From contig OV277861.1 in assembly GCA_922989275.2 (NCBI GenBank), positions 97,316,993 through 97,380,992 on the forward strand: a stretch of 64,000 nucleotides of DNA, given 5' to 3'. The translations under genes and the position numbers were made by a program. The DNA comes from Gari tellinella. Its lineage: Eukaryota; Mollusca; Bivalvia; Cardiida; Psammobiidae. The notes below the pieces were generated by a model. The model saw only the letters and a program-made list of their open reading frames with translations, had not been told where the DNA came from and made no database searches. The stretch's first letter is position 1. The number at the start of each line of letters is the position of its first letter. Shown piece after piece: positions 1 to 64,000 of this stretch.

Positions 1-51
1 GAAAACTGCTGGTTCGCTGGAACAAAAACAGAGGGGTGTCTGCAAAAATAA

Positions 52-306
52 ACCTTTACCCCATAGTCTGTTTCTTCTAGTTTTGAAGGCATGTAACCGT
101 TTTCAGCATATTAAAAGTAAAGCTGAATGCGCCTTAAGGCGCATTCTGCTTTACTTTTAGCTTGCATCAAGCTATTATCTGCTAGAACATGGAAATATTT
201 CTTATGTTTTTAATTTGTGACAGTATAAATTGGAACTATTTTCTTCAGTAGAGGAATAATTAAGGGCATACATTGTAAATAGACGTATTTATGGAGTAAT
301 GGGTTA
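52..306. mobile_element. MITE family B, copy 1 (core 2 hairpin)
   Basis: Begins ACCTTTACCCCATAG, ends TAATGGGTTAA. The hairpin GAATGCGCCTTAAGGCGCATTC is near 128-149, cited here as its 22-base tip region only in part. piggyBac-like TTAA end on the right. Confidence 0.75.
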
Positions 307-559
307 AGCTGAAACAAAAGAGGTAAATTGTTATCACAAATATCCTGGTAATGGATGTACATCGTATATATGTGTAGCTGAATAGACCTAATGATGTATT
401 CCCTGGAGTCATATTATAGCTAGCCTTTTGATTTGATATGCCGCATAGCTGGTATTTTCTGCTGCCATATTGTACAGTTTTAAGAAAAATGAGTGTGTAT
501 ATGCATAGCTATTCTGCTTAGCTGGTTACATCCTTTGCTTACCAAGTAAGCGATAGGTC

Positions 560-612
560 TCTATCTCTCTCATTCTCTCACTCTCTGTCTCTCTCTCACT
601 CTATCTATCTCG
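560..612 (+). repeat. CT-rich microsatellite
   Basis: CTCTCTCATTCTCTCACTCT and further CTCT/CTAT units; a TATC microsatellite also lies at 8939-8961. Confidence 0.85.
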
Positions 613-1074
613 ATCCAAACATCTCATCTGTATCCAAACTGTTTGACACACTTCTGATATTTTCTAAAACAATCTCTTCTTCTTCATCTTATTTATACTG
701 AATGGTGATTATGAGAATGGGCTGTATTAACAACTGTGAAAGTGATAAATACACAGCGAGGGAGTGTTGCAAGCTATATTACATAGCGTGCGGAAGTTTA
801 CAACAGATTTTATGTATCATAATTCATCAAGATATGTAGCCATGATACGAAATATTTTGGGTGATAAAATACATGTGAAATGTTTAACACATCATATGCC
901 TCGTTAATTCTATTGGGTACGAAGCCTATACAAAATGCATATACATGTTCATTGTATAATATCTTTGTAACTATAAATAGATATATATAGCGAGCGAATA
1001 AAATGATATTTTATAATACCGATTTCAACTTAAAGTGCGGAGTGCAACTTGTCTGATATTTGCAAACAGTTTGT

Positions 1075-1523
1075 ACAGTAAAACCTCTTTATTACGACCA
1101 CTAATTTTTGTTAATTAAAGTGGAGAAAACGTTATTCTTTCCCGTTTAAACGCAAACGAAACGCAAAAACATATAAAATGAAGAAAATAACAACTTTTTG
1201 ACATTTGTGAGTGCTGATTTTAACCTGGACGGCAAACAATTTGAATCCTGAACAGACGCCGAGTTACCCGGCGTCTGATCTGGCTTTAAACTGTTTTCAT
1301 TTGAAATAATAGGTTTAGCGTAAACGCGTTTATTGGGAAAGAATAACGTTTTCTCCAATGTAGCACGTGTTAAAGGCCGTTGACTGCTAAAAGCCAGGTA
1401 AACGTAAAACAGACAGCTCCTTTAGGATCTTTCTGTTTTACGTTCACCTTGCTTTCAGCTTGACCGGTATTTAATGATCTAAATTAGCCATGCGCTAGTG
1501 GTCGTAATAGAGAGATTTCACTG
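1075..1523. mobile_element. MITE family G, copy 1, holding A copy 1
   Basis: CAGTAAAACCTCTTTATTAC to GTAATAGAGAGATTTCACTG, TA flanks. Core 2-like hairpin GCTCCTTTAGGATC near 1420. Confidence 0.85.
1118..1360 (+). mobile_element. MITE family A, copy 1 (inside a family G element)
   Basis: Ends AGTGGAGAAAACGTTATTC and GAATAACGTTTTCTCCAATG, flanked by TA on the right. A Tc1/mariner-like MITE with a core 1 hairpin at about 1235-1290. It is nested in family G at 1075-1523. Confidence 0.85.
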
Positions 1524-1526
1524 TAT

Positions 1527-3525
1527 AACAAAAGTCAAACTCGGATGGCGCTACGAAAACTCTTTGTTGTTGTTTTGATACAACAGCATATGAAAACCAT
1601 TGGTGGGTCGCTTAACCTAACTTGAACAACAACAAAAACAACAAATTGGTTCAATGTCAGATATCAAATGATTTGGCATATGGAACTATCGGCATAGTAT
1701 AACTAATGATGAGTAACCCCAACTGTTTACTCTATCTAGATTAAGTTCATACAAGCTTGGAATAGAAATTGGACGTTTTACCGGTAAAGACAGAGTGAAC
1801 AAAATTATTTTTTAAAGATTTGTAACCAAAATCGGATTGAAAATGAGAATCTTAATGTGTTGCCCTATGTATTATCAACTTTAATGTCTTCAAGTATTAC
1901 GAAAAAAATATTATCGATTACTGCTTAGTATACTAAAGAGAGTATGAACTTGCGTAGAAATACCCTGGGTACTATTGTTGCTTTGTGATTTATGTTCTTA
2001 ATGTTTGTGTCTTTTGTCTGCCATATTTCTCTTATATCGTTGTTAATGGCCAAAGGCAATGCATATTGTTGAAATGCTACACACTTCTCCCGGCCCTTAA
2101 TGTTTTAACTTTATTATGGTTATGTTGAACTATTTTTATAATGACCCAAACCCCCCTATCCTAGAGGAAAGATGTGTAATATTTCTCACATTGTTCATGC
2201 AGATTAATCCTTGAAAGGGGCGAAGCATCCGGTCCCTAGACTGGGTTATGAACCAGGTGATAAAACACAATAAACACTGGGCTTGCAAAACCACTGATGA
2301 CGCGACTGGGCAATTACACTGTTGTGATTTCTCAAACACACTGTACAATATTCTATACTGATTTTATAAAATGTATCTTATTGGAAATGATTTCTCAATT
2401 AAGTTATATCAGGACGGTTATTCAATTTAATAGTATGGCTGCTAAGAGTCAAGATAGGCACACTTCTCTCAAATATTTCCCTAGAATATAACAACATCAC
2501 TAAAGTCTTCACTTTTAGTAATATACTCGAAACTACAAATATCTTTTAAAACAACAAACAACATTCTGCTGCCATGCTTAGATGGGCTTATACTGTAGAT
2601 GCGTGTTGAAAATACTTGAAACTAAGATTTTCATTGTATCTTATTTACATTGACAGTTCAAAGCATAGTATATGTAGTATTAAGGTAAATATCTTTTGAA
2701 ATATAACAAAACGAGTTAAAGAAACTTGTCGCTGAACGTATGCCAGCTGATAATGAACACATTCAACTGTTAAAGTTCACCTAAATTGAAGTTTAGGGGA
2801 CGAATGGAATTTTTTGCCGAAAGAAATACTTAAAGCTAAAAATAACGACGACCATAGGCGAATACATATTCTTGGAAAATGCGAGCTGAAACAAATATTA
2901 ACCTTATAGTGTAGTTCATTAAAGTATTTTTTCAGATTTATATAATTCACAACAGCAGATGTTAAGTGCTTGTGTGGCGGCTGTAAAAAGTCGCCCCGTA
3001 CTTCATTCTCAGTGTTGTTATACTTTCTGGTCCTTTGGAATCATTGATTTCAGCGCATTTACAGTTGAAAGTTGAATTCCGCTTAAGCTGGTGCTAGGGG
3101 GCGTGAGCACTGTTGCATATTTCAGTATTGCTCATGAACAGAATCAATTAAACCGAGTCTGCAATTTTCAGTATTTGCTTTGTTTTCTGTGCTTTCAAAG
3201 GATCTCCCCTTATTCAGATTTTTATATATAGTTTCTACAATTGAAAAATAATTGGTCAAATTATTTCCCTTTATTCGGATAAAGTGTTCATTGTGTAAAC
3301 ATGTCTATATCAATTTTTGTTAAGGAACACATTATCAATTAAACATTGTCTTAATAATTAGGTTTGACACTACAGTACCAAAAAAAGTTGTAGATTTAAC
3401 ACATAGCGTAAGTCGGTTAATGTATGGATATGTTTTCGGTCTATAGTGTAAATAGATGACGATAACACATTTTCTAAAATATTTAACACAGCCCTGCTTC
3501 TGAATATTCGTAGTTCTTACCGAAA
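1527..3525. other. Non-coding stretch, nothing clear
   Basis: No MITE core, no long frame, no RNA gene seen. An inverted pair of GTT/AAC-rich stretches lies at about 1560-1645. Part of the LINE's lost 5' half may hide in 3200-3525, but I could not read it. Confidence 0.5.
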
Positions 3526-4740
3526 ATTGTAATGTTGATGAAATTGTTAATAAGTTTTCTTCAGTTTTATGTGATGTAACAGAAGATCTGTTTGTGAAGG
3601 AAACTATTATAAATGAAAGCAAACAGCATTTTAGAAAGTGCAATTCAAATTATTGGTTTGATAGTGAGTGTTACCAAGCTAAACAGAAGTATAAATAAAT
3701 ACGAAAGAAGACTCAAGCAGGAAACGCAACACTATAAGGCTGCATTATACAATTTTAACAAAGAAAGGTCTTATGAAAGTAGAATTGAATTGTTTAATTT
3801 AAAACAAGAGTATAAACGTATTATTCGTAAAAAACGAAGATCTTATAAATACAAGAAAGCAAGGGAGTTCGAAAAGATGAAATATTCTAAACCGCGTGAG
3901 TTTTGGCAATATTTTTCTACGCGTAAGAATGCTACTTCAGACAGTGTAGATCTAGATCTCTCTGACTTTCATAATTACTTTCTAAATATGTTTAACGACC
4001 TGAATGATGTTAACATTGATGAAGCCGAGAATTTTAATCAGGCTCATGATTTTGATGATGGTAATCAATTTTGTGTTGAACTTGATCAGCCTATTACAAT
4101 ACAAGAAGTGTCGTCTGCTATTAAGAGGCTGAAACGCAATAAATCGTGTGCTCCTAGTGATTTTTTGATAAATGAGTTCTTTATTGAAACTACAGATATT
4201 ATTGCAGGTCATATTACAGATTTATTTAACATTGTTTATAATAAGGGATATTTCCCATCAACATGGTCACAAGGATTTATTGTACCGTTACATAAGAAAG
4301 GGGATAAGAACGTGGTGTCTAACTATAGAGGCATAACTTTAATGAGCTGCTTTGGAAAATTATTTACAAGTGTTTTAAATGCAAGAGTTACTCAATTTTG
4401 CGATAATCTGATGCGCAGTTTGGATTCAGAAAAGGGCGTTTGACAATAGATGCTATGTTTCTACTGAAAAATATAATTGACCAAACATTGAATAGTAAGG
4501 GTAGATTATACTGTGCATTTATCGATTTAAAAAGGCCATTTGACTCTATAAATAGAAATGCGTTGTGGCTTAAATTGTATAAGCAGGGTATTAGTGGGAA
4601 ACTTCTTCGGATAATGCGTGCAATGTATGCATCGGTTAAATCATGTGTTAAACATTGTAATTCTCTTTCAGATTTTTTCGACATATCGGTGGGCTTAAGA
4701 CAAGGGGAGACAAATTCACCTATAATATTCGCACTTTTTC
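3526..4740 (+). pseudogene. Non-LTR retrotransposon, 5' part of reverse transcriptase (broken)
   Basis: Three successive frames are needed to read one LINE protein. From about 3526 to 3697 the frame reads NVDEIVNKFSS, then NSNYWFDSECYQAKQKYK and a stop, the linker after the endonuclease where LINEs often have PWFD.EC..A. From about 3690 to 4410 another frame reads a basic linker and RT motifs such as PLHKKGDKNVVSNYRGI. From about 4411 to 4740 a third frame reads QFGFRKGRLTIDAMF, FIDLKRPFDSI (RT box A, with R where AFD is usual) and GLRQGETNSPIIFALF. I saw no intact endonuclease upstream. It is a dead copy; the clade is not assigned. Confidence 0.9.
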
Positions 4741-6449
4741 GGCGTAGCTGTCTGATTTCTCCTTGAGCCTAAAACCTTATATGGCCCAACCAATCGTGAA
4801 TATCCAGAAATGAAAGCTTAAGGACACGTGCTTAAAATCGAATAGTCTGATTGGGTAGCGGTTAGACTTGACTACTGACTTTTACAAATTTGTAAAATAA
4901 GAGACACAGACTGTTATAGGCTGATTTGCTATGTAGCGGTACCAGTAGTAAACACGACTTTCCGCTACTGCTAGTGAGTTATAACCGAGACATTTTACGT
5001 GTCCCGACCGTTAGGTAGTGATTTGAATGACATAGTGTTTCTATTTTAAGATATGACATATTGTCGCAAGTTCGGCAATGATTTGATGCGTTCTGCAAAT
5101 CAGAACGAAATTGTTCATAATAGAATTGATCATAATTTTAATCTAGTACCAAGTATATGAAAAAGAAAGAATAGCAGTAACAATTCAGTGAGATTACGAG
5201 AAAACTGGCGTTTGAATTTAACCTAGATATCGAAAAGATTTCGAGCATGATGGGTATTTTTTGTGTTAACACCGTTTTCCCCCAGCGCATGCGCATCTCT
5301 GTGACCTCAAATGTAAACAAACCGTGATTTTTTAACGCGATCGCAATCTCTTGGTTAAATGCGAAAACCCAACAACACGTAGATACCTAAAACGTACATT
5401 GCTACACTTTGTAGATATTTTTATAATAAATCAGAACATAGAACTAACTCTACAAGACAAATTCCATACACGAATTCTTGAAGCGGACACAAGTTTGCTT
5501 TATTTACCGGTGGCAACATGAATTTCTCATTTTAGGGGTCGTTTCAAACAATTCATATTCGGCATATTTCGGGGGTGCTTTCCAAAAATCTCAAATCAAA
5601 ATCAGGTGATTGAGAATATTTAAACAATCAAACCATATTTAATGTATAAACAACTAACAAAAGAGCACACACATACGAATTTTAGTAATTTATGGTATCT
5701 GCTAGTCTCATTAATGAACCCCTGGAACGACATTATATTTTGTGACAGTTGTCGTCCCTGGATATGGCAAAGACGAGAATGTAACTGTGCATACGTGGAC
5801 TAGGTATCTACAAATTACAAAATAAAAATGATACACGTAGATCTAGACATGGAAGTATAATTCCGTGATCTAGATCTGTCTTTAAAAATTCTCATCACTT
5901 TCAGTCACATCATAGGAAGAAGTAAGTGCAATTCAATTGGCTTAGGCCTATAAAGATGGAAGTGGAAATTTGACCCCCCCCCCCCCCCTGTGAACCAAGC
6001 AGTAGATCCATGTGTAAACTGTACCTTCTGTCAAGAATTGTAAATCTCTCTACAACCACCTCTGAAAAAGTACTTATTGATGGAATAAAAACAGCTGACA
6101 AACAGCTGACAACTTGCAGCAAAATGTAGCCCGATCAAAAGCATAAACGTGTGTAAATGCTCTCTGCTGTACTTTCACCTTCAATCTTTGAGAGACCAAC
6201 TGCCTTAACAAACTAATGATTAACCTCAGATCCAGTAGTTTAATGATTGCAAAAACTCATTCTTGGCGACACTCAAGACCTTCAGTCTTTGATTATATGT
6301 ATGTGGTCGTAGATTACTGCGCGTGTCTTATTTGATAAATATTAAGCTTAAAATCCTGATTTACCATCCTATTTATTGAACTTGGATAAAATCAATTCCA
6401 TATACATCATTACTTTCACCACCTATTCCGCCGAATATCTTTTTTAAAG
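4741..6449. mobile_element. Insertion of ~1.7 kb splitting the LINE
   Basis: The LINE protein stops being readable after SPIIFALF (4740) and resumes near 6450 with LVIEDLELYMQDRI, so 4741-6449 is foreign. Possible terminal inverted repeats are TTCGGCG at the left and CGCCGAA at the right. It carries no long reading frame, a run of 15 C at about 5974-5988, and a tandem AACAGCTGAC. The family is not recognised. Border positions are uncertain by some 10 bp. Confidence 0.7.
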
Positions 6450-7739
6450 ATATTTCTTGTTATTGAGGATCTTGAATTATACATGCAGGATAGAATAAAT
6501 TGTGGACTTTCGTTTTATGATTTGACTCTTGTACTTCTTCTCTTTGCAGACGACATGATTGTATTAGGGCATTCTCCAGAAGACTTGCAAAATAATTTGA
6601 ATAAATTAGAAGAGTATTGTAATAAATGGGGTTTAGAGGTTAATGTGGACAAAACAAAGATTGTGGTTTTTAGAAAAAGGGGCGGGCTATTAGAAAATGA
6701 AAATTGGTTGTATAAAGGTGAAAGAATAGAAATAGTAAACAATTTTAATTATTTAGGCGTAGTGTTCAATTATACTGGTACTTTTGTTTTAAACAATCAA
6801 TTTGTTTATGGAAAAGCACTGAATGCTATGAATGTATTGTTGTTAAATATTAAGAAGTTTGATCTTAAGCCTAAATTATGTTTACAGTTGTTTGATGCTT
6901 TTGTGTCTTCAATTCTTAACTATGGATCGCCGAATAGGGGATTTACAAAGTCAAAGGATCTAGAACGCATCCATTTGAAATTTTGTAAAATTATTTTAGG
7001 TATAAAGCTTAGTGCTTGTAATAATGCAGTTTATGGGGAATTATGTAGATTCCCGCTATATGTATATAGATATGTAAATATTGTTAAGTATTGGCTAAAA
7101 ATCCAATCTTCAGATAACATTATCATTAGCCATGTATACCAGCGCACACTAGATGATTGTGAGAATGGTATGAAAAACTGGGCTACATGTGTAAAGAATT
7201 TGTTATCTGAATATGGATTCATGTATATATGGCAGCAGCCTTTCCAGGTTGTCAATGACAAAGTTTTCTTAACAATGTTTAAGCAAAGAATACAAGACGG
7301 TTTTATTCAAAAATGGTTTGGTGATATTGATAATAATAATAAGCTGATTTTATATAAGGAATTGAAAATTTCATTAGGCTTTGAAGACTATTTAGATTTT
7401 ATTACCGCAGGAGAGAACCGTATATTTTTGTCTAAAATTCGAATCTCAGCTCATACGCTAAAAATTGAAACCGGCAGATATTCTAGAAACAGATTGGAAA
7501 GACATGAACGTATTTGTATTTTTTGTGATAAAAATGAAATTGAAGATGAATTTCATTTTGTACTAGTGTGTCAGGCCTATAATCAAATACGAAGAACATA
7601 TATTAAACCATATTTTATAAATAGACCTAGTATGTTTAAATTCCTACAATTATTGAACTCTTCAAAAGGTATTATATATAGACTTTCTAAATATTTATCG
7701 GAAGCATTTAAAATTAGAAAAAGTCCGATCATTTCATAA
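6450..7739 (+). pseudogene. Non-LTR retrotransposon, 3' part of reverse transcriptase
   Basis: One open frame of 418 codons from its first ATG (6483), extended upstream in frame to about 6450. FADDM at 6543-6557 is the catalytic box of reverse transcriptases. It is followed by EEYCNKWGLEVNVDKTKIVV, FNYLGVVF (box E area) and a long C-terminal region with C-x2-C and H-x4-C (CIFC...HFVLVC), as in many LINE ORF2 ends. It is the continuation of the 3526-4740 part; the intact length of this half suggests a fairly young copy. Confidence 0.92.
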
Positions 7740-7838
7740 TGTTTCAAACTCATCCTCGTAATGAGTCATATTATACAATTCAACATTAAAATGTCTAAAG
7801 TGTATTTGATTGATAGGAAATTAGAAATACAGTGTATT

Positions 7839-8069
7839 GACCCATTACCCCATAGCCTTATTTCTAGTATTGAAGATATGTAAACACTTACAGTGGGATG
7901 AAAATAAAGCAGAATGCACCGTAAGGCACGTTCTGCTTTGTTTTCAGCCTGCTTTAGGCTACCACCTACTAGGATATAGAAAACCTTACTTGTAAATGAA
8001 CATATCAAGCAGAATTATTTCCTACAGCGGAGGCATAAAGTGAAGGCGTTTTATGGGGAAATGGGTTAA
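7839..8069. mobile_element. MITE family B, copy 2
   Basis: CCCATTACCCCATAGCC at the left, GGGGAAATGGGTTAA at the right, core 2 hairpin at about 7895-7965. It follows the LINE's 3' end by about 100 bp. Confidence 0.8.
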
Positions 8070-8217
8070 TTATTTACATGTATCTATCACATGTACCCAA
8101 TATTATGATGTATTGTTAATTTATCCTACCTCCTACAAGTGTTCTAGCTATCCGATTGGTGAATTGGCGTCACGTGAAAGCCGTGTATTTTCCATCCACT
8201 GCTTTCAGCAACCTAAT

Positions 8218-8610
8218 AATATTGGCCCGGGGGCAACAGATCTTATGCACGTGAAAACGTTAGCAACGTACCGTTCAAAATGGCTAACGTTCAATGAAGA
8301 TGACGTCATTTGGTTTCTATAACGGCCGCGCTTATGTAAACATTCAAACAATTCACATATTCGTTGATTTTGTACCAGGTACAGTGGAGAAAACGTTATT
8401 CTTTCCCAATAAACGCGTTTACGCTTAAAACTAAAAAATCCATTGCAAACAGTTTGGAGCCAGATCAGACGCCTGGGTGATCCGGGGTCTGATCAGGCTC
8501 CAAACTGTTTTCCAGTTGTATAAAAATGAATAGTCAGAGTTGTCAAAAAGTTTGACCCAACTGTATACAATAAACAAGTCATTATAAAACGGTTGCTGAT
8601 TAAGATGTAT
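8218..8610. repeat. Related copy of the 18.1 kb link sequence, holding MITE A copy 2
   Basis: TTGGCCCGGGGGCAACAG through GTGAAAACGTTAGCAACGTA, GATGACGTCATTTG and TAACGGCCGCGC to ACAATAAACAAGTCATTA. It is interrupted at 8382-8563 by a family A MITE. The flanking hairpins present at 18 kb are missing or degraded here. Confidence 0.85.
8382..8563 (-). mobile_element. MITE family A, copy 2 (short, precise TA insertion)
   Basis: Left end CAGTGGAGAAAACG after TA. The right end is reduced to CCAACTG before TA. The same flank exists empty at about 18255 (CCAGGTATACAATAAACAAG), so the insertion duplicated exactly TA. Core 1 hairpin at 8452-8508. Confidence 0.85.
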
Positions 8611-8749
8611 ACAGTTTTTGGGCCGTAAACATTACGTCACGCACTAATGTTAAGATAATGATTGATGACGTCATGTTTTCATATTATATGACAGTGACCG
8701 CCTTTAATCTATTTTGTCAAGAATAAAAGGTAGTCGGTAGGATAAAAAC

Positions 8750-8888
8750 GTTACACAGTGTTCAGGTGACCTAATATGGAATATACACTGCCAGTAAATT
8801 CCATATGGGACTCGAGCTCCGCTCTCGTCCCATATGGAATTTACTGGCAGTGTATATTCCATATTAGGTCACCTGAAAACTGTGTAAC
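8750..8888. repeat. Long near-perfect palindrome, 62 bp arms
   Basis: GGTGACCTAATATGGAATAT on the left returns as ATATTCCATATTAGGTCACC on the right. Arms 8750-8811 and 8827-8888, loop TCGAGCTCCGCTCTC. Confidence 0.9.
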
Positions 8889-8971
8889 TTATATTATATT
8901 TGTATTGATGAGAAACTATGTATAGATTAAGTCAATAAAATATCTATCTATCTATCTATCTTTAAAACTAC

Positions 8972-9016
8972 AGTCGAACTTCGATATCTCGAACTCGCTC
9001 AATGTCGGTCACTAGA
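8972..9016. mobile_element. MITE family F, half copy
   Basis: ACAGTCGAACTTCGATATCT opens the element; the right half is missing. Confidence 0.6.
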
Positions 9017-9489
9017 TGCACTATTAGATCGTGTTTTATCCCGGTACCGTTGTATACTTTTGCACACAGTTTTCACGCCCGGTAACATTAGTTAAAAGTT
9101 GACCATTAGCCATTGAGAACACTGATTTTAAAGCAGATGGATTCAAACATAAATTTCTGATAATTTCTGATTTGTTCAAATTATATTGGTCAACAGCTCT
9201 AGGACACACTGCCGTCGCCAACATATTGTTGAAGGTAAATTAATATTTAACTGCAAAATTTACATTAATAAAAGTGTTGATTTAATCCTTTTTCAATTCA
9301 TATCAGTGCGGATATTGTGACTTGAGCAATAACAAGCTGTTACACAATTATTTCCCAATATATTTTAATGTAAACTGAATTGATGTGTTCTTACTAAAAT
9401 GTAGTAAGTAGGCAGTCGCCTGTATCGGCTTATTCACACGGGCAATAAATCCTTCGTTTAAACAGGTATCTGAGATATAGTTTCTAATG

Positions 9490-10445
9490 TTTTGTGTAGC
9501 CATTTCACCGCCTAAAACTCGTCTGCTTTGATACTTTCATGATAAAATTTATCGTGAGATTTACTCCCTTCACCGCCATAGTTTTCGTCTGCTTAAATAT
9601 TATTGTCTGTAATATCGTTTCAATTTTAGATTTTAGGCAGTATAACTGCCGTAGTTTTAGAACGAGTGGCAAAAAGTTTTGATCCTGAACACGCGGCGTC
9701 TGATCAGAATCAAAACTGTTTTCAAATGCGTTTTCTGACGTCATTGAAAGTGAAATGGATAATACTATGACCGGCACTTTTTCTTCAAAGCTAGATTTAA
9801 TGATTGATTTAGTTTGGTTTTACGGAACAGCGACACATAAAATGGTCATATGGAGGTAACGAGACTCAAGGCAAAATGACTGAAACTTATACCGGTATTA
9901 GATTATCAAAACGTTTGGATATTGATCAGGTACCGCGAAACGCAGAGTCGATTACGATTTATTACTAAAATGCAGATATTTATTACATTGTTAGTTCGTG
10001 TATGCCTTTCTTTGTTTGTTGTTGTTTTATCCAAAATTGGAGACACATGTACACCTTATGATGTAACATCAGACAACGTGCAAACACGATTTAGTTCAAT
10101 GTTTCCTTAAACACGGAAGTTGGTCACGCGAAAAAGCGATTTCTGAGGATCATTATAAACCATTTTACTGCCAATATGACTTCATTACCAGTCTAACACA
10201 TTCACTGCCGTGATTATAGTTTGCTCACAAACATATAACATGCTGAATTGTCGTCTGCTTTAAAAGATTTCGTCTGCGAAAAAACTTAAAGCTAATAATC
10301 ATGTTTTTGAAACAGAAACAAGTTGAATACATGTGGCAAACAGGTTGGATCCAGATCAGACGCCGCGTTACGTGCCGTCTGATCTGGATAAGAACTGTTC
10401 GCAAATGTTAGGCAAATCGCGCTTATCACGATAATGGTTAATTTC
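9490..10445. repeat. Two degraded family D-like MITEs
   Basis: Core 1 remnants at 9675-9722 and 10337-10400, with the D-type signature TTGTCGTCTGCTT/GTCTGCTTAA around them. Ends are eroded; borders are approximate. Confidence 0.55.
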
Positions 10446-10449
10446 TAAA

Positions 10450-12300
10450 TTTTAGAATCCAGGTGATTTCGCTTAAAACATTGATATAAATTCGAACTGT
10501 AGTTTGGTGTGCTGATTAAACACCGCGTCACAGAAGTTGTTCTAGAGCCAAACTGTTTGCAAATTAAAGTGCTGTTGATAACGGCACTGAATGGGTTAAG
10601 AGATTTATTAGCAATTAAGTGTTTCGTGTTTCAGAAAGATGCTGGTACTTCGTGCAGTCTGTATTTAGGAACGAATAGCATTTTACAAAAATCGAGTTTT
10701 ACAAACTATATACATTATCCGTTTTTAATTCAGTTGTCAAATATCAGTTTGTTGTAAAGAATAAGAAAAGTATTCAGTATTTCAGCAGATTGTCATTCAT
10801 TGGTTAGATTATATTTGTTTTTAATTGTATATAATTGTATATAATTGGTTATAATACCAATCCTTTCAAATGATAACTACAAATGTATATAATATTTAAA
10901 AGAAGGAAACTGTAGATATAGATATGAAGAATGAACCCAGTACCGGATAGTAATATGTTTAAAAGACTTTAAGAACACAAGTCGCCGTGGATGGTGTTAT
11001 GTGAATATTCGACCTTGTTGAAAAATGACTGGGGTGTCAGTTTGCTCAACGTTGAAAATATCCCCTGGTCGATTTTCAACAAAGGGTTCATATTTTAGGT
11101 AATATTTGGATAAGAACCATTGGTCTCTGGAATACATATAGTTTTCATTCATTATGCTAGGGACTTTTATGCACAATGGCCAATCAATGAGACAACCAAA
11201 GAGCCATCTTGGGGACTACTATAAACAGCGTTGTGTATATAAAACCATAAAAAATCAGACCGGTCGCTTTTGTGGAGTGGTTAGTATGCTGGGGCCCGTT
11301 TCATAAAACTTCGTACGACAAACGTTGTCGTAAGTCATATTATAAAAGTCTCAATTTCTATTTATTTCTCCATCCAATCTTGTTTTATGACATCTCTTTG
11401 GAGTCGTCTTTTCAAGACGATTCCAAGGAGATGTCATAAGACAGGATTAGATGGAGAAATCAGAAATTAAATGTGTTTTAAAGTTTAGACTCACGATATT
11501 TTTGTCGTACGAAGTTTTATTATGAAACGGACCCCTGGGCCGGTGATCCAGAGACTCTTAACGTGCGTTCGGAATAATGACATGGGTGACCATCGCCACC
11601 ATTTACTACCGGTGGTATGTTAGTGGTACCAATGTCTGCCCATAGGATTTGCCAATGGCAGCTTTTTAGAATAGTGATGTAAACGTCACTGTTGTCCCAC
11701 CCACCCAGGACCTATATTATCCGCAGCTGAATTATACCATTTATCTATAAAATAAACTGCCAAAGAATTACACTTCAGACTCACAGCCCGCTGATTTCAA
11801 AGAGATCGCATGTAAAGCCCCGCGTGAGTGAATCAATGTGCACTATCTATTTAACAGTATTGTTACTTTGCTTTCGCTTGTCTATATACGCTTGACATAT
11901 GTATAACAAGGTTAAACATTAGAGGGAATTAAATCTCGCTAATTGTAACTGATAACAATCACGTATACGTAACCTATTCTTGATAACTCCTCTCTAGTCG
12001 TTATATCATCTGCTATTAAACTATCCTCTGAAAACTTTATCAATTTAAGATTTATGCATTTCGGTTTCAGTGGAAATGTCCATTTCTCAGTTTGGTTCCA
12101 GATCAGACGACCCCCGGATGCAAACCTGATCTAAACTCATGTTTGTGGCAAATACCAGGGATATGCAGGCGGAATGTTATGTAGGGTCCGTAATCAGTTT
12201 CACTTCCAAGAAAATCATTGTCCTTGTCCTATATTGATTTCGATAACAAGAGTCACAAGTTAGAATCTATAAGATAGCAAGAGATACGGAAGCACGGCCC
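10450..12300. other. Non-coding stretch with one H element
   Basis: Apart from the H MITE (11291-11537) and a core 1 remnant at about 12090, I see AT-rich sequence with no supported gene. Confidence 0.5.
11291..11537. mobile_element. MITE family H, complete
   Basis: GGGCCCGTTTCATAAAACTT to TTATTATGAAACGGACCCC, near-palindromic throughout, tip GTCGTCTTTTCAAGACGA. Confidence 0.85.
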
Positions 12301-12581
12301 AGTTACCAACTTACCCCGAATTCAATAGTTATTTGCAAACAGTTTGGATCCTGGTCAGACGCCGTGTCACGTGGCGTCTGATCAGGCCCATACTTGATTG
12401 ACACTCGTGTTTTTATTTCCTTAGTCATAAAACCTAAATTTCAAATTTGAGATATGGAAATAGACGACAATTGTTTGAAATGTTTGACGCCATGGACTCT
12501 TGACAGTGAAGTGGTTAATAAAAGGCACAGACGAGCAGTGCGATAACGAGGCTGACACTAGGTCTAACCAGCGATGTGAAA

Positions 12582-12695
12582 TACAGTCGAAACTCGATAC
12601 TACGAACTCGCTAAAATCAATCTTACCAGTATTTCGTAAGTTGATTTTTGATAAGTCGGTCTCGCTTAGGTCGAACATACCCGTATTTCAAAGTT
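12582..12695. mobile_element. MITE family F, partial
   Basis: ACAGTCGAAACTCGATACTA at the left, GTATTTCAAAGTTAAAACG near the right. No return end. Confidence 0.65.
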
Positions 12696-12993
12696 AAAAC
12701 GTTGTTGTTGTTTGCAAGATCGTTTTAAATTAAGAGTCAATGTAGTATGACTTAAAACATATCAACACGAGTGTCAAACAGTTTGAATCCTGATCAGATA
12801 AGCGGCGTCTGGTCAGGATCAAAACTGTTTGCAAATGCGCTTTATGACGTCATTGAGAATGAAAGGGGTAGATCTATAGGATATCAAGTAATACAACACC
12901 ACCAACCACCACTTGCCTTAAAACAATTGATATGCTTTCTAGATTCTTGATTCGAACGGCTAAGGTTCAATTTCTGTAAGCGTTATTAAGTTA

Positions 12994-13239
12994 CAGTGGA
13001 GAATCTGTTATTCTTTCCCGTTTAAACGCAAACGTACGCAAACGCAAAACACTAAAACGTAGAAAAGTACAACTTTTTGACAATTCTGATAATTCATGTT
13101 TATCTTGGTGGCAAACAGTTTGGAGCCTGATCAGACGCCGGGTTACCCGGCGTCTGATCTGGCTCCAAATTGTTTGCACTGCAAATAATAGTTTTAGCGT
13201 AAACGCGTTTATTGGGAAAGAATAACACATTCTCCACTG
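12994..13239 (+). mobile_element. MITE family A, copy 3
   Basis: 246 bp with ends CAGTGGAGAATCTGTTATTC and its inverse, TA on both sides, core 1 hairpin in the middle with GGGTTACCC at the tip. Confidence 0.9.
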
Positions 13240-13927
13240 TACGTATAAGCAGAGCTATTGTAAATTAATGAATGTTACAAATACAGATTAGTTAAAGATT
13301 TAGCTGTGGCATCGACCCTATTAATACTAAATTCACAATGTGCGATTTTGCTTTACTAAACTATATTAATCAATATAATTGTTATTTGATGTATTAATTA
13401 TTAATAAACATTATAAAGTATTAATAATCAGACAGTATTAATACCGGTAATAACAATTGCACAGCACACACAGAGCTGCACTATTTTCCATATTCATTAC
13501 ATAAGGAATGTATAGATAGTATAGTTGCTTCCATAATTATACAAATACAACGGAAGCACTTAGCCATCCATGCAATAGACAGACACAAAACGTATAATCC
13601 ATATCCTCTAAAAGATATATAAACGCTTATATACCGTTTCTAACAAGGAATGGCACTGCATATGGTTTTGGAATTTGCAATACCACCAAAGGGAGGTGAT
13701 TCATATGATAACTAGATTTGCAGTTGTTTGTTTGTTATAAGATATTTCTTGTTCTTTTTGTTAAAAGTAACATTGCATTCTGAAATTAAATGCATAATTT
13801 TCAATTTTTAAGAATTGTTGCAGGCCGTGAGACGATATATTTGCAGAACCCAATAAAGTAAAAACTCTCTATAACGATTACTAAATTGTATTCACATGTA
13901 TTACTAGGTGTTTAAGGTAAGTGGCTA

Positions 13928-14173
13928 CAGTGGAGAATCTGTTATTCTTTCCCGTTTAAACGCAAACGTACGCAAACGCATTGCACTAAAACATAGCAAA
14001 TGACAACTTTTCGACAATTTTGACTGTTCATGTTGTTCTGAGTGGCAAACAGTTTGGAACCTGATCAGACGCCGGGTTACCCGGCGTCTGATCTGGCTCC
14101 AAACTGTTTGCAATGGAAAAAATAGTTTTAGCGTAAACGCGTTTATTGGGAAAGAATAACGTTTTCTCCACTG
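13928..14173 (+). mobile_element. MITE family A, copy 4
   Basis: Same ends and TA flanks as copy 3, with the GTTTTC end variant on the right and an inner GCAAACGTACGCAAACGC block. Confidence 0.9.
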
Positions 14174-14452
14174 TACTAAAAAAAGTTTAAAACAGAAACT
14201 TCGTTTTGGTAGATATCTGTTTATGTTCACCTTGTTTTATGCTGTCATCTATATTTCATATAATCAATTAGGATTCTTTTTAGTGGTTGCAATAGAGGGG
14301 TATAACTGTAGATGGAGTGCTAAAGGTTATATATTTATGGTTGTCTGGTTTGATAAAGGTGGTTCGTCATCAAGGCTAATATTAAAGGCATTGCATGCAC
14401 CCTGTTATGCGCGTGAAGCTTTTATTACCTTATGGTGTTTATATGTATATAT

Positions 14453-14517
14453 TGCAAACAGTGTAAAGCCTGATCAGAGGGCTCTTGTCGGAGCCCTCTG
14501 ACCAGGGTGTGTGCTGT
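14453..14517. repeat. Core 1 hairpin, GAGGGCTC variant
   Basis: GCAAACAGTGTAAAGCCTGATCAG opens a stem with AGAGGGCTC/GAGCCCTCT instead of GACGCC, cited here in part. The same variant occurs at 52860-52935. Confidence 0.75.
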
Positions 14518-15140
14518 TAATGTAACTTTTCATTTTCTGAAATATTTTTAAGAATAGTTATAAAATTAATAACAACTGGTAACTTTTCAAAAAATGAACA
14601 TTGCATATTAAAAGTTTAGCATAAGATAGGTAATAAGATAAGTTAATTTATGTAGATTGACACTTGTGCTAAGAAAAGTTTTCCATCAAAAGATGGTGAA
14701 TAGGTTATATTTGATAATAGCGGCAACTAAATGCAGGAACAGTGAAGCAGAAAGATGACAACGATACAAATCGCAATTATATGCCTTTAAAATTAGTTTA
14801 CAAAGTAAATAGATAGTTATACTTAAAGAACTATATTGCAGAGTCACTCACTATAGATTGCACAACTTTGGTTTGCGAATATTTAGCACAGTATACAATT
14901 CTCCAATATAGTTAGATCTTCTGGATCATCTTCTGGGTTGCAAAATATATTACAAATTCGCCCTAATAACCGTGCAGAAGATTAAACGAAAACGTTGTGT
15001 GGTTGTTTATTGACGGGTACAAAAGAGATTGATTGTTGTGCATGCCGTAGCTTTGATCATCATTGATCACATCATTTTACCATTCATACACTTGCCCCTT
15101 GAGGAATCAACTCTTTATATTTTCTTTGTTTCTATGGGTA

Positions 15141-15382
15141 CAGTGGAGAATCTGTTATTCTTTCCCGTTTAAACGAAAACGTACGCAAACGCACAACACT
15201 AAAACGTAGAAAAGTACAACTTTTTGACAATTTTGACTATTCATGTTTATCATGGTGGCAAACAGTTTGGAGCCTGATCAGACGCCGGGTTACCCGGCGT
15301 CTGGGCTCCAAACTGTTTGCACTGCAAATAATAGTTTTAGCGTAAACGCGTTTATTGGGAAAGAATAACAGATTCTCCACTG
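15141..15382 (+). mobile_element. MITE family A, copy 5
   Basis: TA-flanked, ends CAGTGGAGAATCTG and CAGATTCTCCACTG. The core 1 stem has lost four bases on its right arm (GGCGTCTGGGCTCC). Confidence 0.9.
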
Positions 15383-15555
15383 TATCAGACAAATCCCAAT
15401 CACGGTGCTGCTTTTACTGCCTGTATTTAAACGAGTTGTTCTATTATGACACCTTTTATGTCGCTGTAATAAAAACTGTTCTTTCCCATTACATTTATCT
15501 TGAAAGGTAGCGCTTGAGTAGTTAACCTCTACCCTAATGTAAAATCGTGCACTTA

Positions 15556-15801
15556 CAGTGGAGAATCTGTTATTCTTTCCCAATAAACGCGTTTACGCTA
15601 AAACTATTATTTGCAGTGCAAACAGTTTGGAGCCAGATCAGACGCCGGGTAACCCGGCGTCTGATCAGGCTCCAAACTGTTTGCCACCAAGATAAACATG
15701 AATTATCAGAATTGTCTAAAAGTTGCTCTTTTCTACGTTTTATTGCTTTGCGTTTGCGTACGTTTGCGTTTAAACGGGAAAGAATAACAGATTCTCCACT
15801 G
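15556..15801 (-). mobile_element. MITE family A, copy 6 (inverted)
   Basis: Only 173 bp from copy 5 and in the opposite orientation, so the two form a large inverted pair. TA flanks, full ends and full core 1 hairpin. Confidence 0.9.
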
Positions 15802-16159
15802 TAACAACTTGTTTAGATTGAGAAAAGATAAGGTTCTTTTAAATAAAACTGATGTACTATATGCCTACACAAACACCTGAAGATCTGTAGGCATAAAAAC
15901 CAAATTCATTATCGTTAATCTTGCTTTTTCAGTGGGATGGAGATGGTGGGGTAGAAAACAGTGTACACCTATTGTTGTATGACTACATACTAATACATTC
16001 ACACACGTGTATGCATGCCGGCGCTGCGTATGCTGTTCTGTTAAACCCAAACAAACAGGAGCTTTTTATGCTATACGATTGTTTTCTGAAAAACGTGTAA
16101 TCTGCGACTATTCTTAGAGTTGTTAATCTGACAGAATAATTTTACAATAATGTCAAATA

Positions 16160-16405
16160 CAGTGGAGAATCTGTTATTCTTTCCCGTTTAAACGCAAACG
16201 TACGCAAACGCAAAGCCCTAAAACGTAGAAAAGAACAATTTTTGGACAATTCTGATAACTCATGTTTATATTGGTGGCAAACAGTTTGGAGCCAGATCAG
16301 ACGCCGGGTTACCCGGCGTCTGATCTGGCTCCAAACTGTTTGTAAAAGAAAAAATAGTTTTAGCGTAAACGCGTTTATCGGGAAAGAATAACAGATTCTC
16401 CACTG
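16160..16405 (+). mobile_element. MITE family A, copy 7
   Basis: TA-flanked, complete ends, core 1 hairpin at 16275-16343. Confidence 0.9.
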
Positions 16406-17035
16406 TACTTATCGCCAATTCGCAATTTGTGTGCCGATGAATTTAAAAACAAACTATAGGAGCGAACGTGTGAGAATTGTAGCAAATAGTTTGGATCCAA
16501 ATTAGACAGCCACCGCTTTCATCGTGATAAAACTTTTGACACTCTTGTGGTATTTACTTAAATAATTGGTAAATATGCCTACATGTGGTCTTGAGAATTG
16601 TTACAAAACCATACATTCCGCAGAAAAAACATGTTTAGTTTGCTAACAATTAATTTATTGTCTGGCATGTAAATGATCTTCATTAGCAAATAATATTATA
16701 CTACTCAAAGTTTGCTAAGCATCAAGGGAAAAATATCCATAGGTACCAATGCATTGACCCTATCACTTCTCATCACATAACTTCCAACATTTTTATTCGA
16801 TTTCTTCCAAATTTGGAGACATATACACTTGTCTAGGTCCTGTAGGCAAAATCCGAGGAAATGATCAAAATGTGAAATTTCTGAGATTTCACCAAATTTT
16901 TTAAATCCATTGAATTCTACATTTTAATGTTCTTAGCTATTTTATAATGAGTACAACTGAACATTCAAAGTAAAACATTGTTTTTACTAACGAATACCAT
17001 CTTCAGTGGAGATTTGAATTGAATTTGCGAAAAGG

Positions 17036-17665
17036 TGCTTTTGTGGTGGATAGGGTTAATTCTTATACAACAGTCGCATTTGCAATACGTGTAAACCAAA
17101 CAAGGCGTCTGATCTGGGTCCGAATCGTTTTACACCCGATTGCACTTCTACAACCAAATTGACAATTAGCAATCATATTAGCTTTTCTCCATTCGAAATT
17201 ATTTCAAGCACCAGACAATGAATATAAATGTGCAGATGACAACTTTTCACTTCACTGCCATGACGTCATTAACTTTAAATATTTGTCGTCTGCTCTTATT
17301 TCTCAAATTTTCATTTTAGTTATGTTGACTTAAGGAATATAAAATTGAGTTTCAAACAATTTGGTGCCTGATCAGACGCCGCATAATGCGGCGTCTGATC
17401 AGGAACCAAACTGTTTGCAAATAATCACTGCACTCGGTGTAAGACAGTGAAGGGGTAAATTAAATGCGCCAAAAGTTGCTTCTGTGGGGTAAATGGTTAA
17501 TTCGTACAACAATCGCATTTGCAAAAAGTTTAAAACCAAACAAGGTGTCAGATCTGGGTCCGAATCGTTTTACACCCGATTGCAGCAATCATATTATTTT
17601 TTCTCCATTCGAAATGATTTCAAGCTCCAAACAATAAAAATAAATGTGCAGATGACAATTCTTTA
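17036..17665 (+). repeat. Diverged direct duplication around a D element
   Basis: GATCTGGGTCCGAATCGTTT with TACACCCGATTGCA occurs at about 17112 and 17560. TCTCCATTCGAAAT and AAATGTGCAGATGACAA recur as well. The D element at 17248-17460 lies between the two copies. Confidence 0.8.
17248..17460. mobile_element. MITE family D
   Basis: CTTCACTGCCATGACGTCAT at the left, AGACAGTGAAGGGGTAA at the right, core 1 at 17353-17420. Confidence 0.8.
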
Positions 17666-18042
17666 AAGCGAACGATAATTCAGTTAAAATATTCAAATAT
17701 GTACATGTATACAGGCGTATTAATTAAAAAAGAAATTGTTATACTCTCTTCTAAAGACATGTGCTCTAACCGGCTATCTAGAAGTTAAATATAAACCTTG
17801 CCGTGTCTTATTGCATTGCGAACAATGTAGACTAAGGTCTTGATCTACACTATTTGATGATCACATGCATCTTCAGCATTTTATGTAGCTGTGTTATTTA
17901 TGGTATTTGGCAGTGTAGATCAAACTCAGATAGAGAGCATGGGATGACAACGGTGCTAGGTCTGTACAATGTTTTATTGTATACCTTACTATAAATAGTA
18001 ACATATTTTGCTTTGATGACAATGCAATACGCCCTTGCTGAG

Positions 18043-18406
18043 CGGGCCAATAACCGGATGCAGTCCAATTACAGGTTATTTGGACTGCATCCGGTTATTG
18101 GCCCGGGGGCAACAGAATTTATGAACGTGAAAACGTTAGCAACGTAACGTTCAAAATGACCAACGTTCGTTGAAGATGACGTCATTTGATTTCTTTAACG
18201 GCCGCGCGTATGTAAACATTCAAACAATCTACGTATTCGTTGATTTTGAACCAGGTATACAATAAACAAGTCATTAAACGGCAGAGGGCGGGTCGTCGTT
18301 GCTTATTGGCACTCGTTAGCCACATTGGCACTCGGGCTAAGGCCCTCGTGCCATTATGGCTAACTTGTGCTAATAAGCAACGACGGTCCGCCCTCGGCCG
18401 TTTAAT
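18043..18406. repeat. Double palindrome element
   Basis: First hairpin 18043-18105 (CCAATAACCGGATGCAGTCC and its inverse). Then a 170 bp link also found at 8218-8380 (GTGAAAACGTTAGCAACGTA). Second hairpin 18273-18406 (GGTCGTCGTTGCTTATTGGC with inverse GCTAATAAGCAACGACGGTC). Confidence 0.85.
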
Positions 18407-18709
18407 AACTGTATAGTAATGCAATAAGTAAGTTTTTTCATGACACTGCTCATATGCAATTAGTAACTTCTAGAATGAATGTCAATATACCCCGCACCAT
18501 GCTATTTTTCATACCAAAGCTAACTGTGTAACTGTTGAGCATCAATTTGTTCGAATACTTTATCGTTGAAACCTAAGTGTCGCACAGGGCTTTATCAATT
18601 AAATATATTGGCTAGATTATTGTAGTATATCATGTTTCATTTATCCATCAATTCCACACAATTGTATTAACGAAATTAAAAGAGCAAAATGTATGAAATG
18701 CGATTACAT

Positions 18710-18915
18710 CAAAACCTCTCTTTTACGACAACTAAATTATGTTAATTATAAGGGTGCTTACTGTAGGTGACTGCTTAAAACAATGTGACAGTGAAACAGA
18801 AAGCTCCTTTAGGAGCTTTCTGTTTCACTGTCATCTTGCTTTAAGCTGTCGCTTCTCTATTATACATACAATTACCCTTCGTTTTTTTAGTGGTCGGTAT
18901 TGAGAGGTTTTACTG
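18710..18915. mobile_element. MITE family G, copy 2
   Basis: AAAACCTCTCTTTTACGACA to GGTATTGAGAGGTTTTACTG. Hairpin GAAAGCTCCTTTAGGAGCTT at about 18800-18819. Confidence 0.85.
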
Positions 18916-19481
18916 TATTTTGGTTTTAGCTTTGTTTGTCACTGACTGAACAGAGCAGAACTGACTGAATATTCCAAGTGCATACATATGGATCTGTGAT
19001 TTGAATTAACCTTCGGCTGTTGTCTGATAACCGTCCCAAACGTTTATATCCACATGGTTCCGAGCAACTCAATGTCTCATCTAGAATTAAAACGCTTTGG
19101 CACTTTGACCTTTTCTGAAACAAATGGCAGATAAATTGAATATAACAGATACAAAAATAAACAAATATGTCACTCTGAATGCTAAATCAGCACCCCCATC
19201 CCCACAAAAAACCACTGGGCGTAAATGGGTTAATTTACCAATGTCCTTTTCTCTACTTTCAGCGTTCGGAGGATGAGGATTTATGCAACTCAAAGTCAAC
19301 TGAGTAGCAAACGACTGAACCCTAATGGTCCACGGCATGCAACGGCCATCAACAGCCAAGGAATCGAACTCTCATCCTCAGAAGATCCGCAACTTTAACC
19401 GGAAGTGGAGACTGTAGAACAGCCCGCCAAATATCAATCATGTTAGGCAATCTTCGAGGATACAGAAAGACGCGTCCTCCA

Positions 19482-19735
19482 TTTTTACCCCATTACCCCA
19501 TAAATTCTCATTTTTACGCCTTTAATTTATTCCTCCGCTAAAGAAAATAGTTTCACTTGATACATTAATGAATATACGCAGTTAGATTGTTTTACATATA
19601 TTCTAGCAGGCTTTAATTCAGAGTAGGCTGAACGTAAAGCAGAATTCGTCTTAAGGCGCATTCTGCTTTACATTCAACCTGCTTTAAGAGGTCATGTATA
19701 TCTTCAAAACTAGCAGCAGACTATGGGGTAATGTG
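19482..19735. mobile_element. MITE family B, copy 3, with a fragment to 20035
   Basis: ACCCCATTACCCCATAAATT to CTATGGGGTAATG, core 2 at about 19625-19690. A further core 2 half (GGTGCATTCTGCTTTTTTGT) is at 19985-20035. Confidence 0.7.
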
Positions 19736-20290
19736 ATAACAAACATAATAATAGTTCTAGCCATTTGTAGCAGGTCTTTGGCTAAGTAACATACACGATT
19801 AATTGACTTTGATTGAGCTTGAATATGACAGTTTACCACAGCAATGAGTCATATTAGCATTATGGTGGAAATACTATTCTTCCCGTTTAGCGAAATCAGG
19901 GCTGCCATAAGTTGATCTTGAAGCATCCTAATATTTCCAAATTTCTAATTGTCAAGCGCGAATACTTAAAATAGATTGAAAGTAAGGTGCATTCTGCTTT
20001 TTTGTTTTAAGCCAGCTTTAAGCTACAATCTGCTAGGATAAAATCCGTTGACATGGCATGCCTGGGGAAATACTAGGTGTCTGATCAGGTTCCAAACTCG
20101 TTAACGTTACGACCGAAAATTCAACGCCAATATTAAAAATAATCTGTTGTTTTCTACGTTTGATTGAACTGTTTCTATTAAGTTTCGTTTTGTAAAGGGA
20201 AAGAAGAACGTATTCCCTAACTGCCATAAAACGATTCTTTACAAATGGAAATAATGTTCACGTCGATTTCATCAATCAGTAATTATTGCA

Positions 20291-20541
20291 TTAACCTTTT
20301 ACCTCATAAATACGCATTTAAGGCCTCTAATTTATTCATACACTGAAAAAGATAGTTCCTATTTATACAGTCATTAATATGCATATAAGAAATATATTCT
20401 ATCTCTTAGATGAAAGGTAGCTTAATACAGGCTGAAAGTAAAGCAGAATGCGCCTGAAGGCGCATCTGATTTACTTTCAACCTGCCTTTTCTTGGTCACC
20501 TATCTTCAAAACTAGAAGCAGGCTATGGAGTAAAGGATTAA
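20291..20541. mobile_element. MITE family B, copy 4 (TTAA to TTAA)
   Basis: TTAACCTTTTACCTCATAAA at the left, GGAGTAAAGGATTAA at the right, core 2 at about 20430-20490. A clear case of TTAA at both ends. Confidence 0.85.
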
Positions 20542-20737
20542 GCGATTACTCAGTGAAATAACGTATATATTATCAATACAAGTTACTGCTTAATTCAGGA
20601 TAGAAAAAGTGAAGCTTTCTATATCAATTTTAAAACTGCATTTAAATGGGGGCAAACATGTGTGTCAAATACTGCATACGTAATTTCTATTTAGTGGTCG
20701 CTTATAAAGGACTGACATGCATTTTTCTTTCTATATA

Positions 20738-20933
20738 CAGTAAAACCTTTCTTTACGCCAACAAAAAAGAAGACTAATTGATTGTATAAAAGACGGACAA
20801 CAGCACACAACAAGATAGCAGTAGAACAGAAAGGAAATTAATAGTTTACTTCCGGCATGCTTTAAGCACTCACTTGTTGTAAAAACCTAATTAATTAACA
20901 TAATTGTGTAGTCGAAATAGAGAGGCTTTACTG
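20738..20933. mobile_element. MITE family G, copy 3, hairpin eroded
   Basis: CAGTAAAACCTTTCTTTACG to GTCGAAATAGAGAGGCTTTA then CTG; TA flanks. Confidence 0.8.
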
Positions 20934-20981
20934 TACATCTTTATCTATATTATACTTTATCTCAATCGCACTTTACTATTA

Positions 20982-21227
20982 CAGTAGAGAATCTGTTATT
21001 CTTTCCCAATAAACGCGTTTACGCTAAAACTATTATTTGCAGTGCAAACAGTTTGGAGCCAGATCAGACGCCGGGTAACCCGGCGTCTGATCAGGCTCCA
21101 AACTGTTTGCCACCAAGATAAACAAGAATTATCAGAATTGTCCAAAACTTGTTCTTTTCTACGTTTTAGTGCTTTGCGTTTGCGTACGTTTGCGTTTAAA
21201 TGGGAAAGAATAACAGATTCTCCACTG
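20982..21227 (-). mobile_element. MITE family A, copy 8 (inverted)
   Basis: TA-flanked, ends CAGTAGAGAATCTG and CAGATTCTCCACTG, core 1 at 21042-21110. Confidence 0.9.
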
Positions 21228-21459
21228 TACGCAGTGGGTTGCACGTGATCTATGTATGTGTGAGTATTGCTATGCATCGTGGCAATTGGATGTGCTACGA
21301 TATTTCCGTTGGGAGCTGGACTCTTATTACGGCCCGACTTGGCGAAGGTTTGATTACGAATCGTCATTATTATATTATCACATTACAAAACCATTGTGCT
21401 GAAGCTGTCACCTGATTTCCCACTGGGACATACAAACCTTGAAAAGCACTACTAGACGT

Positions 21460-22441
21460 TAACCACCTTCACTGCCTTACCCCTAGACCAATATGTTTTG
21501 CAAACAGTTTCGATCCTGATCAGACGCCGCGTTACGCGGCGTCTGACCAGGATCAAAACTCTTTGGCTCTCATCTCAATATTTCTGAAATCAAAATATCT
21601 AAAAATTTCAAGTAAAGAAATAAAAACAGAAGACAACTGTGTAACATTGATGACGTAATGGCAGTGAAGTGATCAACGCACTCAAGGCATTTGCCAACAG
21701 ATTCACGTCTGACCGGGATACATACTGTTTGAATTTGTTTCATTTGCGTATTCTCTATCTTTTTACCCATTCACTGCCAAGGTCGACAACAATGCCATGT
21801 GCAAACAGTCTGGATCCTGACCAGACGCTACGTACATGTACGTAACGCGGCGTTTGATTAGGATCAAAACTCTTTAAAATCATATCAATGTTTCATAAGT
21901 TTAAAAACGTATAGAATTCCAAATTTATGAAATGAAAGCAGAAGAAAATTTGAAGCAGACGTGGCAGTGACGGATGTTACGTCATACATGTATTGGTAGC
22001 GAAAGGGTTGAGGCAAACTGTGTAATATCAAGAACAAAAGCAGACAATATATTTAACTCTTATCATGCTGAATTGCCGTCTGCTTCATATAAACCGTCTG
22101 CTTAAAAACTAAAATTTTGTTTTTCATGCTTTGAAACAGAAGTAAACTTGATTACGAGTGCCAAACAGTCTGTATTCAAATTGTTTGCAAATGACAGTCA
22201 AATCGAGCTAAGCACAATAAGGGTCAATGCAGACAATATCTACATGCATAATGAAGATAACCATTTCGCTCTCAATGACGTTAAAAGCGTTTTTTTCCAA
22301 ACTGTTTGGCACTCGTTTTGAAATTTCTTCAGTCTTAAGTGCCTTATTTTTCAACTTTAAAACGACATCGCAGACAACAAAATTGAAGCAAACGACGAGG
22401 GGGTAAATATCTCACGAAAAAGTTGGCAGTGAAAGGGTGAA
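21460..22441. repeat. Cluster of four family D MITEs in a row
   Basis: Successive D elements with starts near 21465, 21775, 22045 and 22243. Each has GACGTCA/GCAGTGA ends and core 1 or its remnant (21498-21562, 21800-21872, about 22165, about 22295). Ends are partly eroded. Confidence 0.7.
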
Positions 22442-22808
22442 ATTTACCTGTTATACTATTTTATTTTTTGTCTCTGTGATGTGATTAAAGAATCTTGGTC
22501 GGATATACTTGTACAGGTTTATCAATATGGTTTTGATTGTTTATGACTTTAGCACGCTATGTGCAGTGTAATTTCTCATCTGCCAAACTTGACGTGTCAT
22601 AACTAAAAAAGTTATCCGTCATTTATTTGAGAAATTATCGTCACGGTGTTTCTGGAAATAAAAGTAATCCGAAGCTGTTTGTTGAGGAGGAGTGGGCCAC
22701 CGAAGTGGGAACTGAAGAGATTAGTGCCACACTGTGATTGTGAAAGTGGCAAGAAATAGTTGCTGCTGAAGGGATGGTCAGTTAGGCATGTATTTATTCA
22801 TCCACTCC

Positions 22809-23005
22809 TGGCTGCCATAAGTTAATCATGAAAATCCTAAGATTTACTCATTTTTATTCGTCAATCGTTATTATCTAAAGCAGGTTGAAACTAAAGCAGA
22901 ATGCGCCTTTAGGGGCATTTTGCTTTACTTTCAGCCTGCTTTAAGCCACCACTGGCTAGGGTGAAAATCCAAAGATTTCGGAAAATCCGGAGAAATGGCA
23001 GCCCT
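22809..23005. mobile_element. MITE family I with core 2 hairpin
   Basis: GGCTGCCATAAGTTAATCAT at the left, CGGAGAAATGGCAGCCCTT at the right; core 2 at about 22880-22935. Confidence 0.8.
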
Positions 23006-23366
23006 TCAAATGATAAAATTAAGTTTCTTACTTAGCTTAATCTATTCCAATTTGGACTTTTAAGGGTTGATGTTCAAACATATATTGCAATTGGCAAACA
23101 GTGCAGTACTAGGAACACTCCGATCAGGATATACGCTATTTGAACAGGACAAGTGTACTCTTCGGGTATACCTTTTTTATGTGACGAGTATACTAGTCAC
23201 TAGGTTTTTATGTGTTAAGGATGTTTAAAACCCATAAGCGAAATTTTCAAAGCATCTAAGAAAATCATTTCATGTTTATTTTGGAAGAGCTGTTATGATA
23301 ACTGAAAAAAATATTCATATGCCGCTGTTCATTTGCTTTTGCATTATGGCCGTCAGGAAAAGATAT

Positions 23367-23515
23367 GTGATCTGTCATGAGTCGATGTTTAAGACAAGTT
23401 GATCTCAAACGAGTCTAGAATTGAAATGTTATTAAGCGAGCCTTGGCGAGCTTAATAACTTTTCTATTCTAGACGAGTTTGAGATCAACTTGTCTTAAAC
23501 ATCGACGAGTGACAG
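23367..23515. repeat. Long palindrome with ~55 bp arms
   Basis: GATGTTTAAGACAAGTTGAT and the inverse ATCAACTTGTCTTAAACATC; inner stem TTATTAAGCGAGCCTTGGCG and the inverse. One base differs here and there between arms. Confidence 0.88.
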
Positions 23516-24477
23516 ATTCTTTTTCTCACATTACCAAAGATTTAAGCTATTTTTTAAGCAATATGTATTTGTTTGGAACCCCGGTGACGTCAAAACGCCG
23601 TTATAAATAGTGACGTTATAGTGACGTCATCAAAGTGTTTTTACACATGTTGGAGATAAGGATATTCGTTATCGTTGTTCGCTATAGAAAACTGGGGTAG
23701 TTATGTGAGAATTTGTTTTTCATTATTCATTTCATGTCTATGGAAATATTTTTCAAATAAAGAAACTAAATCAAGACAAAACAGGCACAAACTTTCAAAT
23801 TTATGGTTCCCTGATCATCAAAACAACTTTTTTTTTTATGGGAAATGCTTTCTGATTTTAATTCAATGAAAATATTAGATAACTTTGAAAAAACACGTGT
23901 CTAGTATTTACCCTTTTGTTATATTATTCCAGATGAAAGTCCACACTAAGGCAATAATAAATATGAAAAGAAATTGATATGTTAGTGTTGGAATTTTGAG
24001 TCTTTAAATTTTACACAAATAATACGATATTGATAACCTTTAAAGCTTCATAATGTTTCAAAATTGGTGCCTATTTTGCCTTTATTTAGTTGCTTTATGA
24101 GAAATTACTACTATAGACATGGACTAAATAATGCAAAACCAAATAACCATGTTTGTTTTATTTGAATCATACTTTACTGAAGCGTCTATTTTTATAGTCT
24201 ACATTTCCATTTATCGTCAAAAGCTCTTCAAAACCCACACCATGATAGAGTTTGTTTTAACACTTTGAACAGTTCAATACATCCTTAAGCGGTTCTGAAT
24301 AGTAGAGAAACTTTGACATTTTGCTTTTGGCAAGGGACAGTTTAAAACCAGAAATGCAAAAAGCTTTAAACGAGTGTTTTAAGTTGTCCACATGCCATTT
24401 TAATATGACTGGCAAACAGCATGGAACCAAATCAGACACCGACCAATTGGCTTCTAATCAGAAGGCAAAACATTTCA
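23516..24477. other. AT-rich non-coding stretch
   Basis: No repeat core until 24420. Short frames here are not supported by motifs or codon pattern. Confidence 0.5.
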
Positions 24478-24737
24478 TAGTTTGAATCAGGTTAAACCCT
24501 TTCATTCTCAATGACGTCATAAACCGCATTCGATAACAGTTATGATCCTGATCAGACGCCGCGTGACGCGGCGTCTGATCAAGATCAAAACTGTATGCCA
24601 CTTGTTTTGAAGTTACGTCAGTTATACTGCATTAAGTCTAACTTTGAAACGAAATTGCAGACAACAATATTAAAGCAGACGACAATATAGCGATGCAGGG
24701 GAAAAAACCTGACGATAAATTTGATCATGAAAGGGTT
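24478..24737. mobile_element. MITE family D (ctcaatgacg subtype)
   Basis: AACCCTTTCATTCTCAATGACG to TGATCATGAAAGGGTTA, cited in parts of its ends, with core 1 at 24535-24597. Confidence 0.75.
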
Positions 24738-24832
24738 AGGCACAACTGTATTGAATCTCAAATTGGTGCTTCCTGTCTGGAGATTCAATACAGTTGTGCC
24801 TTACCCTTCCATTATCAAATTTATCGTGAGTT
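24707..24832. repeat. Palindrome with ~50 bp arms beside a D element
   Basis: GGCACAACTGTATTGAATCT returns as AGATTCAATACAGTTGTGCC. Arms also include the D end (GATAAATTTGATCATGAAAG). A T8 run follows. Confidence 0.85.
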
Positions 24833-24871
24833 TTTTTTGCCCTTCAAACCTAGTGCTTCCTGTCGACAGGG

Positions 24872-25072
24872 GGCCTCCGTAGCCTAGTGGTTACAATCAC
24901 TGTGTCTAATATCACTAATCTCCTCTCCGCTGTGGGTTCGAATCCCGGTCTGGGCATGTTGGAAAGCCTTCCAACTGGGCTGCGGAAGGTTGGTGGTTCT
25001 ACCCAGTTGCTGAGACAAGTGCCTGAAACAGTGCATAAAGGGCTTCTTGAGTCTTCATCCACCTGTAATTAG
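24872..25072 (+). mobile_element. tRNA-derived SINE, copy 1
   Basis: A tRNA-like head with Pol III box A (TAGCCTAGTGG, 24880-24890) and box B (GGTTCGAATCC, 24935-24945). A body follows (CCTTCCAACTGGGC, GTGCCTGAAACAG) ending CCACCTGTAATTA. The second copy at 25461 shares head, body and end. Confidence 0.85.
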
Positions 25073-25433
25073 ACATTTCTTACTTAATCGGAAAGGGAAC
25101 CCGAATCGGAATAAGGGTAAAGGGTAGACCAGACTAAATTAGAGGGGGCGTTTCAAAAGTATTTTCAACTATCTGCCATCAATTTTACCTAACAAGCTCA
25201 GGAACATCCCACTTTCTGAATGTGGTAGTACATACGACACATGAAACTGCATCTACATATTACAATAAAGGCCTTCTGGTGCATACCTTAATACATATAC
25301 ATTTTTCTGCTTGGCCTAAAGTAAATAAAAAAAAACTTTTGAGACACCCATTCCAATTTAGCCTGTACTATTAACGGTTTATTTTTTTCCGATTAGGAAT
25401 CCGTTTTCGATTAAGTAAGAAATGTCTATTAGG
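25069..25433. mobile_element. MITE J with ~110 bp inverted ends between two SINEs
   Basis: TAGACATTTCTTACTTAATC at the left is inverted as GATTAAGTAAGAAATGTCTA at the right. The similarity continues inward through GGGTAGACCAGACTAAATT and GTTTCAAAAGT. No coding sequence. Confidence 0.8.
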
Positions 25434-25460
25434 CTGCTATTTCAGAGACGGATTCTAGGT

Positions 25461-25655
25461 AAGCCTGTGTCTCCAATGCCTAGTGGTTATAGTCACTCTG
25501 ACTTACAACCGCTATGCTCCTTACCGGTGTGGGTTCGAATCCCATGCGGGTTTTCTAATATGGGAAACCTTCCAGCTAGCTTGTGGAATGTCGGAGCCGA
25601 TTTGTGCCTGAAACAGGGCTTAAGAGGGACTCACCCACCTGTAATTAGCTGGACT
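25461..25655 (+). mobile_element. tRNA-derived SINE, copy 2
   Basis: Same family as the copy at 24872. Box A-like GCCTAGTGG is near 25478, box B GGTTCGAATCC at 25532-25542, the body has GAAACCTTCCAGCT and GTGCCTGAAACAGGG, and the end is CCACCTGTAATTAG. Confidence 0.85.
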
Positions 25656-26071
25656 TCGCAATAGCACTGAACTAATATTAAAGCAACGTAAAATCATAAC
25701 AAATCCAAATCCAAATCAAGGCTAGCATACTTTGTAATAGGTAAACATGACCATCTGCTACAAAAACAGGGGCTTCTATCAGTAGAGATGATATTTAACC
25801 CTGTCACCACCATAAGCGACTTAAATCTTATAATGCTGAATTGTTGTCTGCATCAAATATATCGTCTATGAAAACAATTATGAATGTTTATTCTTTTTAA
25901 ACTTGAAAAAATGTAAGCATGACTGTGGAAAATAGCTTTGATCCAGATCAGACGCACATGAATCCAAGTTGTTTGCAAATATTAGCCAAGTTGTGCAAAC
26001 CGTCAGAAGCCGCACTCATATAAATAATTCTTCAATAGAAACTTTCAACGACAAAAAAATGCAGACGAAAG

Positions 26072-26128
26072 AAGAGGGGTGGGGGGGTGGGGGGGTGGGG
26101 GGGTGGTGGGTGGGGGGGGGGGGGGTGG
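26072..26128 (+). repeat. G-rich tract with G-quadruplex potential
   Basis: Runs of four to fifteen G separated by single T over about 57 bp. It would satisfy four-run quadruplex rules many times over. Confidence 0.85.
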
Positions 26129-26344
26129 TGTCATAGTATTCTCAAAATACCATCATGGAAATCCGATTCTGAGGATTTAAAATCATGAAGTATTGATTTA
26201 AAATCATGAATATTATTGTTAAGAGCTTGGATTCTGTTCAATAGCCAAGTTGAGAGGCAACCGATCAGGACCAAAACTGTCCATTTTTTATTAAAGGGAT
26301 GCCTGGTCAAAATGTTCATTTTCATTTTGTTTGATATTAAAATT

Positions 26345-26465
26345 CCTATCAGCAAACAGTGTAGACTCTAATCAGACGCCGCATAATGCGGACCGTGGGC
26401 ATAAATGGGTTAATTAATAATACGTTAATTAATCGGCATCTGACGAGGCTGCAAACTGTCTGCAC
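26345..26465. repeat. Core 1 hairpin split by a fragment of family C end
   Basis: CAGACGCCGCATAATGCGG is followed by GTGGGCATAAATGGGTTAAT (a C-type right end) and ATTAATCGGCATCTGACG before the stem resumes. Confidence 0.6.
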
Positions 26466-26740
26466 AAAGTCAGAGTAAATCTCATATATTCACAATAAAC
26501 CATACTTTCCTACATTTTTTGAATGCATTGCAATTGCAATTGCGTTTAGTTTCTTTCAACCCATATCATGCTAAGCGCGACCTGGCTAATAGTTGCAAAT
26601 AGTGGGGATAGCGTAAGGCGGCGTCTGATCTGGTTCCAAACTGTTTTCCACTTATAATCATAGTTTCTTCAATTAAAAAAATATTCAGTATGACTTTTAC
26701 ATTTGTCGCAGACGTTATATTTGTAGCAGACAACAATTCA

Positions 26741-26860
26741 GGGGCCCGTTTCATAAAACTTCGTACGACAAAAACGATCGTAAGTCAAAACTTTAAAATA
26801 CATTTAATTTCTGATTTCTCTATCTAATCCTGTCTTGTAACATCTTCTTATCATACTAAA
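26741..26860. mobile_element. MITE family H, left half only
   Basis: GGGCCCGTTTCATAAAACTT, then AAACGATCGTAAGTC and ATCTAATCCTGTCTTGTAAC; the return arm is absent. Confidence 0.75.
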
Positions 26861-27179
26861 TGAAGTTTGACAAACATTTGCAAAAAGGTTTTGATTCAGA
26901 TCAGACTCCGGGTAATGCTATATCTGATCTGGAGACACGCCGTTTGCAATTATATTATGTTTTCCTTCAGTTTAGAAAGCATAAGATATGATTTTCAGTA
27001 ATGTTAAAGACGCAAGGTAAAAAGAGATTATCTTAAAGGGGGTTAATTAAGTAAGATGTGTTTTGTTGTTATCATTTTATATGTTGAATACTCTCCCTTT
27101 ATTTGTTAAAAAATGTTCGAACTCTCATAGCATCATGTCATACAGTGGTACATGTATGTACATGAGACACCACATCCAG

Positions 27180-27396
27180 TTAACCCCTTCACTGTCATGA
27201 CGCCATCAGCTTCAAACATTTGTCGTCTGTTTTCATTTATCAAATTTAAAGTTTAGGTATTTTGACTTTAGAAATATAAAATTTAGTGTCAAACAGCTTG
27301 GGTCCTGATCAGACGCCGCGTTACGCGGCGTCTGATCATGATCCAAACTGTTTGCAAATAACCATTACACTCGGGATAAGACAGTAAAGGGGTTAA
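27180..27396. mobile_element. MITE family D, complete TTAA to TTAA
   Basis: TTAACCCCTTCACTGTCATG to GACAGTAAAGGGGTTAA, core 1 at 27290-27357 with tip GCCGCGTTACGCGGC. A good reference copy for the family. Confidence 0.9.
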
Positions 27397-27502
27397 GATT
27401 TGAACAGTTGGTTGTCGAAGAAACATATTTTGTTTAGAACTTGTACATCATTACCATAATGTTTGTAGGTTAGCTACTTTCTGGTGTTCATTCATGTCTT
27501 TT

Positions 27503-28789
27503 TAGCTCACCTGAGCCAAAGGCTCAAGGTGAGCTATTGGGATGGCCCTGTGTCCGGCGTCCGTCGTCGTCCGTCGTGCGTTGTGCGTCGTGCGTTGTGC
27601 GTCGTGCGTTGTCCGTCGTCGTTAACAATTGCTTCAAATGACATCTCCTCCTATACCGCTTGACAGAATTCGACCAAACTTTACAGAAATGTTCCTTGGG
27701 TCAAGCTCTTTCAAATTTGTTCAAAGAATTAAAAACAATGCAGAACTCTGGTTGCCATGGCAACCAAAGTGAAAAAATAAGGAAATCTTAAAAAATCTTC
27801 TTGTAAAAAACTGCAAGGGCCAGAGCTTAGATAGTTGGCACATAGCATCATCTACAGGTCCTCTATCAAGTTTTTTCAAATTATGCCCTGGGGTCAAAAT
27901 TGGCCCCGCCCCTGGGGTCACAGTTTTACATAGAGTTATATAGTGAAATTTTCAAACGTCTTCTTCTCTGAAACCAATGTGGCCAGAGCTTTGATATTTG
28001 GCATGGTGACACTTCTAGATGTCCTTTACCCAAATTGTTCAAATGGTTGTGGTCGGTTGCATAACTAGGTCACAGGAGCTAAAAATAGATTTTTTCAATG
28101 AAAACTTAAAAAAGCTTCTTGTCTGAAACTACAAGGGCCGGAGCTTAGATATTTGGCACATAGAATCGCCTACAGGTCCTCTATCAAGTTTGTTCAAATA
28201 ATGCCCCTGGGGTCAAAATTGGCCCCGCCCCGGGGGTCACGGTTTTACAAAGAGTTATATAGTGAAATTTTCATACGTCTTCTTCTCTAAAACTAATATG
28301 GCCAGAGCTTTGATATTTGGCATAGTGACACTTCTAGATATCTTATACCAAAATTGTACAAATGGTTTTGGTCCGTTGCATAACTAGGTCACAGGAGCTA
28401 AAAATAGATTTTTTACAATGAAAACTTAAAAAAGCTTCTTGTCTAAAACTACAAGGGCCAGAGCTTAGATATATGGCACATATCATCGCCTACAGGTCCT
28501 CTATCAAGTTTGTTCAAATTATGCCCCTAGGGTCAAAATTGGCCCCGCCCCGGGGGTCACTGTTTTACATAGAGTTATATAAAGAAAATTTCAAACATCT
28601 TCTTCTCTGACTATAATAAGGCCAGAGCTTTTATATTCTGTATGGTGACACTTTTAAATATACTTTACATATTTTATTCAAATTGTTCCGGTCTGTTGCA
28701 TATCTAGGTCAGTCCTGGACATAAATCAATATCTCCATTTGTCCAATTATTCTCAGGTGAGCGAATATGCCCCATGGGGCTCTTGTTTT
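27503..28789 (+). mobile_element. Bivalve-type non-autonomous element, ends GCTCACCTGAG / CTCAGGTGAGC
   Basis: It starts TAGCTCACCTGAGCCAAAGGCTCAAGGTGAGC and is followed by CGTCGTCCGTCGTGCG-type repeats. It ends TCTCAGGTGAGCGAATATGCCCCATGGGGCTCTTGTTT, cited here in parts of one end motif. Inside are three diverged tandem units with period about 320 bp (the block CTTCTTGT...ACAAGGGCC...TTGGCACATA recurs near 27793, 28112 and 28432). No coding potential. From memory this end sequence is common in bivalve genomes. Confidence 0.85.
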
Positions 28790-28899
28790 ATTATATTAAA
28801 CAGTATCATTGGTATGACTCATTTATTATTGCAAAAGTACTTATTGTTTACATTATAATGCATTACATGTTAAATCTCACTTTCCATTGCTCAATGCTA

Positions 28900-29145
28900 C
28901 AGTGGAGAATCTGTTATTCTTTCCCGTTTAAACGCAAACGTACGCAAACGCAAAGCACTAAAACGTAGAAAAGAACAACTTTTGGACAATTCTGATATTT
29001 CATGTTTATCTTGGTGGCAAACAGTTTGGAGCCTGATCAGACGCCGGGTTACCCGGCGTCTGATCTGGCTCCAAACTGTTTGTAAAAGAAAAAATAGTTT
29101 TCGCGTAAACGCGTTTAACGGGAAAGAATAACAGATTCTCCACTG
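28900..29145 (+). mobile_element. MITE family A, copy 9
   Basis: TA-flanked and complete, core 1 at 29015-29083. It lies 110 bp after the 1.3 kb bivalve element. Confidence 0.9.
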
Positions 29146-29188
29146 TAACTAATTAAGTCATCTAAGCCTTTCAATGTTTTTAGGCATT

Positions 29189-29372
29189 AACCCTTCCACT
29201 CTCAATGACGCTTAAAAACGTTTTTGCAAACAGTTTGATCCTGATCAGACGCAGCGTTATGCCTTATTTTTTAACTTTGTAACGACATTACAGACAACAA
29301 AACTGAAGCAGACGACAATGAAACTGTGAAGGGGTAAAAGTCTCACAAAAACTTTGGAAGTGAAAGCGTTAA
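29189..29372. mobile_element. MITE family D, damaged
   Basis: TTAACCCTTCCACTCTCAAT to GGAAGTGAAAGCGTTAA; only the left half of core 1 remains (GATCCTGATCAGACGC). Confidence 0.7.
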
Positions 29373-30981
29373 CATTTCTTTTTCATACTCACCATTGCTA
29401 ACTTGCATTTACAGTAAACATCGAGAGAGTCAGTTAGGGAAACCCCCAATAACCACAACCAGCTCTATTCCCACAGACTATGTGAGGAGGGATGCCATTT
29501 AGAGGCATGCCTGTATTGCCTGTATTGCAGTTGCTCTATTATCTATTTATTATAAATTGCAATCGTATTATTTCACATATACATTTGGTACTGTTTTACT
29601 CATTATTTCTTTGTACATTTGCTACAGAGTTTGATAATGCGTATAGAGAATATATATATACACGACATAAAACTATGCATGCATGTAACATTTATATCTT
29701 GTAATATGGTGTTATGTACTGTGCTGTTTTGATATGTTATGCTATGCCGTTTTATATTACGCTCGTATGTTACATTTTGTTATGTTATATATGAATGTAT
29801 GGCATGTTGTTTCATATTATATCATGTTATTTATTTTATTCTATTATTATTATAAAGTATGTTATTAAACACGGTATCATGTCACGTTATCTTATGTTAA
29901 GTTATTCATTTTTTCTCATTATATCTTTCTTGTTAGTTTTGAACTCATCAATTATACGGATCTCTTATGGTCTATCTAGATCGTAACATTGGTGTAAGCA
30001 ATTAAATAACTCATACCTCTTTTCTGAATTATTTTTACTCGTTATCTGACCTTGGATGGAATTAAACACATATATTCATATTAATTTTGTCAAGTATTTC
30101 TCATATGACAAGGATTATATGAGAGAGAGAAATATCATTGTTGTTGCTGTTGTTGTTGTTGTTTTACTTAACCCTAGCATGGGTGTATAATTCCTCCATG
30201 ACCCTAGTACCCGCGAACTGGTTAGATTCGTTGAAACAGCGTTCCTTAACCCCTTCACTGCCTTACCCCGAGCACAATAATTATTAATAAAAACTTTATG
30301 ACGAGTAACAAACAGCTTCAATCCAGATCTGGATTAAATCTGTTTGCAAATTTACCTCCCTAGAGCGACTCATTCCGAACAACGCACATAATTTGTGTCT
30401 CCCGTTTGGTGTCGTTGTAGAGAGAGGGCGCTGTATTTAATAATGTATGTCATTGAAGCGAGTCTCTTGTTTGGTTGTTAACAAAGTGACCATCTTGAGA
30501 CACATAGACAGTACAGTCCAGCAATGCCATTCCCCCGATAAAACAATGCAATTTATTGCAAGGCGTATTAACCAAAGAAAGCAAGTCAGTGTTTAATTTC
30601 GTAAAACAAACATAGCCGCCACACTAATCTCGGTTTTCATTTGCAGCGACAAGAGTTTAATTAATCAAACCAGGGCAAACACAGAATTGCTTTCCCGACA
30701 TTTATTTACACCATGAAATCAATTTATATCAATGTAAGTGTTAAGTGCTTTTATCCAATGGACTCTTGCAACTTATCGCTTAGATACATGAAAAACAATA
30801 TATTTATATGCTTGCATCAACGCGAGTCACAAATTGCTCGTTTTATATTCATGCTTGTAATACTTTTGAGTTTAATGCATTCCATTATCGTGGTATATTT
30901 TTTTTTTATCATTATCTACCATAAATGCACGTCATGCGTGTTAACTCTTTAATCAGATTCTCAATTTGAAAACAGAAAGTA

Positions 30982-31344
30982 CAGTGCTCCCTGTCTTCAA
31001 CGACACCCAATGGGAGACACAGATAGTGTACGTTGTTTGGAGGGAGTCGTTATAGGGAGGGAACATTAAGACTGATCACATTTGCAAACAGCTTGAATCA
31101 AGATCAGACGCCGCGTAGAGCGGCGTCTGATCTGGATTCAAGCTGTTTGTCAGTCGTCATTATAATTATTATATCAAAATGTCCACTTATAACTATATTT
31201 GAGAAAAAAGCAGACGACAATTTTGAGCAGACGATATCGCAGCATTTAAAGCGTGATACATAAGTGTCCTGTTTAGGGAACTGCGACAATAGTCGTTGTA
31301 ATGAGGAGTCGTTGTTAGGAGGGCCGTTGTAGAGAGGGAGCGCT
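30982..31344. mobile_element. MITE family E, copy 1
   Basis: TA-flanked. CAGTGCTCCCTGTCTTCAAC at the left, GTTGTAGAGAGGGAGCGCTG at the right. Core 1 variant at 31083-31150 has a CAGCTTGAATC stem instead of CAGTTTGGATC. Confidence 0.88.
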
Positions 31345-31574
31345 GTATATCAGCAATCTTGAAGTAGATGTAGTAGGAATAGCACGTATATATAAGTATA
31401 GTAGGTGATATCTTGAGAAACGCTCTCAAAGTCAGTGACAACATTTAGTCATTGACAAAGTTTTTTTCAACAGAGTTTTGATCCAGATATGAAACCAGGT
31501 TACTCGAGTTGCGATCTCCCCTCGGGGTGTTTGATACAGGTCAATATATCTTTAGGTACAATACAAAATAAATG

Positions 31575-31667
31575 TTAACCCATTTATGCCCAGGATCCCA
31601 TATATGGGACATAGGCAAACAGTTTAGACTTTGATCAGAGTCTAAACTGTTTGCTAATAGGGAATAC
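31575..31667. mobile_element. MITE family C, short deleted copy
   Basis: TTAACCCATTTATGCCCAGG, then CATATATGGGACATAGGC, then a shortened core 1 (TTTGATCAGAGTCTAAACTG). Confidence 0.75.
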
Positions 31668-32163
31668 AAATTACGTAACATTCACGTCATAATTATGGAA
31701 TGTATAAACAGAGCTCCAGGTTGAATAGGGGGAGTAACTCAAAACGAATAAAGTCTTTATTTCTGCATTAAACCATGTGGTGTCACTACTCATTAGAATC
31801 TACTCTCCGAGACGATTCAGGTGGGTGGTTACATCAAGGGGTTTGGTGCTGAAATGTGTATGAATGTTGGATTTGTTCAGTTTACTTCCTCTTATCTGGA
31901 GCCCTGGTATAAAACTATGTGTAGCCGTTTTCCCTTATATTGTTTACTTTTGTTGTTCAATGTTACTTTGAGTTATAATTAATTATAATGCTAATGTTTC
32001 TCACTATCCGTGGGACTTATGCATATGTAAATAAAAGTTGAAGTTCCCTATTGAAGATCAAGCGCTGAACGCTCTACCATATTTGCCAGTCTGATAATTT
32101 TCCCGAAGCAGATGCAGATCAATACAAAGACGTCATACTGCTTGTCATGCAGTGCATATCTCG

Positions 32164-32412
32164 TATAACCATTTCACTGCCAAAGTTTTCGTGAGAAGTT
32201 TACCTATTCACCGTTTCATTGTCGTCCACTTCAATTCTGTTGTCTGCAATGTCGTTTCAAAGTTAAAAAATAAGGCAGTATGACTGAAGAAATTTCAAAA
32301 CGAGTGTCAAACAGTTTGGATTATGATCAGACGCCGCGTCACGCGGCGTCTGATCAGGATCCAAACTGTTTGCAAGCGCGCTTTTAAGCGTCGTTGTTTG
32401 TGAAAGGGATAA
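32164..32412. mobile_element. MITE family D
   Basis: ATAACCATTTCACTGCCAAA to GTGAAAGGGATAAT, full core 1 at 32308-32375. Confidence 0.8.
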
Positions 32413-32989
32413 TGCTGTTTTGTAAAGTATAACGTTCTTCACATTACTGGCAAATTCGTTTCCTAAAAGACTTGGTCCAGTTTAGACGCCGAGTTACTCG
32501 CTGTCTAATACGAAAACAGTTTTATATTCTAATAATATATTCAGACAAAAAATACAGAAAATCATCACTGAGATTTTTAAAATGTGCAGACCATATTAAC
32601 AAAACGAGTTTTTAGGTAATGCACGGGGTCTTTTGGATTCTTGATACTTTAGTGTTGAATTAATTTCTCGTTAATAGTACAGTCGTTTCCGAAACGTGGC
32701 GCCAGAATCACTGAAGGTTTCGCAGTTCACACACAGGCGATTTCATTCTTTAATTTGCAGTGTGTCTTCATGCTTTTGTAACTAATAGATTATAGCAATC
32801 CCTGTCTATTGACAGCAAACTATGCGTATTTTATACGTCTCGAGTTTCTAATGTAATGTACAACTTGGTGATAGTTTCAGAGTTTGATTATTCTTAAAAC
32901 ATTGATGTAGCGGAAAATAATAAAGTTTTTGTTGACTGTATCTTGTTTTGTATGTACAGTATGAATTGTTGTATGGAAAGTACTGTTTC

Positions 32990-33245
32990 TATTTCTATTT
33001 CTATTTATCACATTCTTATGATTATGAGAAGGGGCACTTTTTAGGTGTACCATTGGGACTGTACCCGGCCGGTCACTTTATCCTGACAACGACGAACCAG
33101 TCGTAATGCTAACCCGAATTCCTGAGCGCCAAGGAGTGACGCCATTACTACCAATTTTCAAGTCTTTGGTTCGACCTGGCCGGGGATTGAACCCTCTACC
33201 CCGCACTGCAAGCGGACGCTCTACAACTGGGCCATACAGGTGGTT
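32990..33245 (-). mobile_element. tRNA-derived SINE (minus strand) with short tandem tail
   Basis: On the minus strand: a box A-like GGCCCAGTTGTAGAGCG, box B GGTTCAATCCC, then a body with GACTGGTTCGTCGTTGTCAG and a tail of ATAGAAATAGAAATAG units near 32990-33005. A different family from the two SINEs at 25 kb. Confidence 0.8.
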
Positions 33246-33394
33246 GTGTTCTGTTGTTTTAGAACATTTTATTATTGTTGGTCCGTCGAGCTTAAAATGT
33301 TTATTTTTCTGCAGGAAGAGGCTAAAGCGGATAACGTGGATAACAGTTAACAAAGAAATCCTCTATCAGCTTTCTGCTTCCTTCGAATCCTGCT

Positions 33395-33611
33395 TTAACC
33401 CATTTATGCCCACGATCCTATATATGGGGCATAGGCAAACAGTGTATACTTTGATCAGGCGTCGTCTGATCAGAGTCTACACTGTTTGCTGATATGAATT
33501 GCAATATAAAACAAAATGAAAATGAATATTTTGACCAGGCATCCCTTTGATAAAAAATGGCCTAATCGAATATAAAACATGGAAGAATCAACTAGGCGCA
33601 AATGGGTTTAA
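33395..33611. mobile_element. MITE family C, TTAA to TTAA
   Basis: TTAACCCATTTATGCCCACG at the left, CGCAAATGGGTTTAA at the right, core 1 at 33435-33490, AAGGGATGCCTGGTC block in reverse. Confidence 0.85.
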
Positions 33612-34284
33612 CTACCGTTTGTGGTTGTGACACTCGCTTACGTCTATCTTACGAAATATTTGTGGCAATATCGTTCATAAAATGGGACTCTGTATTGTCT
33701 ATTAATTGTCACATTTCATACTTGCGGTCGCAGAGACTTGACGCCGGTTATATCGAACCGATTTAAATTAAAAAAAAAATCCCAATATCTGTATAATTGT
33801 GAACGGCATCAAAAACAAAAAAATGTTTGCAAACAATGATTGCTTTTAGACCAGCAAACCTAGCCGTTTAAGCTCGTTAAGTAACATTTAAGTCTTGATC
33901 GATTATATGTGTTTATTTTTTACTGAATGTTTGTTTGACATCTTCATGTGTTTCAATGAAAGCTGTATGTATGTCCTTCGTCATAGCATTTGTGTGTTTT
34001 ATTTGCGTTTCTGTTTTGTTGAAATGGTTGGGCTGGTTGACATTCAGCTCATTTGATATGTTCTGACTTGTGTGTAGTTAACTTGCTTGAATTACTTCTC
34101 AACCTTTTCAGTGAAAACAGGATTGAATGAGTAGAAAACACGGTTAACCTGTGAGTTTTTCTCAATTGCCGGGTTGAAGCTAAAATAGTTATGTGTGTTT
34201 CAAAACGTTTGAAGCTATATACAGATCTCTGAGCTATCAACTTGGTATCTGACCAGTCTCCAAACTGCTTACTCTTCAATATTG

Positions 34285-34513
34285 TTAACCCATTTACGCC
34301 CAGTGGATTCTTCAATGTTTATATATTGGATTAGTCCATTTTTTATTAAAGAGATGCCTGGTCAAAATTTTCATTTCAATTTTGTTTTATATTAAAATTC
34401 CTATCAGCAAACAGTGTACACTTTGATCAGACGCCGCATAACGCGGCGTGTGATCAAAGTCTACACTGTTTGCCTGTGTCCCATATATGGGGTCGTGGGC
34501 ACAAATGGTTTAA
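34285..34513. mobile_element. MITE family C, TTAA to TTAA
   Basis: TTAACCCATTTACGCCCAGT to GGGCACAAATGGTTTAA, with core 1 at 34407-34473. Confidence 0.88.
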
Positions 34514-34629
34514 TAACATATCCATTCTAATTGTTATTGTTGTGCACATTGCGTTTCAGTTACAAACGGGAAAAATAAATGACCACCCGCTGTATCAGTA
34601 AAGGTTTCGAGTCACAAATCTAATACAAA

Positions 34630-34823
34630 TAGGCGAAACTCGATATTTCGAACTCGCGTTAGTTCGAACAAACCCATATTTCAAAGTTAAAACGTGGCTT
34701 AGCCACGTTTTAACTTTGAAATACGGGTATGTTCGTTTTATGCGAGATTGAGTTATCCAAATTAAAGTTATGAGATACTGGTAAGGTCGATTTAAGCGAG
34801 TTCGAAGTATCGAGTTTCGATTG
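34630..34823. mobile_element. MITE family F, nearly complete
   Basis: GGCGAAACTCGATATTTCG to CGAAGTATCGAGTTTCGATTG, with the central palindrome AAAACGTGGCTTAGCCACGT. Confidence 0.8.
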
Positions 34824-35437
34824 TAGTTAAGTCAGACCATGTTGTTTGACAATAAACCGATATGGAGTGGTCTCTGAGCCTTTTCCTTTACATATAGGTT
34901 ACGTCGTTAATAGCTTCTTCAATGATTAATCTCATAGTTATACAAGATACATTATTTTGTTTAAAAAAAACTTTTTGCTTTAGGCTATAATCTGTACGGA
35001 AAGTCTTTTTAATGATATATATGTCTGACTGTAAAGAGTAGATATATTTTCTTTAGTGAAGGAAAAAAAATAAAGGCGTTAAATATATATATGGAGTAAT
35101 GGGTTAATTCAGCATATTGAAAACAATCTTGAGTTTGATCAGAGGCCAAGTAACTCGGTGTCTGATCAGGCTTTAAAATGTTTCTAAATCGACAACATTT
35201 TCAAGAATATCCCCATTTCTAGCAACATTAACAAATGTTAGCACCGTTGATAGAATTTGGTACCATTACTCAAATCTCTGGTATGTTTAATATTTATGGG
35301 AAAGATATACGAAACAAGTTGGACATCATGAAATTGTATTTTTCGTAACAGTTTTCAATAAATAGTAATGGTCATTCAGTTTCTGAACACAACAGATAAA
35401 GTAGTATCGTGTAATTTGATTTTTCAATTTATGTTAT

Positions 35438-35665
35438 TTAACCCATTTGTGCCCATCCCATATATGGGACATAGGCAAACAGTGTAAACTCTGATCAGAC
35501 GCCGCATTATGCGGCGTCTGATCGGAGTCTACACTGTTTGCTGATAGGAATTTCAATATAAAAACAAAATGAAAATGAAAATTTTGACCAGGCATCCCTT
35601 TGATAAAAAATGGACTAATCCAATATATAAACATGGAAGAATCCATTGTGTATAAATGGGTTTAA
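35438..35665. mobile_element. MITE family C, TTAA to TTAA
   Basis: TTAACCCATTTGTGCCCATC to GTATAAATGGGTTTAA, core 1 at 35474-35541 with tip GCCGCATTATGCGGC. Confidence 0.88.
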
Positions 35666-35814
35666 TTATGTACATGTACACTGACATTATTCACAACAAG
35701 CATTTTGAAAAATATATAATTATGTAATCGCTCCGAATTACAATGTGAGGATCCCGAATACAGTAAACTTCTTTTACGACCACTAAAATTTTGGAATTAT
35801 AGGCAAGTGGTTGC

Positions 35815-36292
35815 TTAACCCATTTACGCCCAGTGCATTTCTTTCATGTTTATATATTGGATTAGTCCATTTTCTATCAAAGGGATGCCTGGTCAAAATT
35901 TTCATCTTCGTTTTGTTTTATATTGAAATTCCTATCAGCAAACAGTGTAGACTCTGATCAGACGCCGCATAATGCGGCGTCTGATCAGAGTCTACAATGT
36001 TTGCCTATGTCTCATACAGTGGAGAATCTGTTATTCTTTCCCAATAAACGCGTTTACGCTAAAACTATTATTTGCAGTGCAAACAGTTTGGAGCCAGATC
36101 AGACGCCGGGTGACCCGGCGTCTGATCAGGCTCCAAACTGTTTGCCACCAAGATAAACAAGAATTATCAGAACTGTCCAAAAGTTGTTCTTTTCTACGTT
36201 TTAGTGCTTTGCGTTTGCGTACGTTTGCGTTTAAACGGGAAAGATTAACAGATTCTCCACTGTATATTGGACATTGGGCACAAATGGGTTTA
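35815..36292. mobile_element. MITE family C split by family A copy 10
   Basis: TTAACCCATTTACGCCCAGT on the left and GGGCACAAATGGGTT on the right. Its own core 1 is at 35937-36003. The inserted A element carries a second core 1. Confidence 0.92.
36017..36262 (-). mobile_element. MITE family A, copy 10 (innermost of three nested elements)
   Basis: Complete, inverted, TA-flanked. It interrupts the family C element at 35815-36292, which itself lies in a family G element. Confidence 0.92.
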
Positions 36293-36654
36293 TCAACATC
36301 AAAGGAAAGCAAAAACGTCCATAAAAGAGATGTCAACTCTGGTTTGTCGTGCTTTACTTTAAGCTGTCACCTGCCCCAAACACCGTCTTTGAGACTGTTT
36401 TAAGCGGTCCTAATAGTTCACTGTAAATTGAACATATGACGTGCTATCGAGTATAAGAATAATGATTTTCAAAGATTGTGATTTGTTTTGCACAAATATA
36501 CAAATCAGTGTTTACATATGCCGGGTTAATGCTTTGTTGATATAAATATTGAACACATGTTATGGTATGCAAATAGTCTGTCTTTATATATAGATAAATA
36601 AAACTGTTAATACATGGTTGGCTGAGTATTTGACGCTAGGCAAATCTTGCTATG

Positions 36655-36963
36655 TGTAACCCTTTCTCCCATAGAATCGGCTTTCCTCGCATTTCATTTA
36701 TTCCTCCACTGAAGAAAATAGTTCTAATTTATACAGTTATAAACTTATCCCGTCGTGTAAAAGCCTTATTAGGATTATACGACGTATTGATACAAAAACT
36801 CGTCAAAAACAAACTTTTGTTTTATATCCTAGCAGATGGTAGCTTAAAACAGGCTGAAAGTAGAACAGATTGCGCCATAAGACTCATTCTGCTTTTACTT
36901 TCAACCTGCTGTAAGTGATCACATGTCTTCAAAGATAGAAACAGGCTATGGGTAAAGGGTTAA
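36655..36963. mobile_element. MITE family B, copy 5 (receptor 3' side)
   Basis: GTAACCCTTTCTCCCATAG to GGGTAAAGGGTTAA, core 2 at about 36840-36912. Its right TTAA (36960-36963) is shared with the next D element. Confidence 0.85.
36697..36702 (-). promoter_or_regulatory. Candidate polyadenylation signal (AATAAA) inside a MITE
   Basis: AATAAA on the minus strand, about 470 bp after the receptor stop and within a family B MITE. The 3' UTR down to here would consist of a D and a B element back to back. Placement is inference; no transcript is visible. Confidence 0.3.
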
Positions 36964-37176
36964 CCCCTTCACTGCCTTACCCCGAGTATGGTGGTTATTT
37001 GCACACAGTTTGGATCTTGATCAGACGCCGCGTCACGCGGCGTCTGATCAGGATCCAAACTGTTTGACACTCATTTCAATATTTCTTACAGCAAAATACC
37101 TAAAAATTAAATTTGAGAAATAAAAGCAGACACTGTTTTGAAAATTGATGACGTCACGGCAATGAATGGGTGTTAA
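36960..37176. mobile_element. MITE family D abutting the receptor stop codon
   Basis: TTAACCCCTTCACTGCCTTA at the left, shared with the B element. Right end GGCAATGAATGGGTGTTAA, whose TTAA (37173-37176) contains the receptor's TAA. Core 1 at 37000-37068. Confidence 0.9.
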
Positions 37177-37998
37177 ACGAGGGATACTTCGTATTCGAGT
37201 TCGTCAAGACGGGTGTGTTCACTCTGAATATTTTGCAGTGCTGAATGTAACTTTCTTAGTCTTGATCGCCGTTCACTTTCTAGTAGGGATTTTACTTTAA
37301 AAACTCGCGGCAGCTGCTTAGATAGTTCTGACGTATTCAGCGTTGAAAACTTACATTGTTCTTGAGGAACTGAGATTTCTAGATTGTCATCAAGCTGCAA
37401 AGGGTAATGTACTTCAGCCGTATCACAACTACACGTATAACAAGAGGACGGTACTTGTAAATAATCCTTGTCTTCTTGTAAACTGAAACTAACCGGATCT
37501 GTGATTTGAGCAATGTCACAATCGTTTTCAGTTTCACAATCAGATAATACCGACTCGAAGGTGACATTTTCACTTTTGTCTAAGCTTCCTAGTATTGTTA
37601 AGTATGGGTTTCGTCTCTCCTCTACCGCCCCTTGTCGTAACAGAGGATGTGAAAGTCTACAATGCAGTAAAGTGTCCAGTGGTGGGGATAGATCTGGAGT
37701 TGATGGGGAGAGCTTAAAGTCATTCGAATCGTGGTCTAAATTCAAATTTCCTAAATTTGATTTCGACCAAGGCGTAAATTTACAAAGTTTTGATACTGCA
37801 AATGACGTAGCCATGCGGATACTGAGTCGATTTGCACGTGGCTGGAAATGGCAGGACGACGAGTTCTGGAAGAGATTATTTTGTGACTGAGTAATTGCAC
37901 TTAAGTTTGTATTAGATGCGTTGATGTCCTTGTCTGTGTCCGACTTGTCCTCGGATATATTGAAACATACTTCCCCAGCATCCGTTATAGAATCAAAC
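37173..37998 (-). CDS. GABA-B receptor last exon (cytoplasmic tail, PDZ-like end)
   Basis: Acceptor TTTTAG/GTT in phase 2; 274 residues follow the shared lysine before the TAA. The tail is rich in serine, aspartate and glutamate, with no recognised domain. A charged helical stretch (SERRSRLRKLHSALQNIQSE) lies near the end. The last four residues VSLV fit a class I PDZ ligand (S/T-x-hydrophobic). The stop TAA is part of the TTAA at the end of a family D MITE. The apparent start MCFR upstream of the splice is intron. Confidence 0.85.
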
Positions 37999-40900
37999 CT
38001 AAAACACAAATCGTATGAACGTAACGGTTCGCTTGTTTGGAGTCATGTGCATAAAAATGCCAAATGCATAACGTACAAAATTATGTTTCAATTGCAGTTT
38101 TAACGTTACTTTGAGCAACAAACAGTTTGGATCTTGATCGAACGCCGAGTTATTCGGTGATGATTCTGGTTCCAACATATTTGCAAAGTTTCATCAAAAT
38201 TGCGCGTAGCAGCAGTATTTTGTAACACTACCGTACGGAAAATAACACAGTCCTGGTTATATATAATTCATCAAAGGTTATCCCTTTCCCCCATAGAAGC
38301 GCCCTTTAGCGAATATGATTTATTCCTCCGCAGAAGAAAATAGTTCCAATTTAATTAGACATGAATATATATTATATGGAATATTTGATATATTCTAACA
38401 CATGATAGCTTAAAGCAGGTTGAAAGTAAAGTTTCATTCAAGCGGTAAAATAACACTTACAATACAGTACAATACAAGTCTAGCAGGACAGAAGTTGTTA
38501 TCAATCCTGATTATGCTAAGCACGACTTGGCTCACATTTACGGACATTTTGGATCCAGATCAGAAGCCGCATAAGGCAGCGTCTTTGTTTGCCACTTATC
38601 TTCAACATTTTGTTACTTTATAAACAGGGCTGCCATAAGTTGACATAAAAAATCCTAAGATTTCCGAATTTGCATTTTTCAAGTGCGATTTTACGAATCG
38701 TACCCTTTCCCCATCGCCTGTTTCTAGTTTTGTTGACACGTGGCTGCTTAAAGCAGGCTGGAGGTAAGCAGGATGCGCATTAAGGCGCATTCTGCTTTAC
38801 TTTCAGCCTCCTTTAAGCTACCATGTACTAGAAAAAAAATCCTAAGATTTAGGAAAAATCCGGAGAAATGGCAGCCCTGTATAAAGCTTACAAACTAAAT
38901 TTGATTTATTTTCACAGACGATATAACGGCATTCGAAGCAGACGAACATGAAACGAATTAAAGAAACTGATAATGATCTTCTCACTTTGAATTAACGTTC
39001 CGACGTTTATGTGTAGGTGTAGGGTCCACTTTAGATTCAGGCAGTAGATACAACAATTCCTGAGTCAGTCTGGGATACGGCTGTATTGGCAGGTGTAACA
39101 ACCCTTCCAGTCTCTCTAACTGAGCCGCTAACTAAAACATGAATATATGAAAATTAAAATTAATCCAGATTCTTCCATGTTTATATATTGGATAAGTCCA
39201 TTTTTTATCAAAGGGATGCCTGGTGAAAATTTTCATTTTCATTATGTTTTATATTGAAATTCATATCAGCAAACAGTGTAGAGTCTGATCAGACACCGCA
39301 TAATGCGGCGTCTGATCAGAGTCTACACTGTTTTTTCCTATGTCCCATATAATTAATGGGATCGTGAGCACAAATGGGTTAATCACTTTACTGCCACAAC
39401 GTCATCAATTTTAAATTATTGTCGTCTGTTTGTATTTTTTAAATTAGAATGTTAGGTATTTTGACTGACGAAATATTGAAATGAGTGTCAAACAGTTTTT
39501 ATTCTGATCAAACGCGGCGTCTGATCAGGATCAAAACTGTTTTCAAATAATAGGTGTACTCGGGGTAAGTCCCCAATGTTTTTATAACCTTTAACCCTTT
39601 CAGCACCTGGTATTACGGGGGCATTTATACTGTTTTGGCAATATCAAATCAATAAGGTAGTATGATTTAAGAATTGTCAATACAAATATTGTTTTTATTC
39701 TGGTAAAACAACAAATCATATCGGGATCTACATTATCTGCAAAGTTTACACAGGTCTCATATTGCGACAAAAGATTAAAAGCTCAAAAGATATGAGGACA
39801 TTGTTTTTGTCAAAAAAGCTTAATAAGATAACATAAAATTATTGGAATGGTCTAATATTCTATCTCTCAGTGACTTTATCAAATATTATCATGTTCCATG
39901 TTGTTTTTTCTTTTATATATTCAGTTATTAAATCAAAGAGAACAAGAAACTATCTAACATTAACTATAAGAATCACCTGGTCAATTTCTTGTTTGTACAC
40001 TCTATTTTGGACCTCTGCCCTGTACAGCAAGTCTCTTTTCTCGTCTACAGCGAATCTGCGACAGTTGGCCTCCACTGTTATACCCGAGGCTGCGATAACG
40101 GAATCTCCCGATGACGTAAGTATTGCATAGATCTGAATAACGTACAAGTAGGGGTAAATATGCCTTTTGTAAGTAAAGGAAAATACGAGAGGCGTTTCAT
40201 AATTGACCCTTCACTGCCTTACCCCGAATACACTAGTAATTTGAAAACAGTCAGGATACAAACTGTTTACACTCATTTCAATATTTCAAAAGTCAAAATA
40301 ACTAAATATATAATTTTAGAAATAAAGCAGACGACAATTGTTTAAAGCTGATGACGTCATGGCAGTGAAGGGGTTAATGTCACTTGATCAGTAACTTTAA
40401 TAGAATAAATGGAAACTGCATGCGTGATACAAATATATTTATATCATTCAAAAGAACGAGTTTTGGCATATCCGATAGTATAATTCAAGCTAATCACATA
40501 TTGGGATAAGTCGAAACATGAACCTAAATGACCCGACTCTAGGGCACTGGAACGTTTTTCTGTATCACTGAGCTAATATCTTTAACATATTTTGATACTC
40601 TAATTACTATAGCGGCTTCATTATAAGTTTATGAAACTTTCGGTCAAATAACAGCAGACAATTACAGTGGAGAATCTGTTATTCTTTCCCGTTTAAACGC
40701 AAACGTACGCAAACGCAAAGCACTAAAACGTAGAAAACAACAACTTTTGGACAATTCTGATAATTCTTGTTTATCTTGGTGGCAAACAGTTTGGAGCCTG
40801 ATCAGACGCCGGGTTACCCGGCGTCTGATCTGGCTCCAAACTGTTTGCACTGCAAATAATAGTTTTAGCGTAAACGCGTTTATTGGGAAAGAATAACAGA

Positions 40901-43900
40901 TTCTCCACTGTAGGCACATTTTATCATACTATAAAATACGAATGATGTAGCTAATTCTAAACTCGTACTAAAATCATTATTAAAATGTAGTGTTGTTATG
41001 TTCAAGAGAATGTGTTGAAATTCAAAACTTATGTTTAAATATTAAACTAGGCTATAATTGAAACAATTAAAGTAGAATTTTAATTTTTAACATCAAAGTA
41101 TAATTTAAATGAAATGGACAATTTTCATAGAGTTCGAAATTCATGTCGAATGTTTTCCTTAACAAAAATAAGAATTTTCGTTTTTGTGAAATTGATATTT
41201 AAGCCAGTTATCCCTTGCTATTGATATGAAAATGTGTTGCATTAAAATTCAGACATAAATTTATATACATTCTACAAAAGTCAAACTGCCTGAAATAGAC
41301 GATATATTTGCGAGCAGAAAATGTTATAACAGTGACTACTTAATGACGCGATAATGGCCGTAAAAAGATAAAAGCTTCGTGGCTGTTCTTTTATCCGGCT
41401 TTAACTTGCCTTAAACGACATTGAAACTCTTATTAAAAGTTGTTTTAGAGCAAGTTTTGATTTTCCACCAATTTTAGAAATCTAACAGAAAACTCATCGC
41501 GGGTAAACCTTTCCGCAAATCTAAATTTGATAACAAAACTTATCAATCTGTGTTCAGTGCTTATATTGTTGGATAAAAAACCTTTACCTTTGGCACAAAT
41601 AAAAGACATAAAGTCATCGTTGTTGAGAAGAGCATGAATGACGATTCCATTACATAGGCCAGTGTTGGCTGGTGTGACAGTATGTTTGAGATAGTCACAA
41701 CAATGATGCTCATGATCACCACGTTGTATACATTCATTCCAATGTACTGAGAATCATTAAGTGCAGGAATCTTTACACTCCGAGTTTCCCAAGCCATATA
41801 AACACCAAAGACGAGCATAAGTCCTTTATAGGCATACATAGCCCCAGTCCACTTGTCCAGATGTTCAGAATGACATGTAGTTAGTTGAGATATGAGAACC
41901 AAGTCCTGGTCGTTTTCAGAGGCCTACAATAAACATGATGCTTAATTTGAAACAACATTTTATTGTCGATAAAAAAGTCAGAACCACTTTACGAAATAAT
42001 AAACAAAACACGTTTTATTGTATCATGCATGATTGTGGATATCGACCTGTTAGAATCGATTATGCCTAGGTAACTGGCCAACAAGGGTACTTATTGGATA
42101 CACAGGACGATAATCACCAAGAAACACTGCTCGGGCAATTCTTTTCGCAAAGTGATGTTTTCATGCTTATATTTATTCATTCTGGTCTTATTTTTGCATA
42201 AGAGCATTTATTATATTTTAAATTTCGGTAAATTTAGGGTAAACAAATGACTTAGTATATTTGAATACACCCTATGACGCACTATTTTTGGAAATACAGC
42301 GCTCCCTCTCTACAAAGACACCCACTGGGAGACAAAGATTGTGTGCGTTATTCAGAGGGAGCCGTTACAGGAAGGGAAATTGGCTTACATCTGCAAACAG
42401 CTTGAATCCAGATCAGACGCCGCTTTACGCGGCGTCTAATCTGGATTCAAGCTGTTTGTCACCCCGGCTCATCCGTCATTATATTTATTCCATCAAAATG
42501 TAATTTTGAGTAAAAACAGCAGACGACAATTTGAAGCAGACGATATCGCAGCAGTATAGGTGTTAAACATGTTGTCTTGTTTGGGGAACAGCGGCAAGGG
42601 TCGCTGTAAGGAGGGAGTCGTTGTTGGGAGGGCCGTTGTAGGGAGGGTACACTGTAGCTTATAAACAGTTAAGATAGTGTTCGATAAATTACCCGGACAT
42701 AGCTTCTAAACAGTAAAGGTATTGTACCATAAATTACCCGGACAAAGCTTATAAACAGTAAAGGTATTGTTCCATAAATGACCGCTTTATTAACTCCTGC
42801 TGTGACCGATTGTTGGTTTAAAGAATACACAAGGGGGGGGGGGGGTTAAGAAGTGTACTTGTTAGAATTTGGATAAACAGTAACCAAAATGTGTGTTAAT
42901 ACATTTGTTGCATATCAACAAAATAAAAGCTATGTAGCCATTAGCTCTGTTACCGAACCAGTTTTATTGCCCCAATTGCTGTAATGTATTGGTATTATCA
43001 AATGATTGTATTTTGCGCCCACATTCAAATAGCAATGTCTTTGATCATATACAGTGCCAAACATTCCACATTAAACATTGGTATTTGAAAAGATATTTGT
43101 TTTGAATGATAAGTATTACAGCGTTCCCTCTCTACAACGACACCCAATGGGAGACAAGAATTGTGTGCGTTGTTCGGAGGAGTCGTTATAGGGAGGAAAA
43201 TTATTTAACATTTGCAAACAGCTTGAATCCAGATTCAAGCTGTTTGTCATTCGCCATTAAAGGTTCTTTCTGTCAAAATGTCCAATATGTAATTTTGAGA
43301 AAAGCAGCAGACGCCAATTTTAAGCGGACGACATTGCAGCCGTGAATAGGTTAGACATAATTGTCCTTTTAGGGAACAGCGGCAAGTGTCGTTGTGAGGA
43401 GGGAGTCGTTGTTGGGAGGGCCGTTTTAAAGAGGGAACACTGTAATTAGTATCTTAAAGGGGAACTCTAAAACCCTTACCTCTTCAGTAAGGTTCGTGAC
43501 GTGTTTGTTCATAGGGTCTATAAAGAACCACAACAACAGGACTGCCGAGTCCACTATAAGTAGTACACCGATGATGAACAGTAGCTGCGTGTCACGGAGA
43601 AACTGGAATGAAGTTTGATCAATGCAAAAACCTTGTAGATGTATAGTGTCTACTAAAGTGGACATTTGCAAACAGTGTAGACGATGATGAGACACCGCAT
43701 TAGATTTCTGCAGGGCTGCCATTTCTCCGGATTTGTCCTAAGTATTCGGATTTTTATCCTAGCAGATCGTAGCTTAAAACAGGCCGAAAGTAAAGCAGAA
43801 TGCGCCTTAAGGCACATTCTGCTTTACTTCAACCTGTTTTAAGCAGTCATGTGTCTTCAAAACAAGAAACAGGCTATGGGGTAAAGGTACGATTAGTAAA

Positions 43901-46900
43901 GTTGCGTCTGAAAAATTGAGACTTGAAATCTTAGGATTTGTATTATCAACTTATGGCAGCCTGTTTCTGTATCGACACATACTGCAGAGTATTTAGATCA
44001 AAATTGCATATCGACAATGAAATATTCCAGCAAGTATAGATGGAGAGTTCATAGTAATATTCAGGAATAAATGGGTTACAATTACATTTTGTTTGTCATA
44101 ATATTGAGTTACACCTTGTTATCAACCTTCATAAAGACGGCAGCTTAATGCAATACCTCTGTAAGGAAGATGACTCCTTTATGGGTATTCTGTCTTATAT
44201 TTGCTGTGCATTTAGCGGTTACATTATCTATAGAAGGGCCAATTAAAGGTTTCTTTAAAGAGTTGCCATTGAAGACAGGTTTGATTGTAGTCCACTATAA
44301 TTAATTACAGTCGAACTTCGATATCTCGAACTTGGTTAAGTCGAACACACCCTAATTTCAAAGTTAAAACGTGGCTAAGCCACGTTTTAACTTTGAAATA
44401 TGGGTATGTTCGACTGAACCGAGCATGAAATAATGCAGTTCATGTATCGAACTATCGGATAGTTCGAGTTAAGCGAGTTCGAGATATCGAAGCTCGACTG
44501 TAGTTGGCATGACAACATGTCACGATATGCCTGACTCGAGAACGTAACCACTAACAATTACCATCTGACACACACTTGATGTATTTGTTAACAAACTAAT
44601 TGAAACAGAATATTTTGTATTCAAACCAGTTAATATCAATTAAAGTTGTCGTCTACAGTTATTGCACGACAACGTTTATGTTCCATTTGTTCAGAAAATA
44701 CCCCATTAACCCTTATCCTGCGGTGATGTCGTCTGCTTCGAAATTGTCGTCTGCAAAGTTTGCTAAATTTAGATTTATATATTTTTTAAGTAAAGAAACC
44801 TAAAGAAGAGTGTCAAACAGTTTGGATCCAGATCAGACACCGCGTTACGCGGTGTCTGATGTGGATCTAAACTGTTTGCAAAAATCAGTAAAGTCGCGAT
44901 CAGCAGGCAAAGGGTGAACTCTTTCACTCGCAACGGCGCCAAAAGACAATTTTGCAATCAGTTTGAATCCTGTTTAGACGGTGCGAATGCGGCGTCTGAT
45001 CAGGATCCAAGCTGTATGACACTCGTACCAACGTTTCGTCAGTCAAAACAGCCCTAGAGCTGATGTTAGAAATATTGCAGACGACACTTTAAATGCAGAG
45101 TTTTGGCGGTAAGAGGATTAAAGTAGACCATTAAACTTGGCTGGGAATGAGTTAAATTTATAAACAGTCTGACACGCAAGGGAGACGGTGCCAATATTTG
45201 CATACAAAATGTGTGGTACATTTTTTTCACGGATTCACCCATAAAGTGATTCGCGAAGACTGCCAAGTCCAACATTTACATTTGAAATATACAGAGGAGC
45301 TGTTGCGAATTGTTGACCGAAATGCCCATGGCGTCATATATACTAAAAGAAAAAAACGATAACTTTGGTTTAGAACGGCCAGTCTATGCACATTGTAGTG
45401 TCTGCTCAAACATATTATGGCTTGAGTATCTTTGTTTATCATCAATAACGCTACTCATTACCACATAGATACGAATTTAACACTTCCATTCCAATATATA
45501 CAGTCATGAATAAGTATCAATAGAAATATTTGCTATATTCAAGTTACGGTTAACCCTTTCCCTCATAGGAGCACCTTTCAGCACATTTGATATAATCTTC
45601 CACTGAAAAAAAGTTCCAATGTACAGTGGAGAATCTGTTATTCTTTCCCGTTTAAACGCAAACGTACGCAAACGCAAAGAGCTAAAACGTAGAAAAGAAC
45701 AACTTTTGGACAATTCTGATATTTCATGTTTATCTTGGTGGCAAACAGTTTGGAGCCTGATCAGACGCCGGGTTACCGGCGCCTGATCTGGCTCCAAACT
45801 GTTTGCACTGCAAATAATAGTTTTAGCGTAAACGCGTTTATTGGGAAAGAATAACACATTCTCCACTGTAGGATCACCTTTCAGCACATTTGATATAATC
45901 TTCCACTGAAAAAAAGTTCCAATGTATATAGTCATAAACATGTATTAAACTAGATGTTTTCTAACTTCTAGCGAAATGGTAGTTTCAAGCAGGTTGAAAG
46001 TGAAGCAGAATACGCCTTAAGGCGTATTCTGCTTCACTTTCAACCTGCTTTAAGTGGTCACTTATCTTCAAATGTAGAACCAGGCTATGATGTAAAGGGT
46101 AATAATTAGTTGGAGACAATGCTCACCTTACTTCTGATGATTCCGCTATTGGCTCTGGTAAATATCTGGTGTACACGATATGTTTTAGTAAACATGGCTC
46201 CAAAGGCAAGTGAAAATCCAGCGGCAAACAAAAACACCCGGGCCTGTAAATACAAAATTGTACGTAATAGTTCTGTAACAAGGTCAAGTTCGGTAGACAA
46301 TTCATCAAGTTTAGAATAAAAACAAGTATATCGAGCATATCGAAATATGTATTCTTCGATATAGCGTCGTCTGCTTCCATATTGCTGTCTGCAAGAACTT
46401 TTTAAAGTTGGGTTTAAGGTAGTATGACTTAAGAAATATCTACACGAGTGACAAACAGTTTCGATCCTGATCAGGATCCCACCTATTGCAAAGTCGACTT
46501 TATTCGACTTCGGCAGCGAAAGTGTTAATAAAATCTGAAAGGCAAACAGCTTGAAGTATGAATACTTAGTATCTGCTCTGTCTTCAAACTATAATACACT
46601 ACACATAATTGTTTTAGCACATACGCATTTATTGGACAAGAATACCGGCTTCCCCATTGCATAAACAATTTGTTTGGCTCATCTCTATGTGACGACTCCT
46701 ATAACCTTTGAAATGCCATATAGTAAAAAAAATGTGGCATGAGAACTTGTTTTAATCTATATTAGATGTCGAATAATTTGGCGTCTAGTCGTAATTTAAA
46801 TTGCGTATAGACATGTAGTAAAATTCCTTTCCATTCCAAACTATCCTTTACTTTTAATATATTATCTGAGAAATTAATACTAGTTTAACAGTTTTGGTTT

Positions 46901-49900
46901 GAGGAACAGTTGAATATAGATGACAAACAGTTCGGATCCAGATCAGACGCATTGTCTGATCTTGATCCAAGCCTTATGGCAAATGTAAGCACAGTGACGT
47001 TTAGAACGATAAAGGTTAAACTTATTAAAACAATGAGCTCATTCACATGGCTTTATCTCATCTTTGTAACATTCTGATCGCTACGGATAAAGTTGTACTG
47101 TTTGACTAAGAGACACCAAGTTATTTGAATGTTTGACACTTATATTTAAATAAGAAAATGCCAAGCGTCTCGGAATATTGATGCAGACGACACAGTTGAC
47201 AGACCTAGATCTAGTAGAATTTAAAGATAAAAAGTGCGATGCATATTTAAAAGTTGGATAACCCTTTCCACAATTAAAATGCCATTCATTTATGCCTCCG
47301 GTGATGAAAATAATTCAAATTCATACAGTCATAAAATACCAAATGAAATATTCCTACATCCAAGCAGATGGTAACTTAAAGCAGGGTAAAAGTAAATCAG
47401 AATACGCCTTAATGCACATTCTGTGTTACTTTCAAGTTTCAACCTGCTTTAAGTGTTCACCTGTCTTCGAAACTAGAAAAAGGCTACGGGGTAATGGATT
47501 AAGTCAGTATTCTTTCAAACTACCGCGTTAGCGTCTTAAACAATCATATTAAATTCAGTCGGTTTTGACTTTTGAGCCTTACCGGAAGTCGTGTTTTTCT
47601 TCGTCTTATCTGGTTCGAGACGGTTTTTTTTCTCAAATTCTAAGATATGGACACTATTTTGAATATGGTATTATGTTATTTTCTACATATTAATGCATTT
47701 CGTTTGTGATCAAAACCGTTTAAATAGAACAGAATAACGTCAAGCTCACTGTCAAAAGTTACATCGCGAATCTCGCCTACACAAGACGTCACACCGGTAA
47801 TACTGATGTAAACATCAACAGTTATAATTTGGAATCAACCGCAAAAGTTATTCAGGAAGAATGGTGCATACTTTGACAGAATCCAATTTCTTCCATTGAA
47901 GAAGGGAGGTTTCACGAGCCTAATCAATCACTCTTCTCTATATCCGCTTAAGTCATGCTCTAATCTTATTCTTATTCCCGCTAATAATACCACGCAAAAT
48001 ACACGTTAAAGAGATATTACCACATGACAGTTACAAGAACAAGTATAATCCCTTCATTACTTTCACATTCATATCATGCCTGCTACCGGAATTCTATTCA
48101 ATTAGTTCTATAAGAATAAAATATAACATAAGCCCCCACCTACAGAGTAGACCTAGTTACCTACTGAACATTTTATACAGTGACGGAAGCGTTTCCCCTT
48201 TCTCGTTAGAACGATACATCAAAGCAATGCCGTTAAATTACGAAAATTACAAATTGAATATTGACTATCAATATCAATTTGAGTGTCAAACAGTTTGAAG
48301 AAGGATCAGCCGCCGAGTGACAATTTGTATTTGACATCTGTGTACGGAGCACAATAGAGTTGCGTGGAAAAATATAGCTTTGTAACCGCTTTACTGCCAT
48401 GACGTAATAATCTGTAAATAAATGTGGTCTGCTTTTATTTCACAAGTTTTAATTTGTGGTATTTTGACTTAAGAACTATTGAAAAGAGTTTCCAAAAGTT
48501 TGGATTCTGATCAGAATCAAAACTGTTTGCAAATAATTATTGTTCTCTGGGTAAAGCCCCCGGTAGAAGAGCTCCGATTCAACGATTGATAGAAAGTTGG
48601 TATAAACCAGATTGATATCTTCTTTCCAGGGTGCTATACCAGATTATTTATTCACTTTAGTAATATATCACGTGTCTTTAGAAACGTGCAGAGTTCGTTA
48701 ATAAATTCACACATCTTTGAGCTTAGAGGTAAAACATCCACGGAAACATTTTACGAAAAATTCCATTTACAAGATACTAATAGTGACTAGTGCAATTTTA
48801 TCTCGTAATATTACATATAGATTTAAGGCCTTTCGCTACCGGAAGTCGGTCTTGCGGGCGAGCGGATATGCGTCTTGACGACTTGATCATTTTCCATACG
48901 TGCTTATACTAGAAAAATTATATAAAGGAAATGTTGATACGATCTAGTATAATCCTTCATAGCACAGTCAGTATAGTGGTTGACTAGTAATGCAAAGGTC
49001 ATAGGTTCGAGACCCATCCGATCCAAAGTATTTTTTTTAAGTTTCCGATTTATTGACTTGTCAATATATAACGCAGTGATCAAGGGACATGTTATTTTCT
49101 AGTCTTCGTTGATTAGAATTAGTGATGTTATATACAGTCCAATTAAAATGTCTACTTACATGTACGTTTTAGTTTAGTGACTTACAAGTCAATTAAATCG
49201 GTATACATGTATACGATTTGATCTAACTATATAAAGCCACACATTGAAGCTTATCTATACGTCAACCTTTTCAAGATCGATATTGCCCATTATTATTATG
49301 TTTAAAAAATATAATTAACCTTATATGCAAGTCCATGAATAAATAATAATGCATTTTAATGACAGAATTTTAATTTTAAGGTAGGTAATGTATCTCAACT
49401 TCAAATATCCCATATTTTAATAAGAAAATCTGTTATTACAACAAATCCTGACTGTAATATTTTCTAATTTTTTCAGACTAACTTTTTCATAAACCATACA
49501 TTTGAATAAAACGAAAACAAATATACATTGAATGAGTCAGTTTTTTGTAAATCAATTTTTTAGCATTTTGCAAAATTTAAATAGCTGATAACATCTTTCT
49601 GAACACCTTTATTCAAAATGTTTTTAGCTTTGCTTGTAATGAATGTTGTGGACTACTTATTGGGCGAGATTTATAGTCATTAGCTTTATTTATTTTTGAG
49701 AAAAATAAAATCATAAAAATTCCAGGTTTTTGTCAGAAAATGATACCTTAAAGACAAACCAATCGATAAATTTTGCCTATATTTTCACACATTGTTTCTT
49801 AGGCTATTATCATTCTTCATGAAAAGTTTCATAACATTTGTATGAAAACTAAGCGCACATGCGAGGTACCTTAAGTCAACCTTTTCTGAAAATATAAACT

Positions 49901-52900
49901 AACACAGTGTAAAACTTAAATCGAATTTTAAAAAGTTTCGAACAGGTGAACACTTTCCCTCGTTAATTGAATACAAGTGTTTATATGTGTAAGCTCCACT
50001 GAAGAACTCTAGGAACAAATAGTGATTGAACTATGCACGTGTTCGTCCGTCAACTATGTGTACCTTTTGTTAGAAGCATATTTCCAATATCAAATTAACT
50101 TTGGTAACCAACTTTCGAGTTTGTAAACATCTTAGGATGGTGGAGAACCTGACGTCATTATTGGGTACATTAATTGTAACTGACGTTGGGTCTGGCAGCA
50201 GTTACAGAACAGAACTTAACGACATCAGTTAGGGATACCAAGTTGTGATGGTGTAGTGTTACTAACATTTTGTGATGATAGCTGCACTGACCCTAACATG
50301 TAACAGTTCTGGAGTACTTTACCACGACAACTACAGATACCAAATTAATTACGTTACTACATCTTTTGAATACGAAGCATCTTATAAATTTCAGGTCATT
50401 GTAACCATGATATTGACCTTTGAACTCAATGCTTGAATAACCAGGTTCGGTGCATATTTCCTATATAACATCAGCAAAGCACACCAAATGTGTTGTGTTA
50501 GTACATATTTTCGCGTTTGGCCTTCGATCTCATATTAGAACTTTGTCCGGAGCATTTTGCTAAACAATATCAACCAGGGCACATCATTTTGTGTGTAGGC
50601 ATATTTTGGGCTGTTAGAGTCTTAAATTGTATTACAACGAACTAGATTTTTGATCGTAATCATTCAAAAACATGTCTGGGGTATACCGGTATTGCCTTTA
50701 CCACATAAGCTATTGAAAACAAATATGTGTATTATAACGGCGGGACATAATAGGACGGCGGATTGTAGCAGGTGTTAAACGTTTTTGATCAGTCAATACT
50801 TTATCCGTCCTAAAACACACAAGTATCCGTAATTTAAGATACAGTGTGACAAAATCCTTAATTGCACAACCGTTTGCGTTACAACTTAATACGAATATCT
50901 CCAAAAATACGTCATAAGTAGATCTATTATGTTTTATTTACAAATGGAAGTAAGAAATCGTGTCTGAATTCATGGATGAATATTGATAAGATATTAGCAA
51001 CAATTATCAAAGAAAGGATTGTCTGGCTAGTGTTGTTTTGCGACACTACTTATGAAGACCTCTTAAGGTAGCAGTTCATAACATCATGACGGTTCCCAAA
51101 TATCGCATACTAGTTTTGTCAGTCTCCAAAGGCATGATACTATCATGTTATACCTGTGGTTGCAACCCGAATTTGATTTTGGTGTATTGCTAGATATAAA
51201 GTTTAACCCATTCGTGCCTAGAGCCCCATAAAACGAGCCATCTAATCATAGTCTACATGTTTTGCTGACAGGACTTCCAATATAAATCACAATGAAAATG
51301 AAAGTTAGACCACGCAATCCTTACATAAAAATGGACTAGTCCGTGAAAAATGGATCGAACATTTCCTTAACATAATATATATAAGTACACAATGGTATTT
51401 ACTGTACAAATATATGGATATATATCATCCTCCAACGTTGAAGCATCGTAACCAAGGACTATAATACCCGAATATACCAACATACAGCCAACCACTGCAA
51501 CATTGTTGAGCTTTGGACTGGATAGCTTTATGTACCTGCAATGATATTGTAAAGGACTATTCAACCCGTTTATGCCTAGTGGAGTCTCCGGTTCTTGTAT
51601 ACAGGATTATTCCACTTTTGATCTAGGGGGTGCCTGATCTAAATTTTCTTTTTCTTTTGTTTTATATAGATTTTTTTTATCGGCAAATAGTGTAGACTCT
51701 GATCAGATACTGCATAATGCGGAGTCTGGTCAGAGTCTGTACTGTTTGCCTATATATAGGACCGGGGCACACATGGGAAACAGGTGCGTGGCGATCACAA
51801 TAGACATATATGAATGCTTATTACAGGACAAAAGTAGCACAGAAACGTTTTAATATAATTTTCTGAGCAGTTTTTCTTTTTGTATAATGCTACCACCTTT
51901 ATCAAATATTACAAGTTATCTATCTTTATTTTGAGTGACCGATGGATACAAGCACAAGTTATATTTACCCAAATGCTAGAAAAATGCGATTTCAATATAT
52001 CTAGGGATTGCTTCAGCTTATATTTTACAAATAAAAACATCTAGTTAGTCTTAAAGATATGGATGCTTCGAAAGCATCGAAAGCATAGCATTATTTCTAT
52101 TCGCTAACAAGTATTTGTAAAATTTGCAGTCCAGGGTTTTGAAATGAAAATAACAATTTTTACCCTGACTTGCCCTGCATGCCTGAGTATATTCACATTC
52201 GCTTATAGCTTTTGTCAGTATTGGTGAATAACTTACGGACTTCCAATAGCAGTCCGTTGTTTTTGTCACTTTTGTTGATGTTTCTTTATTATATATACCT
52301 AAAGTTGGAACGAAGATATAAGCGGATCTTTTAACTCTTTACTGGTTTTGCAAACATTTCTGAACCATACCGGACACCGAGTAAGTCAGCGTGTGATGAG
52401 GATTGAAAATGTTTGGCAATCACCTTGGTGTTTCTCCAATTACATGCAGCATTCTGAAAATTGGGAAACCAAAGCAAGATATGTGTTTTAACCCTTTAAC
52501 CCATAGCCTATTTCTAGTAGTTAAGATATGTGACCTATTAAAGCAGGCTGAAAGTAAAGCAGAATGTGCCCTAGGGCACATTCTGCTTTACTTTTAGCCT
52601 ACTTTAAGTTACTATCTGCTAGTATATAGAAAATATTTCTTATAATACATATTCATGACAGTATAAAATGGAACTATTTTCTTTGGCGAATGAATAAAAT
52701 GAATGCGCTAAAAGTCGCTTCTATAAGGGAAAGGGTTAAGCAAACAGTATTCTGATAGGGAAATAAGTCGAGCAGTAAATGGGTTATATAGCACAACGGT
52801 TCGACTGAAGTCAAGAGATTAACCCTTTCAACCGTACATCCATCTGTAGAGATTACTGATTACATATACAAACAGTGTAGACCCTGATCAGAGGGCTCCT

Positions 52901-55900
52901 ATAGGAGCCCTCCGATCAGGGTTTGCACCGTTTGATATTGTCATTGGTTTTTGTTGTCATATCAAAATGCAACAGTAGACTGCTTCAAAATGCTTGCACT
53001 AGAAGAGTATTTAGAAAAAAGATAATAAAATATCCACAAGGGATATTTAGGGTTTAAAGGGCTTATACCTACCTTAGGCGTCTGTGGTAGAGATTATACG
53101 TTAGAAAAATGGTTGCCAATACCAGGCCCACGACACTAACAGAACTAACACACAGTACTGCGAGAGGGAGGATCTTCTTAGGTCTCGGTACAATAACCTT
53201 CTTGTCTCGTGGTGCCCTCCCTCCTATGGGTACAATAAGAAGTGTATGCATGAAAGAAAAGCACATTCATCTAGTTTATCCTTCTGCTATACATTACTGG
53301 CGTGAATGGCTACAGATGACTATTTTGTGGACAATTGCATAGTGTACGAAACGTTAATCTATTTATGCCTAGTCGACTCTTATATGATTATATATTGGAT
53401 TAATCCAATTGTTATTTAAGGAGTGCCAGGTCTACTATTTTAAATTTTCATTTTATAAGTTTTAAGGGAAATTCTGTTAGCAAACAGTAGAGTCAGATCA
53501 AACGGCGTAGTATGCGGCGTCTGATCTGAATCTGCATTGTTTGTCTTTGTACAATTTATGGTGACAAATAGGTTGACTTATTGTCTACAGACAGTTTCTG
53601 TCATTATACACTCTTGTAAAAAAAAGACGTGAAATGTTCGAAGTAAGCGTGTCCAATATGTTTGGATTTGAATCTGTCACAGATATAAGTGTTTTTACTT
53701 GAAACAACAAAATACATGCCATAAATTTCTTCAATAGTTCTGAATGTCTGAGCGTATATCTTCTATATACCCCACGAATGAATATTGATAGATAATGTTG
53801 AGTATATGAAACAGCTTAAAGCAAGAAAGCTCCTTGGTTTAAACATATTTATTTTAGATATTTTACGTTAACACAATAATACACTGATATAATGAGAAAG
53901 GATTGGATCGAAAGCGGTTCTTAGAAGAGATAATAGTTTTTGCACTATTTGAGATACACTAGGGACAGTAGATGCTCAGTAGAAAGCTCATGAACCCTTT
54001 CACTCTCAATGACGCCACCTAAAGCACGGCGTCTGATCAGGATCATAACTTGCTTTGAAATTTCGTCAGTTATTCCGCCTTCAATCTAATTTTGAAAATA
54101 TATTGCAGACAGCAATATGGTAGCAGATGACAATATGGCGGTGAGGGGGTCAACACCTCACTCAAACTTTGATCATGAAAGGGTTAAATAGTTTTGCGTT
54201 TTACATTCATCTTGTTTAAATCAATCACCTGGTGTAAACATAATTCAATACAGGCTATAAGTATATGTAGCTACGGAGGACAGGGCTAATCCCACTCGCC
54301 ATATTACACTACTTTTATCGCATAACTTGCGGTCTGGGAGTGGTATTACGCCATTATATAAATATCGTATTCCACTAGTGAAATATCGTTTGCGGCTCCG
54401 GACAATTATTATTATTATTATTACTTATCAGTTTTAAACTCGTTGACTAGATTTGAAATGACCCTCGCCAAGGCTCGCGTCATAATATTTTAGTCAACTT
54501 GTTTAAAAAAAGTGATAAATAATGATCACTCATGTAAGATCCTCTATTTCTTTAACTGTTTGTGTTAGCAAAATGTTTTCACAAAAAGTATGTTCTTGTT
54601 CGACACGGAGTTGTTTTCCTATCGCATGAAGCAAGCTCAATTACAGTAAAACACCTCCAATTGACCAAAATTTAAGTTAATTATTAGGTGTTAACGACAG
54701 GTGTCTGCTTAGAGCAAGTTGACAGTAACACAGAATTATCGCGTAGGATGTAATCTGTTTTTATATAATCAATTTCCTTCGTTTCAGTGGTAGTCATTGA
54801 GCGCTTTACTGTATAAAAAGAAATTCTCACAGATATAAAGTCCGTATGTGTTTTCTAAAACAACGATTCAACCGCCCGATGTGTAATATTGATAAAATTT
54901 TAAATATGACTCTAGTTGAGATCGGACAATAAATAAAATGATATGACAAGAGTGTCATGTTTACGAGATAAATATTATATATCAGTGAGTGTGCTTTTAA
55001 ACTGTTGTTGGAAGAGTAAAATTTTAACATATTTTATTCGTTTGTCTGCCTTTGATTGCAGGTTATCAAACGATTTACAGCCACACTTTCTACACATATA
55101 ATACCTCTCTTTAGTACAGTGGAGAAAACGTTATTCTTTCCCGTTTAAACGCAAACAAAACACAAACGCTACACACAAAAATTGAGAAAATGACTACATT
55201 TTGACAATTCTGTTTATTCATTTTAGTTTGAGCGGCAAACAGTTTGGAGCCTGATCAGACGCCGGGTTACCCGGCGTCTGATCTGGCTCCAAACTGTTTG
55301 TAATGGAAATGATAATTTAAGCGTTAACGCGCTTATTGGGAAAGAATAACGTTTTCTCCACTGTATCACTAAAACATATAATCGTTGTAATGTAACAAAA
55401 GGAGAATTACTCGTTTCGGGCTTTCTTAATCGATCTGGTAATGCATTCAGCATCATCTTGTCGCTCTACAGTAAATCTTCTTTATTACACCCAACAAATC
55501 GAAGGTTAAATGATTGTATAAAAGACACGTTACAGCTTAAAACAAGATAACAGTAAAACAGAAGGCTCCGTCAGCATTCACCTCTCTTAAACACATAATA
55601 TTTAACAAAATTTATTGGTCTTAATAGAAAAGTTTTACTGTCGTTATAATTTATAAACTTGGCTTCTTGATTAAGTTGTTCGTGAATAAAGAGCACAGTT
55701 TATGCTTATTGTGTTCACCTTTACCTTCTCAATGACGATTAAAAGCGCCTTTGCAAACAGTTTTATTCCTGATCAGATGCCGCGTAACGCGGCGTCTGAT
55801 CAGGACCCACATTGTTTGATACTCTTATCGATATGTATCAAGTCATTCGCCCGTAAATAAAACTTTGAAGCGTGTATTGCAGACAACAATTCTGAAGCAG

Positions 55901-58900
55901 ACGACAATAAAGCGGTGAAGGGGTAAAATTCTCCCGAATAATTTGATCATGAAAGGGTTAATAGCGAGATTTTAGTGTCGTTACAGTTAATAAACCTCGT
56001 TTCTTGGTTGAGTTGTTCGTGAAAAAATCGATATGAGTGAGTACAGTTTATGCGCATTGTGTTAAAGTAATTTCGCTTACCCCTCCATGTGATTGACTGG
56101 CACGTTCTGCAAAAGAAGTTAAGTTTCTCTTTGTCCGGCTCATACAGAGCAATTCTCGCAATATGGCCATCTGAAATACCATATTGGAACAGAATGGTGC
56201 ATAATTATAGTGGAAAAAACGTTATTCTTTCCCGTTTAAACGCAAACGTACGCAGACGCAAAACACTAAAACGTAGAAAAATTCTGATAATTCATGTTTA
56301 TCTTGGTGGCAAACAGTATGGAGCATGATCAGACACCGGGTTACCCGGCGTCTGATCTGGCTCCAAACTGTTTGTAATATAAATAATAGTTTTAGCGTAA
56401 ACGCGTTTATTGGGAAAGAATAACGTTTTCTCCACTGTACCACGTATTTAAACTATAATTAGGCACATGTATTGTGTAACGACAGCACAACTTGAAATAA
56501 AACAAATTGTGAGAATGTCGTAGCTTTGCTGCTGATTGGGTTAAAGTCGGTGCTACTCAACGACAGGTAAGTATCACTCATTTTCTTATATTCTCTTTGT
56601 CCGGCTCATACAGAGCAATTCTCGCAATGTGGCCATCTGAAATACCATATTGGAACAGAATGGTGGATAATTACATCGGTTTTATACTAAAAGAGACTAT
56701 TGAAACTCGCTTCTGTTGTGCGCACCTCGTACTTAAACTAAAATTAGGCACATGACATTGTATTGTGTTACGACAGCACAACTTGAAATAGAAAAGATGG
56801 TGAGAATGTCGTAGCTTTGCTGATGCTTGGTTTAAAGGCGGTGCTACTCTACGACAGGTTAGTCTTATATCCGTTATTTTCAATTAAAACAGTCTTAGCA
56901 TAAAGGAAACGCATCTGATTCTAGTCTCGCTTTACCATTATTTCAGGTCGTTACAATATAACAGGCAGACCCTGCACTTAACGTATCTGAAAAAACACTT
57001 AAAACACGAGCTTATATCATCAATTAAAAAAAATTGATAAATAATTGATGGAATTTAACAAGCATTTGACGTGAAGATATGAAATAAATGTATTTACAGT
57101 ATAATTATAACATTTCATTGTCCATTTCTTTATTTTGAAGCATTACACTTCCATGTAGTTGAGATGACATTTGAGTGCGGTCCCAAATTTGGAATGTTTG
57201 CATCTTACAAACTGTGTGTGCTCGTATGTGTTGTAGTCTCTTACACACAGTATCTACTTGTTTGTCAAAATCTCATTAAACAGGATGTGGATATTTCCTT
57301 AGATTGATTTGACATTGTAGCCTTCGATGGATTCGAAAGTGGGCAACAACAGACGGGAACCATCCCGGCCCGGCCATTTTGACATTCTTCGCAAACCAAT
57401 GCAATTATAGGAAAACTACGGTGGCACTGAGGTGACATGCAAACATTTTTTTTTTTTTTTTTTAGTTTTTATCTCGTGTGCACGACTTAATTTGTTAAAA
57501 AAAAATCCTTCACTTTTTATCTCGTGCGCGCACGACTTAATTTGAAAAAAATAAAAAATTCTTTCAATTTATCTCGTGCGCACGACTTAATTTGAAAAAA
57601 AAAAATCGTTATCTCGTGCGCACGAGATAAAAAGGCAAAGATTTTTTTCCCCCTTCAAATTAAGTCGTGCGCACGAGATGAAAAGTAAAAAAAAAAAAAA
57701 AATGTTTGCATGTCACCTCAGTGCCACCGTAGAAAACTGTTAGACTAGCGTAAAATTAGTTTTTAGTCAACTGGTTTATTTAACAATCATAAATTCTGAG
57801 CACTCATGTACGATTCTGTATTTACAGATTAGGACAATAAGGAACTGTTTGGATGGTAGTAGATCGATTATTAATAGCCTTCGGTCAAATGACGGGTTTA
57901 TCAAAAGCTTTTCAAGTGACAAACGTGTTTGATATAATTATAAAAGGTTGCAGAGTAATATAACAAGAACATGTGCTACATTGTCAATATGTTAAGGAAC
58001 TTGTTATAAAACGAAATTAGGAGTAGAATTTTATAAAACATCTTTCCAAATTAACGCATTTATGATTAAGCAATTATATTATTGCGTATACTTTGGAGTC
58101 AGGTCAGATACCGTGTAAGCGTTTGCAACACACATGTATACATCTTCAATACTTTTAAGCTATTTCATGCGTGTTTATTTCGATCCGTTGAAATGGAAGA
58201 AAATAACAACTTTCCTATTGTATTATTTCTGTGTTATTTTATATCAGCCCTTGTAAACTTACTTGATTGACGTTTCAATAACCTTTTTGCATACTAGTCA
58301 GTCTTCCTTAAACTAGATTTAGGTAGTGTTTGGTTATAATGCACGAAAGTGTATTCCCGAGAAATTATTGAGTATGTGATTTATATTATACAATTAATCT
58401 CGACTATTGACTCCAATTGATGCTGCCCACTAAACTGAGCATTAAAGAGTTTGAGTATGTGATTTATAGTATACAATAAATCTCGACTATTGGCTCCAAT
58501 TGATGCTGCCCCCTAAACTGAGCATTTAAGAGTTACTGACTAAAAGTTACAAAATCAGGTTTAAAAATAGTTGTAGCTTTTTTGTAAGTGTAGGAAACCT
58601 TCTTACGAAACGTCGTACGACAAAAACGGCCATAAGTCAGATTGTAAAGTTCTCAAATATTATTTATTTCTCCATCTAACCCTGTCGTGTGACATCACTT
58701 CGGGGTCGTCTTGAAAAGATGTTTGCAAAGAGACTTTACAAGACAGGCTAAGACTTAGAAATCAGAAATTATATTTGTTCTAAAGTTTTGAATTACGACT
58801 GTTTTGTCGTACGATGTTTTGTAAGATGGACCCCAGTAATGCATACATTTTTCACGGGAGATTTCAGCATTATTTTTAGAACGAAGTAACAACAGAATCA

Positions 58901-61900
58901 CACTGTTTTCTTATCTGAATTCTAACATAAAACAAAACGAAAAGAAAATGTGTGATGCTGAAAAGCAAATGGACAGTGTTTTTCGTCTTCAATGTTTCAA
59001 TCTCAACTTACGAACTACTAAACATCTGAGAGAAATAGTAATTTTGAGATGAACGTACGAAACACTTAGATATTACACGGTAAATATCGGGTTTCTTAAA
59101 GTCGTGATCAGGGCACCCATTTCTCCGGATTTTTTCCAAAATCTTCGGATTTTTATTCTCGCAGATGGTAGCTTAAAGCAGGTTAAAAGTAAAGCAGAAT
59201 GCCCCTTAGGGCGCATTCTCTTTACTTTCAGACTACTTTAAGTGGCCACGTGTCTTCATATTAGAAAAAAACCTAAATATATGCGGTAAAGTGATAAAGG
59301 TACAATTCGTAAAATTGCGCTTGCGGAAAAATAGAAAACTTGGAAATCTTAGGATATTTTATGATCAACTTATGGCAGCCCTGAGTGATCGTTAGTATCA
59401 AACTGTGTTAGATGACTTTTAAAATAAGATCAATGAACAGTCTTTAACGCTCGTAAGAAAATTTAACTTGCTAACCGAGTAACCCTGCAACAGCAAACCT
59501 TGTCGGTGCAAAGCTTATATCACACCAAGAGGTGTTTGTTGCGCTACATAATCGATTCACTTTTCAACATACAACGATTGGGGAAACCTCATTCGTTTAT
59601 ACCAACGTACCACATACGTTACAAAAACAACGAACAGATTCTGTCTAAGAGAAATAAGTAATTTCGCTGTGACAGGTTTCTATATGATCTTGGTTCTGCT
59701 CCAGATTACAATGCTACTTCAATGGAAGATCACTGATTTAATTCATGTCTGAAAGTTTCGGGTATGATAATTTGATCAATCAAAAGGTTGCGTGCAATAA
59801 CAGGCTCATATCAAGCACTTTATAAGTATGAACTTTGGATCAACTTCCATTTGCTGAACGTAGCAATATGACAGAGTTAATTACAATAAATTGAATCGAA
59901 CAAATTGTGTTTGTGAAACACTATTCCTCCTGATAAGACAATGACCCCAAAATAGCCATGACCTATTTAAACTTTGACCAAACAAGTACTGAGCACAAAA
60001 AGTTCTTGAGTACAAAACATCAAACATTGAAAAACTAAACACTTCCGTTGACTAACCAATCCAGCTTACATAATGTTCTAAGATGCATGTACTCCCTGTC
60101 AAAAGAAGTTTTGTTCAAGTTTTCAATTTAGTTTGGGCCATTCCTTACTATTTCGAGTTTTTGTTTTTTAGGTGTATTTAAATATAGCAAACAGTGCATA
60201 ACCTCATCATAGGACCGTTTTAAGAGTCCTTTATTATTGGTTCTCAGTTTGAACATATAAGTTTATTCTGCACACATAAATTTGTTTGAAAAGGTCGAAT
60301 ATAAATGTATGCGTTACGATAGTTAAAAGTGTTGACCGCGATTCGAAATAGACTTAGTTGGAAGCTCTTTACGACAGTAGTAGCTTAGTACAGGAAACCG
60401 TTGAAGAACTTTCTGAATTTCTGTTTTTATGCATTTTGGAGCCATTTGTATTTGTAATAAATTATTGATGATTGTGAATCAAAAACATATGGGTCCAAAA
60501 TTATAACGATTTTGAGTTGAGGCTGAGATCGTTCTCATTAATTTGTTTGGTCAGATTTTAGCAAAAGCTCAAATCTGACAAGTCAAGTGCTTGATAATGA
60601 TTTCAGGTTCAACTTAAACGCAGTATAACCTATAATAGGTCCTGGAGTACGTTTTTTTCAGAGATAATAATGTACATTTAACTTACGTTGGTTTTGACTG
60701 ATCACTGAGATACCTTTCCTATCCGGACCTTCGAATGAAATCGGCCCCTGAAACACATTCATATAGCTCCAATATTCGTGTCGTATTCATAAATGATTAT
60801 AACATGCAAAGCAAAGCTGTAAGATAAAGGAAAAAGTGTGAATGCGTTTTCTTAAAAAAATTCTTTTTAAAATTAAAATAAAACTAAACGTAATGCATTT
60901 GCATACAATAAAAAGGCAAAAACTGAAAGGTTTTCTTACAATAGTTTATGATTTAGTTCTATGTCGGTTTTTCTCGTCAGTGCTTTTGTTCAATCTAAAT
61001 TTCATGCACGTAAATGGACGCTAAGTAAATCGATGTTTGAATAGGTCTGAAAATATTTGTAATCAATATAACTGTTTGAGCACCAACGATTTTTAAAGAA
61101 GAATTAAAAGAATCCATTGCGAATCCTAATACTATCTTACTTGAGGATCAGAAACTCACACAGTGATGCGATTTTGCGAATATATTAATAACTTTTATGA
61201 ATTGTCGAATATTGGAAATATTTTCTTTCTTCCATTAAAATTTATCCAGATGATTCCAATGCAGAGAAGTCCTTAATATACAGTAAAAATACAGCACTGG
61301 GTCACATGTGAGTGAATTCAGAAAGCTTCAACTTCCGTTTAATCCTATTTTGGAATATGTTAAATCTGTCTCTGCATATTCTGTACAAAATCTAAATGAC
61401 TTTTAAGTGAACGTGAGTGATTTTGTACGTTTTTCGGTTATTTTTTGGCATCTAATGAAATATTGTACAAAATGTTGAATTTAACGGTGGCATCGAGTCG
61501 ATATCAGAAATGTAGAGAGAGAGAACGGTTTAATATTAAGACACGGAAAAACTGTACATGTAGATGCAGCGTGTGTTGACATTAGAAACATAACGAACCA
61601 TTGTCATTGGAACATCGAATCGTTTACCAGAAAGTATGATATTTGGAAAAAAGACAAGCGGACAGAAATAGTGACATATTGTAAGTGCTTTCTTTTGTCG
61701 ATTACACGATACTCACCGACCGAAAACATTACGAAGGCTTCGAACCGAAGACAAATGTTTTAGAACTATAATTTGTTTAACAGTTATAAACAGCTCTCGC
61801 AAACAAAACAAACAGAAATCACTGCTTACCGATATACCGTCGATTTCAAGATTTTGCATATGCTCCTGTATAACATTTCTTATATAACTTCCATTGTTGT

Positions 61901-64000
61901 AATCGAATGATTTTAATCTTGGGCGCTCATAGTGCAGGGTGTCATCTCCAAGTTCTTGTGTTTGTTTCAGGGTTATAGCAATGGTCCAAACAGTATCATA
62001 TGTGCTGGTAGCATATGGCGACATTGGTCGAGGACCGTGATATGTGTCATAGTCATATAAAAACTGCCTCAAGCTCTGCAACAGAAATACTTTTTCACAT
62101 TGCTTAACAGATTTACGTCCAAAAAACATTTTTTCTCAGACAGTTTTCTTGACGTATGTTACCGATGAACATGGATTTCAATATTTATGTATTGTCACTT
62201 GAAATACAGTAAAACCTCGCTATACGATCATTAAAAAAAGGTTGATTATTAAATAAAAGACAGATGACAGCTTAAAGCAAGGTTGCAGTAACACAGAAGT
62301 TGCTAATGGAGCTTTCTGTTTAACTGTCAAATTGTTTAAAGCAATCATATGCATTAAACACCTGCTTATAAACATAAATAAGTGGTCGAAATAAAGGTTG
62401 TTTTCAGTATGTACATTTACTGAATTTAAATCAACGTTACATTAAGATGTAATAAAGCAACTTCTATATGTGACGGCATAATTTCTGTTTCAAAAGCTTC
62501 TACCCTTAGATGTCATCTAAACGCCAGTATAGCACTTAACATGATTGTACAGCCTGCCGAGCTTTTAATATGTTAGTGCATACATGTACATAATTGCAAT
62601 TTACATGTACTTACTATGTTAACCGACGACACATCATCGTCACTAAGAGAGTTTAAGCTGTCTATGGTAAAGTAACCTTCAGCCGCTTGATCGAGTTCAG
62701 CTGGTGTGCATGAGGTATCGTCATGTAATTCCCACCATCGCTCTACGTAATCTCCCATAAATATCCAGACATATCGTGATCCGTACAGCTTTAAGTTGTA
62801 AGCCTTCAACAAATAAGACAATGCAAATGTTTTTTCAATGCTTTGTTACGGCACAACGCGACTCCGATAAAATGCAGACATTTAAGATACAAAAGGTTTC
62901 AACAACTGTTCTGAGTAACTGGGAATGGATAATCAACTCTCATTCGCAAATGTTATGATCTCCAAGAGATTGGCAGGCTATTTGGACCTAAAAATAAAAC
63001 CTTGCCATTTTCAGGGTAATATACCCAAAGTGTCTCTCTTTACAACGTTTTAACAATTATTACCCTTTTGGGCCATAAATAAGTACAGTACGTAACTCTA
63101 AAACCATGGTACAGCTAACAATATTAAAACATGTGCCATTGTTGAGGTAAACTGTTAAAGATTGCGAAATCTTGGGGATAGAATAGGTAAATCTTACAAT
63201 GTATATAGCGTCATCAACACTTTGTCGACGAAAGATGAACACAACGAATGGATATTTAGTCAGCCTAACAAAGGTAAACCGTTAAGGAGCATTTCTGCAT
63301 TTTACATTAAACATTCATTACAGGTGTTGATGTAGCATATTTGGTAAACAAGTACGCCCTTATAGGATTACCAAGTTGAAAAACTGTATATCCAGAGAGA
63401 CCATGTGCAGTGATGGTAAAAATACATTGATGTGAATATGTATTGTGTAAATCCCGCCCTAAACGTTTGAAAACACTGATGATTAACTCCAGGTACACAC
63501 TAGTACATGATCGGATTTCGGACTCCGTTTTAGTCTTGGCCGTCCACATGGTCTGCATGGTGCGGGGCACCAAATAAGGTTACCGTAAACAGGGTCACAT
63601 TTAAGCCGGAAAAAGATAGTACGGAGGTACTTCAAAAGTAGGTCTTAATTCAAAATGGGATATAACGTGAGTGCTCATAGTTTATTGGACTTATTTAACA
63701 AGTCTATAAGGACCAAGATTTATTAGAAAATACCCGGTATTAACACATGTATTAACTTAGCGCAAAGCGCAATGTACTACAACGTTTGGACAGAATTTTA
63801 ACTGAAACATTCTCCTTTCTTGTTCTTCCGTTATACTTCTACATATATACTGTATATTCTGGAATATGCAGCCAATCATAGGGAGAACTCTTATCGCAGT
63901 GAATTGGTTAAAAGAAAGTAGAAGAAAACAAGACATTACCTGACACAGCACATGCCTTGCTGCCGTTTCAGAGAAGCTCCCAATTATTATCCTTACATCA
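37173..64000 (-). CDS. GABBR2: GABA-B receptor subunit 2-like gene, 5'-partial, 13 exons
   Basis: This class C GPCR would sit in the plasma membrane and couple GABA signalling to Gi/o as part of a GABA-B heterodimer. Thirteen exons join in phase: 63940-64000, 62615-62803, 61830-62075, 60687-60747, 56081-56170, 53073-53223, 51403-51535, 46127-46243, 43480-43602, 41588-41923, 39977-40132, 38986-39131 and 37173-37998. They give 877 residues plus stop. In order these are the second half of the Venus-flytrap domain (about 1-225), seven membrane segments (about 230-502), a coiled coil (about 530-570) and a long polar tail. No cysteine-rich domain lies between ectodomain and membrane segment 1, as is usual for GABA-B and unlike mGluR. 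The motif WETR..KIPALNDS in loop 3 is closer to subunit 2 than to subunit 1 (KQINDS in the insect type). The signal peptide and first lobe lie beyond the window. The family is certain; the subunit is inference, since molluscs carry extra GABA-B-like paralogues. Confidence 0.93.
38277..38425. mobile_element. MITE family B, truncated copy (last intron)
   Basis: ATCCCTTTCCCCCATAGAAG begins a B element that stops within the left arm of core 2 (GCAGGTTGAAAGTAAAG). Confidence 0.7.
38625..38879. mobile_element. MITE family I, complete, 6-bp target repeat
   Basis: CAGGGCTGCCATAAGTTGAC to AGAAATGGCAGCCCTG, flanked on both sides by TATAAA. Core 2 in the middle (38755-38815). Confidence 0.88.
38986..39131 (-). 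CDS. GABA-B receptor exon (end of coiled coil)
   Basis: 146 nt, entering in phase 0 and leaving in phase 2, acceptor TTTTAG/TTA and donor CAAA/GTGAGA. LAAQLERLEGLLHLPIQPYP continues the leucine heptads and then breaks at prolines. A basic KRR lies near its end (THKRRN). Reading past the donor gives an immediate stop (AAG TGA), which supports the splice. A family C MITE begins about 30 bp from the acceptor. Confidence 0.8.
39160..39382. mobile_element. MITE family C (receptor intron)
   Basis: Left end shortened (TTAATCCAGATTCTTCCATG), right end GAGCACAAATGGGTTAA, core 1 at 39267-39330. It starts about 30 bp from an exon and is directly followed by a D element that shares the TTAA. Confidence 0.85.
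39379..39560. mobile_element. MITE family D (receptor intron), back to back with C
   Basis: TTAATCACTTTACTGCCACA at the left, core 1 at 39490-39545, ACTCGGGGTAAG on the right. The final end is lost. Confidence 0.8.
39977..40132 (-). CDS. GABA-B receptor exon (tail, start of coiled coil)
   Basis: 52 codons, phase 0 at both ends, acceptor ATTCAG/ATC and donor CAG/GTGATT. It begins right after FVPK. The second half (EKRDLLYRAEVQNRVYKQEI) is charged and heptad-like and continues in the next exon. In other GABA-B subunits the coiled coil in this place pairs the two subunits and masks an ER-retention signal. Confidence 0.85.
40203..40377. mobile_element. MITE family D (receptor intron), core partly deleted
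   Basis: TGACCCTTCACTGCCTTACC to GGCAGTGAAGGGGTTAA; the core 1 stem is reduced to AACAGTCAGGATACAAACTG. It lies about 70 bp from an exon. Confidence 0.8.
40665..40910 (+). mobile_element. MITE family A, copy 11 (receptor intron)
   Basis: Complete and TA-flanked, in the intron between the segment 5-7 exon and the coiled-coil exon. Core 1 at 40783-40850. Confidence 0.9.
41588..41923 (-). CDS. GABA-B receptor exon (membrane segments 5-7)
   Basis: 112 codons, phase 0 at both ends, acceptor TTGTAG/GCC and donor AAG/GTAAAG. It carries the second extracellular loop with its cysteine (TTCHSEH), segment 5 (MYAYKGLMLVFGVYMAWETR), the third intracellular loop KIPALNDSQYIG, segment 6 and segment 7, ending in the family motif FVPK. 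The leucine of PALNDS, which I recall as important for G-protein coupling in vertebrate subunit 2, is present. This is the largest membrane exon. Confidence 0.97.
42297..42654. mobile_element. MITE family E, copy 2 (receptor tail side intron)
   Basis: CAGCGCTCCCTCTCTACAAA to GTTGTAGGGAGGGTACACTG, TA flanks, core 1 variant at 42393-42460. Confidence 0.9.
43119..43442. mobile_element. MITE family E, copy 3, core deleted, beside receptor exon
   Basis: CAGCGTTCCCTCTCTACAAC to AAAGAGGGAACACTG, TA flanks. The centre is reduced to AGCTTGAATCCAGATTCAAG, losing the GACGCC stem. It ends 37 bp from a donor site. Confidence 0.88.
43480..43602 (-). CDS. GABA-B receptor exon (membrane segment 4)
   Basis: 41 codons, phase 0 at both ends, acceptor TTCCAG/TTT and donor GAG/GTAAGG. 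DTQLLFIIGVLLIVDSAVLL followed by LWFFIDP matches the family pattern DQKLL.IVGGMLLID...L.CW..VDP. A family E MITE ends only 37 bp past the donor. Confidence 0.95.
43711..43963. mobile_element. MITE family I, complete, 6-bp target repeat (receptor intron)
   Basis: CAGGGCTGCCATTTCTCCGG to AACTTATGGCAGCCTG, flanked on both sides by TTTCTG. Inverted relative to 38625-38879. Core 2 at about 43780-43840. Confidence 0.88.
44308..44500. mobile_element. MITE family F, complete (receptor intron)
   Basis: TA-flanked. CAGTCGAACTTCGATATCTC to GAGATATCGAAGCTCGACTG with centre AAACGTGGCTAAGCCACGTT. Almost the whole element is palindromic. Confidence 0.88.
44704..45122. repeat. Two family D MITEs back to back (receptor intron)
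   Basis: TTAACCCTTATCCTGCGG at the left, junction AAAGGGTGAACTCTTTCACTC near 44910, right end GGTAAGAGGATTAA. Core 1 at 44813-44880 and 44955-45020. Confidence 0.8.
45550..46101. mobile_element. MITE family B, copy split by A copy 12 (receptor intron)
   Basis: TTAACCCTTTCCCTCATAG at the left, GGCTATGATGTAAAGGGT at the right, perfect core 2 at about 45990-46055. It ends about 25 bp from the donor of the membrane segment 3 exon. Confidence 0.85.
45624..45868 (+). mobile_element. MITE family A, copy 12 (inside a family B element)
   Basis: Complete, TA-flanked. About 55 bp of the surrounding B element is present on both sides (45566-45622 and 45870-45926), far more than a TA target repeat. Confidence 0.9.
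46127..46243 (-). CDS. GABA-B receptor exon (FSLAFGAMFTKTYRVHQIF)
   Basis: 39 codons, phase 0 at both ends, acceptor TTACAG/GCC and donor AAG/GTGAGC. FSLAFGAMFTKTYRVHQIF is the near-invariant membrane segment 3 and loop 2 motif of GABA-B receptors (T.AFGAMFAKTWRVHAIF). A family B MITE ends about 25 bp from the donor. Confidence 0.98.
46340..47020. repeat. Degraded family D MITEs (receptor intron)
   Basis: Core 1 remnants at about 46453-46490 and 46922-46980 with GTCGTCTGCTTCC and AAAGTGTTAAT-type ends. Between 46530 and 46900 I see nothing recognisable. Confidence 0.5.
47259..47502. mobile_element. MITE family B, copy (receptor intron)
   Basis: ATAACCCTTTCCACAATT to GGGGTAATGGATTAA, core 2 at about 47378-47450 with several mismatches. 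Confidence 0.8.
48290..48560. repeat. Degraded family D MITE (receptor intron)
   Basis: TTTACTGCCATGACGTAAT at about 48388 and CTCTGGGTAAAG at the right; core 1 shrunk to GATTCTGATCAGAATCAAAA at about 48495. A second remnant is at 48290. Confidence 0.6.
48840..51202. other. Repeat-poor part of a receptor intron
   Basis: Apart from the tRNA-like unit at 48953-49038, no MITE core or palindrome was seen in more than 2 kb, which is unusual for this window. No exon needed here. Confidence 0.55.
48953..49038 (+). ncRNA. tRNA-like Pol III unit
   Basis: Box A-like CAGTATAGTGG (48969-48979), an exact box B GGTTCGAGACC (49004-49014) and a run of eight T at 49031-49038 that would end Pol III transcription. 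I could not fold a clean anticodon stem, so this is a tRNA pseudogene, a SINE head, or a small Pol III RNA inside the receptor's intron. Confidence 0.4.
51203..51345. mobile_element. MITE family C, degraded copy (receptor intron)
   Basis: TTAACCCATTCGTGCCTAG followed by parts of the C body (ATGAAAATGAAAG, AAAATGGACTAGTCC). Confidence 0.65.
51403..51535 (-). CDS. GABA-B receptor exon (YIKLSSPKLNN, membrane segment 2)
   Basis: 133 nt, entering in phase 2 and leaving in phase 0, acceptor TTGCAG/GTA and donor ACA/GTAAAT. YIKLSSPKLNN is the hallmark first intracellular loop of GABA-B receptors (IKMSSP..NNL). Membrane segment 2 follows, then the extracellular loop ending YICT, which holds the cysteine that usually pairs with the one in loop 2. 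Confidence 0.97.
51561..51777. mobile_element. MITE family C, copy next to membrane segment 2 exon
   Basis: TCAACCCGTTTATGCCTAGT at the left, GGGGCACACATGGGA at the right, core 1 at about 51685-51750. It begins 26 bp upstream of the exon's acceptor. Confidence 0.8.
52488..52739. mobile_element. MITE family B, copy (receptor intron), TTAA to TTAA
   Basis: TTAACCCTTTAACCCATAGC at the left and GGGAAAGGGTTAA at the right. Core 2 at about 52540-52605 with tip GTGCCCTAGGGCAC. Confidence 0.88.
52860..52935. repeat. Core 1 hairpin, GAGGGCTC variant (receptor intron)
   Basis: AGACCCTGATCAGAGGGCTC then TATAG then GAGCCCTCCGATCAGGGTTT. No recognisable family ends beyond AACCCTTTCAACCG at 52820. Confidence 0.75.
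53073..53223 (-). CDS. GABA-B receptor exon (membrane segment 1)
   Basis: 151 nt, entering in phase 1 and leaving in phase 2, acceptor CCATAG/GAG and donor CTAAG/GTAGGT. GGRAPRDKKVIV aligns with the family linker G..P.D..I, followed by the first hydrophobic span (AVLCVSSVSVVGLVLATIFL) and the basic cytoplasmic stretch YHRRLR. The in-frame upstream reading MCFSFMHTLLIVP is intron, not a signal peptide. Confidence 0.95.
53354..53577. mobile_element. MITE family C (receptor intron)
   Basis: TTAATCTATTTATGCCTAG, then AGGAGTGCCAGGTC, core 1 at 53483-53545 and GTGACAAATAGGTTGA at the right. Confidence 0.75.
53995..54187. mobile_element. MITE family D (receptor intron), left half of core lost
   Basis: AACCCTTTCACTCTCAATGA to GATCATGAAAGGGTTAA; core 1 keeps only GGCGTCTGATCAGGATCATA. 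Confidence 0.75.
54424..54535. repeat. Imperfect palindrome (receptor intron)
   Basis: TTTAAACTCGTTGACTAGAT against ATTTTAGTCAACTTGTTTAA, tip CCTCGCCAAGGCTCGCG. Similar in layout to the palindrome at 23.4 kb (CGAGCCTTGGCGAG tip). Confidence 0.7.
54644..54811. mobile_element. MITE family G (receptor intron)
   Basis: CAGTAAAACACCTCCAATTG to GTCATTGAGCGCTTTACTG. Confidence 0.75.
55117..55363 (+). mobile_element. MITE family A, copy 13 (receptor intron)
   Basis: TA-flanked, ends of the AAAACG type, core 1 at 55231-55300. Confidence 0.9.
55469..55640. mobile_element. MITE family G (receptor intron)
   Basis: CAGTAAATCTTCTTTATTAC to GGTCTTAATAGAAAAGTTTT then ACTG. Confidence 0.78.
55720..55961. 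mobile_element. MITE family D (receptor intron)
   Basis: TTCACCTTTACCTTCTCAAT to GATCATGAAAGGGTTAA, core 1 at 55755-55820 with tip GCCGCGTAACGCGGC. Confidence 0.8.
56081..56170 (-). CDS. GABA-B receptor exon (HIARIALYEPDKEKL..ITWRG)
   Basis: 90 nt, phase 1 at both ends, acceptor TTTCAG/ATG and donor AGGG/GTAAGC. With one base from the previous exon it reads HGHIARIALYEPDKEKLNFF, then CRTCQSITWRG. This fits the family segment VKVGEYNAVADTLE..I.F.G that closes the ligand domain. The CRTC pair is not one I recognise in vertebrate subunits. A truncated second copy lies at 56592-56636, and a family A MITE starts 38 bp from the acceptor. Confidence 0.92.
56208..56437 (+). mobile_element. MITE family A, copy 14 (next to receptor exon)
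   Basis: TA-flanked, 230 bp, ends TAGTGGAAAAAACG and CGTTTTCTCCACTG. It starts 38 bp from the acceptor of the exon at 56081-56170. Confidence 0.88.
56592..56636 (-). pseudogene. Truncated duplicate of the 56081-56170 receptor exon
   Basis: The acceptor and first 45 bases repeat the functional exon almost exactly (ATATGG becomes ACATTG-type at one site, HIARIALYEPDKE still encoded). The match then ends, and the reading continues N-I-R-K-stop. It lies upstream of the real exon in transcript order, with an intact acceptor context (ATGGTATTTCAG). A weak donor-like GTGATA lies just beyond the stop. Exonisation would end the protein in the ectodomain. Confidence 0.85.
57418..57732. mobile_element. 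Foldback element with CGTGCGCACGA units
   Basis: Ends ACGGTGGCACTGAGGTGACA and TGTCACCTCAGTGCCACCGT are exact inverses. Inside are about five ATCTCGTGCGCACGACTTAA-type units in both directions, separated by A or T runs. No coding sequence. Confidence 0.9.
58370..58534 (+). repeat. Two-copy tandem repeat, ~81 bp unit
   Basis: GAGTATGTGATTTATATTAT and the later GAGTATGTGATTTATAGTAT begin the two units, each ending GAGCATT.AAGAGTT. In a receptor intron. Confidence 0.9.
58594..58834. mobile_element. MITE family H, copy (receptor intron)
   Basis: AACCTTCTTACGAAACGTCG to GTCGTACGATGTTTTGTAAG then ATGGACCCC; centre GGGGTCGTCTTGAAAAGATG. Confidence 0.75.
59109..59383. mobile_element. MITE family I (receptor intron)
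   Basis: CAGGGCACCCATTTCTCCGG to CAACTTATGGCAGCCCTG; flanks CGTGAT and AGTGAT. Core 2 at about 59175-59235 with tip CCCCTTAGGGCG. Confidence 0.85.
60687..60747 (-). CDS. GABA-B receptor short exon (GPISFEGPDRKGISVISQNQ)
   Basis: 61 nt, entering in phase 0 and leaving in phase 1, acceptor TTTCAG/GGG and donor AAC/GTAAGT. The 20 residues GPISFEGPDRKGISVISQNQ match the family beta hairpin with F..NGDR and a following ..I.Q strand. It is too short to show as a stand-alone reading frame and was found by looking for the missing strand. Confidence 0.9.
61830..62075 (-). CDS. GABA-B receptor exon (ATSTYDTVWTIAITLKQT)
   Basis: 82 codons, phase 0 at both ends, acceptor TTGCAG/AGC and donor TCG/GTAAGC. 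YDTVWTIAITLKQT is the family helix seen as YDAIWALALALNKT in other GABA-B receptors. A second sequon (NGS) follows, then a helix ending DGIS, which runs into GPISFEG in the next exon, the family's GVTG-type turn. Confidence 0.95.
62207..62408. mobile_element. MITE family G (receptor intron, ectodomain side)
   Basis: CAGTAAAACCTCGCTATACG to GGTCGAAATAAAGGTTGTTT. Core 2-like arms AACACAGAAG and AGCTTTCTGTTTAACTGTC. One of few MITEs right of 59.4 kb. Confidence 0.8.
62615..62803 (-). CDS. GABA-B receptor exon (YGSRYVWIFMGDY..WW)
   Basis: 63 codons, phase 0 at both ends, acceptor TTGAAG/GCT and donor ATA/GTAAGT. YGSRYVWIFMGDYVERWW aligns with the GABA-B signature YGSKYQWI..GWY...WW. The aromatic residue of the family GWY is kept as Y, while the W is D here. 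A cysteine and EGYFTIDSL follow, where subunit 2 has EGYIGVDFEPL. An N-glycosylation sequon NIS forms across the junction with the next exon. Confidence 0.93.
63940..64000 (-). CDS. GABA-B receptor exon (ligand domain, IIIGSF..TAARHVLCQ)
   Basis: The first exon visible, cut by the window edge. It encodes 20 residues, DVRIIIGSFSETAARHVLCQ, which match the family segment of the type RIILGQF..MAAKVFC in the second lobe of the flytrap. The donor is CAG/GTAATG with phase 0. The longer frame reading on past the donor into VMSCFLLL is intron translated by chance. Confidence 0.9.

Follow-up and report, generated by a model that had tools for sequence, protein, structure and literature searches.

A hairpin common to TTAA-target and TA-target MITE families in the bivalve Gari tellinella, probably inherited through a piggyBac-type lineage

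The window analysed here, a stretch of 64,000 nucleotides from Gari tellinella, is densely populated by short transposons carrying a 65-bp near-perfect palindrome, designated core 1. A core-1 profile returned 46 non-overlapping matches at E<1e-8, both edges being present in 39 of them, which bears out the original prediction of roughly 50 such palindromes between 1.2 and 56.4 kb. The exact sequences GATCAGACGCC and GGCGTCTGATC occur 24 and 29 times, respectively, in the window, where base composition would lead one to expect about 0.008. Across the whole 1.6-Gb genome, the GATCAGACGCC stem was matched exactly 291,405 (forward) plus 290,986 times, as against only 32 plus 19 matches for a reversed control pattern. 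The copies and associated features in the window are as follows (strand in brackets; a dot where none is assigned):

1233-1297 (+), core 1 in old A element (about 1112-1362)
8446-8511 (-), core 1 in A element, long side diverged
10337-10401 (.), core 1 without main-family flanks; GGGTTAA at 10593
12336-12400 (-), core 1 in D1 element
12775-12831 (+), core 1 in D2 element
12994-13239 (+), A element, TA both sides; core 13112-13176
13928-14173 (+), A element, TA both sides; core 14046-14110
15141-15382 (+), A element, TA both sides; core 15259-15319, small arm deletion
15556-15801 (-), A element, TA both sides; core 15619-15683
16160-16405 (+), A element, TA both sides; core 16278-16342, symmetric arms
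17353-17417 (+), core 1 in D1 element
21045-21109 (-), core 1 in A element (about 20979-21229)
21501-21565 (-), core 1 in D1 element
21802-21876 (-), core 1 in D3-type element
24533-24597 (-), core 1 in D2 element
26881-26946 (.), degraded core 1 without family-assigned flanks
27290-27354 (+), core 1 in D1 element (TTAACCCCTTCACTG ... GGGGTTAA, 27180-27396)
28900-29145 (+), A element, TA both sides; core 29018-29082
31085-31149 (-), core 1 in E element whose interior is of D type; GAGGGAGCGCTG at 31334 as right end
32308-32372 (+), core 1 in D2 element
34408-34472 (+), core 1 in C element, TTAACCC at 34285
35120-35184 (.), degraded core 1 without family-assigned flanks
35476-35540 (-), core 1 in C element
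35939-36003 (+), core 1 in C element, TTAACCC at 35815; short side split by A at 36017
36017-36262 (-), A element, at TA inside C element; core 36080-36144
37002-37066 (-), core 1 in D1 element; abuts core-2 element at shared TTAA
38119-38183 (.), old core 1, weak flank cluster
39270-39334 (+), core 1 in C element
39489-39543 (+), core 1 in D1 element, apex shortened
40665-40910 (+), A element, TA both sides; core 40783-40847
42297-42654 (-), E element, TA both sides; core 42394-42458
42551-42566 (-), D-like terminus GCAGTATAGGTGTTAA within E element
43211-43395 (-), E copy, hairpin apex deleted, arms kept
44814-44878 (+), core 1 in D3 element, TTAACCC at 44706
44955-45018 (-), core 1 in D2 element
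45624-45868 (+), A element, TA both sides; core 45742-45805
51684-51748 (+), core 1 in old C element
52869-52934 (+), related hairpin, outer arm same, apex GAGGGCTCC, F-type core
53481-53543 (+), core 1 in old C element
55117-55363 (+), A element, TA both sides; core 55236-55300
55754-55818 (-), core 1 in D2 element
56208-56437 (+), A element, TA both sides; core 56310-56374

The predicted A, C, D and E elements are all present with the ends and the family-specific arm flavours ascribed to them. One layout is common to every family, namely a short side (about 40-100 bp), the hairpin and a long side (about 105-200 bp); the hairpin thus lies inside the elements as foreseen, but off-centre. The stem proved not to be constant as had been claimed, since relatives sharing the outer arm contain GATGAGACGCC or have a GATCAGAGGGCTCC apex instead, two hairpins of the GATCAGAGGGCTCC kind being found in the window at 14452 and 52869. 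All families were found via the core, and any with very different hairpins would have been missed. Three core patterns gave no match in a viral contig collection, and the GATC palindrome none in a genome contig collection. The GATG palindrome had two matches in the latter collection, in two bacterial MAG contigs.

The A elements have CAGTGGAGAA ends and the E elements CAGYGCTCCCTC ends, both with core 1 inside and both combining terminal inverted repeats with a TA target duplication. TA was found on both sides in 35 of the 38 A copies with both ends, the base beyond it being repeated in only six of the 38; one A copy has inserted at a TA within a C element (36017-36262), and the one E copy examined (42297-42654) likewise has TA on both sides. 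Judged by this target site and by their end motifs, A and E would be Tc1/mariner-like MITEs. TTAACCC-type ends, again with the hairpin inside, are found in C and D and also in another family, F. The consensus ends of C, D1-D4 and F read TTAACCC or TTAACTC; in a strict test over a limited stretch, TTAA was intact on both sides in 5/11 copies of C, 4/10 of D1, 1/17 of D2, 2/5 of D3, 3/4 of D4 and 2/8 of F, counts low enough that TTAA at both ends is a property of the consensus and of a minority of single copies. Because C and D have one end type, the truly unrelated end types number three (TTAACCC, A and E), and the claim of unrelated ends stands for these but not for C versus D.

Searching with PF13843 gave 86 matches, the best 17 of which lie in stop-free open frames of 493-635 codons. 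Ends of the CCC/CTC type were found at two of the four piggyBac loci fetched and none at the other two. One of these loci (L037) is a 3.1-kb autonomous piggyBac element that has TTAA and 13-bp CCCTTTCGGCGCC repeats in perfect inversion (13/13), and the terminal repeat of the other (L038) is CCCTTACAATGCG, inverted at 11/13 positions. The ends of the autonomous piggyBacs in this genome (TTAACCCTT) are similar to those of C, D and F; the D2 long end agrees with the L037 end at 17 of 20 bases, and the other listed family ends at 10-13 of 20. With terminal repeats starting CCC/CTC as in the autonomous relative, C, D1-D4 and F look, by sequence, like piggyBac-type MITEs. Kolobok-type identity was considered for the same TTAA sites and set aside, the ends described for T2-MITE/Kolobok (PMC6004289) and KolobokP (PMC9587614) being RR...YY, unlike the CCC...GGG seen here. 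Piggybac-type transposases are described as binding palindromes via paired cysteine-rich domains (piggyBat, PMC11707139), which by analogy offers a lead for a cis role of the hairpin.

The long flanks of D1, D2, D3, D4 and E are homologous in all ten pairs (z 4.5-10.5), the E long consensus GCAGTGAAAGCGTTAGA being similar to the D sequence GGCAGTGAAGGGGTTAA. As E still has the core and the long flank of D, together with a terminus resembling that of D, it is most probably a TA element harbouring a nested D. The A core is 92% identical to the D2 core and its flanks are at chance level. D-like remnants were sought in A by anchored extension of the flanks (z no higher than 2.4), by family profiles (no match in the A flanks at E<1) and by a banded local test against D (best match, family-wise p = 0.18), none being significant; in line with the original prediction of unrelated ends, A and D have nothing detectable in common beyond the hairpin. 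As A shares only this with D, and bears no trace of D flank or end, we infer that it got the hairpin by nested insertion or capture. No proto-E or proto-A lacking the core was found. Core identity among A, C, D and E is 0.75-0.98 and long-flank identity among the families 0.41-0.70 (shuffled levels 0.44-0.52), an excess of core over flank likeness that is ascertained, since the families were found via the core; the zero point of the flank scores is not exact, and the comparisons accordingly relied on relative scores and on shuffled controls. The analysis supports the earlier contention that a core common to TTAA and TA elements cannot have arisen simply by internal deletion from a single parent.

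Arm differences between families are mirrored, 16 of 31 pairs having changed on both sides, a level reached in 0 of 500 shuffles; in the F-type cores, 12 of 31 pairs have done so. Constraint on the stem was assessed on copies ascertained by their flanks, with CpG sites removed. Private mutations per cell were equal (0.0415 flank, 0.0400 core), and shared variants numbered 0.0295 per cell in the flank versus 0.0193 in the core (pooled Fisher p = 0.003). Taken by family, only A and F reached p<0.05 alone, with C in the opposite direction; when CpG sites were retained, only the A long side (p = 0.048) and the F short side (p = 0.02) differed. The shared-variant cells of A amounted to 0.077 per cell in the terminal repeats, 0.076 in the short-side spacer and 0.106 in the long-side spacer, and terminal repeats as variable as the short-side spacer are unexpected under a simple constraint model. 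Compared pair by pair with the consensus in flank-chosen copies, the core fell below the flank in the majority of copies, for example in 34/37 A (by long flank) and 21/26 D2, but in C in 6/11. The strong within-family conservation of the core seen in core-chosen copies was largely lost once copies were flank-chosen and realigned. After this correction for ascertainment bias, the data give modest support to the view that source copies keep the stem, and it is at this level that the suggested selection for the hairpin finds some backing.

Could a single palindromic ancestor have given rise to all core-1 elements, A included, the spacers and ends diverging beyond recognition around a conserved hairpin? 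The identical layout in all families, the agreement of core and flank families and a weak C-D flank homology (C-D1 p 0.015, family-wise 0.02) speak for such ordinary descent, which we nevertheless regard as rather unlikely: the D4 and A cores are equally far from D2 (0.92), yet D4 retains 57-67% flank identity to D1-D3 whereas the flanks of A are no more alike than shuffled sequence, and both ends and target site differ (TTAA versus TA). Gene conversion, or template switching among resident copies, could have carried the core across families, and would account for the A-D similarity stopping at the palindrome edges and for the C and F apex blocks differing as whole symmetric units. Core type, however, equals flank type for 106 of 111 copies, and for 24 of 26 in a held-out set; of the two mismatches in that set, one is an A element interrupted by a second A. 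The flank-first searches concur. Exact TA plus A-end matches had the core in 45 of 46 cases, the remaining one being cut by the sequence end; with up to three mismatches, 46 of 48 A ends did so, and of the two misses one was truncated by the sequence end and the other has diverged. Every A copy identified through an adjoining flank (37 via the long side and 39 via the short, in overlapping sets) had the core, and 80 of 91 C/D/E/F outer flanks led to one. The other 11 comprise six that have apparently lost the apex or the core, an F core that scored below threshold, three without a recognisable hairpin and a single core-2 case (L024), in which a core-2 hairpin comes 127 bases after an F-like flank (2727-2806, E 1.7e-7); this exception may reflect exchange or else similarity between F and core-2 elements. 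Such near-complete agreement indicates that exchange is at most rare now, so that the exchange proposed earlier was not upheld as an ongoing process and gene conversion or template switching is an unlikely source of the sharing.

A hairpin mobile in its own right, with transposons as its targets, would explain its presence in three unrelated end types, and 13 of 131 hairpins indeed have neither flank in a family. Nine of these 13 have at least three mismatched pairs and four only one or two, so that a few young hairpins without family flanks remain; several of the 13 show TTAA-like ends by eye. No solo insertion with its own target duplication was demonstrated among the 131, and the core is present in all flank-found A copies and in the 45 testable exact A ends. 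This part of the original prediction thus went unsupported, and we deem it highly improbable. As for a hairpin acting as RNA, a small-RNA precursor kept by selection for that role, core 1, with 65 bp and a stem of about 30 bp, is of a form that we take to be pre-miRNA-like, and the predicted RNA fold of the copy at 40783-40847 has -61.2 kcal/mol (z -14). MITE hairpins have also been described as able to yield miRNAs (PMC1784062). Against this, G-U and A-C mismatches are equally frequent within the oriented families (80 and 72, p 0.57), so that no transcribed strand is favoured, and the window holds no Rfam match at the gathering threshold; an RNA role accordingly appears decidedly unlikely.

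The interior of a MITE is usually seen as passive filler. On balance, we consider it probable, albeit well short of certain, that core 1 is the inherited centre of a piggyBac-type lineage, carried into TA families by nesting or capture, with a predicted role in the multiplication of source copies. Descent of the core within the piggyBac-type lineage is itself likely. A D element would have inserted into a proto-E TA element, the composite then spreading, and A would have gained its hairpin once in much the same manner, or through repair-associated copying, and retained only the palindrome thereafter. The stem would be kept in those copies that seed new ones, either through a function in cis or through template switching that holds the two arms symmetric. 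A bolder reading, which we put forward tentatively as possible but doubtful, sees core 1 as a portable hairpin domain, the counterpart of the conserved domains of SINE families, gained independently by TTAA and TA lineages, reshaped by mirrored changes and boosting multiplication under any transposase. Retention of a palindrome under different transposases, with some 290,000 exact stems in one genome, would, if true, suggest that hairpins give DNA transposons an advantage at the level of the host or of replication. The families, arm flavours, apex types and deletion products constitute many natural replicates for testing such an advantage, and the E elements would illustrate how a new TA family is built by nesting.

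Six motifs sought as letters in literature text were not found, and of 10 papers containing one of two 11-mers none was, judged by title, on transposons; in the text available, "hairpin" and "palindrom" are absent from PMC10294476, as are "hairpin" and "inverted repeat" from PMC8905726. A MITE-like repeat of 210 bp with 30-bp terminal repeats, described in the haemoglobin genes of the bivalve Lucina pectinata (PMC4732748), has a 77-bp central palindrome, its sequence being given in a figure only, and by its layout offers a parallel to core 1; similar fragments were reported in other molluscs, and the text of that account, unlike the case of core 1, reports no sharing across families with different ends. 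Template switching was described by Monttinen and Loytynoja (2022, PMC8794818) as altering both arms of a hairpin in one event, their text dealing with RNA genes and holding nothing on sharing between transposon families.

The CMITEs of Acropora corals, as portrayed by Wang et al. (2010, PMC2872659), are piggyBac-type MITEs at TTAA sites, whose families differ in their terminal repeats and have in common a 75-base interior more conserved than the ends, for which the authors suggested a role in transposition while cautioning against ascertainment bias. Their ends, such as CCCTTTCACTGCCA, show a likeness to the families here, and in both systems the interior is more alike between families than the ends or flanks (here ascertained via the core); one of them, CMITE-IN, was a new element created by CMITE insertion. 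All CMITE families have TTAA ends, whereas A and E use TA, and CMITEs number about 1,600 copies compared with some 290,000 exact stems here. Core 1 forms a near-perfect palindrome whose changes are mirrored, and the CMITE interior is aligned in a figure. MER6, as reported by Luchetti et al. (2019, PMC6887750), is a Tc1/mariner MITE with a conserved domain of another element class, which its authors explained by one element inserting into a second and the two then spreading together; the captured domain came from a V-SINE and is not described as a hairpin in the text, whereas the part presumably captured here is one. By analogy, CMITEs and MER6 together are close precedents for the hairpin shared among these bivalve families.

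A typical core 1, the hairpin carried inside several MITE families, is a 65-bp palindrome composed of CAAACAG, an arm of 8-9 bp, GATCAGACGCC, a 9-bp apex and the mirror image. The motif GATCAGACGCC occurs 24 times and its reverse complement 29 times as exact matches in the window, where a profile built from 33 cores recovers 46 separate core-1 matches at E<1e-8; the core of one A copy has a predicted fold of -61.2 kcal/mol (z -14 versus shuffles). The recurrence of the hairpin was borne out on a far larger scale across the genome (1,597,604,326 bases, 80 contigs), where exact matches to GATCAGACGCC number 291,405 in the forward and 290,986 in the reverse orientation, as compared with 32 and 19 for a reversed-pattern control. 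Sampling at fixed round coordinates (25 stretches on 15 contigs, each of 10 kb) gave 126 profile matches, of which 95 fell in 20 stretches and 31 in five, and 59 forward exact motifs; extrapolated from the ratio of the two, the genome-wide total of such hairpins may be about 0.6 million.

Other repeats are found in the same region. Core 2 (AAAGCAGAATGCGCCTTAAGGCGCATTCTGCTTT), a hairpin unrelated to core 1, lies at window positions 112-159, 18769-18850, 45987-46050 and 52538-52607, among others; some of its elements look TTAACCC-ended, and TTAA is often present in its apex. Further long, near-perfect inverted repeats of up to 120 bp, likewise unrelated to core 1, occupy 8761-8877, 11364-11460, 18280-18399, 23384-23503, 34665-34735 and 44334-44420. 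Positions 27771-28709 hold a tandem array of three units, each about 320 bp long (67% and 86% identity to the middle copy), and the open frames 3613-4443 and 6483-7739 are candidate parts of a non-LTR retrotransposon reverse transcriptase, which they resemble by eye.

Families were defined by clustering the outward flanks, without use of the core, of 131 hairpins whose two edges were both present, drawn from the window, 20 stretches and eight short loci. A family was assigned to 111 of them (A 44, D1 10, D2 17, D3 5, D4 4, C 11, E 12, F 8), the remaining 20 being excluded from family-based counts. In 13 of these 20, neither flank belongs to a cluster of at least three: nine have 3 to 22 mismatches per 30 pairs (one of them, at 8791 of locus L019, is a good palindrome if a small shift is permitted), and the other four have just one or two, so that a few young hairpins stand in surroundings not assigned to any family. 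C, D1-D4 and F end in TTAACCC or TTAACTC, while the ends are CAGTGGAGAATCTGTTATTC in A and CAGYGCTCCCTC-like in E, both at TA. Family F, absent from the families originally listed, combines the outer arm of core 1 with the apex GATCAGAGGGCTCC and is represented by two hairpins in the window. The original observation that one hairpin is common to families with different ends holds, between the TTAA-ended C, D1-D4 and F and the TA-target A and E.

TA stands on both sides of 35 of the 38 A copies with both ends, the base beyond it being repeated in six of the 38, which is chance level, and a TA within a C element is the insertion site of the A element at 36017-36262. Genome-wide, exact matches to the A end with TA number 66,178 on the forward and 66,211 on the reverse strand (control 0 and 0). 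Further A insertions lie within a D1 element and next to the core of a different A element (L027, about 2238-2414; L035, 2261-2520). For the TTAA families, a genome search with the piggyBac transposase domain PF13843 returned 86 matches, the best 17 of which lie in stop-free open frames of 493-635 codons; recent piggyBac activity is suggested by transposase frames that score identically on different contigs of the assembly G000 (C3 and C4; C1, C4, C5 and C17; C10, C12 and C14). Four piggyBac loci were inspected. The element at L037 spans 3.1 kb and has TTAA together with 13-bp repeats that are perfect (CCCTTTCGGCGCC); that at L038 spans 2.7 kb and carries CCCTTACAATGCG (11/13 inverted); no such ends were found at the other two. 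The long end of D2 is identical to the L037 end at 17 of 20 bases, with a shuffle p of 0.0003 that is liberal because shuffling destroys the common CCC; the other family ends listed match L037 or L038 at 10-13 of 20. A strict both-ends test was passed by 17 of 55 single copies of C, D1-D4 and F pooled. C, D and F are judged to be piggyBac-type MITEs on account of their ends and target site. At L038 (G000:C10:11265000-11269300), the autonomous piggyBac element (937-3703) sits exactly in the apex TTAA of an F-type hairpin, both arms of which flank it; from this single case, a TTAA in a hairpin apex may serve as a target for insertion.

Exchange of the hairpin between families, or a hairpin that is itself mobile, had been the strongest reading offered. 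When each core was placed by its nearest cores, its own flanks being ignored, the result agreed with the flank-based family in 106 of 111 cases (A 44/44, C 11/11, E 12/12, F 8/8, D 30/32, D4 1/4) and in 24 of 26 from a further 50 kb of the genome, where one of the two disagreements concerns an A element split by a second A. A search starting from the outer flanks of C, D, E and F gave 92 matches, 91 of them usable and one truncated by the sequence end, and core 1 was reached from 80 of the 91. The other 11 comprise one sub-threshold F core, three flanks without a recognisable hairpin, one leading to core 2, and six that resemble apex or whole-core deletions, decay products to be expected of a palindrome:

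Window 43211-43395, apex- or core-deleted copy, flanks kept
Window 40239-40372, apex- or core-deleted copy, flanks kept
Window 22341-22442, apex- or core-deleted copy, flanks kept
L027, about 7505-7622, apex- or core-deleted copy, flanks kept
L030, 714-829, apex- or core-deleted copy, flanks kept
L030, 7436-7548, apex- or core-deleted copy, flanks kept

Exact A ends lead to the core in 45 of 46 cases, the remaining one being truncated by the sequence end, and in 46 of 48 when up to three mismatches are allowed; no core-less A copy was found among these ends. Given this agreement of cores with flanks and ends, exchange at the present time has left little trace. A mobile hairpin is not supported either. 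At L024 2727-3010, an F-like long flank (E 1.7e-7) is followed 127 bases further on by a core-2 hairpin, which may reflect exchange or a likeness between F and core-2 elements.

How core 1 came to lie within both end types is clearer for E than for A. An anchored test reveals homology among the long flanks of D1, D2, D3, D4 and E (z 4.5 to 10.5 in 10/10 pairs), whose identity is 57-70% versus about 50% in shuffles. Within E, the D motif GCAGACGACAATTTnAAGCAGACGA persists, as does a terminus resembling that of D (GCAGTGAAAGCGTTAGA in the consensus, GCAGTATAGGTGTTAA at 42551-42566 in one copy), while the short side consists of TA-element sequence; E is therefore most simply read as a TA element with an inserted, partly deleted D. 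The A core is 92% identical to that of D2, whereas the A flanks stand at the shuffled level against every family: z is at most 2.4 in the anchored test, family flank profiles give no match with E<1 to A, and one local A-E match has p 0.05 (family-wise 0.18). The D4 core is as distant from D2 as is the A core, and its flank homology is nonetheless detectable; A thus has the palindrome, and nothing more detectable, in common with other families. In A, a nested D might have eroded until the hairpin was all that was left of it, or the palindrome might have been copied on its own, for example in excision-gap repair. Nested insertion accounts well for E and less well for A, and the puzzle left is that A and D overlap in the palindrome only, a stem that outlives all its surroundings.

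Differences between families are mirrored across both arms. Two-sided change is found in 16 of 31 pairs among 18 real copies, with 36 such cells versus 9.7 in shuffles, a value reached by 0 of 500 shuffles, and in 12 of 31 pairs among 12 F-type and related cores, counts that overstate independent events since the sequences are kin. Within six families, there are 346 single-sided changes, 18 complementary double and 16 other double. As for selection on the hairpin, strong core conservation in source copies was discarded, the first comparison being biased by copies picked via their core. In flank-chosen copies, private and shared variant counts are similar in core and flank, except on the A long side (p 0.048) and the F short side (p 0.02). 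Seven families pooled, with consensus CpG sites removed, have equal private mutations per cell (flank 0.0415, core 0.0400) and fewer shared variants in the core (0.0193 versus 0.0295; Fisher p 0.003). Six of the seven families follow this pattern and C goes the opposite way. The result lends modest support to selection on source copies. An RNA structure, also proposed, gained no such support: G-U mismatches are balanced by A-C mismatches (80 versus 72) and so give no hint of a strand preference, and the window has no Rfam match.

Bivalve MITEs with hairpins are already known, since a 77-bp palindrome at the centre of a MITE from a Lucina clam has been published (PMC4732748). A hairpin common to TTAA and TA families was not found in the openly licensed literature, covered as text without figures and mostly as titles and summaries. 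MER6 is described as a Tc1/mariner MITE carrying a domain of another element class (PMC6887750). The closest case to the core-1 families is that of the coral CMITEs, piggyBac MITEs whose ends differ and which have a 75-base interior in common; a role in transposition is proposed in that study, which also reports an element newly created by insertion (PMC2872659).
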